Shown here piece by piece: positions 1 through 64,000 of a DNA stretch of 64,000 bases (positions are counted from its first letter, which is position 1; each line of letters begins with the position of its first letter). Under the pieces are notes generated by a model, which saw only the letters and a program-made list of their open reading frames with translations, did not search any database and had not been told where the DNA came from. The position numbers and the translations under genes are program-made. This DNA comes from Cytauxzoon felis (Eukaryota > Apicomplexa > Aconoidasida > Piroplasmida > Theileriidae), in NCBI GenBank assembly GCA_020283715.1, contig JAIQCW010000013.1:1-64000 (forward strand). The letters are read 5' to 3'.

Positions 1-1103
1 ACAATTTACATTTTTAAAATCAATACCACGTGATAATATTAATTTATCATTATCATTCTCATAATTATCAACTATAATTAATAATGGTAATATACTTCTA
101 TTAAATGACTAGATGATATATATAATTATTTATATAATAAAAATACCTCTAGAATAGATTGACGTATCCTTGATGATAATAATTTACTCAATACATTAAC
201 ATCAATTGATAATTTAATTAACAAACAATAAAGATGATATGCACTAAATAATAATATTAATATTTTATAATCTAATTTATATACCTATTATTATTATTAA
301 CAAAAATTACAGTACCAGATGGTATAGAATCTAATTTTAATAATGTATATAATATTAATATTTTAGAATTCTTATTAGATAATATATAATATTCTTTAAT
401 TGTACCTATAATGTATAGATATATAATTATATATCATCATTACCTATTTCAGGTGTATATTCTATATCTATAAATATAGGCTTATATAATACTAATTCTG
501 CTAATTTTTCAACATCTTTATCAATAGTAGCAGATAATAATATAGATTGAAATCGTTTATTATTAGATATATTACGTAATGATTCAACTAATTTAATAGT
601 ATTATTGCGATAACCAAATTCAAATAATAAATCAGCTTCATCTAACATTAAAAACCTTAAATTATTATATATATCTAAATTTGACACATCTATTGTAGGT
701 TTTGATATAATTATATTACATATATTTGATATATTATCATTTATAGTTATATTTGTACCAACTATTAATAATTTCAATACATTCATCATTTGAATAATCA
801 ATTCATTAGTAGGTACTATAATTAATGCCCTTAATTTATCATCATTACATTCATCAATCAATATATTTATCAACGGTATCAATGCAGCTAATGTCTTACC
901 AGAACCTGTTTGTGATTTAATCAATACATCCTTACCAGATAATATTAATGGTATAGACTATAGATATTATATATATAATTAAATAAAAACATACTTTATA
1001 TTGTACAGGTGTAAATTTCTTATATAAACTTAATAAATTCTCCAATAATATAGAATTTAAATTATTACGTCCATAAATTAATATATCTTCCTCTTCTTCT
1101 TTC
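1..1103 (-). CDS. DEAD-box RNA helicase, DBP9/DDX56 type (3' end outside the window)
   Basis: ATP-dependent RNA helicase expected to act in nucleolar 60S ribosome assembly. The start at 1103 gives MKEEEEDILIYG followed by a Q-motif-like FTPVQYK. An intron at about 994-958 joins it to the exon 957-about 458, which carries motif I (SQTGSGKT), Ia (PTNEL), II (DEAD, followed by LLFEFGYRN) and III (SAT). After a 38-nt intron the next exon reads GTIKEYYILSNKNSK, the helicase C-domain opening typical of DBP9. Further short exons continue to SRGIDFKNV at the window edge. The pair DEADLLFEFGY and GTIKEYY favours DBP9/DDX56 over other DEAD-box families. It is divergent from the TPR gene with about 100 bp between the starts. 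It carries no repeat element. Confidence 0.85.
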
Positions 1104-1203
1104 ATTTTTATATATTAAAATTTAAAATATAATTGCGATTCTAATTATTATAAATGATATATGTGGATATATTTATATATAGCTAATCATTATTTTATAT
1201 AAA

Positions 1204-1920
1204 ATGTCTGATAATAATCAATGTGCAGATGAAAATGATTTAATTATAATTAATAATAATGAAAATAATATATTTGGTAATAATTCTATAAAATTTTTAA
1301 AAGAACGTGGTAATACGTTATATCGTCAAGGTTTATATAATGAAGCTATTGATTGTTATACAAAAGCATTAGATAGATTAGATTATTCTAATGATGATAT
1401 ATTAAGAGCTCAATTATTATGTAATCGTGCAGCTTGTTATCAATTATTAAATGATTGGCGATCTTCTTTATCAGATTGTGATGATGCTATATTATTTGAT
1501 GATTCATATCCAAAGGTATATTTATATTAATAGAATATAATTATAATATTTAGGCATATATACGTCGTAGTATAGCATTTGAGAATTTGAAATTGTATAA
1601 GAAATCATTGAGTGATTTAACAAAGGCTATAGAATTAGATCCTGAATTAAGGTATATTAAATATTTTAATAAATAATAATGAAATATAGTAATAAATATG
1701 AATCAAAGAAGAATTATTTAAAAAAATTAGGTATTTATAATTTTAATATATAAATTATTTATTAGCTGATATTGAATTTGAACGTGAAAAGACAGAAGCA
1801 TTTGATTATATTAAAAATGTCGGAAAAAAGGTATTAAATAAATTTGGTTTATCATATGATAATTTCAAAGTACAAAGGAATGAAGAAAGTGGTTCATATA
1901 ATATTCAATTCCAGCAATAA
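1204..1920 (+). CDS. TTC1-like tetratricopeptide repeat protein
   Basis: Small TPR co-chaperone-like protein. Exon 1 (1204-1515) has an acidic Asn-rich N-terminus and two TPR helices pairs (FLKERGNTLYRQGLYNEAIDCY; LLCNRAACYQLL). A 38-nt intron leads to exon 2 at 1554 (AYIRRSIAFENL, third TPR), then two further short introns and a final exon from about 1769. The C-terminus FGLSYDNFKV followed by SGSYNIQFQQ closely resembles the conserved tail of TTC1, which is the main reason for the assignment. Its last 16 bases appear to overlap the 3' end of the MND1-like gene on the other strand. Family function (Hsp90/Hsp70 adaptor) is known only by analogy. Confidence 0.8.
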
Positions 1921-2656
1921 TTATTTAATAAATGTTTACGTTCTAACCATTGTTGTAATATGGATAAATTATCATTCCATCTATATAATAATTTAAAATT
2001 TATATATAAAAAAAATTTTTTACCTTATAATTGCTATTTTGCCTATATTAATTTCATTTATTAATATATCTGGTGATATAAATTCATTATTATTATTTTT
2101 TAATTCATTAATTTCATTATTTAATTTATCATATTCATTCATTAATAAATCAACCTATATGAATATAATTATAATTTATATCATATAATTATTAATTAAT
2201 TTATACATTAATATCATTTAATTCTTTATTTATTTCATTGATTAAATATTTTACTTCATTTAATTTTATAATCTCTATTCTATATTTACTATCATTAAAC
2301 ATTAAATTATTATATAAACTCTAATTGTTTTTTTATATTTATTATATCATTTGTTGTATTTATATTTCTTGGTATCCTATATTTAATATAAATTTAATAT
2401 ATAAATATAATTAACCAATAAATACTTTTACTACCTATCCTTTCCATCTTTATTAAATCTTCATCTATTAAATATTTTACAGCATCTATATTATTAAATA
2501 TTATAATCTATTAAATTATAAACAACTTTTTAGTAATATTGATTTAATATTACATTTTTTTGCTAATAATTCAATTTCATTTATTTGATAAAATGTTGAA
2601 TTATCCATTAATTTATATAAATTCATTATACGTTCTTCATTTATATTCGATTTCAT
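1905..2656 (-). CDS. MND1: MND1-like meiotic recombination protein
   Basis: MND1 pairs with HOP2 and stimulates Dmc1/Rad51 strand exchange in meiosis. I chose the start at 2656 (MKSNINEERIMNLYKLM) because it matches the winged-helix N-terminus of MND1; a longer reading frame upstream looks like non-coding AT-rich sequence. Later exons read DAVKYLIDEDLIKMERIGS, the conserved segment just before the YYW region, then a long coiled coil, and end with RWNDNLSILQQWLERK, which matches the MND1 C-terminal RWTDNI block. At least five short AT-rich introns are needed, so the internal boundaries are approximate. The stop at 1905 makes it overlap the TPR gene tail to tail. Confidence 0.72.
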
Positions 2657-3171
2657 TTTTATAGAAGTGAAGTACTTATAATGAATTTTTATATAAGATG
2701 GAAAAAATTTTATAATCATGCAGCAAATTATTATACTCTGACTAGAATAAAAATATATATTAAACATATAAAATAAAAATATATTATATTTAATTTATAC
2801 TACATTATTTAATGACAATAAGTCAATAAATTATAATATAATACTACATTTCATTCTTTTATAATCATTTGTATTCTATAAATCTTATCCATTGAAAAAT
2901 TACTATTATAAGAATGAACCTTTAATAATGTAAATATTACATCATATAATATTGAAATATCATAATATTATAGGAATATTTTCATCCAAAACTTTAAAGT
3001 TTAATAATTATATCAACAACATTGCTAAAGTGATAATTCTCAATGTTGATTGAACTACATTCGACAATATACTTGACATTTTTAATAATCTTACGTCATA
3101 TCAATATCAAAAATTTCTCAAACTATTCTTCAGAGAAAGCTACATATACAATCAATTATTACAGACAACAT
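2657..3171. other. intergenic spacer, no gene seen
   Basis: AT-rich spacer between the MND1-like gene and the first repeat copy. I see no conserved reading frame or RNA gene in it. Both flanking genes point left, so it may hold the MND1-like promoter. Confidence 0.5.
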
Positions 3172-3466
3172 TCCACCTGAGGTCCAATCCAACTCTTTTC
3201 TACTCGGCATGGAGCCTTCTCCACCTGAGGTTACAACCACCTCTTCTTCCACTCGCCGTGGAGGCCTCTTCTAATTATTCATCTCTAAAGAGTATAGCCA
3301 CTCCCGGAGATCGTGGAAAGGTAGAGGTGTAGATAGAAGTGGAATGAATAATAGTACTAGACCTCAAGTGGAAGTGGAACCTGGAAGCGATCTATGGGAG
3401 CTGGAAGGGGAGGTAATTAGAAGAGCTCCATGCAATGGAAAACAAGGTTGTAACCTCAAGTGGAGG
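3172..3466 (+). repeat. hairpin-module repeat, copy 1 (intergenic)
   Basis: Full copy. Left arm holds CCACCTGAGGTCC, a CCAC-TCGCC-GTGG hairpin at 3249-3261, the core stem CTCT-AA-AGAG at 3283-3292 and CCACTCCCGGAGATCGTGG. The right arm uses the GATCTATGGGAGCTGG version and a CCAT-TGC-ATGG hairpin. It lies between the MND1-like gene and a FAINT gene. Confidence 0.9.
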
Positions 3467-3507
3467 TTGACAACATCTCAGTTGTTAGACACATTCATAA
3501 TGCTATA

Positions 3508-4599
3508 TTAATCCCTTCCGATAGATACATGTTGGATTTGATTAGCAGCTTCATTAGCCTTCTTTGCAGCTTCTAAATCCTTTTTTCTTTTTTCATCATC
3601 TGTTTCCTTTTTCTTAGGTTCCTTTGGTTTTTTATTGGATCTAACATATGTTGTTTCTTTGGATGAACTACTACTCCTACTACTGGAAGAGTAGCCAGAT
3701 GTTGTTGATGACCCATCACTAATATTATCTTTATGTTGCATAGGTTCACCATGATGTAGCTTATACTGCTTTTCTTCAGATGCCCTTGATCTCATAATCA
3801 GTTCTTTATATTTTACTTTAAATTCATCCTTTTCTACTGCTATGAATTTAAAATGACGCTTGCTGTAGTATAGTTCCGTAGTACCATGTGAATCCTTTGT
3901 AGTTAGTATGAATAAATCTGCTGATGACTTATAATAATATACTTTGACCCTATAACATCCATAAACATTATTCTTCCTTTCCCAAACAGTAACACGCTGA
4001 GATAAAACTTTTATTATGACGGAATCTTCATTTGGTTTATATAAACGTATAGTTATTCTATGTTCACTGAAATCACGGGGCATACCAAAGTCGATACTAA
4101 CAACAAACTTCTTTTTGGATATTTCTTTAGTATAAGCTTCATATTCTTGCAATATATTTTCCCTGTTAAGTGTTTCACCAGTTCTTACAATTGCAAGTAG
4201 GTAATCAGTAAAGGTTTCAGATATCTTTCTCCATCCACCCTCGAAAAGGAAATAGTTTATACCCTGAACACCACATAATAACCCTTGTGAATAAAATAAT
4301 GTTACTATAACAGCTTCCTCATTATCATCAGCATACATAACTTCAGCAAATCGATAATCTTGATCATCTGTTGGCTGATAAATTAATGTATCACCATTAA
4401 CAAATCTACCAATTTTATGCCCCTTTTTGGGTTCAATTTTATATATTATAGCATTTCCTTTCGAAGTTCTAGTTACATTGATACCTGTAGTATCTTCCTT
4501 AAAATGTATATTCAAATCAACAAGTGATTGATTACCACCATTACCAGCGATTGTTGTATAATCACATAATATAATGATTATGAACGGAAGGTAACACAT
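3508..4599 (-). CDS. secreted FAINT-domain (DUF529) protein with Ser- and Lys-rich tail
   Basis: 363-residue protein. Residues 1-19 (MCYLPFIIIILCDYTTIAG) form a clear signal peptide. Two FAINT-like units follow: one around residues 25-150 with IYKIEPKKGHKIGRFVNGD and a second around 165-285 with VTVWERKNNVYGCYRVKVYY. The C-terminal 80 residues are a Ser/Thr-rich run, then a strongly basic stretch (KKPKEPKKKETDDEKRKK) that could act as a nuclear localisation signal. FAINT proteins are abundant in Theileria, and several are secreted into the host cell; no biochemical role is known. Single exon, like the other FAINT genes here. Its N-terminal segment resembles those of the FAINT genes at 32267 and 61142. 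Confidence 0.88.
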   Translation of the reverse strand: MCYLPFIIIILCDYTTIAGNGGNQSLVDLNIHFKEDTTGINVTRTSKGNAIIYKIEPKKGHKIGRFVNGDTLIYQPTDDQDYRFAEVMYADDNEEAVIVTLFYSQGLLCGVQGINYFLFEGGWRKISETFTDYLLAIVRTGETLNRENILQEYEAYTKEISKKKFVVSIDFGMPRDFSEHRITIRLYKPNEDSVIIKVLSQRVTVWERKNNVYGCYRVKVYYYKSSADLFILTTKDSHGTTELYYSKRHFKFIAVEKDEFKVKYKELIMRSRASEEKQYKLHHGEPMQHKDNISDGSSTTSGYSSSSRSSSSSKETTYVRSNKKPKEPKKKETDDEKRKKDLEAAKKANEAANQIQHVSIGRD

Positions 4600-5836
4600 C
4601 CTCCATGAGGGGGTTTAAAATTATGTAGCATTGCATAAATTTGTGGATATGTAGCCATATTAGTGATAAACTGCAGTGAAGTTTCAGTTTGATTGGACTA
4701 CGTTGGTCACAGAGATAAAAGTGATTATTAAAATAACGCAGGACAAATAATACAATTACCTATAGTATATATATAAATATTATTACTAAAACATTTTAGG
4801 TTAATTTGTAAATCATAGCAACATTGTACGAGCTTGTTATTATAATTACGCAATTGATTACATACATTACAAAAGATGGGGATACCGACATCAAAATTAG
4901 CAGAAATAATTGGTAGTCAAAGCGATTAAAAAATGAAATTTTAACGAATATTGAAACAACAACGACCGTCTTCTTATAGAAGGATCCTCTAATTAATTCA
5001 ATTTAAAGGGTTATACAACTCTCGGAGATCGTAGCTCATTTTGTCTAATGGGAACGACAGATTCATACTCTAGGTCTTGAAATCACTTTTATACCCGAAT
5101 TTACAACTACTGTTGCCACTCGCCGTGGCGGCTTCTTCTAATTTGTTATCTCTAAAGAGTATAGCCACTCCCAGAGATCGTGGCGATAAAGCCGATACTG
5201 ATCAGGGAATCAGAAAATAATAATTATATGATTTTACTATATGTTTGGGAATATCCATTGAAATGTAAACTCATTATATATACTAATTCAATCAATTATA
5301 TATAGAATATCCATTATAATAATTTATAATTTACCGTACATGCCCTATATTGTAGGGATAAAAAACACTATTTCCACTACTTTTTAACAATCTATTGAAG
5401 ATTTCTCTATGAATATAATATAAACTAATATATTAATACAATTGAAGGAATATGTATAGTTCTAGGAAGTTATACATGTATTAATATAAATAATTATTAT
5501 AATATATATACTATATAACTACTAACATGAACTGAAATATAGTAACTATATTATACTTATAATAATGCTCATTGTATATACTTCTATAAATTATTAAAAA
5601 ACTATACTTCAGTTATAAGTGATTAGATACAACAATTATAGTAATTATTATTCAATTAATTAATATACAAAATTCAATTGGAGATTATATGCTGTATATG
5701 AATTATAGTGTATAAATAACATTTTATTACAGTTTTTCTAATGCATTCATTTCATTTATTATAAAAAAAACAATTGACGTAAATATTATAAATATAAATT
5801 CATATATAAATTGATTAATAATATTAAATTATAAAG
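4600..5836. other. long intergenic region
   Basis: About 1.2 kb without a convincing gene. It contains a damaged repeat copy near 4986-5190 and otherwise very AT-rich sequence with short homopolymer runs. It would hold the upstream region of the FAINT gene at 3508-4599 and the 3' flank of the ROK1-type helicase. Confidence 0.5.
4986..5190 (+). repeat. hairpin-module repeat, copy 2 (degenerate, in pieces)
   Basis: A worn core (ACTCTCGGAGATCGTAG) lies at about 5018-5033. A better half-copy at 5101-5187 has CCACTCGCCGTGGCGGC, the CTCT-AA-AGAG core and CCACTCCCAGAGATCGTGG. The right arm is missing, so this looks like an old or truncated copy. Confidence 0.75.
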
Positions 5837-8160
5837 TTAATTATCATTAGTTTTTTGTAATTTTCTTCTTCTTTTTAATTTTTTTTCTAATTTATAAACT
5901 CTTATATGTTTTATTATAAACAAACCTATTTCTTGTAATATTAAATCTTTTTGGTGGATTTTTTTCAATTTTTTTAAAATCTAAATCATATTCATATAAA
6001 AATATATTTTATACTTACCAATATCCTTAAAATCTTTAATATTTTCAAGCCATTTTGGTATTTCTGATCCTGATGATTTCATTATATTAATTATATGCTT
6101 CATTAATTTCAAATCCTTAAGTGTATAAAATGTTATCGCTTTACCACATTTCAAACTTCTACCAGCTCTACCAATGCGATTAATATAAACTTGAGGAGTC
6201 AATGGTAAATCAAAATTTACTACACAATTTATACCCTTCAAATCTATACCACGAGATAATATATCCGTAGATAATAATATCCATATCTATCATATTTATC
6301 GTCATTATTTAATTAATATAATTATACACATATCCACTCGAGGTCCAATCCAACTCCTTTCACTAACCTTTCGTTGTCCTGCCGTCAGCTCATCCAATTA
6401 CTTCCCCGTAAACGGTAATGCCACTCCCGGAGATCGTGGCGAAGATGAAGGTAGAGGTGTAGATGAAAGTAGAGTTAAGGATGTAACCTCGAGTGGATTA
6501 CCCGCAGCTGATCTCAGGGAAGCGGAGGGGGAGATAAATAGAAGAGCTGTCTGCAAGACGACCTCAGGTGGAGGAGGCTGTCTGCAAGACGAAGAGAGTT
6601 GGATTGGACTTCGAGTGGAGGTGATTGGATTAAATGAATTAATTTGGACATACTTTACCGATTCTGAAATCTTCTAGTATTTGTAATCGTTCATTGATTG
6701 TATGTTTGCTTGTGAATTTTTGTATATGTAAATTATCATTCGACAATTCATTATATAATTCATTAACTCTTTGTATTGTTTGTAGGAATATTAATATTGG
6801 TGGTATTAATTTCCCTTCATTTATTAATTGTTTTAATATCATTAATTTACCCTGATCAGTTGTTACACATAATAATTCTTGATCTACATTTCTACATGCT
6901 GTATTTTCAAACCCTATAAATTTATAAATAGAATAAATATTATATATAAATTATAATATACCAATAGTAATATGTATAGAATTGGGCATAAATGTAGTTG
7001 TTAATGATAATACATTTGATTGTATAATTGAACTAAATATCATTTTCTGTAATTTAATATTTTTTATCTTATCAAGTATCATATCGATATCATTAATATA
7101 ACCATCATCTAATAATTTATCAACTTCATCTAATACTAAATATTTACAATCATTCAATAAAGCCTAATATATATTTTTTAAATCTTAATATATCACTAAA
7201 CTAGAACTAACCTCATTCTTCTTCAATAAAAATTGTAATGTCAATGGTGTTGATACAGATAATACACCAACATCCATCCTATTCTTATCCAAATCCTCAA
7301 TCTTAATACCATCAACACCTATACATATATATTATATATACACACTCGTCTACAACCCGATGTTCCACCTGAAGTCCAATCCAACTCTCTTCGTCTTGCA
7401 GACAGCTCTTCCAATTACCTATCTCTAAAGAGTATAGCCACTCCCAGAGATCGTGGCAGAATTATAGTGATTGGACCTAGAGTGGAACCCGTAGCTGATC
7501 TCTGGGAAGCGGAGGGGGAAGTAAATAGAAGAGCTGTCTGCAAGACGAAGAGAGTTGGATTGGACTTCAGGTGAGTAGACAACGATTGATTGAATAGACA
7601 TACCTGTTAGGTAAAGTGCCTCTCTTTTGACATGATGTACTAGTTCTACGGTTGGTACGATAATGATGGCATTGATATTTGTGTTACTCCTCTAAAATAT
7701 GGATGAATTGATGGCAATGTACATAAATTTACATCTAAATTACATAGTATCGGTATTAGATACGCTAATGTTTTACCGGATCCAGTTGGTGCTATAGCTA
7801 CTAAATCCTCTCCATTTAAAGCAATTGGTATAACCTAAATGGAATCATATTTAATCTAAATCATAAACATACATGCTTTTGTATGGGTGTTGTAAATTTA
7901 ATGTTAAAACGTGTGTTAAGAGAGTTGATTATGTCATTGACACATTGGAGATTCTTGAAATCTTTATCAAATAATTCACTCAAATTATTAAATTCATCTA
8001 ATTGTACATAATTTTTATATTCATCCCCGTTAGAATCCACAACAATAAAATCCTCAGTGAAGGCACCAGTCTTTTTATTAATATTTTTGTTCAAGTATAA
8101 ATCAAACGATGATTTTATCTTTAAATCTGTACCCCTACATAATTTCTCAAATATATCCAT
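5837..8160 (-). CDS. DEAD-box RNA helicase, ROK1/DDX52 type
   Basis: Predicted 18S rRNA-processing helicase. Exon 1 (8160-about 7864) starts [15 protein letters not shown] and runs to FTTPIQKH (Q motif). The next exons carry [19 protein letters not shown] (motif I), [14 protein letters not shown] (Ia), then after a repeat-bearing intron [13 protein letters not shown] (motif II, DEVD instead of DEAD) and MIFSSIIQ (motif III, SSI instead of SAT). The helicase C-domain follows: [25 protein letters not shown] and [26 protein letters not shown], the short N-terminus and the C-terminal [10 protein letters not shown] match the ROK1/DDX52 subfamily. A 25-nt intron near the 3' end is possible; using it gives a basic tail ending at 5837. 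Two introns hold repeat copies (6334-6622 and 7364-7575). Confidence 0.83.
6334..6622 (+). repeat. hairpin-module repeat, copy 3 (intron of ROK1-type gene)
   Basis: Full copy, antisense to its host gene. The core stem is the alternative CCGT-AA-ACGG version at 6406-6415, in place of CTCT-AA-AGAG. The arms carry the CTGCCGTCAGC and CTGTCTGCAAG modules. Confidence 0.9.
7364..7575 (+). repeat. hairpin-module repeat, copy 4 (intron of ROK1-type gene)
   Basis: Full copy with nearly matching arms: CTTGCAGACAGCTCTTCCAATTACC on the left and AGAAGAGCTGTCTGCAAG on the right. The core is CTCT-AA-AGAG. Antisense to the host gene. Confidence 0.9.
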
Positions 8161-8269
8161 TTAAAAATCTTATGATCTACTCTTTACATCTACTAAAACA
8201 TTACATCAACACTCCAACACCCGAGAACACATTGAGCGAGTCGTTGTCTATCGAAGGTCTAGGCTACAT

Positions 8270-8400
8270 TACCTTCCACTTGGCGTGGAGCCTTTTACAA
8301 TTATCTATCTCTAAAGAGTGTAGCCACTCCCGGAGATCGTGGCAAAGGTGTAGGTAGTGATGTAACCTCAAGAGGATATCTGGGAGCAATCTACGAGGAT
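8270..8400 (+). repeat. hairpin-module repeat, copy 5 (intergenic, partial)
   Basis: Left part and core are clear (CCACTTGGCGTGGAGCC, CTCTAAAGAG, CCACTCCCGGAGATCGTGG). The right arm is eroded. It fills the gap between the tails of PRP19 and the start of the ROK1-type gene. Confidence 0.8.
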
Positions 8401-8433
8401 ATATGTATGCATGTACAAAAGTGATAATTAATA

Positions 8434-10965
8434 TTACATAAACAATCTTAATGATTTATCGGTACATGTTGTAAGTATAAAACTTGAATTTACACCAAAT
8501 GATACATCCGTTACATGTCCATTATGACCTTCTAATGTACATAACTCCTCAAAGGTTGACTTGTCCTTGGCACTATACAGTTCTAACTTCGTCGAACCAA
8601 CACCAATATATTGACCTAAAATTATTATTAATCAATAATCAATTTATATGTCTACACCTAGTCTTCCACTCGTCATTCCACCTGAGGTCCTTTCCTTGTC
8701 CTGCAGACGGCCTCTCTATTTACCTCCCCCTCCGCTTCCCTGAGATCGCTTCCAGGTTCCACTCGAGGTCCAATCACTATACTTCTGCCACGATCTCTGG
8801 GAGTGGCTCTAGTCTTTAGAGATAGGTAATTGGAAGAAGCCTCCACGGCGAGTGGAAGAGAGGTTGGACATCGGTGGAGAAGCTGACGGCAGGACGACCT
8901 CAGGTGGAGGTTCAATGTGTTTTCTGGATGTCATACCTGATTGATCATATGTAACGATTTTTGGTTGTGTATTGCAATTGATGGTTTGGAAGACGTTTGT
9001 TTTTCTGAGATCCCATAAGAGTAGGTTGCCATCATCGGTGATTGAAGCGAGATGGTATCCATTTTCACTGAATGAGATACAATTAATGGGAGTGCTATTA
9101 TTGTTATGATTTAAAGGATCTCTAATATCCATTGTTCTAATATCCCATATATGTATTGATCCATCATTACCAGATCCTGCAGCTATCATACCATCTGGAT
9201 GGAATTTTACATTATTACAAGATGATGGTACATTTTTATACATTTTTATAACTTTACCAGTATCTAAATCTGCCATAGACCATATACCTTCAGATGAATT
9301 CGATAATAAATATTCCCCACTTGGATGTATAGATAATGATAATACGGGAGTTTTGTGATATTTTAGAATATGACTACATTTAAATTCATCATTATAAGAT
9401 TTCCATATTCTTATAGTTTTATCATCAGATGCTGATACACATATTTTATCATATGGATGTGATACTATGGAATTTATAGATTTTAAATGACCATTAATAT
9501 TACATACAGTACGACTATTACCCAAATCAAAATATACTATACTACCATCAGCACCACCAGTATAACAAAAACTATCATTTATATCCTGCGATTTTATACT
9601 CTTATCCAAACATAAACATAATACACCAGGAACAGTAGATGAATGTAAACGATAATCACCCTTACATACATAACCACTAATCATATCCTTACCAACATAT
9701 AAAGATAAATCACGCTTCTTACGCTCAGATAATAATGCCTTCGCCAACTCTTGAATACGAGATAACGCATCCTCATCAAGACCTATTATAATATTATATC
9801 AAATTAAAGAAATAAATTAAGTATTATACACCACTTTTCTCTTGCAGAGAGCTCTCCACTCGAGGTTAGTCCTACCGTCAGCTTCTTTATTTACTTCCCC
9901 CTACGCTTCCCTGAGATCAGCTCCGGGTTCCACTTGAGGTTATAAACCTAATCACGACGAGATAAGGATAAAGTGACAAAATTCATGTTTGAAATTATAT
10001 CTCAATCAGTATAAATTGGAATGAAGTGAGGTTTAGTAAATTAAATACAATCATCAAGATCCTTTTGAATGAAGTATTGATATTAATAATACATCCAATA
10101 TTCATTGAGTAATCTTCAGTATTTTCCCCAGAAATTCAGGATTTCCTTCAAATTTTAGAGGTAAAAATGAAGAAGTGGAAGACAGTGATTATTGACCTCA
10201 AGTGGAGACCTCGAGTGGATCCCGTAGCTGATCTCAGGGAAGCGGAGGGGGAAGTAAATAGAAGAGGCTCCATGCAATGGAAAGAAAGGACCTCGAGTGT
10301 AGAGCTGTCTGCAAGACGAAGACAATGTTGTACTAGAAGGTAGATCATTCACTGCATTAGTTCGAGTCGTTGTATTCCTTTCGAGAAAATTAAAATACAT
10401 ACCGTATTCTATTGAATTGACGTCATAGTTTTGTCTGAACTGTAATAATTGTTGTTGTAATTCTTGTACTTCTTCAAGTGCTTTATCTCTTTGTTTAATA
10501 AGCCTAGCAATCACTCTGGTTGCTGCATCATGTTGATATAACGAGTAGCTTAATTGTTTCCTAACCTGAATGGGTAAATTAAATAAAAAAAATGTATAAA
10601 CGTACTTCATCAACGTGTGATCTTAAGTTAAAAGTTTCTAGAGCTAGGGCATCCCATTCACTTTGTAACATAGATAGTATACCAGGTATGCTTGTAGCTG
10701 TACTAGGCCTTGGTTTAACTATTTTATCACCTGTATGAATGGAAAAGTGAATATTAAATTTAAATTAGGGAATTTAGTAGGGATAAATAACCAACTTACA
10801 TTTTATTGGTATAAGATCGTCAATAGTTAATGGTTGACCAGTGGCTGGACATGTTTGTGTTTCTTGTATATGTTTTTCTATTAAACGTCTTTCATATATA
10901 TAACCAGTTTTACTTAAACATGGTTCTTCGGGCTGAACGCCGCTTATAGAACAAATAAATGACAT
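8434..10965 (-). CDS. PRP19: PRP19-like U-box E3 ubiquitin ligase of the spliceosome
   Basis: Core subunit of the NineTeen complex. Exon 1 (10965-about 10800) starts MSFICSISGVQPEEPCLS and encodes the U-box (YERRLIEKHI, CPATGQPL, DLIPIK). Next come the PRP19 tetramerisation coiled coil (ARLIKQRDKALEEVQELQQQLLQ) and an exon starting GLDEDALSRIQELAKALLSERKKR. The C-terminal WD40 propeller runs from about 9650 to 8434 (GHLKSINSIVSHP, ASDDKTIRIW, GSGNDGSIHIWDIRTM, LLLWDLRKTNVFQ). The last exon follows a repeat-bearing intron and reads GVGSTKLELYSAKD to the stop at 8434. The stretch between 9790 and 10400, with two partial repeats, was not resolved into exons. The gene is complete and looks functional. 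Confidence 0.9.
8662..8909 (-). repeat. hairpin-module repeat, copy 6 (PRP19 intron)
   Basis: Full copy in inverted orientation: GCCACGATCTCTGGGAGTGGC, then CTTTAGAGATAGGTAATTGG. Sense relative to PRP19. It interrupts the intron between the penultimate and last WD40 exons. Confidence 0.9.
9838..9941. repeat. hairpin-module repeat, copy 7 (PRP19 intron, half copy)
   Basis: A half-element without core: CTCT-TGC-AGAG hairpin, CCACTCGAGG, CCGTCAGC and the CTTCCCTGAGATCAGC module, closing with CCACTTGAGG. Confidence 0.75.
10194..10321. repeat. hairpin-module repeat, copy 8 (PRP19 intron, half copy)
   Basis: A right-arm half: GATCTCAGGGAAGCGGAGG, AAATAGAAGAGG, CCAT-TGC-ATGG and CTGTCTGCAAG modules, with GACCTCAAGTGG and GACCTCGAGTG borders. 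No core. Confidence 0.78.
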
Positions 10966-11461
10966 TTTAGACCATTAGATGTATATTAGATATATTATAA
11001 CGGGTTAAATACATATCAAATGGTGAGATTCCTATGTATTTTTAACAATCATTCCCCACAGTTGATCAAAAAAATTATTTATTTATCCTTTAAATTTGTA
11101 TAATATTATGGTAGAATCTCAAAATTTTTCTTATTTAATTATGATATTTTAAATGAATAATAATTGTCTTGTATAAAACCATATAAATCACTTACACATT
11201 GACTGTATTGACGTACTATACATTCCTGTAGGTAAATTTCCTTATTTTCACAAAAATTTTTATAATTATATGGAATTTATTTAATATATTATCGTTTTAT
11301 ACTGTTGGTTCCCTGTCTTGATTTTATAAATGGAATATCGTATCCATTAATTAGTGCACCTACCGAGCATAGAATCCGTTGAGAGAATTATCTATGATTC
11401 TATTAATTTCAATAGATAAATGCCATATATTTTTAATAAAAATAAGTTGAGATAAATAAAA
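10966..11461. other. divergent intergenic region
   Basis: About 500 bp between PRP19 (-) and the coiled-coil gene (+). AT-rich, with no repeat copy and no recognisable gene. It should contain both promoters, but I see no specific motif I can name. Confidence 0.5.
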
Positions 11462-12764
11462 ATGATGAATTCTGATGGTAAATTTAGTATTTTCAGAAAA
11501 AAAAATTATCTTTAGGTAATGAACGCCTAAAAAATGATGACAAAGTCACAGTACCAATTGATGTATACTGTTCGCTGGTTAAATGTGCATTAAATAATAC
11601 GACTCAAGAGTCAACAAATACAAATAATAATAAAGAAAAATCTAATGATAATGATTTAAATATAAATAAAACTATACAAACTCTATTAAAAATGACAAAT
11701 AAAATTGAAAATCAAAATTCTAATGATAAAATATCAATACCAGTACCACCAAATTTACTAAAAGGTCAACTTAAAGGTGATCTCAAAAACTCTATAGATC
11801 AAGTAAAACAAGATATTCTCAATCAATACTCATTATACTATAATCTTGAAGAATATGATATTCCTACAAGACTTAATATACTATCGCAACATAATACTCC
11901 CAATAATAAAGGTATATTTAACACCCAATAGAACCAACTTTTAGAAAGATGTTTTTTGCCAAGTGTTTACCCAAGGTCCAATCGAACTCTCTTTTCCACT
12001 CGCCGTTCCACCTGAGGTCGTCTTGCAGACAGCTCTTCTAATTACCTATCTCTAAAGAGTAAAGTCACTCCCAGAGATCGTGGCCGAAGTGTAGTGATTG
12101 GACCTCAACTGGAAGTGGACTACCCGCAGCTGATCTCAGGGAAGGGGAGGGGGAAGTAAATAGAAGAGGCCTCCACGGCGAGTGGGAATAGAGGTTAATT
12201 AGACTTCGGGTGATATGGACAATGATTATCTCATTGTGTTTGTATATCGATATAATAAATTTATAGTTGAAGTGTCTAATGAAGTTGAGGGTTATAATCC
12301 ATCGACTGGTATAATTGATATGTTAAATACGTTGAAATCTAAATTTGAATATACATGTGAGAAGATTACATTATTAGAAAACGAATTGGATTCTAAAGTT
12401 AATAATCCCGATTTAAGAGAATGGCAATACTCCAGAGCATCAAAGGTATGAATAATTTACAGACGATCCACATGTCTTCCACTCGCTTCCACCAGTCTCA
12501 CTAGACTGGAGTTGAGTTGGTGAAGGTGGAGTATTATTACCTTTGGGTTATAAATTCACATTATAGGAGTTGCGTGGTCAGCGTGATATGGAGGGTATGG
12601 AAGAAATGTCTGAACATATACGTAATTTATATGGTACATTATTACATCAGGTTAAAATGAACCAAATGAAGATAGACGCATTACAAAAGAAGTTATTGGC
12701 ATATACTGCACATAATCGAATCCTATCACAACGACAACCACATGATAAACGCCTCGCATTTTAA
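11462..12764 (+). CDS. uncharacterised coiled-coil protein
   Basis: Four exons can be joined. A 16-nt first exon (MMNSDG) leads through a 38-nt intron to NERLKNDDKVTVPIDVYCSLVKC. An Asn/Lys-rich middle follows (to about 11917), then VEVSNEVEGYNPSTGIIDMLNTLKSK with a heptad-rich helix (YTCEKITLLENELDSKV). The last exon from about 12568 reads ELRGQRDMEGMEEMSEHIRN and ends in another coiled coil (MNQMKIDALQKKLLAYTAHN). All splice sites are GT-AG and phase-consistent. The helical layout recalls central-channel nucleoporins such as Nup54/Nup62 but I see no diagnostic motif. Two introns contain repeat material. Confidence 0.6.
11970..12214 (+). repeat. hairpin-module repeat, copy 9 (intron of coiled-coil gene)
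   Basis: Full copy. CTTGCAGACAGC left module, CTCT-AA-AGAG core, right arm with GATCTCAGGGAAGGGG and CCTCCACGGCGAGTGG, so its two arms come from different module versions. Confidence 0.9.
12467..12530. repeat. short hairpin, possible repeat relic (copy 10)
   Basis: Inside a 120-bp intron. CCAGTCT-CACT-AGACTGG is a perfect 7-bp stem, flanked by CCACTCGCTTCCACC and GGTGAAGGTGG. It shares the border style of the family but none of the core. Confidence 0.45.
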
Positions 12765-12784
12765 TTTTATACTCAATAAACATT

Positions 12785-13055
12785 CTAATTACCTCTCCCT
12801 CCAGCTCCCGGAGATTCGCTACGGGTCCCACCTGATGTTACAACCACTGTTCCACTCGCCGTGGTGGCCTCTTCTATTTACCTATCTCTAAAGAGTATAG
12901 CCACTCCCGGAGATCGTGGCGATGTTAGTGATTGGACCTCGAGTGGAAACCCGTAGCTGATCTCAGGGAAGCGGAGGGGAACTAAATAGAAGAGCTGTCT
13001 GCAAGACGACCTCAGGTGGAATGCCTAGTGGAAGAAGAGAGTTGGATTGTAGCTC
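12785..13055 (+). repeat. hairpin-module repeat, copy 11 (intergenic)
   Basis: Full copy between the coiled-coil gene and the SF3B1 gene, which converge. CCACTCGCCGTGGTGGCC left module, CTCT-AA-AGAG core, right arm CTGTCTGCAAG. Confidence 0.9.
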
Positions 13056-13160
13056 GTGTTGATAAATATAATGAAAATTAGATTGCGTATAAAATTAACT
13101 TTTATTAATATAGTGACAGAAATGAATTTTTATTCTTGAAAAATATTACGATTTAAATGA

Positions 13161-16100
13161 TTATATCATATATAACATCTCTTGACATTGATGACGATTC
13201 TCAATACCCTCCCTTATCAATGGATACAACGGAACCAACGCATCCTGATGACCAATATACAAATTGTTATATATACGCCAATACACCTCACGAACCTATA
13301 TCATTATTATTCATCATTATTTTATAAACCCGAGGTCTTCCACTCGTCATTCACCTGAGGTTACATTCCTGCCGTCAGCTCTCCTATTTACTTCCCCCTT
13401 CGCTTCCCTGAGATCAGCTGCGGGTAGTCCACCTGAGGTCCAATCACTACCTCTACCTTCTCTACTGCCACGATCTCTGGGAGTGGCATCACTCTTTAGA
13501 GATGGGTAAATAAAGAAGCCTCCACGGCGAGTGGAACAGTGGTTGTAACCTCAGGTGGAGAGCTGTCTGCAGGACGAAGAGAGGTTGATTAGACCTCGGG
13601 TGATGTGGATTGGATCTCGAGTGGAATCGAGTATATATTCAATATGTATATATGTTTAAATTTACCTTTCTGGCTGGGTGGAATAGTCCTTGTAGTAGGT
13701 AGTTGAAGATGATGGCGGGTCCGAGTGAGACTCTGAATCCATCGATGGCATCGAATACGGCTTGTGAGAGGTGAGGTGATGTTTCGAAGATATTTGGCCA
13801 GACATAATTGAGTAGGTGTAGTAGTGCATCTTCGCAATTGAGTCCATGTACACCGAGTGCGAGGTGTTTACAGGTCCATGCAGCTGTTTGTCTATGTACT
13901 ACATCTCTACACATTAGTGCATCTTCTAGTAGTGGTGTGACGGCATATATATAATCTTTGGCCATTTCTCCGATATATTCGAACATGAAGCACATGGCTT
14001 TGAGTATACCTGTTTGTACATTTTGATCGGGTACTTTATATTCATTCATCATTGCGGGTAATACAGAATATGGTAGGCATGTTTCTGCTACAATAGCGAT
14101 AGCGATGGTGGTACAGATTCTTAATTGTCTTTCTTGTACTTTGAGATGATTGAGTAATGTAGAGAGTACATCATGTGGTCCAATAGTTCTGGCGATATAT
14201 CCAAAAGTATTAACGGTAGCTCTTCTAATACTTTTTTTAGTAGCTTTTAAAAGATCTAATAGATCGAAACAGATTCTATCCCATTCTTTAGGTGATACAA
14301 GATCACCACCACGATCAGCTATTCTACCTATTAATTCGATAACATTTTCTTGTACTTTTTCATGTCTATTTTTAAGTATAGGTGTAAGTCTAGGTAATAG
14401 ATCTTTAATAGGTGGTGTCATTTGTTGCATACCAACAACAGATACAATAGATTTTAATGCACCTAAAATAGAACCTAAGACTTCAGGATATTCTTCACCT
14501 AGATATTCATATAAATATAAACCTAAATGTGATAACATTTGTTCTTCACCACATATTTTCATAATAGTAGCAATTTTTGATATTAAATCAGCAGCTTGTT
14601 GTCTAGTTCTAGCTGATTGTGTACCTAATCTCCATCTAATAAGACCAGTAATTTGTGGTAGATAAGGTCTAACTCTAATACCTAATGCATGTACTAATGT
14701 ACCAAATGAATCTAATAATGCACCAGAATCATCAGATGCTTGTTCTTGAAATGCATATAACATACCATCAACTAATAATTCTTCTAATCTTTGATCTAAT
14801 TCATTTAATTCAATAGATTTATTATCATCTGAAGTAGAACAAGATTGTATTAATACAGCTTCAATAGCTTGTGCAACCATTCTTCTAAATGGTTCAGATG
14901 GATCTTTTAAATCATCAACTAAACGATTTAATACTTCATTACAACCAACTTTTGAAGCAATTTCTACAGTAGTTTCAACAAGTATTTCAGAATTTTTTTT
15001 ATCTAATGAATTACGTACTATCCAAAATTTATTAAAAAATGGTGTTAATATTTCATTTTTTATATAATCAGCTTCAACACCTTCTGTAGATACACATTGT
15101 CTAACAACTTTTAATACTATATGTTTCATTTCTTCATCTGGTGTTGAAAATTCATTTATTAATATTAACATAACCTCTCTTGTATAATAATTTGCATAAT
15201 ATGGATCCATTAATGGTATTATCATACCTATAGCTTTTAAAAATGCAGCTAAACCTTTACCTTTATGTTCTGTTATACCTTTCCATAATGGTCTTAATAC
15301 ACAATCAAATGCTTCTATACCATATGGTGCTGATGCTTCTGCTAATGCTGCTAATGCTAATGCTGTTATTGTTCTTACTTTTTGTTGTTCATCTTGTAAA
15401 CCATGTGATATTATCTCTACTAATTGTCTTAAATGTGGTAATATTGCACAACCCATCAATATTGATATCTGTTGTACTATTTTTATACCTGTATGTCTAG
15501 CTTGCCAACTTTTTTTTGATTGACATACAGCTTTTAAAAATAATATCAATGATGGTATACCTACTGCTGATGCAACTACAGCAAATGCTCTTGCTGTTGT
15601 ATTCCTAACATATTCATCTGGATGATCAATATCTGGTCTCATTGTACCTATCATTGTAGCTAAACCAGCTGCTTTAGATAAATTTGATATAATCTCTCTA
15701 CCTTCAACACGTGCATAATAATCCTCATCTATTAATAATGGTTCTATTACAACTAATATCTTATGAACATATGGTCTAACTTGATCCTCTAATTTATATA
15801 ATATCCTATCAATCACTTTAACCATCAAATGCCTCTCTTGATCTTCTAATGTACTCTGCATCATTAATGGTAATATCTGATTAAATAATGGACCTGGACC
15901 AAATTCACGAGCTTTAGATGTTAATAAACGTAATGCTTGCCTTCTTAATGGTGGTGTACCATTCTTTACTTTCAATAATAATGCTAATATCCTACGCTCC
16001 GTTATCTCATCTGCAGTCAAATCCTCCTCAGTAGCATCATCAAATAATTTACCAAAAAAATGCTGATCCTCAGCCTTAATTTCAACATCCTGTAATAATG

Positions 16101-16999
16101 ATGGAGTACCAGGTATATCATATGGTTTACGACCATCCTCTTGTATTATAAATGATGGAGTAGACATACCAAACATCGAACCCTGTTTACGATATGGTTT
16201 ATAATCTGCTGGTGGCTGCACTATTTCATAATCTTCAACTGGTAATAACTCATCCAATTCTTCATCAGTCAAATAACGATTCCTATCATCTAAACTAGGT
16301 TGTATTCTAAATTTACCAGCAGCTGTTGCTTCACCAAATAATGGAGTCATAGGTGTCATCATACCATATCCTATAAATATAATTTATAATTTTATAAAAT
16401 TTATACAATAGAATCTATATATATAAAATAAACATACCTGTCATACCATATGGAGTTACACCGGGCGTCTGAGCTTCCATAGCAGGTGTTTTATCCCATC
16501 TAGATGTCCTCTTTTTAGTCAAATCAGGTGTTTCACCAAAAGCCGGGGTTTCACCAAATCCAGGAGTACCATCTATCATCGGTGTAGTGCCATTCATATC
16601 AGATGATGTTATATCATCCCATTTATCAACATCACTCATCTTAGATGTACGCCTTCTAGACTTTTTACCCTCATTTATTATCTCATTCAATTCATTCGTC
16701 ATACCATGCTTAGATATATGACGACTAATCTCAACACGTTGACGCTCTATATCCGTCTCCTTCATAATATCAGCATAACTCCTCTCATCCGGAGCAGGAG
16801 TAGCATCAGAAAAAGGATCAAAACGCTCCGGAGATAATTTAGCCTTTAAACGCTGCTTGCGATAACCATCCTCCCTACTATAAATACTCTTATCCTTAAC
16901 AATACGATCATCAATCTCTGGCAATTCACCATCATCAGAAGCATCCTCATCAACTCCTGATGAAATATACAAATTATTATCATTCCTATCACTATCCAT
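13161..16999 (-). CDS. SF3B1: splicing factor 3B subunit 1 (SF3B1/SAP155)
   Basis: Largest SF3b subunit of U2 snRNP; its HEAT repeats clamp the branch-site helix. Exon 1 (16999-about 16437) starts [13 protein letters not shown] and holds the [11 protein letters not shown] motif, a [14 protein letters not shown] stretch and [10 protein letters not shown], the U2AF-homology-motif-binding type of N-terminus. After a short intron the 2.7-kb exon 2 begins [14 protein letters not shown] and covers [11 protein letters not shown], then about 20 HEAT repeats ([76 protein letters not shown]). It ends at FHPARK. The last exon reads [20 protein letters not shown] to the stop at 13161. Very highly conserved. 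The one large intron holds a repeat copy; the long exon holds none. Confidence 0.95.
13330..13625 (-). repeat. hairpin-module repeat, copy 12 (SF3B1 intron)
   Basis: Full copy, sense to SF3B1, between FHPARK and VREVYW. CCACGATCTCTGGGAGTGG and CTCTTTAGAGATGGG core; arms CTGCCGTCAGC and CTGTCTGCAGGAC. Extra GACCTCGGGTGATGTGG border at the right end. Confidence 0.9.
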
Positions 17000-17054
17000 A
17001 ATATATAAATTTAATTAATATACATTCAACAAATATAAATTATAATAAATATAC

Positions 17055-17765
17055 TCATACTTTATGTGGCTCTATCAAACTACCATCAATCTCAATCATA
17101 ATTACTACATAAATATATCAATATACATATCAAATTATTTTAATTCAATCATAAAATGATACCTTCTTCGATGTCAAGTACTCAAATTTACCCTTATACT
17201 GACGCTTACGATGTCTCTCGTTCGGTAGTAAACAATAACGAGGAGGATCATAACCTTCACAAGACAATGGTGGTATACGTACCTAATTAATAAAATTAAT
17301 AAACATATATCTAGTTTGTATCCAAAAGAATGTATTGAGTGATCCACCTAATGTTGAATCTACCGCAGGTCCACCCCTCTCTTCGTCTTGCAGACAGCTT
17401 CTCTATTTACCTTTCTCTAAAGAGTAAAGCCACTCCCGGAGATCGTGGCGGAAGTGTAGTGATGTAACCTCAAGTGGTCCTGGAAGCGATCTATGGGAGC
17501 TGGAAGGGGAGCTAAAAGGAAGAGCTGTCTGCAAGACACATCAGGTCGACAGGCAAGACGAGTCGCTTTAATATATATGCAAACATACTTGTCCTTTATC
17601 CCATACGAGTGTTCCTTTTTTAATTGCTTTGATATATTTTTTCCTTATACTAAGCCTATTGTAATGCTGTTGTAGTATGGAGACTGAATTATTATGTGTA
17701 GCAAAATTTTTACAGAAAATGGTAAAAATGGTATTTCTAAGATTAATAAAATTAATGTTTAACAT
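17055..17765 (-). CDS. small basic protein, probably mitochondrial (unrecognised)
   Basis: Three exons join to about 115 residues. Exon 1 (17765-about 17589) reads MLNINFINLRNTIFTIFCKNFATHN, a likely mitochondrial presequence, then IRKKYIKAIKKGTLVWDKGQ. After an intron carrying a repeat comes VRIPPLSCEGYDPPRYCLLP and NERHRKRQYKGKFEYLTSKK, and a short last exon IMIEIDGSLIEPHKV ends at 17055. Short, basic and presequence-bearing, it fits a mitochondrial ribosomal protein, but I recognise no family. The exon chain is phase-consistent, which supports a real gene. It lies directly upstream of SF3B1 on the same strand with only about 55 bp between. Confidence 0.55.
17342..17562 (+). repeat. hairpin-module repeat, copy 13 (intron)
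   Basis: Full copy, antisense to its host. GTCT-TGC-AGAC hairpin at 17385-17395, CTCT-AA-AGAG core, right arm GATCTATGGGAGCTGG and CTGTCTGCAAGAC. Confidence 0.88.
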
Positions 17766-18060
17766 TTCCTAATGGATTATTTATAAATAATTGCTGTGTC
17801 TTTATGATATAATCCTTATAATGCGGAGTGATAAGGAGTGATCAAATAGCCCTTGAAAAGACAATCGAATGCTTAAAATTTAATACTGAAAATTAAATCC
17901 ACCTTTTAAAGAACTCCTGCGATTAATAATATTACCATTTTTAAATACATGTTATAGGTACTTGTTACCGTGTATCATATATATATATATGTGGCATGTC
18001 TCCAATATACTAGAAGGATTATTACGGTAATAAATAAATTTATTATTTAAATAGGTAAAG

Positions 18061-21000
18061 ATGAGTCATTTAATGAATTTACCGATAGTTTTATTAAAGG
18101 AAGGTACAGATACATCACAGGGTAGAGCACAAATTATCAGTAACATCAATGCATGTCAAGTCATTGTAGATTGCGTTAAGACTACACTCGGTATATTTAA
18201 TAAATCAAAATATAATAATTTCATTTATAAATTTAGGCCCTAGAGGTATGGATAAATTAATCCATACTGAAAATGATGTTACCATTACAAACGATGGAGC
18301 CACCGTACTCAAACTACTAGATGTAGCACATCCCGCTGCATCCGTACTTGTAGATATTGCTAAATCACAAGATGATGAAGTATGTTTACCTTAAAAACTA
18401 GTTTTCCATAGGATATATGACCTACGTTTCCAATACCTCATCTGTTCCCATTAGCCGAGGTACAGTCTTCTTTCGTTCCACTCGCCGTGGTGGCTTCTTC
18501 TATTTATCTATCTCTAAAGAGTAGTGCCACTCCCGGAGATCGTGGCGAGGTTGAAGTGTAATGATCTAACCTCAAGTGGAACCCGTAGCTGATCTCAGGG
18601 AAGCGGAGGGGGAAATAAATAGAAGAAGCCTCCACGGCGAGTGGGATCGACCTTGGCTGGAATAGTAGTTATAATATTTGATATATATAATTATATTATA
18701 GGTTGGTGATGGTACTACTTCGGTTACAGTATTGGCTGGTGAATTATTATCTGAAGCGAAAACATTTATATCTGAGGGTATAAGTCCACAGACAATTATT
18801 AAATATTATCGTGAAGCTTGCCATTTAGCATTAGAAACCATTGATGGTATATCCGTCAATCTCTCCAATAAATCAGAACAGTATGTTTATTATCTCATCT
18901 TCATTCATCTTAATTGCCCCTCCACTCGAGGTCCAATCCAACTACTTATCCCACTCGCCGTGGAGGCTTTCCTTATTTAGTTGTCCCTCCGCTTCCCTGA
19001 GATCAGCTACGGGTTTTCCACTCGAGGTTACATCCATACCTTCTCCACCGCCACGATCTCTGGGAGTGGCATTACCGTTTACGGGGAGGTAATTAGAATA
19101 GCTGTCTGCAAGACGAAATGAGGTGGATTGGACCTCGTGTGGAATGTATAGTGTAAGACAATGATGTATTAATGTGTGGATGATATATATTTTTATAGGG
19201 AAAAGCGTGAATTATTGTTAAAATGTGCTGAGACGACATTGAATTCAAAATTAGTATCGGGTCATAAGAAATTTTTTGCTAAGATGGTGGTTGATGCGGT
19301 TGGATTATTAGATGATGATTTGGATTTGGATATGATTGGTATAAAGAAAGTTACTGGTGGATCATGTACTGATTCTATGCTTATACGTGGTGTTGCATTT
19401 TAAAAAAACATTTAGTTATGCTGGTGCTGAACAACAACCAAAAAAATTTAATAATCCTAAAATACTTTTACTTAATCTTGAACTTGAACTTAAAGCTGAA
19501 AAAGAAAATGCAGAAATATTAATAGATGATCCAGAGGTATTAATTAATTTAATATATTTATTATTCATTTATTTTATTAGCAATACCAATCAATCGTAGA
19601 TGCCGAATGGAATATCATCAATGAAAAATTAGAAAAAATTGCCAATCTTAATGTTAATGTAGTCCTATCCAAATTACCAATCGGTGATGTCGCAACACAA
19701 TACTTCGCCGGTATGTTTACACGAACGATTGTATAGAGATTTCCACCTAAGGTTACAACCACCGTTGGTCTTGCAGACAGCTCTTCTAATTACCTCCCCG
19801 TAAACGGTATATCCACTCCCAGAGATCGTGGCAAAAGTAGAGGTACAGAAGATGTAACCTCGAGTGGAACCCGCGGCTGATCTCAGGGAAGCGAAGGGGG
19901 AAGTAAATAGAAGAGGCCGTCTGCAAGACCAACGGTTGTTGTAACCTCAGGTGGAGAGCTGTCTGCAATATGACCTACGGTCAATTGAATTGTTGATTGA
20001 TAATGTAGAATTTATTGTTATTTTTATGACTATTATATATTATTATATAGATCGTAATATATTTTGTGCTGGAAGAGTTGAACAGAGTGATCTTATAAGA
20101 ACCGCTAAAGCTACCGGTGCCGCTATTCAAACCACCGTCAATGGTGTATCTTCAGATGTATTAGGTACGTAATCACAAAATATAAAATCAATCAACATTT
20201 ACTATACCATTTTATCCTTAACATCCAAGGTAATCCTACTCTTCATTCCACCTTCTCTTCCACCTGAACTCCAATCCAACTCTCTTGGTCTTGCAGACAG
20301 CTCTTTTAATTACCTATCTCTAAAGAGTAAAGCCACTCCCAGAGATCGTGGCAGAGGTGTAATGATTGGACCTCGAGTGGAACCTGGAAGCGATCTACGG
20401 GAAGCGGAGGGGGAAGTAAATAGAAGAGCTGTCTGCAAGACGAAGATAGGTGGATTGGACCTCGAGTGGATTGGATTGTGTATTGTAGGGATGGATATAT
20501 TTTATTGGATATAAATATATTTTTATTTAGGTACATGTGGTGAATTTGAGGAGGTTCAGATAGGTGGTGAGCGTTTTAATATATTTCGTGATTGTGAGAT
20601 GACAAAGAGTGCTACATTGATATTGAGGGGTGGTGCTCAACAATTTATAGATGAATCTGAGCGTTCATTACATGATGCTATAATGATTGTACGTCGTGCT
20701 ACGAATACAAATTCAATTGTTGGTGGTGGAGGTGCAATAGAGATGGAATTGAGTAAAATATTGAGAGAGTATAGTTTATCAATAGCTGGTAAACAACAAT
20801 TGGTTATAAATGCATTTGCTAGAGCACTTGAATGTATACCTAGGAATTTGGCACAAAATTCAGGTTATAATTCTACAGATATATTAAGTAAATTAAGAAG
20901 AGAACACGCATTATCTAAAGATGATAAGACGGTTTGGTATGGTGTTAATTGTATTAATGGTGGTATTTGTGATTCATTTGTTGAATGTATATGGGAACCA

Positions 21001-21132
21001 TCCATTGTTAAAAAAAATGCATTATATTCTGCTACTGAAGCTGCATGTCTAGTATTATCAATAGATGAAACCATTAAACATTCCTCAAGTCAAGATCAAA
21101 GGTTACAAAATGCACTACCAGGACAATCATAA
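18061..21132 (+). CDS. CCT7: CCT7, T-complex chaperonin subunit eta
   Basis: Subunit of the cytosolic TRiC/CCT chaperonin that folds actin and tubulin. Seven exons: 18061-18190, 18237-18379, 18702-18880, 19199-19536, 19581-19710, 20051-20164, 20531-21132. Markers in order: [18 protein letters not shown] (eta-specific N-terminus), [39 protein letters not shown] (nucleotide binding), [75 protein letters not shown]. The reading frame breaks at 19398-19401, where four T residues stand before seven A (GVAF then KKTFSYAG needs three). This is one extra base: either an assembly indel, a real mutation or a +1 frameshift. Four of the six introns hold repeats. Confidence 0.95.
18452..18660 (+). repeat. 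hairpin-module repeat, copy 14 (CCT7 intron 2)
   Basis: Sense copy. CCACTCGCCGTGGTGGC, CTCT-AA-AGAG core, right arm CCTCCACGGCGAGTGG, so left and right arms match each other. About 70 bp of AT-rich intron remains on the left and 40 on the right. Confidence 0.9.
18919..19144 (-). repeat. hairpin-module repeat, copy 15 (CCT7 intron 3)
   Basis: Antisense copy. The core is the ACCGTTTACGGGG version, the complement of CCGT-AA-ACGG. CCACTCGCCGTGGAGG on the left and CTGTCTGCAAGAC on the right. Confidence 0.9.
19741..19968 (+). repeat. hairpin-module repeat, copy 16 (CCT7 intron 5)
   Basis: Sense copy. CCGT-AA-ACGG core after CTAATTACCTCC. Both arms carry the CTTGCAGAC/GTCTGCAAG pair plus ACCGTTGGTC/GACCAACGG, so the outer arms pair for about 40 bp. 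Confidence 0.9.
20246..20471 (+). repeat. hairpin-module repeat, copy 17 (CCT7 intron 6)
   Basis: Sense copy with matching arms (CTTGCAGACAGCTC and GAGCTGTCTGCAAG) and a CTCT-AA-AGAG core. The right arm uses the GCGATCTACGGGAAGCGG version. Confidence 0.9.
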
Positions 21133-21200
21133 ATACTTCACTTACTAAATCAATCTTATAACATTATATATTACATTGTCCCAAAGAAAGAAGCTTCTAC

Positions 21201-21590
21201 TCCACTCGAAGTCCAATCCAACTCTCCTTCCACACGCCATTCCACCTGAGGTTACAACCTTGTCTTCGTCCTGCCGTCAGCTTCTCTATTTACCTATCTC
21301 TAAAGAGTATAGCCACTCCCAGAGATCGTGGCGAAGTTAATGAGATCAGGAAATGTCTACCCGGAAGAACGAAGGACATCAACCCCTAAGAACAGGAATT
21401 CTACCCGGAGGAACAAAAAAAGTTTAACCCGAAGATCATGAAGTAATGATTGGACCTCAAGCGGACTACCCGCAGCTGATCTCAGGGAAGCGGAGGGGGA
21501 AGTAAAAGGAAGAGGCTTCACGCCTAGTGGAAAAACCTCAGGTGGAGTGCTGTCTGCAAGACCAACGGTTGAGGTAACGTCGTGTGGAAT
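21201..21590 (+). repeat. hairpin-module repeat, copy 18 (intergenic, with GAAGAAC units)
   Basis: Full copy between CCT7 and a FAINT gene. After the core it carries an inserted run of short units alternating ACCCGGAAGAAC and ACCCCTAAGAAC (about 21350-21440) before the right arm. Confidence 0.9.
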
Positions 21591-21636
21591 GAGTGGATAT
21601 ATATGGTGTATATAGTAATGGTAGTAGATTATGTGA

Positions 21637-23244
21637 TTATGATTTTCTACGTTTTCGACTATATGCTTCATCTAACTTCTTCAATATTTGATAAAATTCT
21701 TCATCTTTTATTTCAATCCAGTTGCCTTCATTTAAAGCTTTAAAATAATGAAATCCATATGTAGAATTACTTGAAATAAATAATTGTACTAAAACTTTAT
21801 CACCAGATTCATCTAAATAAATTGTAGTATCTATACATTGTTTTGTTAAATCATTACTTTCCCAAATTTTAAATTGACCAGCTACTACTTTTGATATATA
21901 CATTTCATCCTTTGGTGTAAGTATTATACTTTTTGTACCATATGGATGATGATTATAAATTGCAAACCTTTCTAGATCTTCTTCATCTTCTATATCTAAT
22001 TTATATTCTTTTTCAACTCTTATATTTAATTTTTTATATTCATCTTCAGTTAACTCATCCCATAGATGTGTTATATATTCTAGACCTACATTATCATCAC
22101 CACCATATGCAGTAGCACCAGTATGTTGTCTTACCGGCATACCCATATCCAACATTGGTCCTTCACCAACTGAGCTAGCTGTTGGTGTTCTTTCAGGATC
22201 ATCTACAGGCGCTTCTACATCTCCACCAACAGCTCCTTCATTTACATCTCCCTCCGCTTCCATGGGATCATCTACATGCACTCCACCTGATGTTGAATCC
22301 TCCTCCTCCTCCTCCTCCTCCTCTCCACCTCCACGATCTCCGGGAGTGGCTCTACCCTTCAGGGATAGCAAATTGGAAGAGCTGTCTGCAGGACGAGGAG
22401 ATCTGTAATCAGGACGACCTCTGGTGTTGGACCTCTCTGCATGATGATAAGAGGTGGATGGACCTTCATCATCATATCCGCCTACAGCACCTTTTAATTC
22501 TTCATTTTCGGTATCATTGTCTCTTTGTGATACATCAATGATACGATCGATAGATCTTTTGACATAGTATTTTTTATACATGCTGCTACCATGTTTAATA
22601 TATAATAATAATAGATAATGTTCTTGTCTTATACAGCTTATGATTAATTTTTTACAAATTTCACCATTTATAGAATTCCATATAGTAATAGGTCCATCTA
22701 CAATTTCAGATAAAAAGAATGATGGTATAATTCTAAATGTATAGATATGATTACCGAATTCTGTAACAATTAGACTTTTAAATGCGATATAATTTGTATC
22801 ATCTTGTAAATTGAATCTTCTTTCAAATAATAATCGATTCATACCACGTGAATATTGAATATATGTAATTTGTGTCCAGTAGTTATCTTCTTTAGGTCTA
22901 CTAAAATATATATATCTAGATTCAGCACCATCAATTTCAAAATACATAAACATATCTTTACTAATATGCCTATATAATGATACAGCTAAACATCTTACAT
23001 TATTATTATTTGCTTCCCATAAAAGTTGTTGTTTATCAGTAACTCTAAGTATTATACAGCCATCTATTGGAATATAACGTAATCTAGTAGAATATTCTGT
23101 TGCATACGTTATTACAGTTATATAATCACTAGGAAATGCAACATCTAATACTATACCGATGTAATTACAATCACATTTATTATAGCCAAATATAGCTACA
23201 AATATTATAACATTTATTATGATTTTATTGATAAAATTTAACAT
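21637..23244 (-). CDS. secreted FAINT-domain protein with repeat-derived linker
   Basis: 535 residues, single exon. Residues 1-26 (MLNFINKIIINVIIFVAIFGYNKCDC) are a signal peptide. FAINT-like units occupy about 27-130, 135-235 (FFLSEIVDGPITIWNSINGE) and 355-520 (MYISKVVAGQFKIWESNDL, FHYFKALNEGNWIEI). Between the second and third units (about residues 270-345) the gene reads through a repeat copy in frame: [23 protein letters not shown], a run of Glu, TSGGVHVDDPMEAEGDVNEGA. The C-terminus is basic (SRKRRKS). Host-parasite role is unknown. The insertion falls in a linker and leaves the domains intact, which fits a tolerated or useful insertion. Confidence 0.85.
   Translation of the reverse strand: MLNFINKIIINVIIFVAIFGYNKCDCNYIGIVLDVAFPSDYITVITYATEYSTRLRYIPIDGCIILRVTDKQQLLWEANNNNVRCLAVSLYRHISKDMFMYFEIDGAESRYIYFSRPKEDNYWTQITYIQYSRGMNRLLFERRFNLQDDTNYIAFKSLIVTEFGNHIYTFRIIPSFFLSEIVDGPITIWNSINGEICKKLIISCIRQEHYLLLLYIKHGSSMYKKYYVKRSIDRIIDVSQRDNDTENEELKGAVGGYDDEGPSTSYHHAERSNTRGRPDYRSPRPADSSSNLLSLKGRATPGDRGGGEEEEEEEEDSTSGGVHVDDPMEAEGDVNEGAVGGDVEAPVDDPERTPTASSVGEGPMLDMGMPVRQHTGATAYGGDDNVGLEYITHLWDELTEDEYKKLNIRVEKEYKLDIEDEEDLERFAIYNHHPYGTKSIILTPKDEMYISKVVAGQFKIWESNDLTKQCIDTTIYLDESGDKVLVQLFISSNSTYGFHYFKALNEGNWIEIKDEEFYQILKKLDEAYSRKRRKS
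22235..22440 (-). repeat. hairpin-module repeat, copy 19 (inside FAINT coding sequence)
   Basis: Sense to the gene and fully open in frame. Core stem is the CCCT-GA-AGGG version (22355-22364 on the + strand as CCCTTCAGGG). A CTC triplet run (22300-22324) has expanded inside the copy and codes for poly-Glu. Confidence 0.85.
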
Positions 23245-23500
23245 TTTATATAATGATACAAAGTCTAAAAATTATATTACCATTTAAATGCATGATTATT
23301 ATTAGACTTAATATCATATATTATATAATGGGGATCTTAAATCTTAGACAAGTCAAATCTTAATAATCTCTGACATTATATGAAATAATTATATATCTAT
23401 ACTATCAACATCAATTATATACATGATTTTTATGAAGATAATGTGATTATATACATCATTATATGTGTCATTTATATGTATTCTATGTGATTAACATTCA
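23245..23500. other. short AT-rich intergenic spacer
   Basis: Separates two genes on the minus strand. No reading frame or repeat copy seen. Confidence 0.45.
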
Positions 23501-25173
23501 TTATATGTCATTAATCGATTTATTTAATATATAAATCGATTCATTAGTTGGTGTACCCACACAATGCCAACGGATATATCCATACTCATCTATAAGCAAT
23601 ATCGATACTAATTCACTACGATATTGATGAATACCAATCATAGCATCTATACTCAAACGCCTACAAATTGACATAAACTTATTATCCTCAATCAATGTCG
23701 ATGCCAATGACAATTTATAACGGTCATGAACCCAACCCAAACCAATACCACAAGGTGAATTCAACATCTGTATTATGATATATACAATGAATAAACACTT
23801 GTACAACAAATATTAATAACTATATTCACTTGAGGTCCGTCCTGCCGTCAGCTTCTCTATTTACGTCCCCCTCGGATTCCCGTAGATCATCCTCGGTATA
23901 ATGTCAGGATTGTGATCATGGGAAGTTTGGATTATGGGGCATTATGAGAATATAGGGTTAATTAACCCCAGTTACCACATAATAGTTAATAAACCCCATA
24001 ATTTAACAAAAATTGGAGATATAAAATTACCAATAAAAAGACATAGAGTTAAGGTTTATAACCTCAAGTGAAATACCTGGAAGCGATCCACGGGAGCTGG
24101 AAGGGGAGGTAAATAGATGAGGCCTCCACGCCTAGTGGAAGATAGGTGGATTGGACCTCGAGTGGAACAGCGAGTGGGAATAATATATGGTATAGAGTAC
24201 TGATAATAACTTACGAGTATGGTATTGATATTATGTTTGATATTATTTTTCCAACATAGTGCAGAATTGACATTTGAATGTGGTGAATTACCAGTAAATA
24301 TTATTATAATTTGTTTATTACCAATAATTTTAGTTAATAATGGTTGTGAAGGATGTGTTTTTATAGTTGGATTTAAACTCATACGATGTTTTTTACCATT
24401 AATTATTTTATAATTTGATTCATCCTCAGTAAATGATTCAACATAAATATCTGTACCAATCCTCAGTGAATATTTACGAGGTATCACCATTAAAGGATAA
24501 TTATGAGCAGATGTCATACCCGGTATATACTCCTTATACAAAATCATAGAACCCTCATTTATACGAACCAAACTATAATATATTATATCCATACAAACTA
24601 ATGTATTGAACACTCCACTCGAGGTCCAATCCAACCCTCTTAGTCCTGCCGTCAGCTCTTCCAATTACCTATCTCTAAAGAGTAGTGCCACTCCCAGAGA
24701 TCGTGGCGATGTTATCTAGGAAGATCAGAATTTGTCTACCCCTAAGAACGAAGGATGTCAACCCGGAAGAACATGATATTGTTAATGGACCTCAAGTGGA
24801 ACCCGTAGCTGATCTCAGGGAAGCGGAGGGGGAAGTAAATAGAGGAAGCTGTCTGCAAGACGAAGAGAGGATGGACCTCGGGTGGAGTGGAATAGATGAA
24901 GTATTCTTGTTGGTGAAGTTAAACGTACTTATTATTGAAGTAGTTTTTCCATCCGATTGGTGGTATTATTAGGTAATTTTTAAATGTATTGCGATCAATA
25001 TCGGTATTATAATTGGTAATTGGTAGATTTATTTCATCTTTTACTGGTAATAAAGTTTCAGGTGTAAAACTTAATTTTCCATTATCTACTCTTAATACAT
25101 CAGTACCAAAATTTCTACATTTTAATGAATTTAATAGATTATTTATCCTTGAAATATAAAATATTTTACCCAT
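23501..25173 (-). CDS. ATP10-like mitochondrial protein (tentative)
   Basis: Three exons. Exon 1 (25173-about 24933) starts MGKIFYISRINNLLNSLKCRN, a plausible mitochondrial presequence, and includes PETLLPVKDEINLP. Exon 2 (about 24603-24212) has KIIGNKQIIIIFTGNSPHSN. Exon 3 (about 23769-23501) ends ELVSILLIDEYGYIRWHCVGTP. The final pattern, hydrophobic strand then DEYGYIRW and a small turn, is like the C-terminus of ATP10, the assembly factor of the mitochondrial F1Fo ATP synthase. Alternatively it is another thioredoxin-like or AhpC/TSA-like protein. Both introns contain repeats, and the exon count is inferred by eye. The start lies 226 bp from the divergent YJU2-family gene. Confidence 0.5.
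23828..24178. repeat. hairpin-module repeat, copy 20 (intron of ATP10-like gene, split)
   Basis: Left piece 23828-23904 (CTGCCGTCAGC, then the rarer CGGATTCCCGTAGATCATCC module) and right piece 24060-24178 (GCGATCCACGGGAGCTGG, CCTCCACGCCTAGTGG). About 155 bp of unrelated AT-rich sequence replaces the core. Confidence 0.75.
24614..24888 (+). repeat. hairpin-module repeat, copy 21 (intron of ATP10-like gene)
   Basis: Full copy, antisense to host. CTCT-AA-AGAG core followed by two GAAGAAC-type units (ACCCCTAAGAAC, ACCCGGAAGAAC), then the right arm with CTGTCTGCAAGAC. Confidence 0.9.
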
Positions 25174-25399
25174 TTTAGTATAAATTTATATAATGATGGA
25201 ATATCAACTCTATAATCCACCTACACTATCTTGCCCTGATATAAGTATTAATAATTAATGGATCAAACTATATTTAAATTTAATAAAGATGGGTTAAATA
25301 AATAAATTTTATAATAATTTAAAGATATAATTTAATTGTAATATATTGTTTTAATATCTGAAAAATTATCCAATTTGATACACTTTATACTAATCGAAA

Positions 25400-26578
25400 A
25401 TGTCTACGTTGAAGGCTGCTCGTGCGGATAATTTTTATTATCCTCCAAATATGGATGATTCATGGAGTGATCAGAGGCGTCGTATGAGAAAGAAGCAGAA
25501 GAAGCCGAGAACATCTGGTATAATTATAGGTGATGATGGTGGTAAGGATATATGGAGAGCTGGTATGACTGGTGTAGTTATAAGATTTGAGATGCCATTT
25601 AAGGTAATATGTTTGGGTTGTGGAGCTTATATAGCTAAGGGTGTTAGATTTGATGCTGAAAGAAAGGCTGTAGGTAGATATTATTCTACAAAAATATATG
25701 CTTTTAGAATGTCATGTTTGAAATGTCATACTAGGATAGTAATACAAACGGATCCTGAGCATACGGATTATATATGTAAAGAGGGTGTAAGGAAGAAGAT
25801 TGAGACTAAGGATCCTAATGATCCAGATGTATTAACTGTAGGATATGATAATGATGAGAAGCAAATGAGATCATCTAATGCATTATTTATATTGGAACAA
25901 CAAGCTGAAGCTAATCTTAAAATTCAATCTTCAATACCCGTAGCTGATCTCAGGGAAGCGGAGGGACAACTAAATAAAGTAGCCACCACGGCTAGTGGCA
26001 AGACGACATCAGATGGAACATCAATTAGAAAAGAAGGTATAGAAGATAAGGAGAATATATTATCTATGTATGATGTTAATAAAAAGGAAAATTTTATTAC
26101 AAATAATTCTGAGATTGTATTAAGATCAGATAATTCGACAATATTAAAGTGTATGTTACCAGAAAAGGAATTAGATGAGGTTATAAATGAAGAGAAACGT
26201 TTAACATATTTAAAAGATTTAAGTTTTACACGTAATTCTGATGATTATTTAGCAAATTCAGCATTAAGAAGGAAATTTCGTAAAGAAAAAAAAGAATTAC
26301 AAGAAAAAGAAATAAAAGATTCAATAAAAATTAATAATTTTAATATTCCATTATTAGAAATTACAGAAGATGATAATGAATTATCTAAAAAAATTACATT
26401 TCTATCACAATCATCTAAAATTAAAACACATTTTAAACGACTTGTCAATGCTAATGGTGATATCTTCTCAAATTCATCTATTAAAACTGATAAAATCAAA
26501 CATAATACAAACAATATCAAAGAAAAACATAAAAAATTACAATTCATCAAATTTATCGAATCCAGAGCCAAAAGATAA
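25400..26578 (+). CDS. YJU2/CCDC130 (CWC16) family splicing factor
   Basis: Step I spliceosome-associated factor family. Single exon, 392 residues. The N-terminus MSTLKAARADNFYYPPN is the family signature. Next are GVVIRFEMPFKVICLGCGAYI and GVRFDAERKAVGRYYSTKIYAFRMSCLKCHTRI; the cysteine pairs CLGC and CLKC should bind zinc. QTDPEHTDYICKEGVRKKIE completes the domain by about residue 137. RFEMPF with the AERKAVG motif fits CCDC130/YJU2B (Saf4) somewhat better than CCDC94. Residues about 179-208 ([14 protein letters not shown] onwards) derive from a repeat arm. The C-terminal half is Lys/Glu-rich and low-complexity. Divergent from the ATP10-like gene. Confidence 0.88.
   Translation: MSTLKAARADNFYYPPNMDDSWSDQRRRMRKKQKKPRTSGIIIGDDGGKDIWRAGMTGVVIRFEMPFKVICLGCGAYIAKGVRFDAERKAVGRYYSTKIYAFRMSCLKCHTRIVIQTDPEHTDYICKEGVRKKIETKDPNDPDVLTVGYDNDEKQMRSSNALFILEQQAEANLKIQSSIPVADLREAEGQLNKVATTASGKTTSDGTSIRKEGIEDKENILSMYDVNKKENFITNNSEIVLRSDNSTILKCMLPEKELDEVINEEKRLTYLKDLSFTRNSDDYLANSALRRKFRKEKKELQEKEIKDSIKINNFNIPLLEITEDDNELSKKITFLSQSSKIKTHFKRLVNANGDIFSNSSIKTDKIKHNTNNIKEKHKKLQFIKFIESRAKR
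25936..26020 (+). repeat. hairpin-module repeat, copy 22 (inside YJU2-family coding sequence, right arm only)
   Basis: 85 bp of right arm in frame: GATCTCAGGGAAGCGGAGG, then CCACCACGGCTAGTGG. Sense to the gene. It follows the conserved zinc domain and lies in the variable tail. Confidence 0.85.
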
Positions 26579-26601
26579 TATCATTAAAACGAAAATTAAC
26601 T

Positions 26602-26985
26602 ACACACGAAGTCCAATTACCATCGTTCGTCGTCCTGCCGTCAGCTTCTCTATTTACATATCTCTAAAGAGTATAGCCACTCCCAGAGATCGTGGCAGTA
26701 TATACCCGGAAGAACAGGAATTCTTCCCCTAAGAACAAAGAGTGTTAACCCCTAAGAACAGGAAATGTCTACCCATAAGAACGTAGATATTCAACCCCTA
26801 AGAACAGGAAAAATCTACCCGGAGTAACAAAAGATATTAACCCGGAAGAACAGGCCTCGGATATAGTAGATGTAACTTCGAGTGGAACTGGACTACCTGT
26901 AAGCGATCTACGGGAGCTGGAAGGGGAAGTAAATAGAGAAGGCCACCACGCCTAGTGGAAAGACCTCAGGTGGAATGGCAAGTGG
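26602..26985 (+). repeat. hairpin-module repeat, copy 23 (intergenic, longest GAAGAAC run)
   Basis: Full copy. After the CTCT-AA-AGAG core come about seven units alternating ACCCGGAAGAAC and ACCCCTAAGAAC with spacers such as AGGAATTCT (26700-26850). The right arm has GCGATCTACGGGAGCTGG and CCACCACGCCTAGTGG. Confidence 0.9.
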
Positions 26986-27352
26986 AATAAATAGTATGAT
27001 TGAACCTTGGTTAGAATATGTATCTAGTCTGATGGAAGTGAAGGGTCAGGTGAACACATGATATCCTGATTGTGTGGAATATAGTTATGTTATAGATATT
27101 ATATTTTTTATTTTAATATATCGCATAATTTTAATTTGTTATATTTTATATTATAAATAAATTTATACATTTATATGAGTTAGTTAATTTGTCTAAATAT
27201 ATTATACTTTACTGATGTTTACATTAGATGACTATACTTTTGATATTTTATGTGTAATGATAGGATTCTATGTAAATTATATTATTGTATATATAAATAT
27301 GATTTAATGTTTTTTAAAATATACCTTTTACTTTTAGATATTAAAATTTGAT
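26986..27352. other. intergenic region upstream of the large WD40-like gene
   Basis: AT-rich, no gene or further repeat seen. Presumed promoter region of the gene at 27353. Confidence 0.45.
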
Positions 27353-30300
27353 ATGACTAAATGTGTAAATAATGAAAGATCAAATATTTTACAGAGACAA
27401 GCTAGTAGAATTAATTTAAAATCTAATGAAATATGTTGTTTAAATATAAATTTATTATCGCAATTACCATTTAAGAAGTTATATATTAATAATGAAGATA
27501 TTATACTTCCATTAATTTTTTTTAAAAGTAGAAATTTAATTGAGATATTACGTTGTGATACAGGTGAAACTATAGCTATAATTGATGATTGTGATGATGT
27601 AAATCATATAAAATGGTTGATTCCATCATCATTATTATTTTATAGTGGATATAGTAATTTACATCAGAAATTTGATATTATTTTATCATATAAGGATGAA
27701 ATTAGATTATTATCTAGTAGAAGTAATTATTCTAATGATTTGATTGATATAAATGATAATGAAATATATTTAGATATTGATGATGATAATAATAATGGTG
27801 ATTACACATCATCTAATTTATTAATTAAATCAATACCACTTGAAAAAGATTTAATTGGTATTACAACTTCATATATTAAAGATGAAATTTCAGGAAATGT
27901 ATCATTAGCATTATTAATTATATATATAGATGGTACAATAACAAGATGGTTCCCTTATGAAGATTTATATAAAACTATAGATAGTATTAAACCATTAAAT
28001 AAAAATATTTTAATAATTAGTGATGATAATATATTATTAAATATATCAAATTATTTATATTATAAAAAATTAAATGATATAAATTATAATGATATGTTAT
28101 ATATTGGAAATTTAATAGCTATTGGATATATTGATGGTGATATTATAATTATTGATATTAATAAAATGATTGTATTAAATATAATTAATTTACCTAATTT
28201 AATTATCAATTCATTATCTATAAATTTATTTTATAATAATTCTATAGTATTATTTATTAATAATCTTATTTTTAATATAAATAATAATGAATTAATATCA
28301 AATTTAAATATAAATGATTTAAAAAATATAAAATTATTATATCCATCTAAAGATATTTTATTAATTTCTACTAGTAATAATAAATTAATCTCAATTAATT
28401 TCAAATTTAATATAATTAAATCATATTTAGGCATTCCATATGGTAATTTATATTATTTCCATCTAAATAATTCTAATAATATACAATTTTATTGTATCTC
28501 TATAGATTATAATGGTAATCTTTTATGCTTTAATCTCTTTTATAATAAAATTTTATATAATAAAAATATAATCACAGGATATATTAATACATTCTCATCA
28601 TCACATCTACATCCAACATGCATCATCACCGGATCTAATAATGGATTATTAAACATCTTCGATATTAATCTTGTAAACACCATCCACAATCACAATCAAT
28701 CATCATATTCTCTTGCAGCTCCACCTGAGGTCCAATCCAACTCTGTTCCACTCGGCGTGGAGCCTTCTTCCAATTTGTTATCTCTAAAGAGTAGAGTCAC
28801 TCCCGGAGATCGTGGCGATTTATACCCGGAAGAACAAAGAATGTCAACCCCTAAGAACAAAGAATGTCAACCCCTAAGAACAGGAAATCTACCCGGAAGA
28901 ACAAAAAACGTCAACCCGGAAGAACAGGAATGTAATGTTGATGGACCTCAAGTGGAGACCTCAAGTGGATTACCCGCAGCTGATCTCAGGGAAGCGAAGG
29001 GGGAAATAATTAAAAGAGCTGACGGCAGGACGACCTCAGGTGGAACGGCTAGTGGAAGAGGTGAAGGTAGTGATTGGACCTCAAGTGGAGAGCTGACGGC
29101 AGGAAGTAGAGTAGGTGATGAAGAAGGTATTGATTGTACTTCGAGTGGAAATAATGTGAAAGGTATGACTTTACAAGGAGGATTTGAGAATTCTGACATT
29201 TCAGTATATACATCCGATTATAAGATAAATTTGGATATATCATCATTTTCTTCATTTACATCATTGATATCTGGTAATTTTATATTGACACGTCGTTATA
29301 AACATATGATCCATTCATCTATTATTAAAATGTTACATCATCCTAGGATTCCATGTATAGTTGCTATTGGTTGTAGTGATGGTAGTATTTATTTCTTATT
29401 TATAGAAGCTGAAAATCCAACTTTATATCATTTGATATTTATAACTAAATTAAATAAAGGTCTTAAGGATTTACAATGGTTATTAACTGATTATAATATA
29501 CTTGAAGAAATCGATTTCAAAAAAATCAAAAACTCCTTCATACAAAGAGTATGGAAAAGCGTTTATAGCGCCAAATATACCTCAACACTAATCTTCTATA
29601 ACGATAAAGAATCCAAATATACACATTTAGAAAAAAATATCAATATCCACAACCTAAATCCAAAAAACTTATCTTCATACTCCAATAAATATTCTAACTT
29701 AAGTCCTCCACCTGAGGTTACCTCTACCAAAGGTCAATCAACCTCTCTTCCTCTTGCAGAGAGCCCTCCACTCGAGGTCCAATCCAACTATGTTCCACTC
29801 GGCGTGGAGCCCTCTTCCATTTACCTCCCCGTAAACGGTAAAGCCACTCCCGGAGATCGTGGCGGTAATAAGGATGTAACATCAAGTGGACTACCCGCAG
29901 CTGATCTCTGGGAAGCGGAGGGGGAACTAAATAGAAGAGCTGACGGCAGGAATGGACCTCTAGTGGAGACTTCTAGTGTAACACCTGCAGGTGATATCAG
30001 TGAACTGGGTGAGCGGTTTAATAATGAGGGTAACATGACGGTTGAAGAGATCGCTAATAGTGGTTTGATATTGTTGAATATATTGATAATGAAATGGTAT
30101 ATTAATGATGAGATAACATTTTTTACTCAGGTTAGGGAATGTTTATGTATATGTTATTTTGATTATTTGAATTTGTATTTTTTTGTATACTTACCTACTG
30201 TTAATGACAACAATTCTAAAATTTCATTCGATTTAATATCGCCTGTATTAAAAATCCCAATTAATGGTACACCTACATCAATTGCAATATCACAAAAACA

Positions 30301-31337
30301 ATATAATCAAATATACAGGCATCAAATTACATACCATACAAAATTATACAATGTACATATTACACATACTCCATCTACGATTACTGATAACGTGGGTCGT
30401 CCTCCACCTTGTCTTCCACTCGGCGTGGAGCCTTCTTCCAATTTGTTATCTCTAAAGAGTAGAGTCACTCCCGGAGATCGTGGCGATTTATACCCGGAAG
30501 AACAAAGAATGTCAACCCCTAAGAACAAAGAATGTCAACCCCTAAGAACAGGAAATCTACCCGGAAGAACAAAAAACGTCAACCCGGAAGAACAGGAATG
30601 TAATGTTGATGGACCTCAAGTGGAGACCTCAAGTGGATTACCCGCAGCTGATCTCAGGGAAGCGAAGGGGGAAATAAATAGAGAAGCTGACGGCAGGATG
30701 GACCTCAGGTTGAACGCCGAGTGGAAGACATCAGGTGGAGAAGTCACTACAGCTACTGTAAAAGACGATATATATTTACATTTTAATGATAATGAAAAAT
30801 TATTGATCGATCATGTGGAATTATTTCATTATATCCCCCACTGTATAAATGCATTACAGGAGTTTATAGTAATTGGTACGAATAGTGGTTGGATTTATAT
30901 AACTAGTTTATTAGATTTGTATTTACAGTCATTAGAATGTAATATTGTAACATTGAAATTACCTAAATTTAAAATAGGTAATGATATTAAATTAGTTAAA
31001 TGGTCTATTTTATGGCGTAACTATGAATTAAATGTCAGATATTTATTTGGTGATGAATGTGTATGTACTGATGATTGTACTTTTATCATTGGTGTTGGAA
31101 CTGATGAAGGTATAGGAATTTATAAATTGAATGGACATACAAACAATCAAAGCTTAAGTTTACTATTTGTTAAATTCTTTAAGTGTAAGTGGACATTTTT
31201 CGATTTTATAGAACAAACACTACCAAACCATACTAAATTACTCATTGGTATGTTGAATTAATCTTAATATTCGTAACTCTTATTCAGCTAAAGATGGGGA
31301 ACTTTATTATTTTAACATCACATTAGATCATCCATAA
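27353..31337 (+). CDS. large WD40-like protein with three repeat-derived segments
   Basis: An open frame of 1302 codons runs to 31261; a 40-nt intron (GTATGT...CAG) then joins a last exon that ends AKDGELYYFNITLDHP at 31337. The fold looks like two beta-propellers: strands such as IGYIDGDIIIIDINK, TGSNNGLLNIFDINL, IGCSDGSIYFLFIE and IGTNSGWIYITSLLD recur, which is the layout of Lgl/tomosyn or similar propeller proteins, but I cannot name the family. The first 440 residues are strongly Asn/Ile-rich. Three repeat copies lie in the frame at 28720-29148, 29706-29980 and 30402-30741. They could be exonic, or introns that happen to be open: plausible donors and acceptors exist for the first (GTAAAC near 28672, CAG near 29202). 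Confidence 0.7.
28720..29148 (+). repeat. hairpin-module repeat, copy 24 (inside the large WD40-like frame)
   Basis: Sense, open in the SSNLLSLKS frame. Contains five GAAGAAC-type units. A 263-bp block (28747-29009) is identical by eye to 30415-30677 in copy 26. Confidence 0.9.
29706..29980 (+). repeat. hairpin-module repeat, copy 25 (inside the large WD40-like frame)
   Basis: Sense and open. CTCT-TGC-AGAG hairpin at 29751-29761, CCGT-AA-ACGG core, GATCTCTGGGAAGCGG right arm with CTGACGGCAGG. Distinct in modules from copies 24 and 26. Confidence 0.9.
30402..30741 (+). repeat. hairpin-module repeat, copy 26 (inside the large WD40-like frame)
   Basis: Sense and open. Shares the 263-bp identical block with copy 24 at a constant offset of 1668 bp, but its outer ends differ. 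Confidence 0.9.
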
Positions 31338-31373
31338 AAGATCAATCATTCCAATTACATCAATATTCAGCTC

Positions 31374-31676
31374 TCCACCTGAGGTTACCTATACTGTAGG
31401 TCCAACATCTATTTCCACTAGGCGTGGAGCCTTCTTCCAATTACCTATCTCTAAAGAGTAAAGCCACTCCCAGAGATCGTGGCGGAGAGAATGTAGTGAT
31501 TGGACCTCAAGTGGAACCCGCAGCTGATCTACGGGAAGCGGAGGGGGAAGTGAATAGAGAAGGCCTCCACGGCGAGTGGAAGAGTAGATGATAGTGATTG
31601 GACCTCAGGTGGAAAGCTGTCTGCAAGACGAAGAGAGGTGGGAAACAATGTAGATGGATTGGACTTGAACTGGAGA
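31374..31676 (+). repeat. hairpin-module repeat, copy 27 (intergenic)
   Basis: Full copy just after the large WD40-like gene. CCACTAGGCGTGGAGCC, CTCT-AA-AGAG core, GATCTACGGGAAGCGG and CCTCCACGGCGAGTGG, then an added CTGTCTGCAAGAC unit. Confidence 0.9.
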
Positions 31677-31710
31677 CCTGTCTAATGATAATGAAATAAA
31701 GCTCGGTAAA

Positions 31711-31885
31711 AATGTTAACCCATAAGAAAAGAAAGCATATACAGATGAACGAGAGTTATCAACCCGGAATAACAGACGCTATGCACCCGTATCTGAACCC
31801 CGTAAAGCAGAAAACGAATAATAGAGGAGGCCCCACGGTTTGTGGCCAAGTATGCACATTAGGTGGAAAAGACATTCATATAACC
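31711..31885. repeat. degenerate relic of the repeat (copy 28)
   Basis: Worn GAAGAAC-type units (AACCCATAAGAAAAG, CAACCCGGAATAACAG, ACCCCGTAAAGCAG) followed by AGAGGAGGCCCCACGG. Spacing is kept while bases have changed. Confidence 0.55.
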
Positions 31886-32266
31886 TCTGCTTGATTGGCG
31901 TGTAACCATTTTATTGCAGAGAACATTTTTAATTGACTAGAACTCTCTAAGATGCCTTGGGAGTTACATATGTTATTACCCCATTATTGGTATCGAGGTT
32001 CTAGGATTTGAGATACTTGAAGTTGCTTAACATGAAGGAGATATTATTATAATTTAGATATAAATGCCTAAATCATTACAATATTATCGTATATATACAT
32101 GTTATACAATTGTGTGATCGACTATTACATTATATTTTTTACTCTCTAATTTTTACTTCCGCTATTGGATGCGTCATAAAACTTTGATAGTTATTATTAT
32201 ATTCTAGTGTACTATATGTTCATAACTATATATTAAATACTAGTAGTTCAATATCCTTAGTTAAAA
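31886..32266. other. intergenic region before a FAINT gene
   Basis: No gene seen. Probable promoter region of the FAINT gene at 32267. Confidence 0.4.
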
Positions 32267-33145
32267 ATGTATTTTGTTCCACTCATATTAATCTTATCCT
32301 GTAACTGTGCTTCTATCGCATCAAGCAATAATGGAAGTTCTGATGGCAAAGTAGACCTGGATATTTATGCTAGGAATACTACAGATAAAGTTAAAGTTGA
32401 TATTAAAGAGGATGGTAACATGATAATATATAAGATTGAACCAAAGAATGGATATAAAATTGGTAGATTTGTCGATGGTGATAAAGTAATTTATGAATTA
32501 ACTCAGCAAGATACCTACAAGCATCTGGATGTTAAATGCCTTAAATCTACAGATGAGCCAATGTTGGTATCCTTGTGCTATTCACAAGGCATTTGTCGTT
32601 CAGAATTACATTATTATTTTCAACACCCTGATGGTTGGAGTGTGATAGATAAAGGTTTTGCTGATTTCCTTGTAGAAAAGATGAAAGCTTGTAAATTAAT
32701 TAAAAAGGATACTATATTTCATGAGTATAATCAACACATTGGAGAATTGGATAAACAGAGGGTTGAAGTTGATTTAACGAAGGAGGAAGTTCCATCCGGT
32801 ATTACAAGGAAAGATTGTAAAGAAGGTGATACAGATTCATGTTTATATACTGTTGATGAAAAGACTGTCATCTCTAAAGTTGTAAATGGAAGTGTTGATG
32901 TATGGGAACGGGGTGATGATTTATATGGATGTTATAAGATGAAAGTATATCACCTACCTCAAGGTGATAAGTTGCTTATATTAGCAGTAAAGGGTCCTGC
33001 AGGTATGAGATTGACCTTTTGTGGAAAGACATCCGATGGTAATTATGGTAAAATTAAAAAAGAAGAATTTGATAATAAAGCTAAAGACATACAAACGAAT
33101 CCAATAAATGTAGATTTTAAAGAATGTGTTTACTCAAGTTATTGA
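32267..33145 (+). CDS. secreted FAINT-domain (DUF529) protein
   Basis: 292 residues, single exon. MYFVPLILILSCNCASIASSN is a signal peptide. Two FAINT-like units: about 28-160 (IYKIEPKNGYKIGRFVDGD, SLCYSQGICRSELHYYF, GWSVIDKGF) and 165-275 (ISKVVNGSVDVWERGDDLYGCYKMKVYHL). A block from about 32757 to 33050 (VEVDLTKEEVPSGITRKDCKEGD to TFCGKTSDGNYG) is almost the same, in DNA and protein, as in the FAINT-hydrolase gene at 61142. It ends soon after that block, without the hydrolase. The two genes look like recent paralogues or products of gene conversion. Confidence 0.88.
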   Translation: MYFVPLILILSCNCASIASSNNGSSDGKVDLDIYARNTTDKVKVDIKEDGNMIIYKIEPKNGYKIGRFVDGDKVIYELTQQDTYKHLDVKCLKSTDEPMLVSLCYSQGICRSELHYYFQHPDGWSVIDKGFADFLVEKMKACKLIKKDTIFHEYNQHIGELDKQRVEVDLTKEEVPSGITRKDCKEGDTDSCLYTVDEKTVISKVVNGSVDVWERGDDLYGCYKMKVYHLPQGDKLLILAVKGPAGMRLTFCGKTSDGNYGKIKKEEFDNKAKDIQTNPINVDFKECVYSSY

Positions 33146-33637
33146 AGGTATAAATTTAGATACCGACGTCAATATATTCAAAAGTTTATACATTTAAATA
33201 TGTTATTTCTTTTATCAAGTTTTATTTTTATTGATTTTATTTCAATGATGAATATTTTATTTGTTGGAAACATCAACAAAATTTTAAAAGTTTTGAAGGT
33301 TCAATTTATTTATAATGTCTAGTGACAAAAATGAGTGTATATAAATTTAAAATGGAATTGACTTGAAAATTTTAAGAATTCCAAATAATTACAATTCAAT
33401 TTAATTTAGTAGAGGTTATACACATATCCTCATGTTGTAAATTAAAAGTTTGTAAAATGGGTAAATTTCCCATGTATTTTAAATTTGTATCATACTGTAG
33501 TATAGATGCCTTATCAAGGCTACTATAATTTTAATAACAAAAACCATGTACTTCATTTTTTAATCTAATGGAGTATCAATATACATGCATACATATACTT
33601 ACATATTCATCTATACACAAGTTACTAAGATTTGTAC
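33146..33637. other. intergenic AT-rich region
   Basis: Lies between the 3' ends of the FAINT gene (+) and Cpn60 (-), so it should hold terminators rather than promoters. No gene seen. Confidence 0.45.
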
Positions 33638-34023
33638 ACTCCAGTCGAAGTTACCTCTACCAAAGGTCCATTCTTACTCTCTTCGTCTTGCAGACAGCTC
33701 TCCACCTGAGGTCTTTCCACTAGGCGTGGTGCCTCTTCTATTTACCTACCCTTCCAGCTCCCGTAGATCGCTTACAGGTTCCACTTGAGGTGTATTTACT
33801 ATATCACGTTCTTCAGAGTAGAACTATTTTTGTTCTTCGGGGTTGACATCTTTTGTTCTTCCGAGTAGATATTTTTTTCGTTCCTCCGGGTAGACATCCT
33901 GTTCTTAGGGGTTAACATTATACCGAGGATGATCTATGGGAATCCGAGGGGAGGTAAATAGAAGAGCTCTCTGCAAGAGTATGCGAGGATGTAACATCAA
34001 GTGGAGAGCCACAACGGCTAGTA
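33638..34023. repeat. hairpin-module repeat, copy 29 (intergenic, core replaced)
   Basis: Left arm with CTTGCAGACAGC and CCACTAGGCGTGG; right arm with the rare GATCTATGGGAATCCGAGG module and CTCTCTGCAAGAG. The core is replaced by inverted GAAGAAC units (GTTCTTCGGGGT, GTTCTTAGGGGT). Confidence 0.82.
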
Positions 34024-34087
34024 TAAATAAGGATTGAATTCGATTATTTATGGATTTAAATTAAATAAATTAATTAAATGAAATTTA

Positions 34088-36812
34088 TTATTCGTATGGA
34101 TCATCAATTTGTGATTCGTCTTCGTTTGTTTGTTTTTTCTTTTCTTGTTCCTTCTCTACCATCATACCTTCGGTTGTTAATAATAAACCAGCAACTGAAG
34201 TAGAATGTTCAACAGCTGCCATTACAACTTTAGTAGGATCTATAACACCTTGTTGTATCATATCACCATAACAATTCGTTTTTGCATTCCAACCATAACC
34301 AAATGGTTTACCAGATTCAACTATCCTACTTACAACCTTGTCACCATCAGCACCTATACATATTTATATACACACAAGTGATAATAATAACCGAATGTTG
34401 TCACTCCACCTGAGGTCGTCTTGCAGACGGCTCTTATATTTACCTCCCCCTCCGCTTCCCTGAGATCAGCTGCGGGCATTCCACTTGAGGTTACATTATT
34501 ACCTTCACATTCTTCCGGGTTAACACTTTCTGTTCTTCCTCATTAACTTTGCCACGATCTCCGGGAATGGCTATACTCTTTAGAGATAGGTAATTGGAAG
34601 AGGCTCCATGCAATGGCAACGGTCGTTATAACCTAGGCGGAAGAAGAGTTGGATTGGACCTCAGGTGGAGTGTAGAGCACGTAGAATATTTGATTAAGAT
34701 ATGTATTGAAACATACCGGCGTTATCAGCGATTTGTTTGGTGATGATATTCATTGCATCAAGTACGATTTTTGCTCCGGCTTTTTGTAATTCTATTTCGG
34801 ATTCGACTTCATCTTGACGATCATATGTATGCTGAGATTCTGGTGCATTAAGTTCATTATTAACGGATTCTTCTATACTATCCATAACTTTTTTAACAAA
34901 ATCTTCTCTTTGCATTGCTAAATATGTAACACCACCACCTGGTACATAACCAGTTTCCATGGCTGCTCTAACTGCATTTATTGCGTCTTCATATCTTAAA
35001 CGCTTCTCTTTCAATTCTGTTTCTGTGGCTGCACCTATTCTTATCCTAGCTATACCACCACTCAACGCAGCTATACGTTCGGTCAATTTTTGTTTATCAA
35101 ACTGCGATGTACTATTCTCACATTCACGTTTCAAACTGTCAATCCTATAGAAAAAAATATAAAATCCCGTCATATTGTAGATAATTTCAATATTTTAATT
35201 ACAATATATCATTAACATACCTTGACCTGATAGAGTGAAGGAATTGTGGCAACGTGATAATAGATGTACGTTCTTTTTTAATAACTACATTTCTTGCTGT
35301 ACCCAACATGTCTACTGTCACATCATTAAATGATATTCCAACATCTGTTGATATAAATGTGCTACCAGTAGCAGTTGCTATATCCTGCAAGTAATCCTTA
35401 CGACGTTCACCAAATGATGGAGCTTTAACAGCAACCTATAAAAAAAATATAAAAATCAAAAAACGAGTAAGATCGTGACTCTCCACGAGGTCCGATCACT
35501 ATTTCTCCACCTCTATTCGTCCTGCCGTCAGCTCTTCCAATTACCTATCTCTAAAGAGTATAGCCACTCCCGGAGATCGTGGCGGAAGTGAGGATTGGAC
35601 CTCAAGTGGATCCCGCAGCTGATCTCAGGGAAGCGGAGGGAGAAGCAATTACAAGAGCTGACGGCAGGACGACCTCGAGTGGAGTAGCTGTCTGCAAGAG
35701 GAACAGAGGTGTAGGATGTAACCTCAGGTGGAGTGGTCACATTTCGGTTATGAATTTTTTTGTTTCGTTCAACATACAACTTTTAGCATTCCTCTCATTT
35801 TATTAATAATTAATGTTTGCATTGCTTCCGGACCGAAATCTTCGGCAATGATGACAAGTGGTGTTTTTGTTTTTGCTGCGTGTTCGAGTATTGGGAGGAT
35901 GGATTGGGGATTTTCAATTTTAGAATCTGAGACTAAAATTTGAGGTGATTGCCATTCAATTGTATCTTTTTCTTCTCCCAATAAAAAGTAAGGGTTGGCG
36001 AATCCACGATCAAATGTGTATCCTTCGGTGAAGTCAAGTTCATCTTCTAGTGCAGGATTATCTTCTAATACTGTAGCTGCATTACCACCCAATTTATCAA
36101 ATGCTTTGGCTATGACTTCACCCATAACTGTGTTACCACTTGTAGCTACAGTAGCAATATTTAAGAGGTCATTATAACCTGATACAGGTTTGGATAGTGA
36201 TTTCATTTCTTCTATTATTAATTTCGATGCTTTTTGTATACCTTTTTGTAAAGGTATAGAATTATGACCTTTATTTACATATTCCACACCTTTTTTAGCA
36301 ATTTCAGCCGCTAAAACAGCTGTTGATGTTGTACCATCACCAGCACGATCATCTGATGTGGTAGCAATTTCTTGTATCAATTTAGCACCAGCATTCATCT
36401 TCTTATCAGCTAATTCTATGTTTCTGGCAATAGTTACACCATCATTAACAATAATTGGTGTACCATATTCCTTCTCTAATAAAATATTACGACCACGTGG
36501 ACCTAAAGTTACACGTACAGTATCAGCAACTTTAGTTATCCCAGCTAATAAACTATTCCTACATTCATCAGACAGTATTATATCCTTTGGCTTCGCAGAT
36601 GTACGGGTATCATATCTATGAGATACATTTTTTGGTAATATAAAACCATACGCATTATTTGTACGGGATTTAAATATACTATTCAATTCACGAGCACTAC
36701 CATATAATAGTTTACTCCTAGATATACATTTACCATTCAAATATGTACCACTTCTAATGATACCCAATCCCTGCGATACAGGTAATAGAAAAAATACCAC
36801 AAAATACCACAT
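34088..36812 (-). CDS. chaperonin 60 with apicoplast-type leader (Cpn60)
   Basis: GroEL-type chaperonin. The first residues [18 protein letters not shown] form a signal peptide, followed by a basic Ser/Asn-rich transit-like stretch (to about residue 68), the bipartite leader of apicoplast proteins. The mature part starts [17 protein letters not shown] and shows [51 protein letters not shown] and, after introns, [56 protein letters not shown]. The last exon begins [22 protein letters not shown] and ends at 34088. At least three introns, two with repeats (34404-34671, 35481-35735). A bacterial-type sequence in a eukaryotic gene is expected here. A mitochondrial paralogue would lack the signal peptide. 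Confidence 0.9.
34404..34671 (-). repeat. hairpin-module repeat, copy 30 (Cpn60 intron)
   Basis: Sense to the gene. GCCACGATCTCCGGGAATGGC with CTCTTTAGAGATAGG core, one GAAGAAC-type unit, CCAT-TGC-ATGG hairpin on the right. Confidence 0.9.
35481..35735 (+). repeat. hairpin-module repeat, copy 31 (Cpn60 intron)
   Basis: Antisense to the gene. Matching CTGCCGTCAGC and GCTGACGGCAG arms around a CTCT-AA-AGAG core, then an additional CTGTCTGCAAGAG unit. Confidence 0.9.
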
Positions 36813-37282
36813 TTATAAAAATAACAACAATATTAAATCCACTTCATTATATTAATTATCATATTCTGATCATATAAAGAATATAACCTTCCAATAATTG
36901 TCCTTCCATAAATCATGGATTCCATGCCCCATGACATTGTCTAAAGTCATTGATATTCCAAGATACATCTTAATTCCATGAAGTATGTTCATAAAATTTA
37001 CATAAAATATAAGATCATGGCATTTGTCATCTAAATAGACCTTTATTTCTACTTGATACCGCAGTAGATCATACATGTTAGACAAAGAATTCAGAAATAG
37101 AAATACCCCGGTTTAATATCAATTTCTAGCATACTTTTGTATATCATTTAATTAATTATATATAATTTGCCATAATATTTCATGAGCGCCGAAATGTGTT
37201 GAATATTCACGCCTACAAATAAAGCAAGGCAAATTGACATTTGTTTTGTAGGCTTTATCACTAACCAGGTCTAGGTAATCCT
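36813..37282. other. divergent intergenic region
   Basis: Between Cpn60 (-) and the nucleotidyltransferase (+). No convincing gene; short open stretches on the minus strand look random and AT-rich. Confidence 0.45.
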
Positions 37283-37556
37283 TTCCTTGTCTTGCAGACA
37301 GCTCTCCACCTGAGGTCGTCCTGCCGTCAGCTTCCTTATTTACATATCTCTAAAGAGTAGAGCCACTCCCAGAGATCGCGGCAATGAGAGGTTAGTAATT
37401 GGACCTCAGGTGGAGATCTCAGGTGGACTACCCGCAGCTGATCTCAGGGAAGCGGAGGGGGAGGTAAATAGAGGAAGCTGACGGCAGGACCAATAGTGGA
37501 ACGGCTAGTGGAAGAAGAGGTGGATTGGACCTCAGGTGAGTAGTCTCCACGGCGAC
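37283..37556 (+). repeat. hairpin-module repeat, copy 32 (intergenic)
   Basis: Full copy. Both CTTGCAGACAGC and CTGCCGTCAGC appear in the left arm; core CTCT-AA-AGAG; right arm GATCTCAGGGAAGCGG, CTGACGGCAG and CGGCTAGTGG. Confidence 0.9.
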
Positions 37557-37765
37557 TTGATGACTTAAGTTGTGGATTGTCTTTAGCACATCTTAATTAC
37601 TTCTATTCATATAATCACAAACCATTTTAAGCATTTATATACTGGCTATCTATAACTGTGTTTATAACCGTTGTTTATGTACCCGTCTACTATATAATCG
37701 AGTATGTATATGGGATATGTATATATATTAATTGAGTTTATAATTTATATTTATCGCATTTGTAA
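37557..37765. other. presumed promoter of the nucleotidyltransferase gene
   Basis: AT-rich 200 bp before the first ATG. No motif recognised. Confidence 0.35.
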
Positions 37766-40700
37766 ATGTACAAATTATATATAAATGATTTTAATAATTT
37801 TTTAATGTATGGTTTTAATATAAAAATTTCATGTATAAGATTTAATTATGGATATTTATCAAATATTTATAGATATATTGCTCTAAGTTCTATACCAATT
37901 ACTTATGATAAATTTAAATATAAACTGATTAGGTATAATGATAAGGATATTATATGTAAAAGATCTAGATCAACTGATGTATATAGACACTGTTATATAT
38001 ATTCAATATCTTATGGCATAAATGACTATTTTGGTCTTCAATATGGATTTAACAAGTATAATTTCAGTACTGAATCTAATAATAATGATAAATGCTCTGA
38101 TGATATGATTATAGAACTCTTATTACAGCCAAATGGATCTTTAACAAAATCACTAACCATTCATGATAAGTTGTCATTATTATGTTCAATTTTAAATAAT
38201 GAATCATCTTATTCATTAATAAATACATTCGGAACAGCTAATATCCTATTAGATTTGTGGAAAGTAAAAGGTACCTTTCAAATCATTATTAATTATAACC
38301 ATATTAGAATACTTTAATCGTCAACAACATGATATCTATCAACAAATCTGTAATGAAATCTCAAAACGATACTGGAACAATACACATATTAAAGACTATA
38401 ATCATAGGTAAATTACATATTTACAAATTCCTGCAGACAGCTCTCCACCTGAGGTTAGTCCTGCCGTCAGCTCTTCCAATTACCTCCCCGTAAACGGTAA
38501 AGCCACTCCCAGAGATCGTGGAGATAAACCCGTAGCTGATCTCAGGGAAGCGGAGGGGGAAGTAATTAAAAGAGCTGACGGCAGGACCTACTGTGGAACA
38601 GTGAGTGGAATTATTAGTTGGCTTGGACATGTAATGTAATAATAATTTATATATCTAAATTTAATTACCATATTTTCCTTACTTTATATTTCTATTTAGT
38701 TTATATGAGAAGCAATTTAATTGGGAATTGAAGATTCTGCATAATCATTATTTGAGTCCTACGTTGGATCAGTATAAGACAAAACAAAAATTGATTCATA
38801 AGTCAGTGAAGATAATTCTATTATATTTTATTAAACATTTTTACAGTTTGAAACCATTATTAGAGAGTACTACAAAGGGTACTTTGCATACGTTTGGTTC
38901 ATGTGAAAATGGTTTATGGTATATTGAATTATTTTATGTATAAATTTATTATAATAGGGTACAAGGATCAGATATTGATATGTGCCTTGTAATTCCAAAC
39001 TGTAATAGTAAAAGGTCATGCGTATCTAAACTTAATATGGTAGGTTTAATATTTATTTTATTTTTATGGATTTGGAAAAATTTATTCACAACCTCAATTC
39101 TATGGACAATAGATCAAGTACAGCAAATGCAACTGGAAACTGGTGGAAATGATACTCTAGGTACTGCAGATGGTAATAATGCTGAAAATGTTACAATACA
39201 AATTGATAAGATGGGTGATTATACTTCTGGAACTAGTGGTGATGAAAATGTTAAAGTCTTTTTGACCAAGGATACACGTGAGAAAGGTTATACACGTTAC
39301 ATACATAAAGTACAGGGTGCTGCTGGTAAATACAAAAAGATGAGTAACACCGGCCTTACATTTAAAAATGGTGAGAATACGCTTAATGGTATAAGTGTTA
39401 CTGGAAATGTCGAAGCTGTTTATGTCTTTTATTTCGGAGCTATGGACATTCCAATAATAATTTGTGCTAAAACAGATGGTGGTACTAACCCATACAAATA
39501 CTTTAGGAAAAATTATCCTTTTTTAAAGTGGGGAGATGGTTGGGAAGATATTACCAACACTACTACTACAGCTGCAGCTGGTCAAATTAGGAACAATCAA
39601 CCTCCTGATAGTAGTAATGCTGAACTTATAACTGAACTGGGTAAATTAACAGAAGGATTGATTGGAATGTGTATTTGTATAATGATTTCTATAATCTTTG
39701 GATCTGTTGTGATTGTCCCCAAAATTATGAAAAAAATTTCCACATGATTTCTTATTAAAATTGTAAAGCTGTCATATGCTTTTATCAGCAAATAAAACAT
39801 CAGTCGACCAATTATTGACTAGTGGTGGCACACCTCATACTGCTGCCAGTGGTGCTGATCAAGCTGAAACTACAGCTAATCAAAAGGCTCTTGATGACAG
39901 GAAGAAGATTGATTTAGATACCTCAGGAGAAATTGCGAAATATCTTAATCATAACTATAATGGTGTATTATGGATATTAAGAGAGGGGCGTAAGGTAATA
40001 TGGGAAGATAATACAGTACATTCAAACATACGTGGCCATACAAGTAGTTGTTATTTGGAATTCGTACTTGAATCATTTATCAAAATTACTAAACTAGAGA
40101 AGTTAACATTCAGTTGAAAACTACCGAAACTGCTACTGCTCTTACTAAAGCTCAAATTGATGCCTTAGAATGGGATGATGATCCCAGCCAGCATAGATTT
40201 AATAAAGTTGCTGATATAGTTAGATCGATTTTTGTGGCATAACGTCTATAATTGATTTTGGCGAGAGGATAAATGAATAAATATGGATATGAATGTCAAC
40301 CCGGAAGAACAGACATCTATTCCACTCGATGTCCAATCCATCTCTAGTCCCACTCGCCGTTCCACCCGAGGTATATCCTGCCGTCAGCTCTTCCAATTAC
40401 CTATCTCTAAAGAGTGAAGCCACTCCCGGAGATTGTGGCGATGGTGGAGCTACAGAGGATGTAACCTCAAGTGAACTACCCGTAGCTGATCTCAGGGAAG
40501 CGGAGGGGGAACTAAATAGAAGAACTGACGGCAGGATGGACCTAAGTGAGAGCTGTCTGCAAGACGAAAGAACAGATGGTGGAAGACCTTCGATTGATGT
40601 AACTCGTCTGAAGTGGGATATAATTGACAGTTGTTATTATTCGGTGGATTTGAATCATATTATTTTATTATTTACATATATATTTCATATATACAGGTTG

Positions 40701-42332
40701 AGTCATCATTGATGAATAGTGATTATATATCAAAGGTATCTATAATATCGGCACGTGTACCTATAGCAAAGGTAAGATTATATCAAAAAAAATACCATCT
40801 ATAAATAAATTTTATTATACAGTTATATAATAGTAATGGAGATAATTTATGTGACGTCTCTATTAATAATTCTATCGCATTAGATAATACAAGTTACGTC
40901 AAATGTATGACATCCCTAGATTATCGGGTCATCAAACTAGGAAGATTCATTAAATATTGGGCCACAAGACGAAAAATCAATAATCGCCATGAAGGTAAAA
41001 ATAATAACCACAACAAGGAACATTATAACCGAAATGTTGTCTACTCCACCCGAGGTCCATCTTTTCCATTGCATGGAGCTCTTCTATTTACTTCCCCCTC
41101 CGCTTCCCTGAAATCAGCTACGGGTATTCCACTTCCACTCGAGGTTACATCCTCACTACCTTTTTCAGTGCCACGATCTCCGGGAGTGGCTCTACTCTTT
41201 AGAGATAGGTAATTGGAAGAGCTGACGGCAGGACGAAGAGAGGTGGAGAAATAGTGATTGGACCTACGGTATAGTCTGTAACCTTTGTGTGATAGGAATT
41301 TGGTTGAATTACTTTAGTGTATGTTATTCTTATGTATTTATAGGTACAATGAGTTCATATACATTAATTCTTCAATTATTTTATTTTTTACAAAATCGTA
41401 ATCCTCCCATATTACCAACATTCAAGTGAGTATAAAAAATTAATTCTAATATACATTATCAACAATAGAGAAATTGAAACCGATACAAATGATAAAAATA
41501 ATCTTAATTTCATCACCAATATAAGGTATATTATATTAACCAATCCTATTATCCAAACTCATCCACCGAAGGTCTTCCACTTGCCGTTCCACTAGATGTC
41601 CAGTAAACCTATATTCCACTCGCCGTGGAGGCTCTCCACCCGAGGTTACCACCACCTCTCCTTGTCTTGCAGACAGCTCTTCTATTTACCTATCTCTAAA
41701 GAGTAGAGCCACTCCCGGAGATCGTGGCGAAGATGAAAGTGGTGAGGATGTAACCCCAAGTGGACCCGTAGCTGATCTCAGGGAAGCGAAGGGGGAGGTA
41801 AATAGAGAAGCTGACGGCAGGATGGACCTCGAGTGGAGAGCTCTCTGCAAGACAAGGAGAGGTGGATGCTACCTCATTGGATGTATATTCGGTTATATAT
41901 ATATATTATAGTGAGATAATGAGGAGGTGTCCTTATATTGGTACGAATAAGGAATCATTGGTATCATTATTAATTGATTTTTTTCGTTTTTATGGTGATT
42001 GTAGATTTCAGGGTGGATATTTGGGTTCTACGATTGATGTATATACTAATGAGTTATTAGAGAATAATCTTGGTGTTCTTGTTATTAAATGTCCATTATC
42101 TGGTAAAAATGTAAATCCATTTACTATAAGGATGTGGCAATCGATTTATAGTGAATTTAGGAGATTTAAAGAATTAATTGAAGTTAAAACACCAATTTAT
42201 ATAATTTGTCAATCAAATCAATATTCACCATTAGAAGATGAGTTACATAAAATGAAATTTAATTCAAATGAAATATTCAATATTTTAATACAAAACTCCA
42301 AGAAGAAAAATGGAAAAATATCAAATGAATGA
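37766..42332 (+). CDS. Cid1/TUTase-type nucleotidyltransferase (non-canonical poly(A)/poly(U) polymerase)
   Basis: Adds A or U residues to RNA 3' ends. Exon 1 starts at 37766 with a 165-residue low-similarity N-terminus. Further exons: EYFNRQQHDIYQQICNEISK, the long LYEKQFNWELKILHNHYL exon (38701-about 38919), then catalytic FGSCENGLW joined to VQGSDIDMCLVIPNC (the GS plus DxD motif split by an intron at about 38920-38957). After a 1.66-kb intron come VESSLMNSDYISKV, RVPIAKLYNSNGDNLCDVSINNS (third Asp), SLDYRVIKLGRFIKYWATRRKINN, GTMSSYTLILQLFYFLQ (PAP-associated domain) and, last, EIMRRCPYIGTNKESLVSLLIDFFRFYG to the stop at 42332. All catalytic residues are present. Four introns hold repeats, and the largest also holds foreign gene-like sequence. 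Substrate base cannot be told from sequence. Confidence 0.85.
38430..38609 (+). repeat. hairpin-module repeat, copy 33 (nucleotidyltransferase intron)
   Basis: Compact sense copy with CCGT-AA-ACGG core and almost no spacer after CCACTCCCAGAGATCGTGG. Arms CTGCCGTCAGC and GCTGACGGCAG pair. Confidence 0.9.
39037..39747 (+). CDS. intron-embedded membrane-protein gene fragment A (Tpr/FAINT-like)
   Basis: Lies on the sense strand inside the nucleotidyltransferase intron. The frame reads MVGLIFILFLWIWKNLFTTS (membrane segment), a 130-residue extracellular-type region with GKYKKMSNTGLTFKNGENTL, YVFYFGAMDIPIIICAKTDG and WEDITNTTTT, and a C-terminal membrane segment (ELGKLTEGLIGMCICIMISI). The same order and many of the same residues appear in fragment C at 55315-56082 (YVYYFGDRPIIICVEYES, WKDITKT, LILFCIGIMISI), so they are paralogues. 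The region upstream has no room for its own promoter separate from host exons, and the start is unsure. It may be a nested gene or a decayed copy. It resembles the Theileria subtelomeric Tpr-type families in layout only. Confidence 0.55.
   Translation: MVGLIFILFLWIWKNLFTTSILWTIDQVQQMQLETGGNDTLGTADGNNAENVTIQIDKMGDYTSGTSGDENVKVFLTKDTREKGYTRYIHKVQGAAGKYKKMSNTGLTFKNGENTLNGISVTGNVEAVYVFYFGAMDIPIIICAKTDGGTNPYKYFRKNYPFLKWGDGWEDITNTTTTAAAGQIRNNQPPDSSNAELITELGKLTEGLIGMCICIMISIIFGSVVIVPKIMKKIST
39776..40242 (+). pseudogene. second intron-embedded fragment (FAINT-like remains)
   Basis: Same intron. A frame at 39776-40117 has NYNGVLWILREGRKVIWEDN, which looks like part of a FAINT unit. Another frame then takes over from about 40117 (TETATALTKAQIDALEWDDDP to FNKVADIVRSIFVA, stop at about 40242). 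The switch of frame between related parts suggests a broken gene. Confidence 0.45.
40291..40604 (+). repeat. hairpin-module repeat, copy 34 (nucleotidyltransferase intron)
   Basis: Sense copy directly downstream of the gene fragments. Begins with an ACCCGGAAGAAC unit; CTCT-AA-AGAG core; right arm has both GCTGACGGCAG and CTGTCTGCAAGAC. Confidence 0.88.
41044..41274 (-). repeat. hairpin-module repeat, copy 35 (nucleotidyltransferase intron)
   Basis: Antisense. CCAT-TGC-ATGG hairpin at 41066-41076, GCCACGATCTCCGGGAGTGGC core, right arm GCTGACGGCAGG. Confidence 0.9.
41562..41870 (+). repeat. hairpin-module repeat, copy 36 (nucleotidyltransferase intron)
   Basis: Sense. Very module-rich left arm (CCACTTGCCG, CCACTCGCCGTGG, CTTGCAGACAGC), CTCT-AA-AGAG core, right arm GATCTCAGGGAAGCG, GCTGACGGCAG and CTCTCTGCAAGAC. 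Confidence 0.9.
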
Positions 42333-42458
42333 GATTGTGATATATATAATTTCAATCTCACCCTAATTATTAAACACTATAAAGCATACCTACTTCAAAA
42401 TATCACATATAAATTAATCTAATACCTCAATCCCTAATATTATCATAATATATATTCC

Positions 42459-42746
42459 TTCCACCTGAGGTCCAATCTACCTCTTCTCTACTCGCCTCCA
42501 CCTGAGGTCCAATCCAACTCATTTCGTCTTGCAGACAGCTTCTCTATTTACTTCCCCTTCCAGCTCCCAGAGATCGCTTCCAGGTTCCACCTGAGGTCCA
42601 ATCACTAACTTCAGCCACGATCTCCGGGAGTGGCTTTACTCTTTAGAGATAGGTAATTGGATGAAGCCTCCACGGCGAGTGGAAGAAAGTCGGATTGGAC
42701 CTCAGGTGGAGAAGCTCCATGCAATGGAAAAGATGTACTTCAGTTG
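42459..42746 (-). repeat. hairpin-module repeat, copy 37 (intergenic)
   Basis: Full copy between converging genes. GCCACGATCTCCGGGAGTGGC, CTCTTTAGAGATAGG, CCTCCACGGCGAGTGG and a CCAT-TGC-ATGG hairpin. Confidence 0.9.
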
Positions 42747-42803
42747 TAATTATATTATAGTTTTAATATATGATTATTTACTATATAGATTGAGTTTATA
42801 TGA

Positions 42804-44938
42804 TTAGTATCCGTTATTGATGATTTCTTGTGCTAATATTTCTGCGATTGTGATACAATCTTGTTCTGCTGAATTGACTTCAAGTTTTAAATTTTTTAAA
42901 TTATCATGTAGATCATCAGATTTTGTCATATCCTAATGAATGATTTATAAATTAAATTTTAGATGAACATACTATATTCATTAATAGATTAATTGATCTG
43001 GTATATAATTCCTATTTATAAATATAAAAACAAGTATAGAGTATATATAAATGTATTATGAGATTTAAACATACATCTGTATCTTCAATAATTGTATTAC
43101 CTAATATAATTTCTTGTATAATTTGTGTTTCAGTTAACCAATTTGCTAATTTACTAAATAATATAAATCGTTGTGTAATATCTTCACATAATTCTTGTAA
43201 ATATTTTTTACTATCATTTGTTAAATTACCAATCTGATTAAAAAAAATTTTTTTTTATATATAAATAAAAACAATTTAATATACCATTGATAATTTACTA
43301 ATAAAATCTTGTGGTTTAAATTCATCCCATTTAATACCATTTATATTACCATTATAATATACAAATGTTGGTGTAGATCTTGTTATAGGACATCCTTTAG
43401 GAAAATCATTTAATTCAATATTTAATCTTTTAATACGTAATGGATGATTAATTTCAATTAAATGTTTATTAATAGAATTAATAAATGGTCTTAATAAAAA
43501 ACATAAAAAACAATTATCTTCATACATTTGTAATATAATAGGTGATGATTTTGATGAATTATTAATAACCTATAATAATATTAATGAATTATTATTCATA
43601 TAAATATATTACTTACTCTATCATTAAAATTATTAAATGTAACATATTCAGGTAATAAATCTATTTGTTCAATTTCATTTACATCTTGTGATTTAGGTTT
43701 AAAAAAATTTTTTATTTCATTAATAAATTCATTAATCTTATTATTATCATTTAAATCTAATCCATCATAAAATTTCTTTCTCATACCTTTATAAAACATT
43801 AATTTAAAACCATTATTATTATTATTACCCTCTCTATAATTATTATTAATTAAATTATAAATGATAATTATAAATATACTTTATAGTATAATATATATTC
43901 AATTCTTTAGGTATTATACCCTTTAATATCTCAATTTTTTCTCTCGATATATTCTTTATCTCATTAGATGATAATAATAATACAATTAAATCATCAGATG
44001 AATCAAATAATTCCTCATCAATCTAAATATTAATATAATTCAATAATAAATATACTAACCATCTTCAATGGAAATGTATTAAAATATAATATATAATCAT
44101 ACTTCAACATAAAATACAATATAAACAATAATAATACTAATCCAAATAATATAATTTTATATCTATTATTTCTATTCGAACCAGGCCTATCAAATCCAAC
44201 AACACCTTCTCCACTACCTGAGGTCATCCTGCCGTAAGCTCCTACACCGAGGTCCAATCCAACTTTTCTTCCTCTTGCAGAGAGCTCTTCTACACCTGAG
44301 GTTAGTCCTGCAGACAGCTCTTCTAATTTGCTATCCCTAAAGGGTAGAGCCACTCCCGGAGATCGTGGCGGTGATGAAGGTAGTGATGGATCATCCATCA
44401 TGGGAATGGTGGAAGATGGTGCTAAGGATGTGTTGGATGTAACCTCAAGTGGAGAACCCGCAGCTGATCTCAGGGAAGTGGAGGGGGAAGTAAATAGAGA
44501 AGCTGACGGCAGGACCTCAAGTGGAGAAGCTGTATGCAAGACGACATCAAGTGGAACGCCTAGTGGAGAGACCTCGAGTGGAACAGCGATTGGAAGAGTA
44601 TGTATATTCGACAAGAACTCATGTGTAAGAGTGTATGAAAAGGTTGAGGTAAATTCTACGGGTTGAATACATGTAGCTGATTTAATGGATCTGGATAGAC
44701 ATGTAGATAGAAATGGCCATCTGCAAGATGATATAAACTTTTCACAGATACTTTTATTATGAATATTACATTCATATCCTATATTTAATGCTCTTTGACA
44801 TCCATATATTGTTCCTGTATTTAATGCTTGGACATGATGTATATACTTTTTATTTAAAACTACATTAAAACTAAAATTATTAAATTTAAAATTATCATAA
44901 ATATTTATTAAATTTATACATTTTTTATTATACAGCAT
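42804..44938 (-). CDS. membrane-anchored thioredoxin-fold protein (unnamed)
   Basis: Several exons on the minus strand. The N-terminal part (44938-about 44600) starts MLYNKKCINLINIYDNFKF and has a Cys-containing region (YECNIHNKSICEKFISSC). After a repeat comes a membrane segment (YKIILFGLVLLLFILYFML), then EELFDSSDDLIVLLLSSNEI, GLDLNDNNKINEFINEI and a thioredoxin-like domain: MYEDNCFLCFLLRPFINSIN with a CFLC pair, RIKRLNIELND and CPITRSTPTFVYYNG, whose TP would be the cis-proline turn. The C-terminus is helical (SKLANWLTETQIIQEII) and ends at 42804. Likely organelle or ER resident. The repeat at 44208-44596 is open in the antisense frame, so I cannot tell if it is spliced; AATAATAG at about 44165 is a possible acceptor. 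Confidence 0.55.
44208..44596 (+). repeat. hairpin-module repeat, copy 38 (in thioredoxin-fold gene; long variant)
   Basis: Antisense to the gene. Core stem is the CCCT-AA-AGGG version (44335-44344). Carries the extra 70-bp module (44377-44450) with the GATGGA-TCA-TCCATC palindrome shared with copies 42 and 53. Confidence 0.88.
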
Positions 44939-45107
44939 TATTAAATTTCATAATATAAATTTCTAATTTTATAATATAGTAGAATCCATCGATGTGTCAT
45001 GAGTATATATATAAAATTTGCCCTCTATATTATTAGAAATTAATTATGTGAATATTACACATAATTGTAATAATATAATTTCATGTATATTTAAATGGCG
45101 TATAATA

Positions 45108-47966
45108 ATGCCAAGAGTATTTTTACCACAAATTTTGTGGCATAGCAAAGATAATAAAAGATGTGATCGTGTCTATTCAATTGATTTTCAACCAAATACA
45201 GATAATGATTTAGATAATAATTTAAAATCAAATAAAACTAAAATCCTTAAACTTGCTACTGGTGGAGCAGATGAATTTGTTCATATTTGGCAAATTACTA
45301 TACACGACAACGCGCCGCAATATACACATTCGCTTAATAAGGATACAGATTTCGAACAGCCACTCTCTATTAAAATACTTGCAAGATTAATAGGTCATAT
45401 AGGTGAAGTTAATTGTGTAAGATGGTCACATTCTGGTAAAGTACTCGCTACTGGTGGTGAAGGTATGTTGATGGAATAATATATATGTATTCATTAATTC
45501 GTAACATTTTATTATCAATAAATTTTCAGATCGTTGCATATTTCTATGGGTACGTGATTTAAAAGGTGAAAATGGCAATTTAAATGATGATAATCTCCAA
45601 GATTATGATGAATATTGGACAAAGACACATTACTTTAGGTAAGTACTTGATTTTAATTGAAATTATCTATATTAATTTTATTAGATTATCTAATGTTGTA
45701 AATAGCATAAGCTGGTGCCCAAATGATCGTACATTAGCTGTGTCTACAGAAGATGGACACATATCTCTTGTAGATACACATGTTGAAAATACGGGAAAGG
45801 TCAGATATTTCGATGGGCATACAAATATAGCACAAGGTGTAGCATTGGATCCAAAGAACGAAATTTTGGCATCATTAGGTTCTGATCAATGGTATGTTGG
45901 CTACTATTCAAATAAAAATTAAAAATTCCAGCCTAAGGATATGGAAAAGGAGGAATCAAAAGAGTTGGAAAAGCATACTTGTACTTAAAGCTGCTAGGGA
46001 ACGAGGTGATTTAATAGAGGTATGTAGTGATTTATATATTTTCCCCATAACATCGAGTATTTGTTTGATAAATGGGGATTTTTGGGTGTTTATATAATTT
46101 CTGGGGGTAGAATAAGATTTGATTTAATATTTGTGCCATTAACACTAGGCCTATCCGCCATTTGGTGGACCATAGATATCGGAATGGATATTCACAAAAC
46201 GAAAACTGCAAAAAGTACTGATTTTGAACGTGGTTATGGTACTAAGCCAGCTGAAGCTGAAGAAGATGATAATAAGGGTATTCTAAAATTATTTAGTAAC
46301 AATTATGAAACTAATACTGCTAATGCTAAAGATGTCGGCCACGTTGGTGATTGGTCACCGATTTTTATGCTTGCCATTTCGTTGGGTACAGTCTGCGCAT
46401 TTCCATTTGCCCTTGAAATTCCTTCAATTATTTTTCATTTCAATTCATTTATAGGATACGGAAGAGAATCAATTAGAGATTAAACGTCATGGAAGATGTG
46501 TATTTATGTCCGAAGAACTGCGTACATTTTTTCGTAGGCTTGATTGGTCACCAGATGGACGATTTCTTGTTACACCATCTGGTATAAGGCATAATAAACC
46601 AAATACTGAGGATAATGATATGAATAATAATAATAATGGATTAAAGGATCAATTAAATAATAATGAATCTATAGAACAATCTACTATTAATACTACTAAT
46701 CCCACATGTAATCAATCGGTAGTATATACTTTATACATTTTCTATAGAAAATTAATAAATTATGGCATTCCAATGTTAACACATACATCACCAACCGGAC
46801 CATTTGTTGTTATTAAATTTAACCCAATATATTTAACAATGAAGGATAAAAAATTAGCACTATTTAATAAATTATTTCAAGTGGGTAAAAATACTAAAAT
46901 GAACCCTATAAAAAAGAAGGTTGAACGTGTACATCATGTAGTATTAACGAATAAGATACAATCATATTTTAATCAACATGTAGATGCAGATGCCAATAAT
47001 ATAAATGATACAGTCACTAATAATACCAATCCCAATGAACCTCCTATAAAAAATGAAATTGATGATAAAAATAATGAGCAATCATCCACATCTGTTCCAA
47101 CAGCACTTGAAGTTACAACCACCTCTCCTGGTCTTGCCGTCAGCTCTCCACCTGAGGTTAGTCCTGCCGTCAGCTCTTCCAATTACCTATCTCTAAAGAG
47201 TGAAGCCACTCCCGGAGATCGCGGCGCAGATGGTAATAAGGATGTAACCTCAAGTGGAAGTGGTCTACCTGGAAGCGATCCACGGGAGCTGGAAGGGGAA
47301 GTAAATAAAGAAGCTGACGGCAGGACTGGACCTCAAGTGGAGAGTTCTCTGCAAGAGGAAGGTAAGTTTGTATCCTCTAGTGGGACACCTACTGGTAGAG
47401 TGGGATGGATTTCAGGTGAGACGTCGAGTGGAAAAGAGAGTGTAGAGATAAAGGATGAGGATGGAACGCCAATTGACAATTTGATGTATGATACATCTCA
47501 GGATACTGAGATTATTAAGAAAATGGATTCTATGAATGACAACGAAGCAGATAATGAAAGAATAGATGATGATTCATCAGGTGAACATGTTAAGGAAGAA
47601 CGAGGTGGTTATAATTTAAGGGTTAGGAGAGAAAAGGTTAAGTTTTTTGATAATAGTGTACAAGTTAAACGTGTTATGAAGCCCAGAGTTAAAAAAGTTA
47701 AAGAAATTAAAGAAGAGGAAGAAGAATATGAATCTGATATAGAAGAAGGTACAATTCCAAGATTTATATTTGCTGCCGGTACATTGGATGGTTCATTATG
47801 CTTTTATGATACGCTCGAAAATTCTGGACCAATCGCTGTACTTAAAAATTTACATTTTTGTGCAATCACAGATATCGCATGGTCACAAGATGGATACGTA
47901 TGCGCATCATCTTCATCAGATGGATATATAACTTTTGTAATCTTCAATAAAAGAGAACTATCTTGA
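45108..47966 (+). CDS. CHAF1B: chromatin assembly factor 1 subunit B (CAF-1 p60)
   Basis: WD40 subunit of CAF-1, which deposits H3-H4 behind the replication fork. I choose the start at 45108 (MPRVFLPQILWHSKD) because family members begin a few residues before the IxWH motif; an in-frame upstream ATG at 45018 is less likely. Exons: 45108-about 45467, then DRCIFLWVRDLKG, LSNVVNSISWCPNDRTLAVS, LRIWKRRNQKSWKS (to 46018), and after an intron with foreign sequence DTEENQLEIKRHGRCVFMSEE, LDWSPDGRFLVTPSG. The last blade is RFIFAAGTLDGSLCFYDTLEN and ITDIAWSQDGYVCASSSSDGYITFV. Between blades a 250-residue low-complexity linker contains repeat-derived sequence (47095-47431) and basic KVKEIKEEEEEYESD. 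Divergent from the thioredoxin-fold gene, 170 bp apart. Confidence 0.9.
46019..46454 (+). pseudogene. intron-embedded membrane-protein fragment B
   Basis: Fills a CHAF1B intron on the sense strand. The reading frame gives FDLIFVPLTLGLSAIWWTIDI, an acidic loop with AKSTDFERGYGTKPAEAEEDD, and WSPIFMLAISLGTVCAFPFAL. Two membrane segments and the ILWTID/AIWWTID motif are shared in style with fragment A. It lacks the FYFG-type domain, so it looks like a piece of a larger gene family. Splice sites (GTATGT at 46019, ATAG at about 46454) fit removal from CHAF1B. Confidence 0.5.
47095..47431 (+). repeat. hairpin-module repeat, copy 39 (inside CHAF1B coding sequence)
   Basis: Sense and open ([19 protein letters not shown], then GSDPRELEGEVNKEADGRT). 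CTCT-AA-AGAG core; the right arm is the GGAAGCGATCCACGGGAGC version. No good splice sites flank it, so it is probably translated. Confidence 0.9.
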
Positions 47967-48019
47967 ATTTAATTTTATTTATAATTTTATTCCATACAAT
48001 TATATCATCGTAAATTTGT

Positions 48020-48265
48020 CTCCACTTGAGTCCAGTCACTGTCTTCTCCACTAGGTGTTCCACCTGATGTCTTTCCACTCGCCGTGGTGGCTTCTTCCAA
48101 TTACCTATCTCTAAAGAGTATAGCCACTCCCGGAGATCGTGGCTGAAGTGTGATGGATGTAACCTCAAATGGAAGTGGAATACCTGGAAGCGATCTACGG
48201 GAGCTGGAAGGGGAGGTAATTGGAAAATCTGTCTGCAAGACCAACGGTGGAGTAACCTCAGGTGG
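48020..48265 (+). repeat. hairpin-module repeat, copy 40 (intergenic)
   Basis: Full copy between converging genes. CCACTAGGTG, CCACTCGCCGTGGTGGC, CTCT-AA-AGAG core, GCGATCTACGGGAGCTGG, CTGTCTGCAAGACC. Confidence 0.9.
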
Positions 48266-48328
48266 ATGTTTGATAGTATTTAATATGATTGTATAATATG
48301 TATTAATAATGAATAAGATATTATGTTA

Positions 48329-48931
48329 TTAAAATAGATATATGTATGATGTTATAATGACAGGTAATATTATGATTCCTGTGGTGAATGATTTGAATCC
48401 GTCAGCATAATAATCATGATCTAATGATCTTTTAGCGAATGATGTTAATATTTTATCACCTAGATGTTCAGCATCTCCAAATTTAAGTTGTGATTGTAAC
48501 ATCAATTTATGTTTTAATGAATTGAAATAACTATTAATAGCCTTAAACCCTAAACTTCTAATTTTATTATATTTGACTAATGATGCATTATCATCTGTTT
48601 CTTCAGCCGTACCATTCTCTAAGTCATTAATATTTTTCATTTCTTTTAATTGTTTAAATAAATAACTAACTGCTACTTTATAATCATTCAATAACTTAGT
48701 ATATTTATTTCTAATACCTGCTGGGAATTTTAGGCATTCTGAAAATAAATACTTTACAGACTCTGATTCGTTAACATATAACTTTGTTATTAAATCGGTC
48801 CATTCTGTAGATGTTAATACATATTCAGGCCATTGGTTTAAATTAACCACTTTTACATCCTCTACATCATCACAATACACAACTGATACCAAAGGTATCA
48901 TATAAAGCATAAAATATTTCATCTTGTACAA
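48329..48931 (-). CDS. small secreted helical protein, surface candidate
   Basis: 200 residues, single exon. MYKMKYFMLYMIPLVSVVYC is a signal peptide. The body is helical and charged (LTSTEWTDLITKLYVNESES, LLNDYKVAVSYLFKQLKEM) with one potential N-glycosylation site each at NES and NGT. The last 18 residues (FTTGIIILPVIITSYIYLF) are hydrophobic and end the protein, which fits a GPI-anchor signal or a tail anchor. No family recognised. Small single-exon secreted proteins of this build are common among merozoite surface antigens of piroplasms; that link is inference. Confidence 0.6.
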   Translation of the reverse strand: MYKMKYFMLYMIPLVSVVYCDDVEDVKVVNLNQWPEYVLTSTEWTDLITKLYVNESESVKYLFSECLKFPAGIRNKYTKLLNDYKVAVSYLFKQLKEMKNINDLENGTAEETDDNASLVKYNKIRSLGFKAINSYFNSLKHKLMLQSQLKFGDAEHLGDKILTSFAKRSLDHDYYADGFKSFTTGIIILPVIITSYIYLF

Positions 48932-49732
48932 ATATTTATTTACTCAAACACTCAAATATCAATATTTTACCTATTAGTATATAAAGTATTACGTAAAATC
49001 TAATTGATATGCGAATTTACGATTGCAGGTTAGATCTACAACACAGCGTAGAAAATCAGTGAAAATTCAAAATTAAATAGATCAGTCGCCATACTGTACC
49101 AGTTCTTAATATTAACTCATTCACAGTCGTATTTACTATTAGATATGAGGTCATATTCCATAGGATATCCATCCCGATCTTGCAGATGGCTCTCCTAATT
49201 ACCTATCTCTAAAGAGTAAAGCCACTCCCGGAGATCGTGGCGATGAGAAGGTAATGAGAATGCAACTTCCGGTGGAACCGCAGCTGGTCTCAGGGAAGGG
49301 GAGGTAAATAGAGAAGTTTGTGGTGATTGATATTGAACTATATCTTGATTATTTCTTCTTTAAGAAGGGCTAGTCTCGAGGGTCCCGGACGATGGCCGTT
49401 GGATGTGTTGAAAAATATACAATATATACACCTTATAATATATAGAATTAAAATTTAACTAATAATATTATACAATATTTAATATATAATAGCTCCTAGT
49501 TTATAAAAATGAACTTATATTTTAGACCCAAATCTTACTCTACTAAACTGAATTTAGACTACACAGTACAATTCAAATCCGAATATAAATACAGATTTTA
49601 TAATTATAACTATATCGCTACAGTATCGTTAAAATTTGGAGATACAGTTGTTTTTTAGCCAGTTCATTATGTGGTGTCTCAAATGTGTATATTAATGGTA
49701 AATTATTTTCAATATAGATGTATATATAAAGT
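48932..49732. other. divergent intergenic region
   Basis: Holds repeat copy 41 and otherwise no gene I can support. A GC-richer patch at 49365-49415 (GGGCTAGTCTCGAGGGTCCCGG) stands out from its AT-rich surroundings; it does not fold as a tRNA. Confidence 0.45.
49146..49316 (+). repeat. hairpin-module repeat, copy 41 (intergenic, short)
   Basis: CTTGCAGATGGC left module, CTCT-AA-AGAG core, compact right arm with CAGCTGGTCTCAGGGAAGGGG. Borders are worn. Confidence 0.8.
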
Positions 49733-52700
49733 ATGTCATCTAGTAAAAAAGGGAAAGGTGTATTATCCGCCCTTTCTAAAATCAGAAATCAAAGGATAGG
49801 AAAAGCTAACGCCCTTGAAGAATATGAAGTATGTCTAATCATAGATCCTAAAATTAACTTTTAATTATTATTTCTTATATAGGTAGAAGATGAAAATGAG
49901 AAAATATATGAAGTAATAACTGAAGAGGAATATCGTGAACGCAATCTTAAAAGGAAACTTGATGATTTCATTGAAGGCGGAGGTATGTGTATATATAAAC
50001 ATTGTAAAACCATAATAATTCCATGAATTTATGATATAAAACTGTTGATAATAAGGAATTTAAGCATTAAAATCCATTTTTTGATTTTACCGATATTCTT
50101 CCAACTAACATATTCCTCGTCTTCATCTTCCACTCGATATCTAATCCCATTCTGATTCCGCTTGCCTCCACCGTAGGTCTTGCAGACAGCTCTCCACCTG
50201 AGGTTAGTCCTGCCGTCAGCTCTTCTATTTACTTCCCCCTCCACTTCCCTGAGATCAGCTGCGGGTATTCCACTTGAGGTTACATCCAACACATCCTTAG
50301 CACCATCTTCCATCATTCCCATGATGGATGATCCATCACTACCTTCACCACGATCTCTGGGAGTGGCTTTACTCTTTAGAGATAGGTAATTGGAAGAGCT
50401 GTCTGCAGGACTAACCTCAGGTGGGGAAGAGCTGTCTGCAAGAGGAAGAATAGTTGGGTTGGACCTCGATGGAAGTGCTGACGGGAGGACCAAGAGAGTT
50501 GATTGGACCCTGAGTGGAGGGGCTCAATGACGAGTATGATTCATGATAACGTTATATATTTTTTTATAGTTTATTCTGACGATGATTTGGATGGTTATGA
50601 TTATGATGATGAGGAAGGCTTTGAAGATGTACCTCGTAAAATTGCATCAAAGGAAAGCAAATCATCTGTGAAGTCTATTCAACAACATTTTGTTGAGATG
50701 GCTGCAAAGGATACTATGGCATATAAACCATCAAAGCCTAGTGAATTAGATGCATCAATGATAGAAAAGTATAGTAAATTTGAGGAAGATTTAGATAATG
50801 ATGTAACTACAAATATACAAAATACACATACATCGCACATGACTTTACCATATCTTAATGCAAATTTATTTACAAGACCGACATTTATGCCACAAATGTA
50901 TGCAAATACACCTACAATTAATACTTTGCCATTAAAACAAATCGATGAATCTAATATCGACCAAACTCTCATACGACAACCAACACCAATTAATATCGAA
51001 CATACAACACAAAAAGATGATGTAGATCATATAATGTCTCAAGTAAGCTTATTATATATTCTATTTTCTTGGATTTCCACCTCGTCTTCAACTTCCATTT
51101 GTGGTTACAATCAGTGTTCCATCGCCTCCGCCTGAGGTCGTCTTGCAGACAGCTCTTCTATTTACCTATCTCTAAAGAGTAGAGCCACTCCCATAGATCG
51201 TGGCAAAGAGAAGTTAGTGATTGGACCTCAAGTGAACTACCTGGAGGCGATCTACGGGAGCTGGAAGGGGAAGTAAATAGAGAAGCTCCATGCAATGGAA
51301 AAGATGGACCTCAGGTGTAACGGCGAGTGGAAGAAGAGTTGGATTGGATCTCTCTAGAGGACGATATTGTGATATATATATATTATATAGGAAATTGATG
51401 AAGAGTTACCGAATGTATCTGTACAGTTGGAATCTGTTATTGATTCTACACTTATTGATACATTTCATGAAGTTGAATCATCACAAGATGATAATGTTAA
51501 AGAAGACCAACATACTCCTATAAATGAAGAAACTGAGGATGTAGCATTTTATATATTGGATGTTGTGGAAGGTAACAATGGATTATTGCACTTATTTGGT
51601 CGTGTAAGGAATGGTAAAGATACAGAATCATGTATGGTTACAATTAAAAATATGATGAGACATATATTTTTTAAGGCTAATATGAATTTAATGTTTGATG
51701 AATTAGGTGAATTAACACTTATACCATGTGATGGAGTAATTATGAAAGATAATAATTTATATGAACGTATAATTATGAAGAATTTCTATAATGAAATGGA
51801 AAATATAAGAAAAGAATATAAAATCAAAAAAATTAAATATAAACTCACAAAAAGACAATTATTAACATATGGCCCTACTAAACCCGAAACATATTTCAAA
51901 GTCTGTTATCCATACTCATCACCAATACTTAATAAACAACACACATCCGGTACTTATTATACAGATACATACGGATTATATACACCAATCACCGAATTAT
52001 TATTAGTATGTTTTAAAACACCAAACATTTCTATCGAAATCCAATTCATTCATATCAATAAACTTTACACTTGAGGTCCTTTCCTTATCTTGCAGACAGC
52101 TCTCCACATGAGGTCTAGTCCTGCCGTCAGCTCTTCTATTTAGTTCCCCCTCCGCTTCCCAGAGATCAGCTGCGGGTAGTCCACTTGAGGTTACATCCTT
52201 ATTACCGCCACGATCTCCGGGAGTGGCTTTACTCTTTAGAGATAGGTAAATGGAAGAGCTCTCTGCAAGAGGAACAGACGTGGATTGGACCTCAGGTGGA
52301 GAGCTATCAACAAGTGAACGTGATGTTATATAACCATACGTCATTATATATATTTTTATAGATTAAGAGGAAGATTAAAGGTCCGTCATGGTTAAGATTG
52401 ACGGGTGCAGTAAAAAGTAAAGAGAAATTATCTTCTTGTAAATTAGAATTAGATGTTGAAACACATAAAAATATTTCCTTATGGTTCACTAAAGATTCAG
52501 AAGAATTACCTATACCCAAAATTAATATCGCAGCCATCTCCGTCAAGACATTCTTCATCACACCCAATCAACCAGAAGTACGTTATACCATTATCATTAT
52601 AATTTTTATCCGAAATCATCATACATCCCTTTCCATTTGCACCTTCCTTTGTCTTGCAGGTAGCTCTCCACTTGAGGTCAGTCCTGCCGTCAGCTCTTCT

Positions 52701-55700
52701 AATTACCTTCCCTCGGATTCCCGTAGATCATCCTCGGTATCTTGTTACCCAGAAGAACAAAGAATGTCAACCAGGAAGAACAGACCTCAAGTGGAGAGAT
52801 GCTTGCATCATAAAAAAATACCTTTTATGTTTTTGTTTTGTAATATTTACATATTCTTAGATTTTTGAAATATCTATGATGTATGATAAGTCATGTTCTA
52901 TCGATGATATGACTATAAGGGAGATGAAGATGAGTAATCAATATATTGGTATCCGTAAGATTCCATCACTACAATGGCCAAAAGAGATGTTAAATTTTAT
53001 ATCGAAACGTCCATATTTTCGTGTTTTTGAACAAGAAATTGGTCTTTTAGCCAATTTTATGAAATTTTTAGAGGTATTTTATCTGAAATACCTGTTAACA
53101 AAATTTTATCTCTTTATAGACTGTAGATCCAGACGTAGTTGTTAGTCATGACACATATACATTAGTATTGGAAACACTTGTTAAACGTTGTAATGCACTT
53201 AATATACCATTAAGAGTTTCATTTTCAAGGTTAAAACTTTTTAAAAAGCATACAACTCCATTCTGCGCCGGCAGATTATATTGCGATACACGCACTCTCA
53301 CTAAAGAATTATACCCAGGCAAAGTAAGTATCTATTGAATTTATTAGATTGGCATATACTAAAATGGGTAGATAAGAAATGATAATAACATTTAACCTCG
53401 ATCTCTTATTACAAATTTATTATTATTATAGGGAAATTATGATTTATCAACATGTGTATCAGAATTTGTTACTAATACCCAGGTTAAAGAATCAGTTTTC
53501 TATACAAGAAATGCCTTTACCATGAATGATGTTAAAAAATGTTTTGGAGATTCAACTGATTCACTTAAAAACCTGTTAATCATGGCACAAGCAAATTCTA
53601 AATGCGCATTGGACTCACTCAATCTACTACTCAAAATACAAGTACGTCATACACTACAATATGTCAAAGAAAGTTCAACCAGAGGAGTTTAATGACTCAA
53701 GCGAGGTATGAATGAGATGTTTCTACTCCACTTGAGGTTACAACCACCTCTCATCCTCCTGCAGAGAGCTCTTCTATTTACCTCCCCCTCCGCTTCCCTG
53801 AGATCAGCTACGGGTGATCGTATATTTGACTTTATAATATTATTTATAGGGTCTTCCATTGACTAAAGAATTGACGAATATAGCTGGAAATACGTGGGCA
53901 CGTAGTTTACAATGTGCAAGGTTATTTACATCCCAATTTTTTTAGTTGTTGATTTCATCTTTAGGTCGGAAAGGAATGACTTTCTTTTAATGCATGAATT
54001 TCATCGGTCAAAATATATACTTGATCATATCTTTGAAAAACAACACAATAAAGATCATACAAATACACAACAGAATGGTATACAATTTAAGTCCTCTCAT
54101 ACTCCTTCGCTTGATTGCAGACAACTCTCCACTTGAGGTCTAATTCACCTCTTCACTCCATCACCACCTCTCCACTGCCACGATCCCTGGGAGTGGCTAT
54201 ACTCTTTAGAGATAGTTAATTAGAGAAGGCCACCACGGCTAGTGGAATAAGAGGTGGACTGGACCTCAGGTGGAGAGTTGTCTGCAGGGTGTGACTTGTT
54301 GTTTTTGAATGGAATGAATAATAGATGATTGACTTATTCATATTAATATTTATAGAATATGATGATGAAGATCCTGGTGATAATAAAAAGCGTGGTCACA
54401 AGCGTGGTAGTTATGAGGGTGGTTTGGTATTTGAGCCTATATCTGGATTATATGATAATTATATATTATTGCTAGATTTTAATTCTCTGTATCCATCGAT
54501 TATACAGGAGTTTAATGTATGTTTTACTACAGCTATAATTAAAAATGGGAATGAAAATGATGTTGAAATTGATAATTCAATTGTGGGTATGTTACCCCAA
54601 ATATTAAAGAGGTTGGTAGAATTACGTATATCAGTTAAGGGCGCATTAAAGTCAGAAAAGAATGAAAACAGAAAGGTCCAATTGGGTGTTAGGCAATTGG
54701 CTTTAAAATTAGCAGCCAACTCATTATATGGTTGTTTAGGTAGTCCATGGTCAAGATTTTATGCTAAACATTTAGCTGCATTTATTACACAACAAGGAAG
54801 GACAGTATTACAATCAACAAAAGAAAAGGTTGAAAGGAGTTTCAATCTACAAGTTATATATGGTGATACAGATTCTGTGATGATAAACACTAATTTAAGG
54901 GATGACGGACGTATAGAAATATATGAATCTGCTCATCAAATCGCTAATAATATTATACAATTAGTTAATAAAGGACACAAAAAATTAGAAATCGGTATAG
55001 ATGCTATATTCACACGATTATTACTATTAAAGAAGAAAAAATATGCGGCACTCAAGGTAAGTGTTTACACAATAAAATTCCTGATGGAGTGCATTATACT
55101 TCTTATTTTAACTGGAATTGGCCAGTTTTGTTGGAACGGTTATACAAGTCTTATTATCCGCAGTGTTATTCACCTCAATTGCAGAAGATCCAGATGTAAG
55201 AAATAAACTAGCTCCGGGTTGGGATACTAGTGCTACTACTTCAGCGTGGTTAGTTGCATATGGAGGTGGTACCAATGGTTGGTGGGGAGAGAGACAGGAT
55301 GCTGTTATAACTAATTGAAAGAGGGTCGTCTACAATCTAAACCAGGAGAACTAAAAGTTGATCAACCTGGTATGGCGATTGATGGTGTACATAGTGATAC
55401 TATTAGTGATGCTGAAATAAAAATAGATAAAACGAATGGATATCAATCAGGTAACGAAACTGGTACTTCTAATAATGCTAATGTTTCTGTATGGGAAACT
55501 CTTGATGATCCAATGCATTTGATAAGGGTCTACACGCATTATTTTCTTAAATTCGAAACCGATGGCACTACTAATTATAAGAAGATGACTGGAACTGTTT
55601 CATTTACAAATAAAGGAACGCCAATAACTAAACCTGATGATGGTGGTGCTGGTGGTCAACGTGAAGATATTTCAGAAACAAATGTCCATTACGTTTATGT

Positions 55701-58683
55701 ATATTATTTCGGGGACAGACCAATTATAATATGCGTAGAATACGAAAGTAGCGGTAAAAAATGGAAATACTATACACCTGAAGATAAGCTTTACAATCCC
55801 TACGCCGACATGACTAAATGGAAAGATATTACTAAAACTACCCAGCTTACCAAAGATACACCTGGTAAAATTAGGAGTGATCAAAATCCTGAATCTAATA
55901 CAGAAGATCTTGAAAACGTACTGAATAATTTAACACGAGAATTGATTTTGTTTTGTATTGGTATAATGATTTCTATAACCTTTCTATCTGTTATGATTGG
56001 TGCGATGATATCGGGTTTTTCATCAAAATATTATGGAATACCAGTTACGTTGATTGTATATGATATGGTTACAGTTTGTTAAATAGACTAGAGATATGGA
56101 TCCATTAATTATTCATTTGACGGGTATTATTCATATAGTCACTTCCATATACTATCATATTTATATCCATTTCATATAATCATATATTATTTCAGGTTGT
56201 AAATTACTCAGAAAAAAAGTTTGAACGCGAAATTAAAGGTCTTGATTTTATACGTAGAGATTGGTCATTACTAACTAAAGTAAGTCATAAATATAAAAGC
56301 ACCAGGATTCCCTTGTAGAAATTTCGTTCATCTTGGTGTAATTACTTCATATTTCATATAATTATATACATTATAGGAAATCGGTAATAAACTTTTGGGA
56401 ATTATATTAAATACTGATTATTCTACTGGAATTGATGGAATCATCGAACAAATACATGAAGTTCTACATACACTAAATATCAATATTAAAGAAGGAAAGT
56501 AAGTAAATCATTCCTTTTCACTTCCACCTGAGGTTACAACCACTGTTGCCACTCGCCGTGGAGGCTTCTTCTAATTACTTCTCCCTCCGCTTCCCAGAGA
56601 TCAGCTGCGGGTTCCACTTGAGGTCATCTACTCAACCTCGCCACGATCTCCGGGAGTGGCTATACTCTTTAGAGATAGGTAATTAGAAGAGCTGACGGCA
56701 GGACCTCGAGTGGAACGCCCAGTGGAAGTCAAGGTTGTAACCTCAAGTGGAGAAGCTGTCTGCAAGACTAAGAGAGTTGGATTGGACCTCAGCTGGAGTA
56801 GATATGATCATGAATACGATGCATATGAATAGAATGAATAGTGTACAATATTGGATTTTCATTTTAATAACTATAGGATACCATTGAAGAGTTGGTTAAT
56901 AACACGTCAATTGACTAAAAATCCCAAGGATTATGCTGATGTACAGAATTTACCTCATGTATCTGTAGCGTTGAGATTGAATGAGAATGGTAAAGTTAGT
57001 TATACGGCTGGACATGAGGTTTCATTTATAATTTGTTCTAAAGAATCTGTTAAGGAATATGTAAATGATGTTAATAAAGGATTAAGTTCAAGAGCATTCA
57101 GTCTTGGTGAAGTTGAGGAACTTAATTTACAACCTGATGTTAATTATTATAAAACACAACAATTGTTACCACCTATATTAAGATTATGTGGTTTAATTGA
57201 TGGTACAGACCCACAAAGATTAGCTAAACATTTAGAAGTTGACTCATATGTCAATACACAAATATTACAACAAAATAATTCATATGATTTTTCCGAACAA
57301 GAATCCAAAGCATTATCACTTATTAAAAGAAATGAAGAACATTATAGAGAGGTTAAATATATAAACTTAAATAAATAATCTTTATTAATACAGGTTGAAT
57401 TACTCACCAAACTATCATGCCAAGCCTGCAATGGGCATGTTTTACCAAGCTTCTTCCTCAAGGTAAATTTATCCACAACCACATCTCATCAAATCAAGAT
57501 CCTACCACTCCACCCGAGGTTACCTCTACCAAAGGTCAACCAACCTCTCTTCCTCTTGCAGAGAGCTCTTCCAATTACCTATCTCTAAAGAGTATAGCCA
57601 CTCCCAGAGATCGTGGCGGAGGTGATGGTAGTGAGAATGTAACCTCAAGTGGAACCCGCAGCTGATCTCAGGGAAGCGGAGGGGGAAGTAAATAGAAGGA
57701 GCTGACGGCAGGACCTCAGGTGGATAACTTTTGAATTGAAAGATTAGAATTATTATTTTTTTGTATACAATTTTATTTTTTAGTATTTAAGGTGTAATCA
57801 CTGTGGTAAATGGATGCCTATACATTTATTGAGGAATTGGATTGATCGTGCATTATATGAAGTTGCATTACAATCATGTTTTTGCATACGTATATGTAAT
57901 ATATGCCATACAACAACACTCAATGTAGTGCCAGGGGCACATGATATTTGTCCACAACCGACATGCCAAAGTTCAGATGCCATGGAAACAATACTCTCAG
58001 AAAGCAAAATATACGTATGTTTATAAAATTCATGCAAATACAAACCTGTCTCTACTTCCACACGCATTTGCACTTCCGCCACGATCTCTGAGAGTGGCTC
58101 TACTCTTTAGAGATAACTAAATAGAAGAGGCCACCACGGCGAGTGGAAGTGTATGTGATTGTAACCTCAGATGGAGGAGCTGTCTGCAGGATTCTAACTT
58201 GAGGTAGAAACATAGACAATAAACAAGAAGCAATAATAATATATATCTATAATCCGCTTTATATTCCAAATTCTACAGTTGTATTACGATTATTTGGTAT
58301 ATATGCTTGAGGGTCCATTGCACGATCCATCTACTGAGGACGAAGTCGAATTGAACGAGGCATTGGTGAATATAACTATGGATTATGATGGCAAAATGAC
58401 AGTATTATATGGTAATGAACCCTTAAAGAAAGTTAGTACATTTGACGAGGTTGTTGAATGGGTGATTGATCAACATTCATTGAAGGCATCATCTGGACTA
58501 AGAGTTTGTGGTATGCATATAATTGGTATAATGGAATCATTACCATTTTTACAATATTATACATTGGATTATGTTAATGAGAGGAAGTTATTGCACCAAC
58601 GTGTTAAAACACTACAACAGAAAAATTCTTATAGTATAGTTGATTTAAGTAACTTATTTAGTATTTTTACTATAAAAAAATAA
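49733..58683 (+). CDS. POLA1: DNA polymerase alpha catalytic subunit (family B)
   Basis: Initiates Okazaki fragments with primase. I resolve 17 exons; exon 1 is 49733-49828 (MSSSKKGKGVLSALSKI, the alpha N-terminus) and later joins all keep frame. Markers in order: YEVEDENEKIYEVITEEEY; TELLL joined to IKRKIKGPSWL (intron 52007-about 52362); VDPDVVVSHD; motif A LDFNSLYPSIIQEFNVCF; motif B RQLALKLAANSLYGCLG; motif C VIYGDTDSVM with both Asp; KKKYAAL joined to VVNYSEKKFEREIKGLDFIRRDW across a 1.1-kb intron (55057-56195); two C-terminal zinc sites (CQACNGH to CNHC; CNICHTT to CQPTC). The stop is at 58683. Complete and apparently active. Nine introns hold repeats, and the largest holds foreign gene-like sequence. 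Intron load is unusual against the intron-free SF3B1 exon. Confidence 0.93.
50129..50520 (-). repeat. hairpin-module repeat, copy 42 (POLA1 intron 2, long variant)
   Basis: Antisense to POLA1. GCCACTCCCAGAGATCGTGG core seen from the other strand, with the extra palindromic 70-bp module at about 50280-50350. Arms combine CTTGCAGACAGC and CTGCCGTCAGC. Confidence 0.9.
51076..51360 (+). repeat. hairpin-module repeat, copy 43 (POLA1 intron 3)
   Basis: Sense. CTTGCAGACAGC, CTCT-AA-AGAG core, CCACTCCCATAGATCGTGG, GCGATCTACGGGAGCTGG, CCAT-TGC-ATGG and CGGCGAGTGG. Confidence 0.9.
52068..52305 (-). repeat. hairpin-module repeat, copy 44 (POLA1 intron 4)
   Basis: Antisense. GCCACGATCTCCGGGAGTGGC, CTCTTTAGAGATAGG, CTCTCTGCAAGAG on the right and CTTGCAGACAGC, CTGCCGTCAGC on the left. 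Confidence 0.9.
52640..52800. repeat. hairpin-module repeat, copy 45 (POLA1 intron 5, coreless)
   Basis: CTTGCAGGTAGC and CTGCCGTCAGC, then the rare CGGATTCCCGTAGATCATCC module and two GAAGAAC-type units, ending GACCTCAAGTGG. No core. Confidence 0.8.
53726..53815. repeat. hairpin-module repeat, copy 46 (POLA1 intron 8, half)
   Basis: Half-copy: CCACTTGAGG, CTGCAGAGAGC, TATTTACC and the CTTCCCTGAGATCAGC module, stopping sharply at CTACGGGT. Confidence 0.75.
54100..54288 (-). repeat. hairpin-module repeat, copy 47 (POLA1 intron 10)
   Basis: Antisense. GCCACGATCCCTGGGAGTGGC, CTCTTTAGAGATAG, CCACCACGGCTAGTGG. The left side is short. Confidence 0.85.
55118..56082 (+). pseudogene. intron-embedded membrane-protein gene C (Tpr/FAINT-like, interrupted)
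   Basis: Sense strand, within the POLA1 intron between KKKYAAL and VVNYSEKK. First part (55118-55318): MASFVGTVIQVLLSAVLFTSIAE, a membrane or signal segment, then AWLVAYGGGTNGWWGERQDAV, ended by a stop. A second frame (from about 55315) follows at once: acidic Asp/Gly-rich region, YKKMTGTVSFTNKGTP, YVYVYYFGDRPIIICVEYES, WKDITKTTQ, and a membrane segment near the end (LILFCIGIMISITFLSVMIG). Similar to fragment A over the FYFG, WxDIT and C-terminal membrane blocks. The stop and frame change between parts point to decay, or to an intron that I could not place. Confidence 0.5.
56522..56798 (-). repeat. hairpin-module repeat, copy 48 (POLA1 intron 13)
   Basis: Antisense. CCACTCGCCGTGGAGGC, GCCACGATCTCCGGGAGTGGC, CTCTTTAGAGATAGG, GCTGACGGCAG and an extra CTGTCTGCAAGAC. 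Confidence 0.9.
57506..57725 (+). repeat. hairpin-module repeat, copy 49 (POLA1 intron 15)
   Basis: Sense. CTCT-TGC-AGAG hairpin, CTCT-AA-AGAG core, CCACTCCCAGAGATCGTGG, CTGATCTCAGGGAAGCGG, GCTGACGGCAGG. Confidence 0.9.
58052..58206 (-). repeat. hairpin-module repeat, copy 50 (POLA1 intron 16)
   Basis: Antisense, left arm short. GCCACGATCTCTGAGAGTGGC, CTCTTTAGAGATAAC, CCACCACGGCGAGTGG, CTGTCTGCAGG. Confidence 0.85.
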
Positions 58684-58755
58684 AAATTTCACTTTTAAAT
58701 TTAACAAATTTTATATTATTATTTTAATACATAGAACAGATTTATATTTAATAAT

Positions 58756-60586
58756 ATGGGTTCACATAGTCGTCGTAGTTCTGGTAGACATAGACGTTCC
58801 GGAGAAAGATATAGAGAACGTAGTAGGACACGTGATTCATCACATTATCGCAAATCTATTGAAAGATATAGATATAAAAGATCACGTTCTAGTCATTCAG
58901 ATAGAAACAAATATAAAAATTATCGATTTGATTCACCACCAAAACATCCGAACCATAAACATGATCATAACAAACATAATGGTACGTTTATAACCTTTCA
59001 TTCAATAGTATTTAATAATAAATATAATCTCTTCATCCAAATTCAAGCGTATATGGCATTCTACAGCAAATGTCATGCAAAGTATTCTTGTCCTGCGGAC
59101 ACCTTTCCACCTGAGGTTATTCCATTCGCCGTGGCGGCTTCTTCTATTTAGTTATCCCTTCGCTTCCCTGAGATCAGCTACGGGTTCCACTTGAGGTTAC
59201 ATCCATACCTTCATCATCGCCACGATCTCTGGGAGTGGCTCTACCCTTCAGGGATAGGTAAATAGGAGAGCTGACGGCAGGACCTCAGGTGGAATGGCGA
59301 GCGAAATAGAGGTTTATTGGACCTCGAGTGCAAACTGTTTTAATATTTGAAGAATATATATATATATATATATTATAGTTGTTTATAATCAAGAACCAGT
59401 ACCATCATCACCTGCAATTGGATTGGGTCCATTGGATCCGATGATTACGAGGCCTCGTCGTGAATTATATATTGGTAATATACCACCATTGAATGATGTA
59501 TCGCAATTATTGGATTTTATAAACGAGGCATTAAGGGTTGTGAACGGTACAAGTATGCCTGGAAATTGTTGTATACGTGGTTGGATATCATCGGATTCGC
59601 ATTATGCTTTTATTGAATTACGTACTATGGAGGAGGCAAGTAATTGTATGCAATTATCTGGATTGAATTTTATGGGTTATAATATACGTATAAATAGGCC
59701 AAAAACTTATGAACCAGAATTATTAGCATCAGCTCCATCACCAACGGTACCATCATTAGATCCATCATTATTAGCTATGGGTTTAAAAGGTTTAAAAAGT
59801 GCATCAGAGCAAATAGTAGCAGCATCTGATATATTAGCAGCTGAAAAGGCAAAAGTATTAACAGATCGTTTATGTATAATTAATATTGAAGATAATATGA
59901 CAGATGATATAATAAAAAAAGATATATCATCAATAGGACAAGTAAAATATATACATTTTATAGAAGATAATGGTAAATTATGTTTATTTGAATATAATCA
60001 TATTGAACAACAAAAAAAAGCATTAATTGAATTAAAAGATAAAGGTTATAAAATAATATTAGCATTAGATGCTGTTACACAAGGTTTAATTAATAATAAT
60101 TATATTAAAGAACAATTGGATAAATTAATATTAATGAAACCCGAAATACCAACTAGATGTTTATTATTAAGTAATTTAATATCTAGTAATGAATTAGATG
60201 ATGATGAAGAATATTTTGATATTATTGATGATATTAAATGTGAATGTGAAAATTATGGACAATTATTAAAATTAGAATTACCTAGAATGCCAAAAGGATT
60301 AACTAATGATGAATTACAAAATTTTGATAATACATCTGTTGGTAATGCATACATTATGTATTCTAATATTGATGATGCAGCTAAAGCAAGAAAAATATTT
60401 GATGGTAGAAAATTTGGTAATAGAACTGTTAGAGCTAATTTCTTCAGTGAATTATATTTCCTTACTGGTAAATTCGGTAATCCTAAACCCAATTATTATA
60501 AAGAACATTCATCATTATATAATAAAGATATCATCGAGAATCCAAATATTGCTGGAGATATATTACTACAATTACAACAACATTAA
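58756..60586 (+). CDS. U2AF2: U2AF large subunit (U2AF65-like)
   Basis: Binds the polypyrimidine tract and recruits U2 snRNP. Exon 1 (58756-about 58980) codes for an Arg/Ser-rich domain (SRRSSGRHRRSGERYRERSR). After an intron with a repeat, exon 2 (about 59380-60586) begins VVYNQEPVPSSPAIGLGP and has RRM1 (ELYIGNIPP as RNP2, HYAFIELRT as RNP1), a degenerate RRM2 with Lys-rich linker (LCIINIEDNM, KLCLFEYN), and a UHM-type RRM3 (RCLLLSNLI, a long acidic loop, GNAYIMYSNIDDAAKARKIFDGRKFGNRTVRANFFSE). RKFGNRTV matches the RXF-type U2AF homology motif that would bind the SF3B1 N-terminus, present elsewhere in this window. Complete. Confidence 0.9.
59086..59331 (-). repeat. hairpin-module repeat, copy 51 (U2AF2 intron)
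   Basis: Antisense. CCATTCGCCGTGGCGGC, CTTCCCTGAGATCAGC, core stem in the CCCTTCAGGG version (59244-59253), GCTGACGGCAGG. Confidence 0.9.
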
Positions 60587-61141
60587 TTAATCTTCATATC
60601 ATATACCCTTATATAAATACATACAAAACAAACATGATTAAAGAATCACTCTATAATCTACTCAACGTTGCAAGTACCGAAGGTTGTACAACCTCTGTTC
60701 CACTCGAGGTCCAATGAGTATCTTCTCCACTCGAGGTCTACCTTCACTCGTCCTGCCGTCAGCTGTTCCTTTTACTTCCCCTCCGCTTCCCTGAGATCAG
60801 ATACGGGTGCATGTATGCTCAGTTGTTGATGTATTCACAAAACGTGAAATCTCATTAATAGTGTAATAATAAAAGACGGTATCAAGGCGATTAGTAATAA
60901 TAATTTTATTAAATTCATCAACACAAAATTGTATGTTTAATATGGATGTATTATTATCTGTTACCCCTATCCATTAGACTAAATAATTTTCCCCATTGCT
61001 AATTTATGTGCATTAAATTGTTACACATTTTAATTTGTTGCCTTTACCTGCATTCCCATGGATCCGTATATTATTTTTTATCGTTTATTATCACATTTTT
61101 AAAATAATGTATACTATTCTACCCCTCATTATTACACCTCG
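60587..61141. other. intergenic region upstream of the FAINT-hydrolase gene
   Basis: Contains repeat copy 52. The remaining 330 bp are AT-rich and hold no gene I can see; probably the promoter region of the gene at 61142. Confidence 0.45.
60675..60809. repeat. hairpin-module repeat, copy 52 (intergenic, half)
   Basis: Half-copy ending sharply at ATACGGGT, the same point as copy 46. Several CCACTCGAGG borders, CTGCCGTCAGC and the CTTCCCTGAGATCAG module. Confidence 0.75.
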
Positions 61142-63732
61142 ATGAGAATGTATATCCTTCCACTGATTATCATCGCATTGTGTAAATACACATCCATCGC
61201 AGGTGGAGGTGCTAAAGAACTTAAAATTGTAGATTTAGATGTGCGGACTAGGAAGGGAACAGATAGAGTTAAAGTTGATATTAATGAGGAGGGTAATATA
61301 ATAATATATAAGATTGAACCAAAGGGTAAGCATAAAGTTGGTAGATTTGTCGATGAAGATGAGGTGATTTATGTACCTAGAGATAATGAAAAAAACAACT
61401 ACCTTGAAGTTCGATGTCTTAGATCTACAGATCAACCAGTTATTGTATCATTGTGCCATTCACAAGGCTTGTTTAAGAGTGTAATTTCATACAACTACTT
61501 TCATTTCGAAGATGGTTGGAGGATAATAAGTGATCGTTTCTACAATTTCCTTGTTGAAAAGATGCAAACTTGTAAACTAATTAATAGGCGTACTGTATTT
61601 AATGAGTATAATCAACACATTGAAGAAGTAGATAAACAAAAAGTTGAAGTTGATTTAACGAAGGAGGAAGTTCCATCCGGTATTACAAGGAAAGATTGTA
61701 AAGAAGGTGATATACGGACTTGTACATATACTGTTGATGATGATACTGTCATCTCCAAAGTTGTAAATGGATCCAATGATGTATGGAAAAGGGGTGATGG
61801 TGAATATGGATGTTATAAGATGAAAGTATATCACCTACCTCAAGGTGAGAAATTGCTTATATTAGCAGTAAAGGGTCCTGCAGGTATGAGATTGACCTTT
61901 TGTGGAAAGACATCCGATGGTAATTACGGTCAAATAAAAAGGGAGAACTTTAATGATCAATTAAAAGAGGCTGATGCGGATGGAATAATCAATGAATTCC
62001 TAGAGTTTGTGGATGAACATACCCAATTGGATGATGCTAAATCACCTTCTACTGGAGACGATGACAATGTACGACGAGTCGTCATCAAGAATGTTGACGT
62101 GGATGTAAATGAACAGAGAGTACGTAAGCTAGAAGCTGATGTAAGAAGACGCAGATTGGCTATTGGTGATGATGGTAAACTTGTTATGAGTAGCTTCGTT
62201 AATAAACAAGGGATTATGATTAGAACTTATGCATCAAGAGTAGATAATCCAAAGGGTCATATAATACTGGTCCATGGTGCTCGTAGCCATTTTAGATCTG
62301 ATTTCTGTAGGTATAATGTTGAATGGTATGCGAAAAATGTTACAGAATATGTAAGATCGGATGCGAAGACTGTATTGGATAAAGAATTGAATGATATCTT
62401 TCCTGATTTGAAATCATTAAAGAAAGGTGGAGCAGTATATGATGATCCACTACATGGTATAAATGCATTTGATACTACACCTAGATTTAAATATGAAGGA
62501 AGTTTTGTACATGCACTCAATAGATTGGGATATTCAGTATATGGTTTGGATTTACAATCTCATGGATTATCTGGTGGTATAGATAAACAAAGATGTTATT
62601 TTCGTAAATTTGATGACTATGTATATGATGTCATGCAATTCGTCAGCATCGTTAAGAGGGGTAAATTTGATGATCCTAGTGAAGTATGGGATGAACAATT
62701 GGTCTTCAGTGATGACCGCCATGATAACCTCCAATATTATATAGTTGGATTATCATTAGGTGGTAATATAGTATTAAAAGCACAACTTTTATTTGATTTG
62801 AATGCCAATCGACAGGGTAAATTCATTGATAGCATGATTTGTATGAGTTCTATGCTCAATTTAGATACATATCGTATACCCTTATACAAATTCTGTTATC
62901 TAGCTGTAAAACTTTATTCTATCATATTACCTAAATGGACTGTATTATTTGAAAGTATGGATGGATATGCTAATGGTATTGATTTATGCATGCGATTTAA
63001 TGTAAGTTGACCGTTTAACGTCCAATCCACTTCCACCTGAGGTCCTTGCCTTGTCTTGCAGACGGCTCTCCACCTGAGGTCTTTCCACTAGGCGTGGCGC
63101 CTCTTCTATTTACTTCCCCTTCCAGCTCCCGTAGATCGCTTCCAGGTACTCCACTTGAGGTTACATCCAAAACATCCTTAGCACCATCTTCCATCATTCC
63201 CATGATGGATGATCCATCACTACCTTCACCACGATCTACGGGAGTGGCTCTACTCTATAGAGATAGGTAATTGGAAGAGGCCTCCACGGCGAGTGGAAGA
63301 AAGGGTTGTAATATCAGTTTGAGCAGACATTATGTTCCTTTGTTTTCTATATTCGTTTCTTTAATAATTTTTCTATAGGACCCATTACATTATGCAAAAA
63401 GATTACCATCAAGAACTATGATGTTATCATATGCATCCATTTACGATTTAAGAAATAATATGCATCGTTACCCTATGGATTTACCCACACTTTTCATACA
63501 TTCCAAAGATGATTCATACTGCAGTATAGAGGTTAGTTGAGACGACACTTCATTCTCACACTTCCTTATTCAGGGTCCAAGATATTATATGAATACATTC
63601 TTTAAGGATAGCGATGTTGTTAAATTACACGAATTAGATGGTAAAATACACGTTATTACAAAACCATCAGATTTTCCAATAATGGAACAAGTTTTAAAAA
63701 GGTGGTTCAACACACTTTATCACAGAATGTAG
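61142..63732 (+). CDS. secreted FAINT-domain protein fused to alpha/beta hydrolase
   Basis: Three exons: 61142-63001, 63379-about 63531 and about 63574-63732. MRMYILPLIIIALCKYTSIAGG is a signal peptide. FAINT-like units occupy about residues 25-160 and 165-290, nearly identical in part to the protein at 32267. A linker leads to a hydrolase domain from about residue 345: IILVHGARSHFRSD (oxyanion loop), YSVYGLDLQSHGLSGG, nucleophile in VGLSLGGN (Ser near residue 537), Asp in LFIHSKDDSYCS and His in HELDGKIHVI. The layout fits the monoglyceride-lipase or lysophospholipase group, which includes the PST-A family of apicomplexans. An active site seems complete. The fusion could bring a lipase to the host-parasite interface. 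The large intron has a repeat; the second is 43 nt. Confidence 0.88.
63018..63322 (-). repeat. hairpin-module repeat, copy 53 (FAINT-hydrolase intron, long variant)
   Basis: Antisense. CTTGCAGACGGC, CCACTAGGCGTGGCGCC, CCGTAGATCGC, the palindromic 70-bp module at 63165-63235, core CTCTATAGAGAT and CCTCCACGGCGAGTGG. It starts 16 bp after the donor. Confidence 0.9.
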
Positions 63733-63840
63733 TTTTATTTTGTAATTAATCACATCATAGGACTATTTCCTATGTAAATCACACATGTAATTTTAAAATG
63801 TAGTTTAATTGTTGTCTGTATTTATTATATGTTATCTATA

Positions 63841-64000
63841 CCCGAAGTCATTCCACCTCTTTCACCTGAGGTTACAAACACCGCTGAACTTGCAGACAGC
63901 TCTTCTGATTACCTATCTCTAAAGAGTATGGCCACTCCCGGAGATCGTGGCGAAGGTAGAGGTAGTGATGTAACCTCAAGTGGAACCCGAAGCTGATCTC
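63841..64000 (+). repeat. hairpin-module repeat, copy 54 (cut by window end)
   Basis: CTTGCAGACAGC, CTCT-AA-AGAG core, CCACTCCCGGAGATCGTGG and the start of the right arm (CGAAGCTGATCTC), where the window ends. Confidence 0.88.

Follow-up and report, generated by a model that had tools for sequence, protein, structure and literature searches.

We consider it probable that the palindromic repeat found throughout the nuclear genome of Cytauxzoon felis is a selfish, non-autonomous hairpin that is filtered in exons, acts as a seat of DNA breakage or synthesis, and spreads by conversion. Exact matches to its core number 2,071 genome-wide, and the total is extrapolated to about 4,300 copies. The repeat is described here from a window of 64,000 nucleotides (contig JAIQCW010000013.1, positions 1 to 64,000), with orientation and frame counted in a non-random sample of 314 kb (3.6% of the genome). 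Arms and copies were located with profiles. The repeat is built from inverted arms, B on the left and C on the right, which flank a variable spacer and contain small hairpins. These terminal inverted repeats are inverted versions of a single plan, and the same end cassettes recur, inverted, at both termini. The distance from B to C ranges from 99 to 453 bp in the window and exceeds 150 bp in 12 of 40 copies there and in 38 of 128 copies in the 314-kb sample.

As summarized in Table 1, six copies (19, 22, 24, 25, 26 and 39) lie within four open reading frames (ORFs), all sense and in a single shared frame. This was the central observation of a preliminary description of this DNA, and it holds and generalises. 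Throughout the 314-kb sample, the arms inside open frames (33 left, 44 right) use this one sense frame, as do all 23 left and all 31 right arms with at least 100 host codons on each side; exonic copies are not spread equally over both orientations and all frames. The six are not all separate events, since copies 24 and 26, in the same gene, are identical to each other over 264 bp, with differing flanks. The sense-only rule stands for the six and has one candidate exception that was overlooked, the only antisense case left in the sample; it is uncertain whether the ORF lying over this copy is real, given its weak coding potential (+1.0 and +6.2) and a Pfam search without match. Copies are mostly outside long ORFs, in both orientations, and between same-strand ORFs their orientation is even (51:48). 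The reading frame agrees between the two arms in 31 of 32 exonic copies, compared with 53 of 95 other copies (p = 2.5e-7).

Table 1. Positions of repeat copies and of the sequences that hold or adjoin them in the window.
Feature	Position	Strand	Context
Two-armed copy, sense, PRP19 intron 4	8715..8837	-	Splice sites outside element; borders read by eye
PRP19 exon 4, between two elements	8935..9789	-	Third positions C0/G16 (first 70 codons) to C20/G2 (last 70)
Right arm, sense, PRP19 intron 3	9887..9928	-	Borders read by eye
Right arm, antisense, PRP19 intron 3	10221..10263	+	Borders read by eye
FAINT-domain ORF, 535 aa	21637..23244	-	Holds copy 19; Pfam FAINT 1.8e-15
Copy 19, two-armed (B+C), sense	22240..22380	-	In FAINT-domain ORF
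CWC16/Saf4-Yju2 family ORF, 392 aa	25400..26578	+	Holds copy 22; Pfam PF04502 3e-42; Theileria, Babesia orthologues
Copy 22, right arm (C) only, sense	25936..25977	+	In CWC16/Yju2-family ORF
1,302-aa ORF, no family assigned	27353..31261	+	Holds copies 24-26
Copy 24, two-armed with extra spacer module, sense	28766..29014	+	In 1,302-aa ORF
Copy 25, two-armed, sense	29813..29936	+	In 1,302-aa ORF
Copy 26, two-armed, sense	30434..30682	+	In 1,302-aa ORF
Two-armed copy, candidate exception	44319..44498	+	Antisense to ORF 44033-44947 (-)
CHAF1B/HIR1-like beta-propeller ORF	46506..47966	+	Pfam PF24105 5.5e-25; PDB 7y5k_B
Copy 39, two-armed, sense	47175..47308	+	Between two conserved propeller blocks of CHAF1B-like WD40 ORF

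At the site of copy 22, 21 successive alignment columns are empty in all 11 CWC16 orthologues aligned (the best 11 of 467), and the insert sits in a single uninterrupted ORF. Conserved blocks also flank copy 39 inside the single CHAF1B-like ORF and lie on either side of an element in the one ORF of PheRS-beta, where the insert could hide an intron. The 1,302-aa ORF gave no homologue at E 0.001 among 7,997 candidates scored and no Pfam match. PDB searches with two ORFs that have sub-threshold Vps54_N and ATR/FAT matches gave none at E 0.1. For a cyclophilin ORF, the PDB match is confined to the part before its elements.

Read-through at the RNA level is documented by one gene, cf76, which is reported as a single exon and holds two elements. 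All eight published cf76 primers match the C. felis assembly exactly. The published cDNA fragments (720, 828 and 675 bp) are as long as the corresponding genomic intervals and together span both elements, each of which is in a region cloned from cDNA at unspliced length; this contradicts splicing out, the outcome that would have undermined the preliminary description, for both cf76 copies. An element is present in the C-terminal part of the protein, the part reported to draw high antibody levels. In introns 3 and 4 of PRP19, splicing uses sites in ordinary DNA and the elements supply none of them, which rules out the introner idea for these two introns. By eye, the arms contain splice-like strings.

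The conserved feature of the repeat is its hairpin fold, not its peptide. Perfect H stems in the left arm number 138 of 149, in five types (shuffled mean 70, sd 4; arms too close to a stretch end were left out, retaining 149 of 150 B), and those of the C arm 174 of 199, in six (shuffled 79, sd 5). The stems covary, also in exonic copies taken alone, while the peptide changes (LSLKS, LPVNG, LSLKG, LSQMG), so it is the fold that is conserved. Fold z-scores for copy 39 are -5.26 as RNA and -5.36 as DNA. The idea that the end cassettes of one copy match each other was considered and rejected: left and right are the same in 18 of 119 copies against 24 (sd 4) when shuffled, and cassettes are therefore freely exchanged. 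Near-identical cores sit at unrelated sites, with skewed flanks at both. A right-arm subfamily with a consensus one base shorter, whose frame runs into a TAA, is exonic in 1 of its 21 arms versus 44 of 178 other right arms (p = 0.05), a scarcity that is only suggestive.

The elements are surrounded by a local strand asymmetry. Within 200 bp of a copy, GC skew at fourfold sites measures -0.79 on the upstream side and +0.64 on the downstream side. G and T fall on the strand whose 5' to 3' direction leads outward from the element, and the skew is mostly gone past 300-400 bp. For this analysis, elements with their margins and module-like strings were masked, and codons were used only if unmasked, fourfold and more than 80 bp from any element. 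The skew switch exceeds 0.6 at 35% of 218 elements (median 0.46), whereas the absolute switch does so at 4% of 1,481 background points more than 1 kb from any element (median 0.18). An exon-end effect is ruled out by ORF ends more than 1 kb from an element, where skew is -0.15 and +0.05, and by exonic mid-ORF elements, which show the skew. Remnant element pieces are ruled out as well, as the skew persists at fourfold sites after self-similar sequence is removed. Bidirectional transcription would account for an asymmetry of this direction too, and plain deamination of resected 3' overhangs would give the opposite one.

On our preferred reading, new copies would insert without preference for orientation or phase, and those in exons that introduce a stop, shift the frame or damage the gene in some other way would then be lost to purifying selection. 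Antisense exonic copies might be removed for a further reason, be it splice-like signals or a worse peptide. The element would need its hairpins rather than its peptide because, we propose, local DNA breakage or restarted synthesis recurs at the hairpins. DNA synthesis restarted there would run outward for about 300 bp and leave the strand asymmetry behind. Repair from other copies, that is, ectopic gene conversion, would homogenise copies and swap end cassettes, and could spread the element without an evident transposase. More tentatively, the hairpin may spread with no transposase by turning the place where it sits into a focus of outward synthesis and conversion. Codon choice would then be altered over about 300 bp to either side at thousands of sites, and translated segments might have been added at around a thousand positions of the proteome, essential enzymes included.

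Stop content accounts for most, not all, of the choice of orientation and frame. The claim that the sense frame has no stop is nearly right for each arm (140 of 149 B and 168 of 198 C are stop-free) and wrong end to end, as an open frame runs the whole length of just 42 of the 95 non-exonic two-armed copies, partly because the arms are mutually out of frame in 42 of the 95. The other two sense frames are open in just 4 of these 95, so sense insertions must land in the one frame, and this lends weight to the idea that stop codons alone make the bias and nothing further keeps antisense copies out. We regard that idea as unlikely, since the antisense share of open frames is 24-35% for non-exonic two-armed copies, yet among exonic elements that have a left arm 1 of 34 is antisense (p = 0.001 to 8e-6), or 1 of 25 when counted by ORF (p = 0.009 to 3e-4). 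These non-exonic counts leave out exonic copies and the antisense candidate. The related claim that antisense usually stops applies to two-armed copies and fails for single right arms, 58 of which, all non-exonic, have 108 open antisense frames versus 42 open sense frames; antisense thus represents 70-75% of their open frames, compared with none of the four ORFs with single arms only (p = 0.008). Antisense is rarer than stops predict. A pure filter also fails to account for the frame-matched arms in 53 of 95 non-exonic copies, above one third (p = 9e-6). That excess, the constant frame and the element in the antibody-drawing part of cf76 would suit a protein module retained for the peptide it encodes, as antigen diversity or linker, and spread by exon shuffling. 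Such a module is very improbable given that stem covariation alters amino acids and that the majority of copies lie outside long ORFs in both orientations. Exonic copies have also diverged from the subfamily consensus as far as the others have, by 7.5% versus 6.6% for B and 8.7% versus 7.5% for C (modules with more than 12 mismatches or in stem groups below eight left out), with no third-position excess; the sole hint is fewer second-position changes in B (p = 0.02). It is extremely improbable that exonic copies are introns, or introners bringing their own splice sites, and never reach protein. While some copies do sit in introns and the arms have splice-like strings, the cf76 cDNA is of full genomic length, the PRP19 introns splice outside their elements, and a spliced copy would be free to lose the arm frame that 31 of 32 exonic copies keep.

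MITEs are non-autonomous, carry inverted repeats and reach high copy number, and the C. felis repeat resembles them in being non-autonomous, with inverted arms, many copies and no coding capacity of its own. Even so, a classical MITE, with terminal inverted repeats mobilised in trans by a DNA transposase, is distinctly unlikely. With ends set at the outer dodecamers, target-site duplications of at least 4 nt are found in 0 of 73 copies that have both dodecamers, a test kept non-final by the modular ends (at 3 nt, 1 versus 0.3 expected; at 2 nt, 1 versus 3.4). Searches of the genome for DDE_3 and MULE gave no match while their prokaryotic controls did; those for hAT and Helitron were uninformative, with controls silent too. 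RVT_1 matched in one ORF only, which we take to be telomerase-like by its motifs. The modularity of the ends and the variable reach of the element also count against a classical MITE. It is quite improbable that the asymmetry is older than the insertions, with elements picking skew switches that were already in place, for example origins or bidirectional start sites. Many processes create switches, and some element-distant points do exceed 0.6, but elements do so far more often and with a higher median, mid-ORF elements are skewed, and distant ORF ends are close to zero.

The repeat appears to work like the palindromic elements of Rickettsia, a likeness proposed in the preliminary description and supported here by description, with no claim of membership in a Rickettsia family. 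According to excerpts of the published accounts, those elements are short palindromes, intergenic and in-frame in protein genes, that add peptide and leave the ORF intact (PMC10969869, PMC4316617). The C. felis repeat is likewise palindromic and hairpin-forming, inserts in-frame in protein genes through a stop-free sense frame without ending the ORF, and only roughly matches in size (about 100-150 nt). The Rickettsia elements lie in functional RNAs as well as in intergenic DNA; the C. felis repeat is found between ORFs and, additionally, in introns, of which, to our knowledge, Rickettsia has none. It differs in its host, an apicomplexan nucleus rather than a bacterium, and in its thousands of copies, compared with 44 insertions in the excerpted report on R. 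conorii. Its local strand asymmetry and exchangeable end cassettes set it apart from the Rickettsia elements as these excerpts describe them. Accounts of the organelle palindromic repeats of Volvox carteri describe short selfish hairpins with loops of 3-5 nt, reported outside ORFs, whose nuclear copies are judged inert transfers. The C. felis element resembles them as a short, probably selfish hairpin and differs from organellar elements in that its window carries nuclear genes (PRP19, CWC16, CHAF1B). Yeast GC clusters and fungal double-hairpin elements, which are small mobile hairpins, are similar by description; both are mitochondrial. Introners are many short repeats within protist genes and, unlike them, the C. 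felis element has the splice sites outside it in the two PRP19 introns examined.

The excerpted literature reports such in-frame palindromic DNA from Rickettsia, and C. felis provides a eukaryotic counterpart. With thousands of copies in a nucleus, the passage of selfish DNA into protein sequence becomes testable by ordinary RNA-seq and proteomics. The strand asymmetry may serve as a readout of a hairpin-centred process, and codon usage in C. felis is not readable as selection or expression without the distance to the nearest element. As the vaccine and diagnostic antigen cf76 carries two elements, antibodies to element peptides could in principle cross-recognise other parasite proteins. The interval between the full-length cf76 primers is 2,166 nt here, slightly below the published 2,172 bp (723 aa). 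A 30-bp tandem-repeat polymorphism is reported for cf76, and the only near-tandem repeat found in the fragment (periods 20-59, runs of at least 18 scanned) has a period of 33.

Copies of the palindromic element inside open reading frames (ORFs) nearly always lie in one orientation and one frame. Exon status was called from ORFs. When at least 20 non-element codons were required on each side, 33 left (B) arms occupied a single sense frame, none the other two, and two were antisense; of the right (C) arms, 44 were in that sense frame, one in another sense frame and two antisense. Under a stricter test (at least 100 codons per side), the one sense frame accounted for 23/23 B arms and 31/31 C arms in the 314-kb sample, which upholds the preliminary description of coding inserts as always sense and in one frame. 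Two of the three antisense ORFs over elements were discounted as shadows within longer sense ORFs, and the third (window 44033-44947) has weak coding potential. A looser exonic definition gave 49 sense and 7 antisense copies; one of the seven is this third ORF, one lies in an intron of PRP19, and the remainder are, by eye, ORF tails or mostly element. In most sense ORFs the coding potential scores above zero to either side of the element, and the near-zero or negative upstream scores of several lie where GC skew distorts codon use. Above-threshold family matches in element-bearing ORFs include CWC16, CHAF1B-like, RIO kinase, Noc2, ATP11, cyclophilin and PheRS-beta; the match is absent or sub-threshold in many further ones.

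Coordinates of the features discussed, as window positions unless a separately handled locus (L010, L035) is named
Feature	Coordinates	Strand	Remark
Copies 24 and 26	28766-29014; 30434-30682	+	Both in ORF 27353-31261 (+)
Extra spacer module	~28818-28940; ~30486-30608		Units like CCCGGAAGAACA/CCCCTAAGAACA, repeated between the arms of long copies; in frame too
CWC16 ORF	25400-26578		Holds copy 22, a C arm
CHAF1B-like ORF	46506-47966		Holds copy 39, two-armed
Candidate antisense ORF	44033-44947	-	305 codons, across a two-armed copy; hydrophobic segment near its end
Three ORFs	3508-4599; 32267-33145; 61142-63010		N-termini similar by eye
Exon with switched codon usage	8935-9789		Example of the third-position flip
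cf76 gene	L010:6543-8708		Two elements, both sense, same frame
Reverse-transcriptase match	L035 (G000:C56:73693-74436)		Only one found; presumably telomerase-like, by its motifs

The sample comprises the window and 250 kb from seven contigs; as some of these were picked via a first hit list, it is non-random. It represents 3.6% of the genome, and the 8.62-Mb assembly to which the window belongs has 181 contigs. Profiles built from the window gave 46 B and 50 C arms (96 matches) in its 64 kb, one weak B match overlapping a C arm. Across the sample there are 150 B arms and 199 C arms, grouped into 128 two-armed, 71 C-only and 22 B-only elements, and B-to-C spans with one cassette per side cover 9.7% of the sample. 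An exact 21-nt core has 2,071 occurrences in the whole genome, 1,016 on one strand and 1,055 on the other, and its reversed control has none. With the sample's 107 exact cores as the yardstick, the genome would hold about 4,300 elements; for the sample's 46 elements called exonic, the extrapolated number is about 890 (by cores) or about 1,260 (by bases). No prior description of the family was found in the literature searched, where coverage of subscription papers is thin.

The transcript evidence for read-through is from cf76. The ORF primer of Tarigo 2013 has a single exact match genome-wide, and all 8 distinct cf76 primers of that paper (PMC3748084) match the locus exactly, which identifies the genome as that of Cytauxzoon felis, an apicomplexan of cats. 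The genomic distances between primers equal the published cDNA fragment sizes of 720, 828 and 675 bp (PMC3748084), and neither cf76 element is therefore spliced. The published lengths may have been taken from the primer design, but the paper had its clones sequenced and describes a single-exon gene (PMC3748084). That exonic copies might be spliced out, as had been considered, is thus contradicted by cDNA lengths for both elements of cf76, the one gene with transcript evidence. The full ORF spans 2,166 nt between primers here versus a published 2,172 bp (723 aa), and its C-terminal part is reported to carry a 30-bp tandem-repeat polymorphism varying among isolates (PMC3748084). A near-tandem repeat forms the end of the second element; its period, 33, comes near that unit without equalling it. 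In CWC16, 21 consecutive alignment columns within the element are empty in 11/11 orthologues aligned (the best 11 of 467 matches), and conserved blocks flank the insert, all in one ORF. PheRS-beta has 138 residues between blocks that are 13 residues apart in 7dpi_B; this insert is mainly a two-armed copy plus a right arm, and may contain an intron. In CHAF1B, 374 residues, only some of them element, stand in place of 42.

The preliminary description has intronic copies in both orientations. This is seen in PRP19, where one intron holds a sense copy and another one right arm of each orientation, the splice sites of both introns being ordinary sequence. In same-strand ORF gaps, which pool introns and tandem intergenic DNA, sense to antisense is 51:48 below 800 bp (25:21 when the ORF floor is raised from 60 to 100 codons) and 17:7 at 800-2000 bp (25:28). 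Divergent gaps hold fewer copies than convergent ones (6 versus 33; 17 versus 37 with the stricter floor). The two arms are in frame with each other in 31/32 exonic versus 53/95 other copies (p 2.5e-7). The latter fraction exceeds one third (p 9e-6), and the excess may come from unrecognised exonic copies or from coding-compatible source copies. The sense frame of the family, described as stop-free, is not strictly so: among non-exonic two-armed copies it is open in 42/95, while open frames number 4 for the other two sense frames together and 25 for antisense. Stops thus fix the sense frame. Antisense exonic copies are removed by something beyond stops: 24-35% antisense is expected from stops for elements with a left arm versus 1/34 exonic elements observed (1/25 ORFs), and 70-75% for single right arms versus 0/4 ORFs holding single arms only. 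The extra cause may be splice-like signals, or else a poorer peptide; both are guesses.

Taken from its outer side inward, the element has a dodecamer, which is TCCACCTGAGGT or a variant of it, then an end cassette, TTCTAATTACC, hairpin H, a GCCAC/GTGGC hairpin and a variable spacer; beyond the spacer come arm C, in inverted form, and a cassette that is likewise inverted. The hairpin fold is conserved, with the peptide paying the cost. The H stem has five versions, all fully complementary (CTCT/AGAG 96; CCGT/ACGG 28; CCCT/AGGG 10; CCCA/TGGG 2; CCCC/GGGG 2), and the C stem six. In the sample, H stems are perfect in 138/149 (shuffled 70, sd 4) and C stems in 174/199 (shuffled 79, sd 5), although these counts track subfamilies, so that the independent events are stem types, not copies. 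Exonic copies alone give 30/33 versus 10 shuffled for H and 41/45 versus 20 for C, and every stem version alters amino acids in them. The GCCAC/GTGGC stem (114/149 perfect versus 110 shuffled) is nearly invariant and hence no test of pairing. The end cassette, of several types, is a mini-hairpin in its own right; matching of left and right cassettes within a copy was rejected (same in 18/119, shuffled 24).

Among the sample's near-identical pairs, the longest two each sit inside a single ORF. Copies 24 and 26 share 315 bp at 97%, including 264 bp identical; the other pair shares 309 bp at 97%, and its ORF matches Vps54 below threshold. Because their flanks are unrelated, yet skewed beside both members, we infer that old copies were homogenised, not newly inserted.

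Oriented by the element, the GC skew of host DNA is about -0.3 to its left and +0.3 to its right, and close to zero past 300-400 bp; the element being palindromic, left and right barely depend on its orientation. At fourfold sites 80-200 bp away the skew is -0.86 and +0.69, independent of gene direction and nearly unchanged after removal of self-similar DNA. Beside 32 mid-ORF exonic copies it is -0.79 upstream (C112 G13) and +0.64 downstream (C12 G55); by 300-400 bp these values have shrunk to -0.25 and +0.09. The downstream bins at 400-1000 bp are negative (-0.34, -0.62), which a following element may explain. ORF ends more than 1 kb from an element have fourfold skews of just -0.15 and +0.05. 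Two-armed copies have the same skew whether they belong to the most or to the least diverged third; in the only nine copies isolated by 2 kb it is weaker. The strand leading away from the element is G/T-rich, like bacterial leading and human non-template strands, for which such enrichment is described (PMC10030826). A sharp switch of GC skew in host DNA is centred on elements across the sampled loci and flips third-codon-position usage within one exon.
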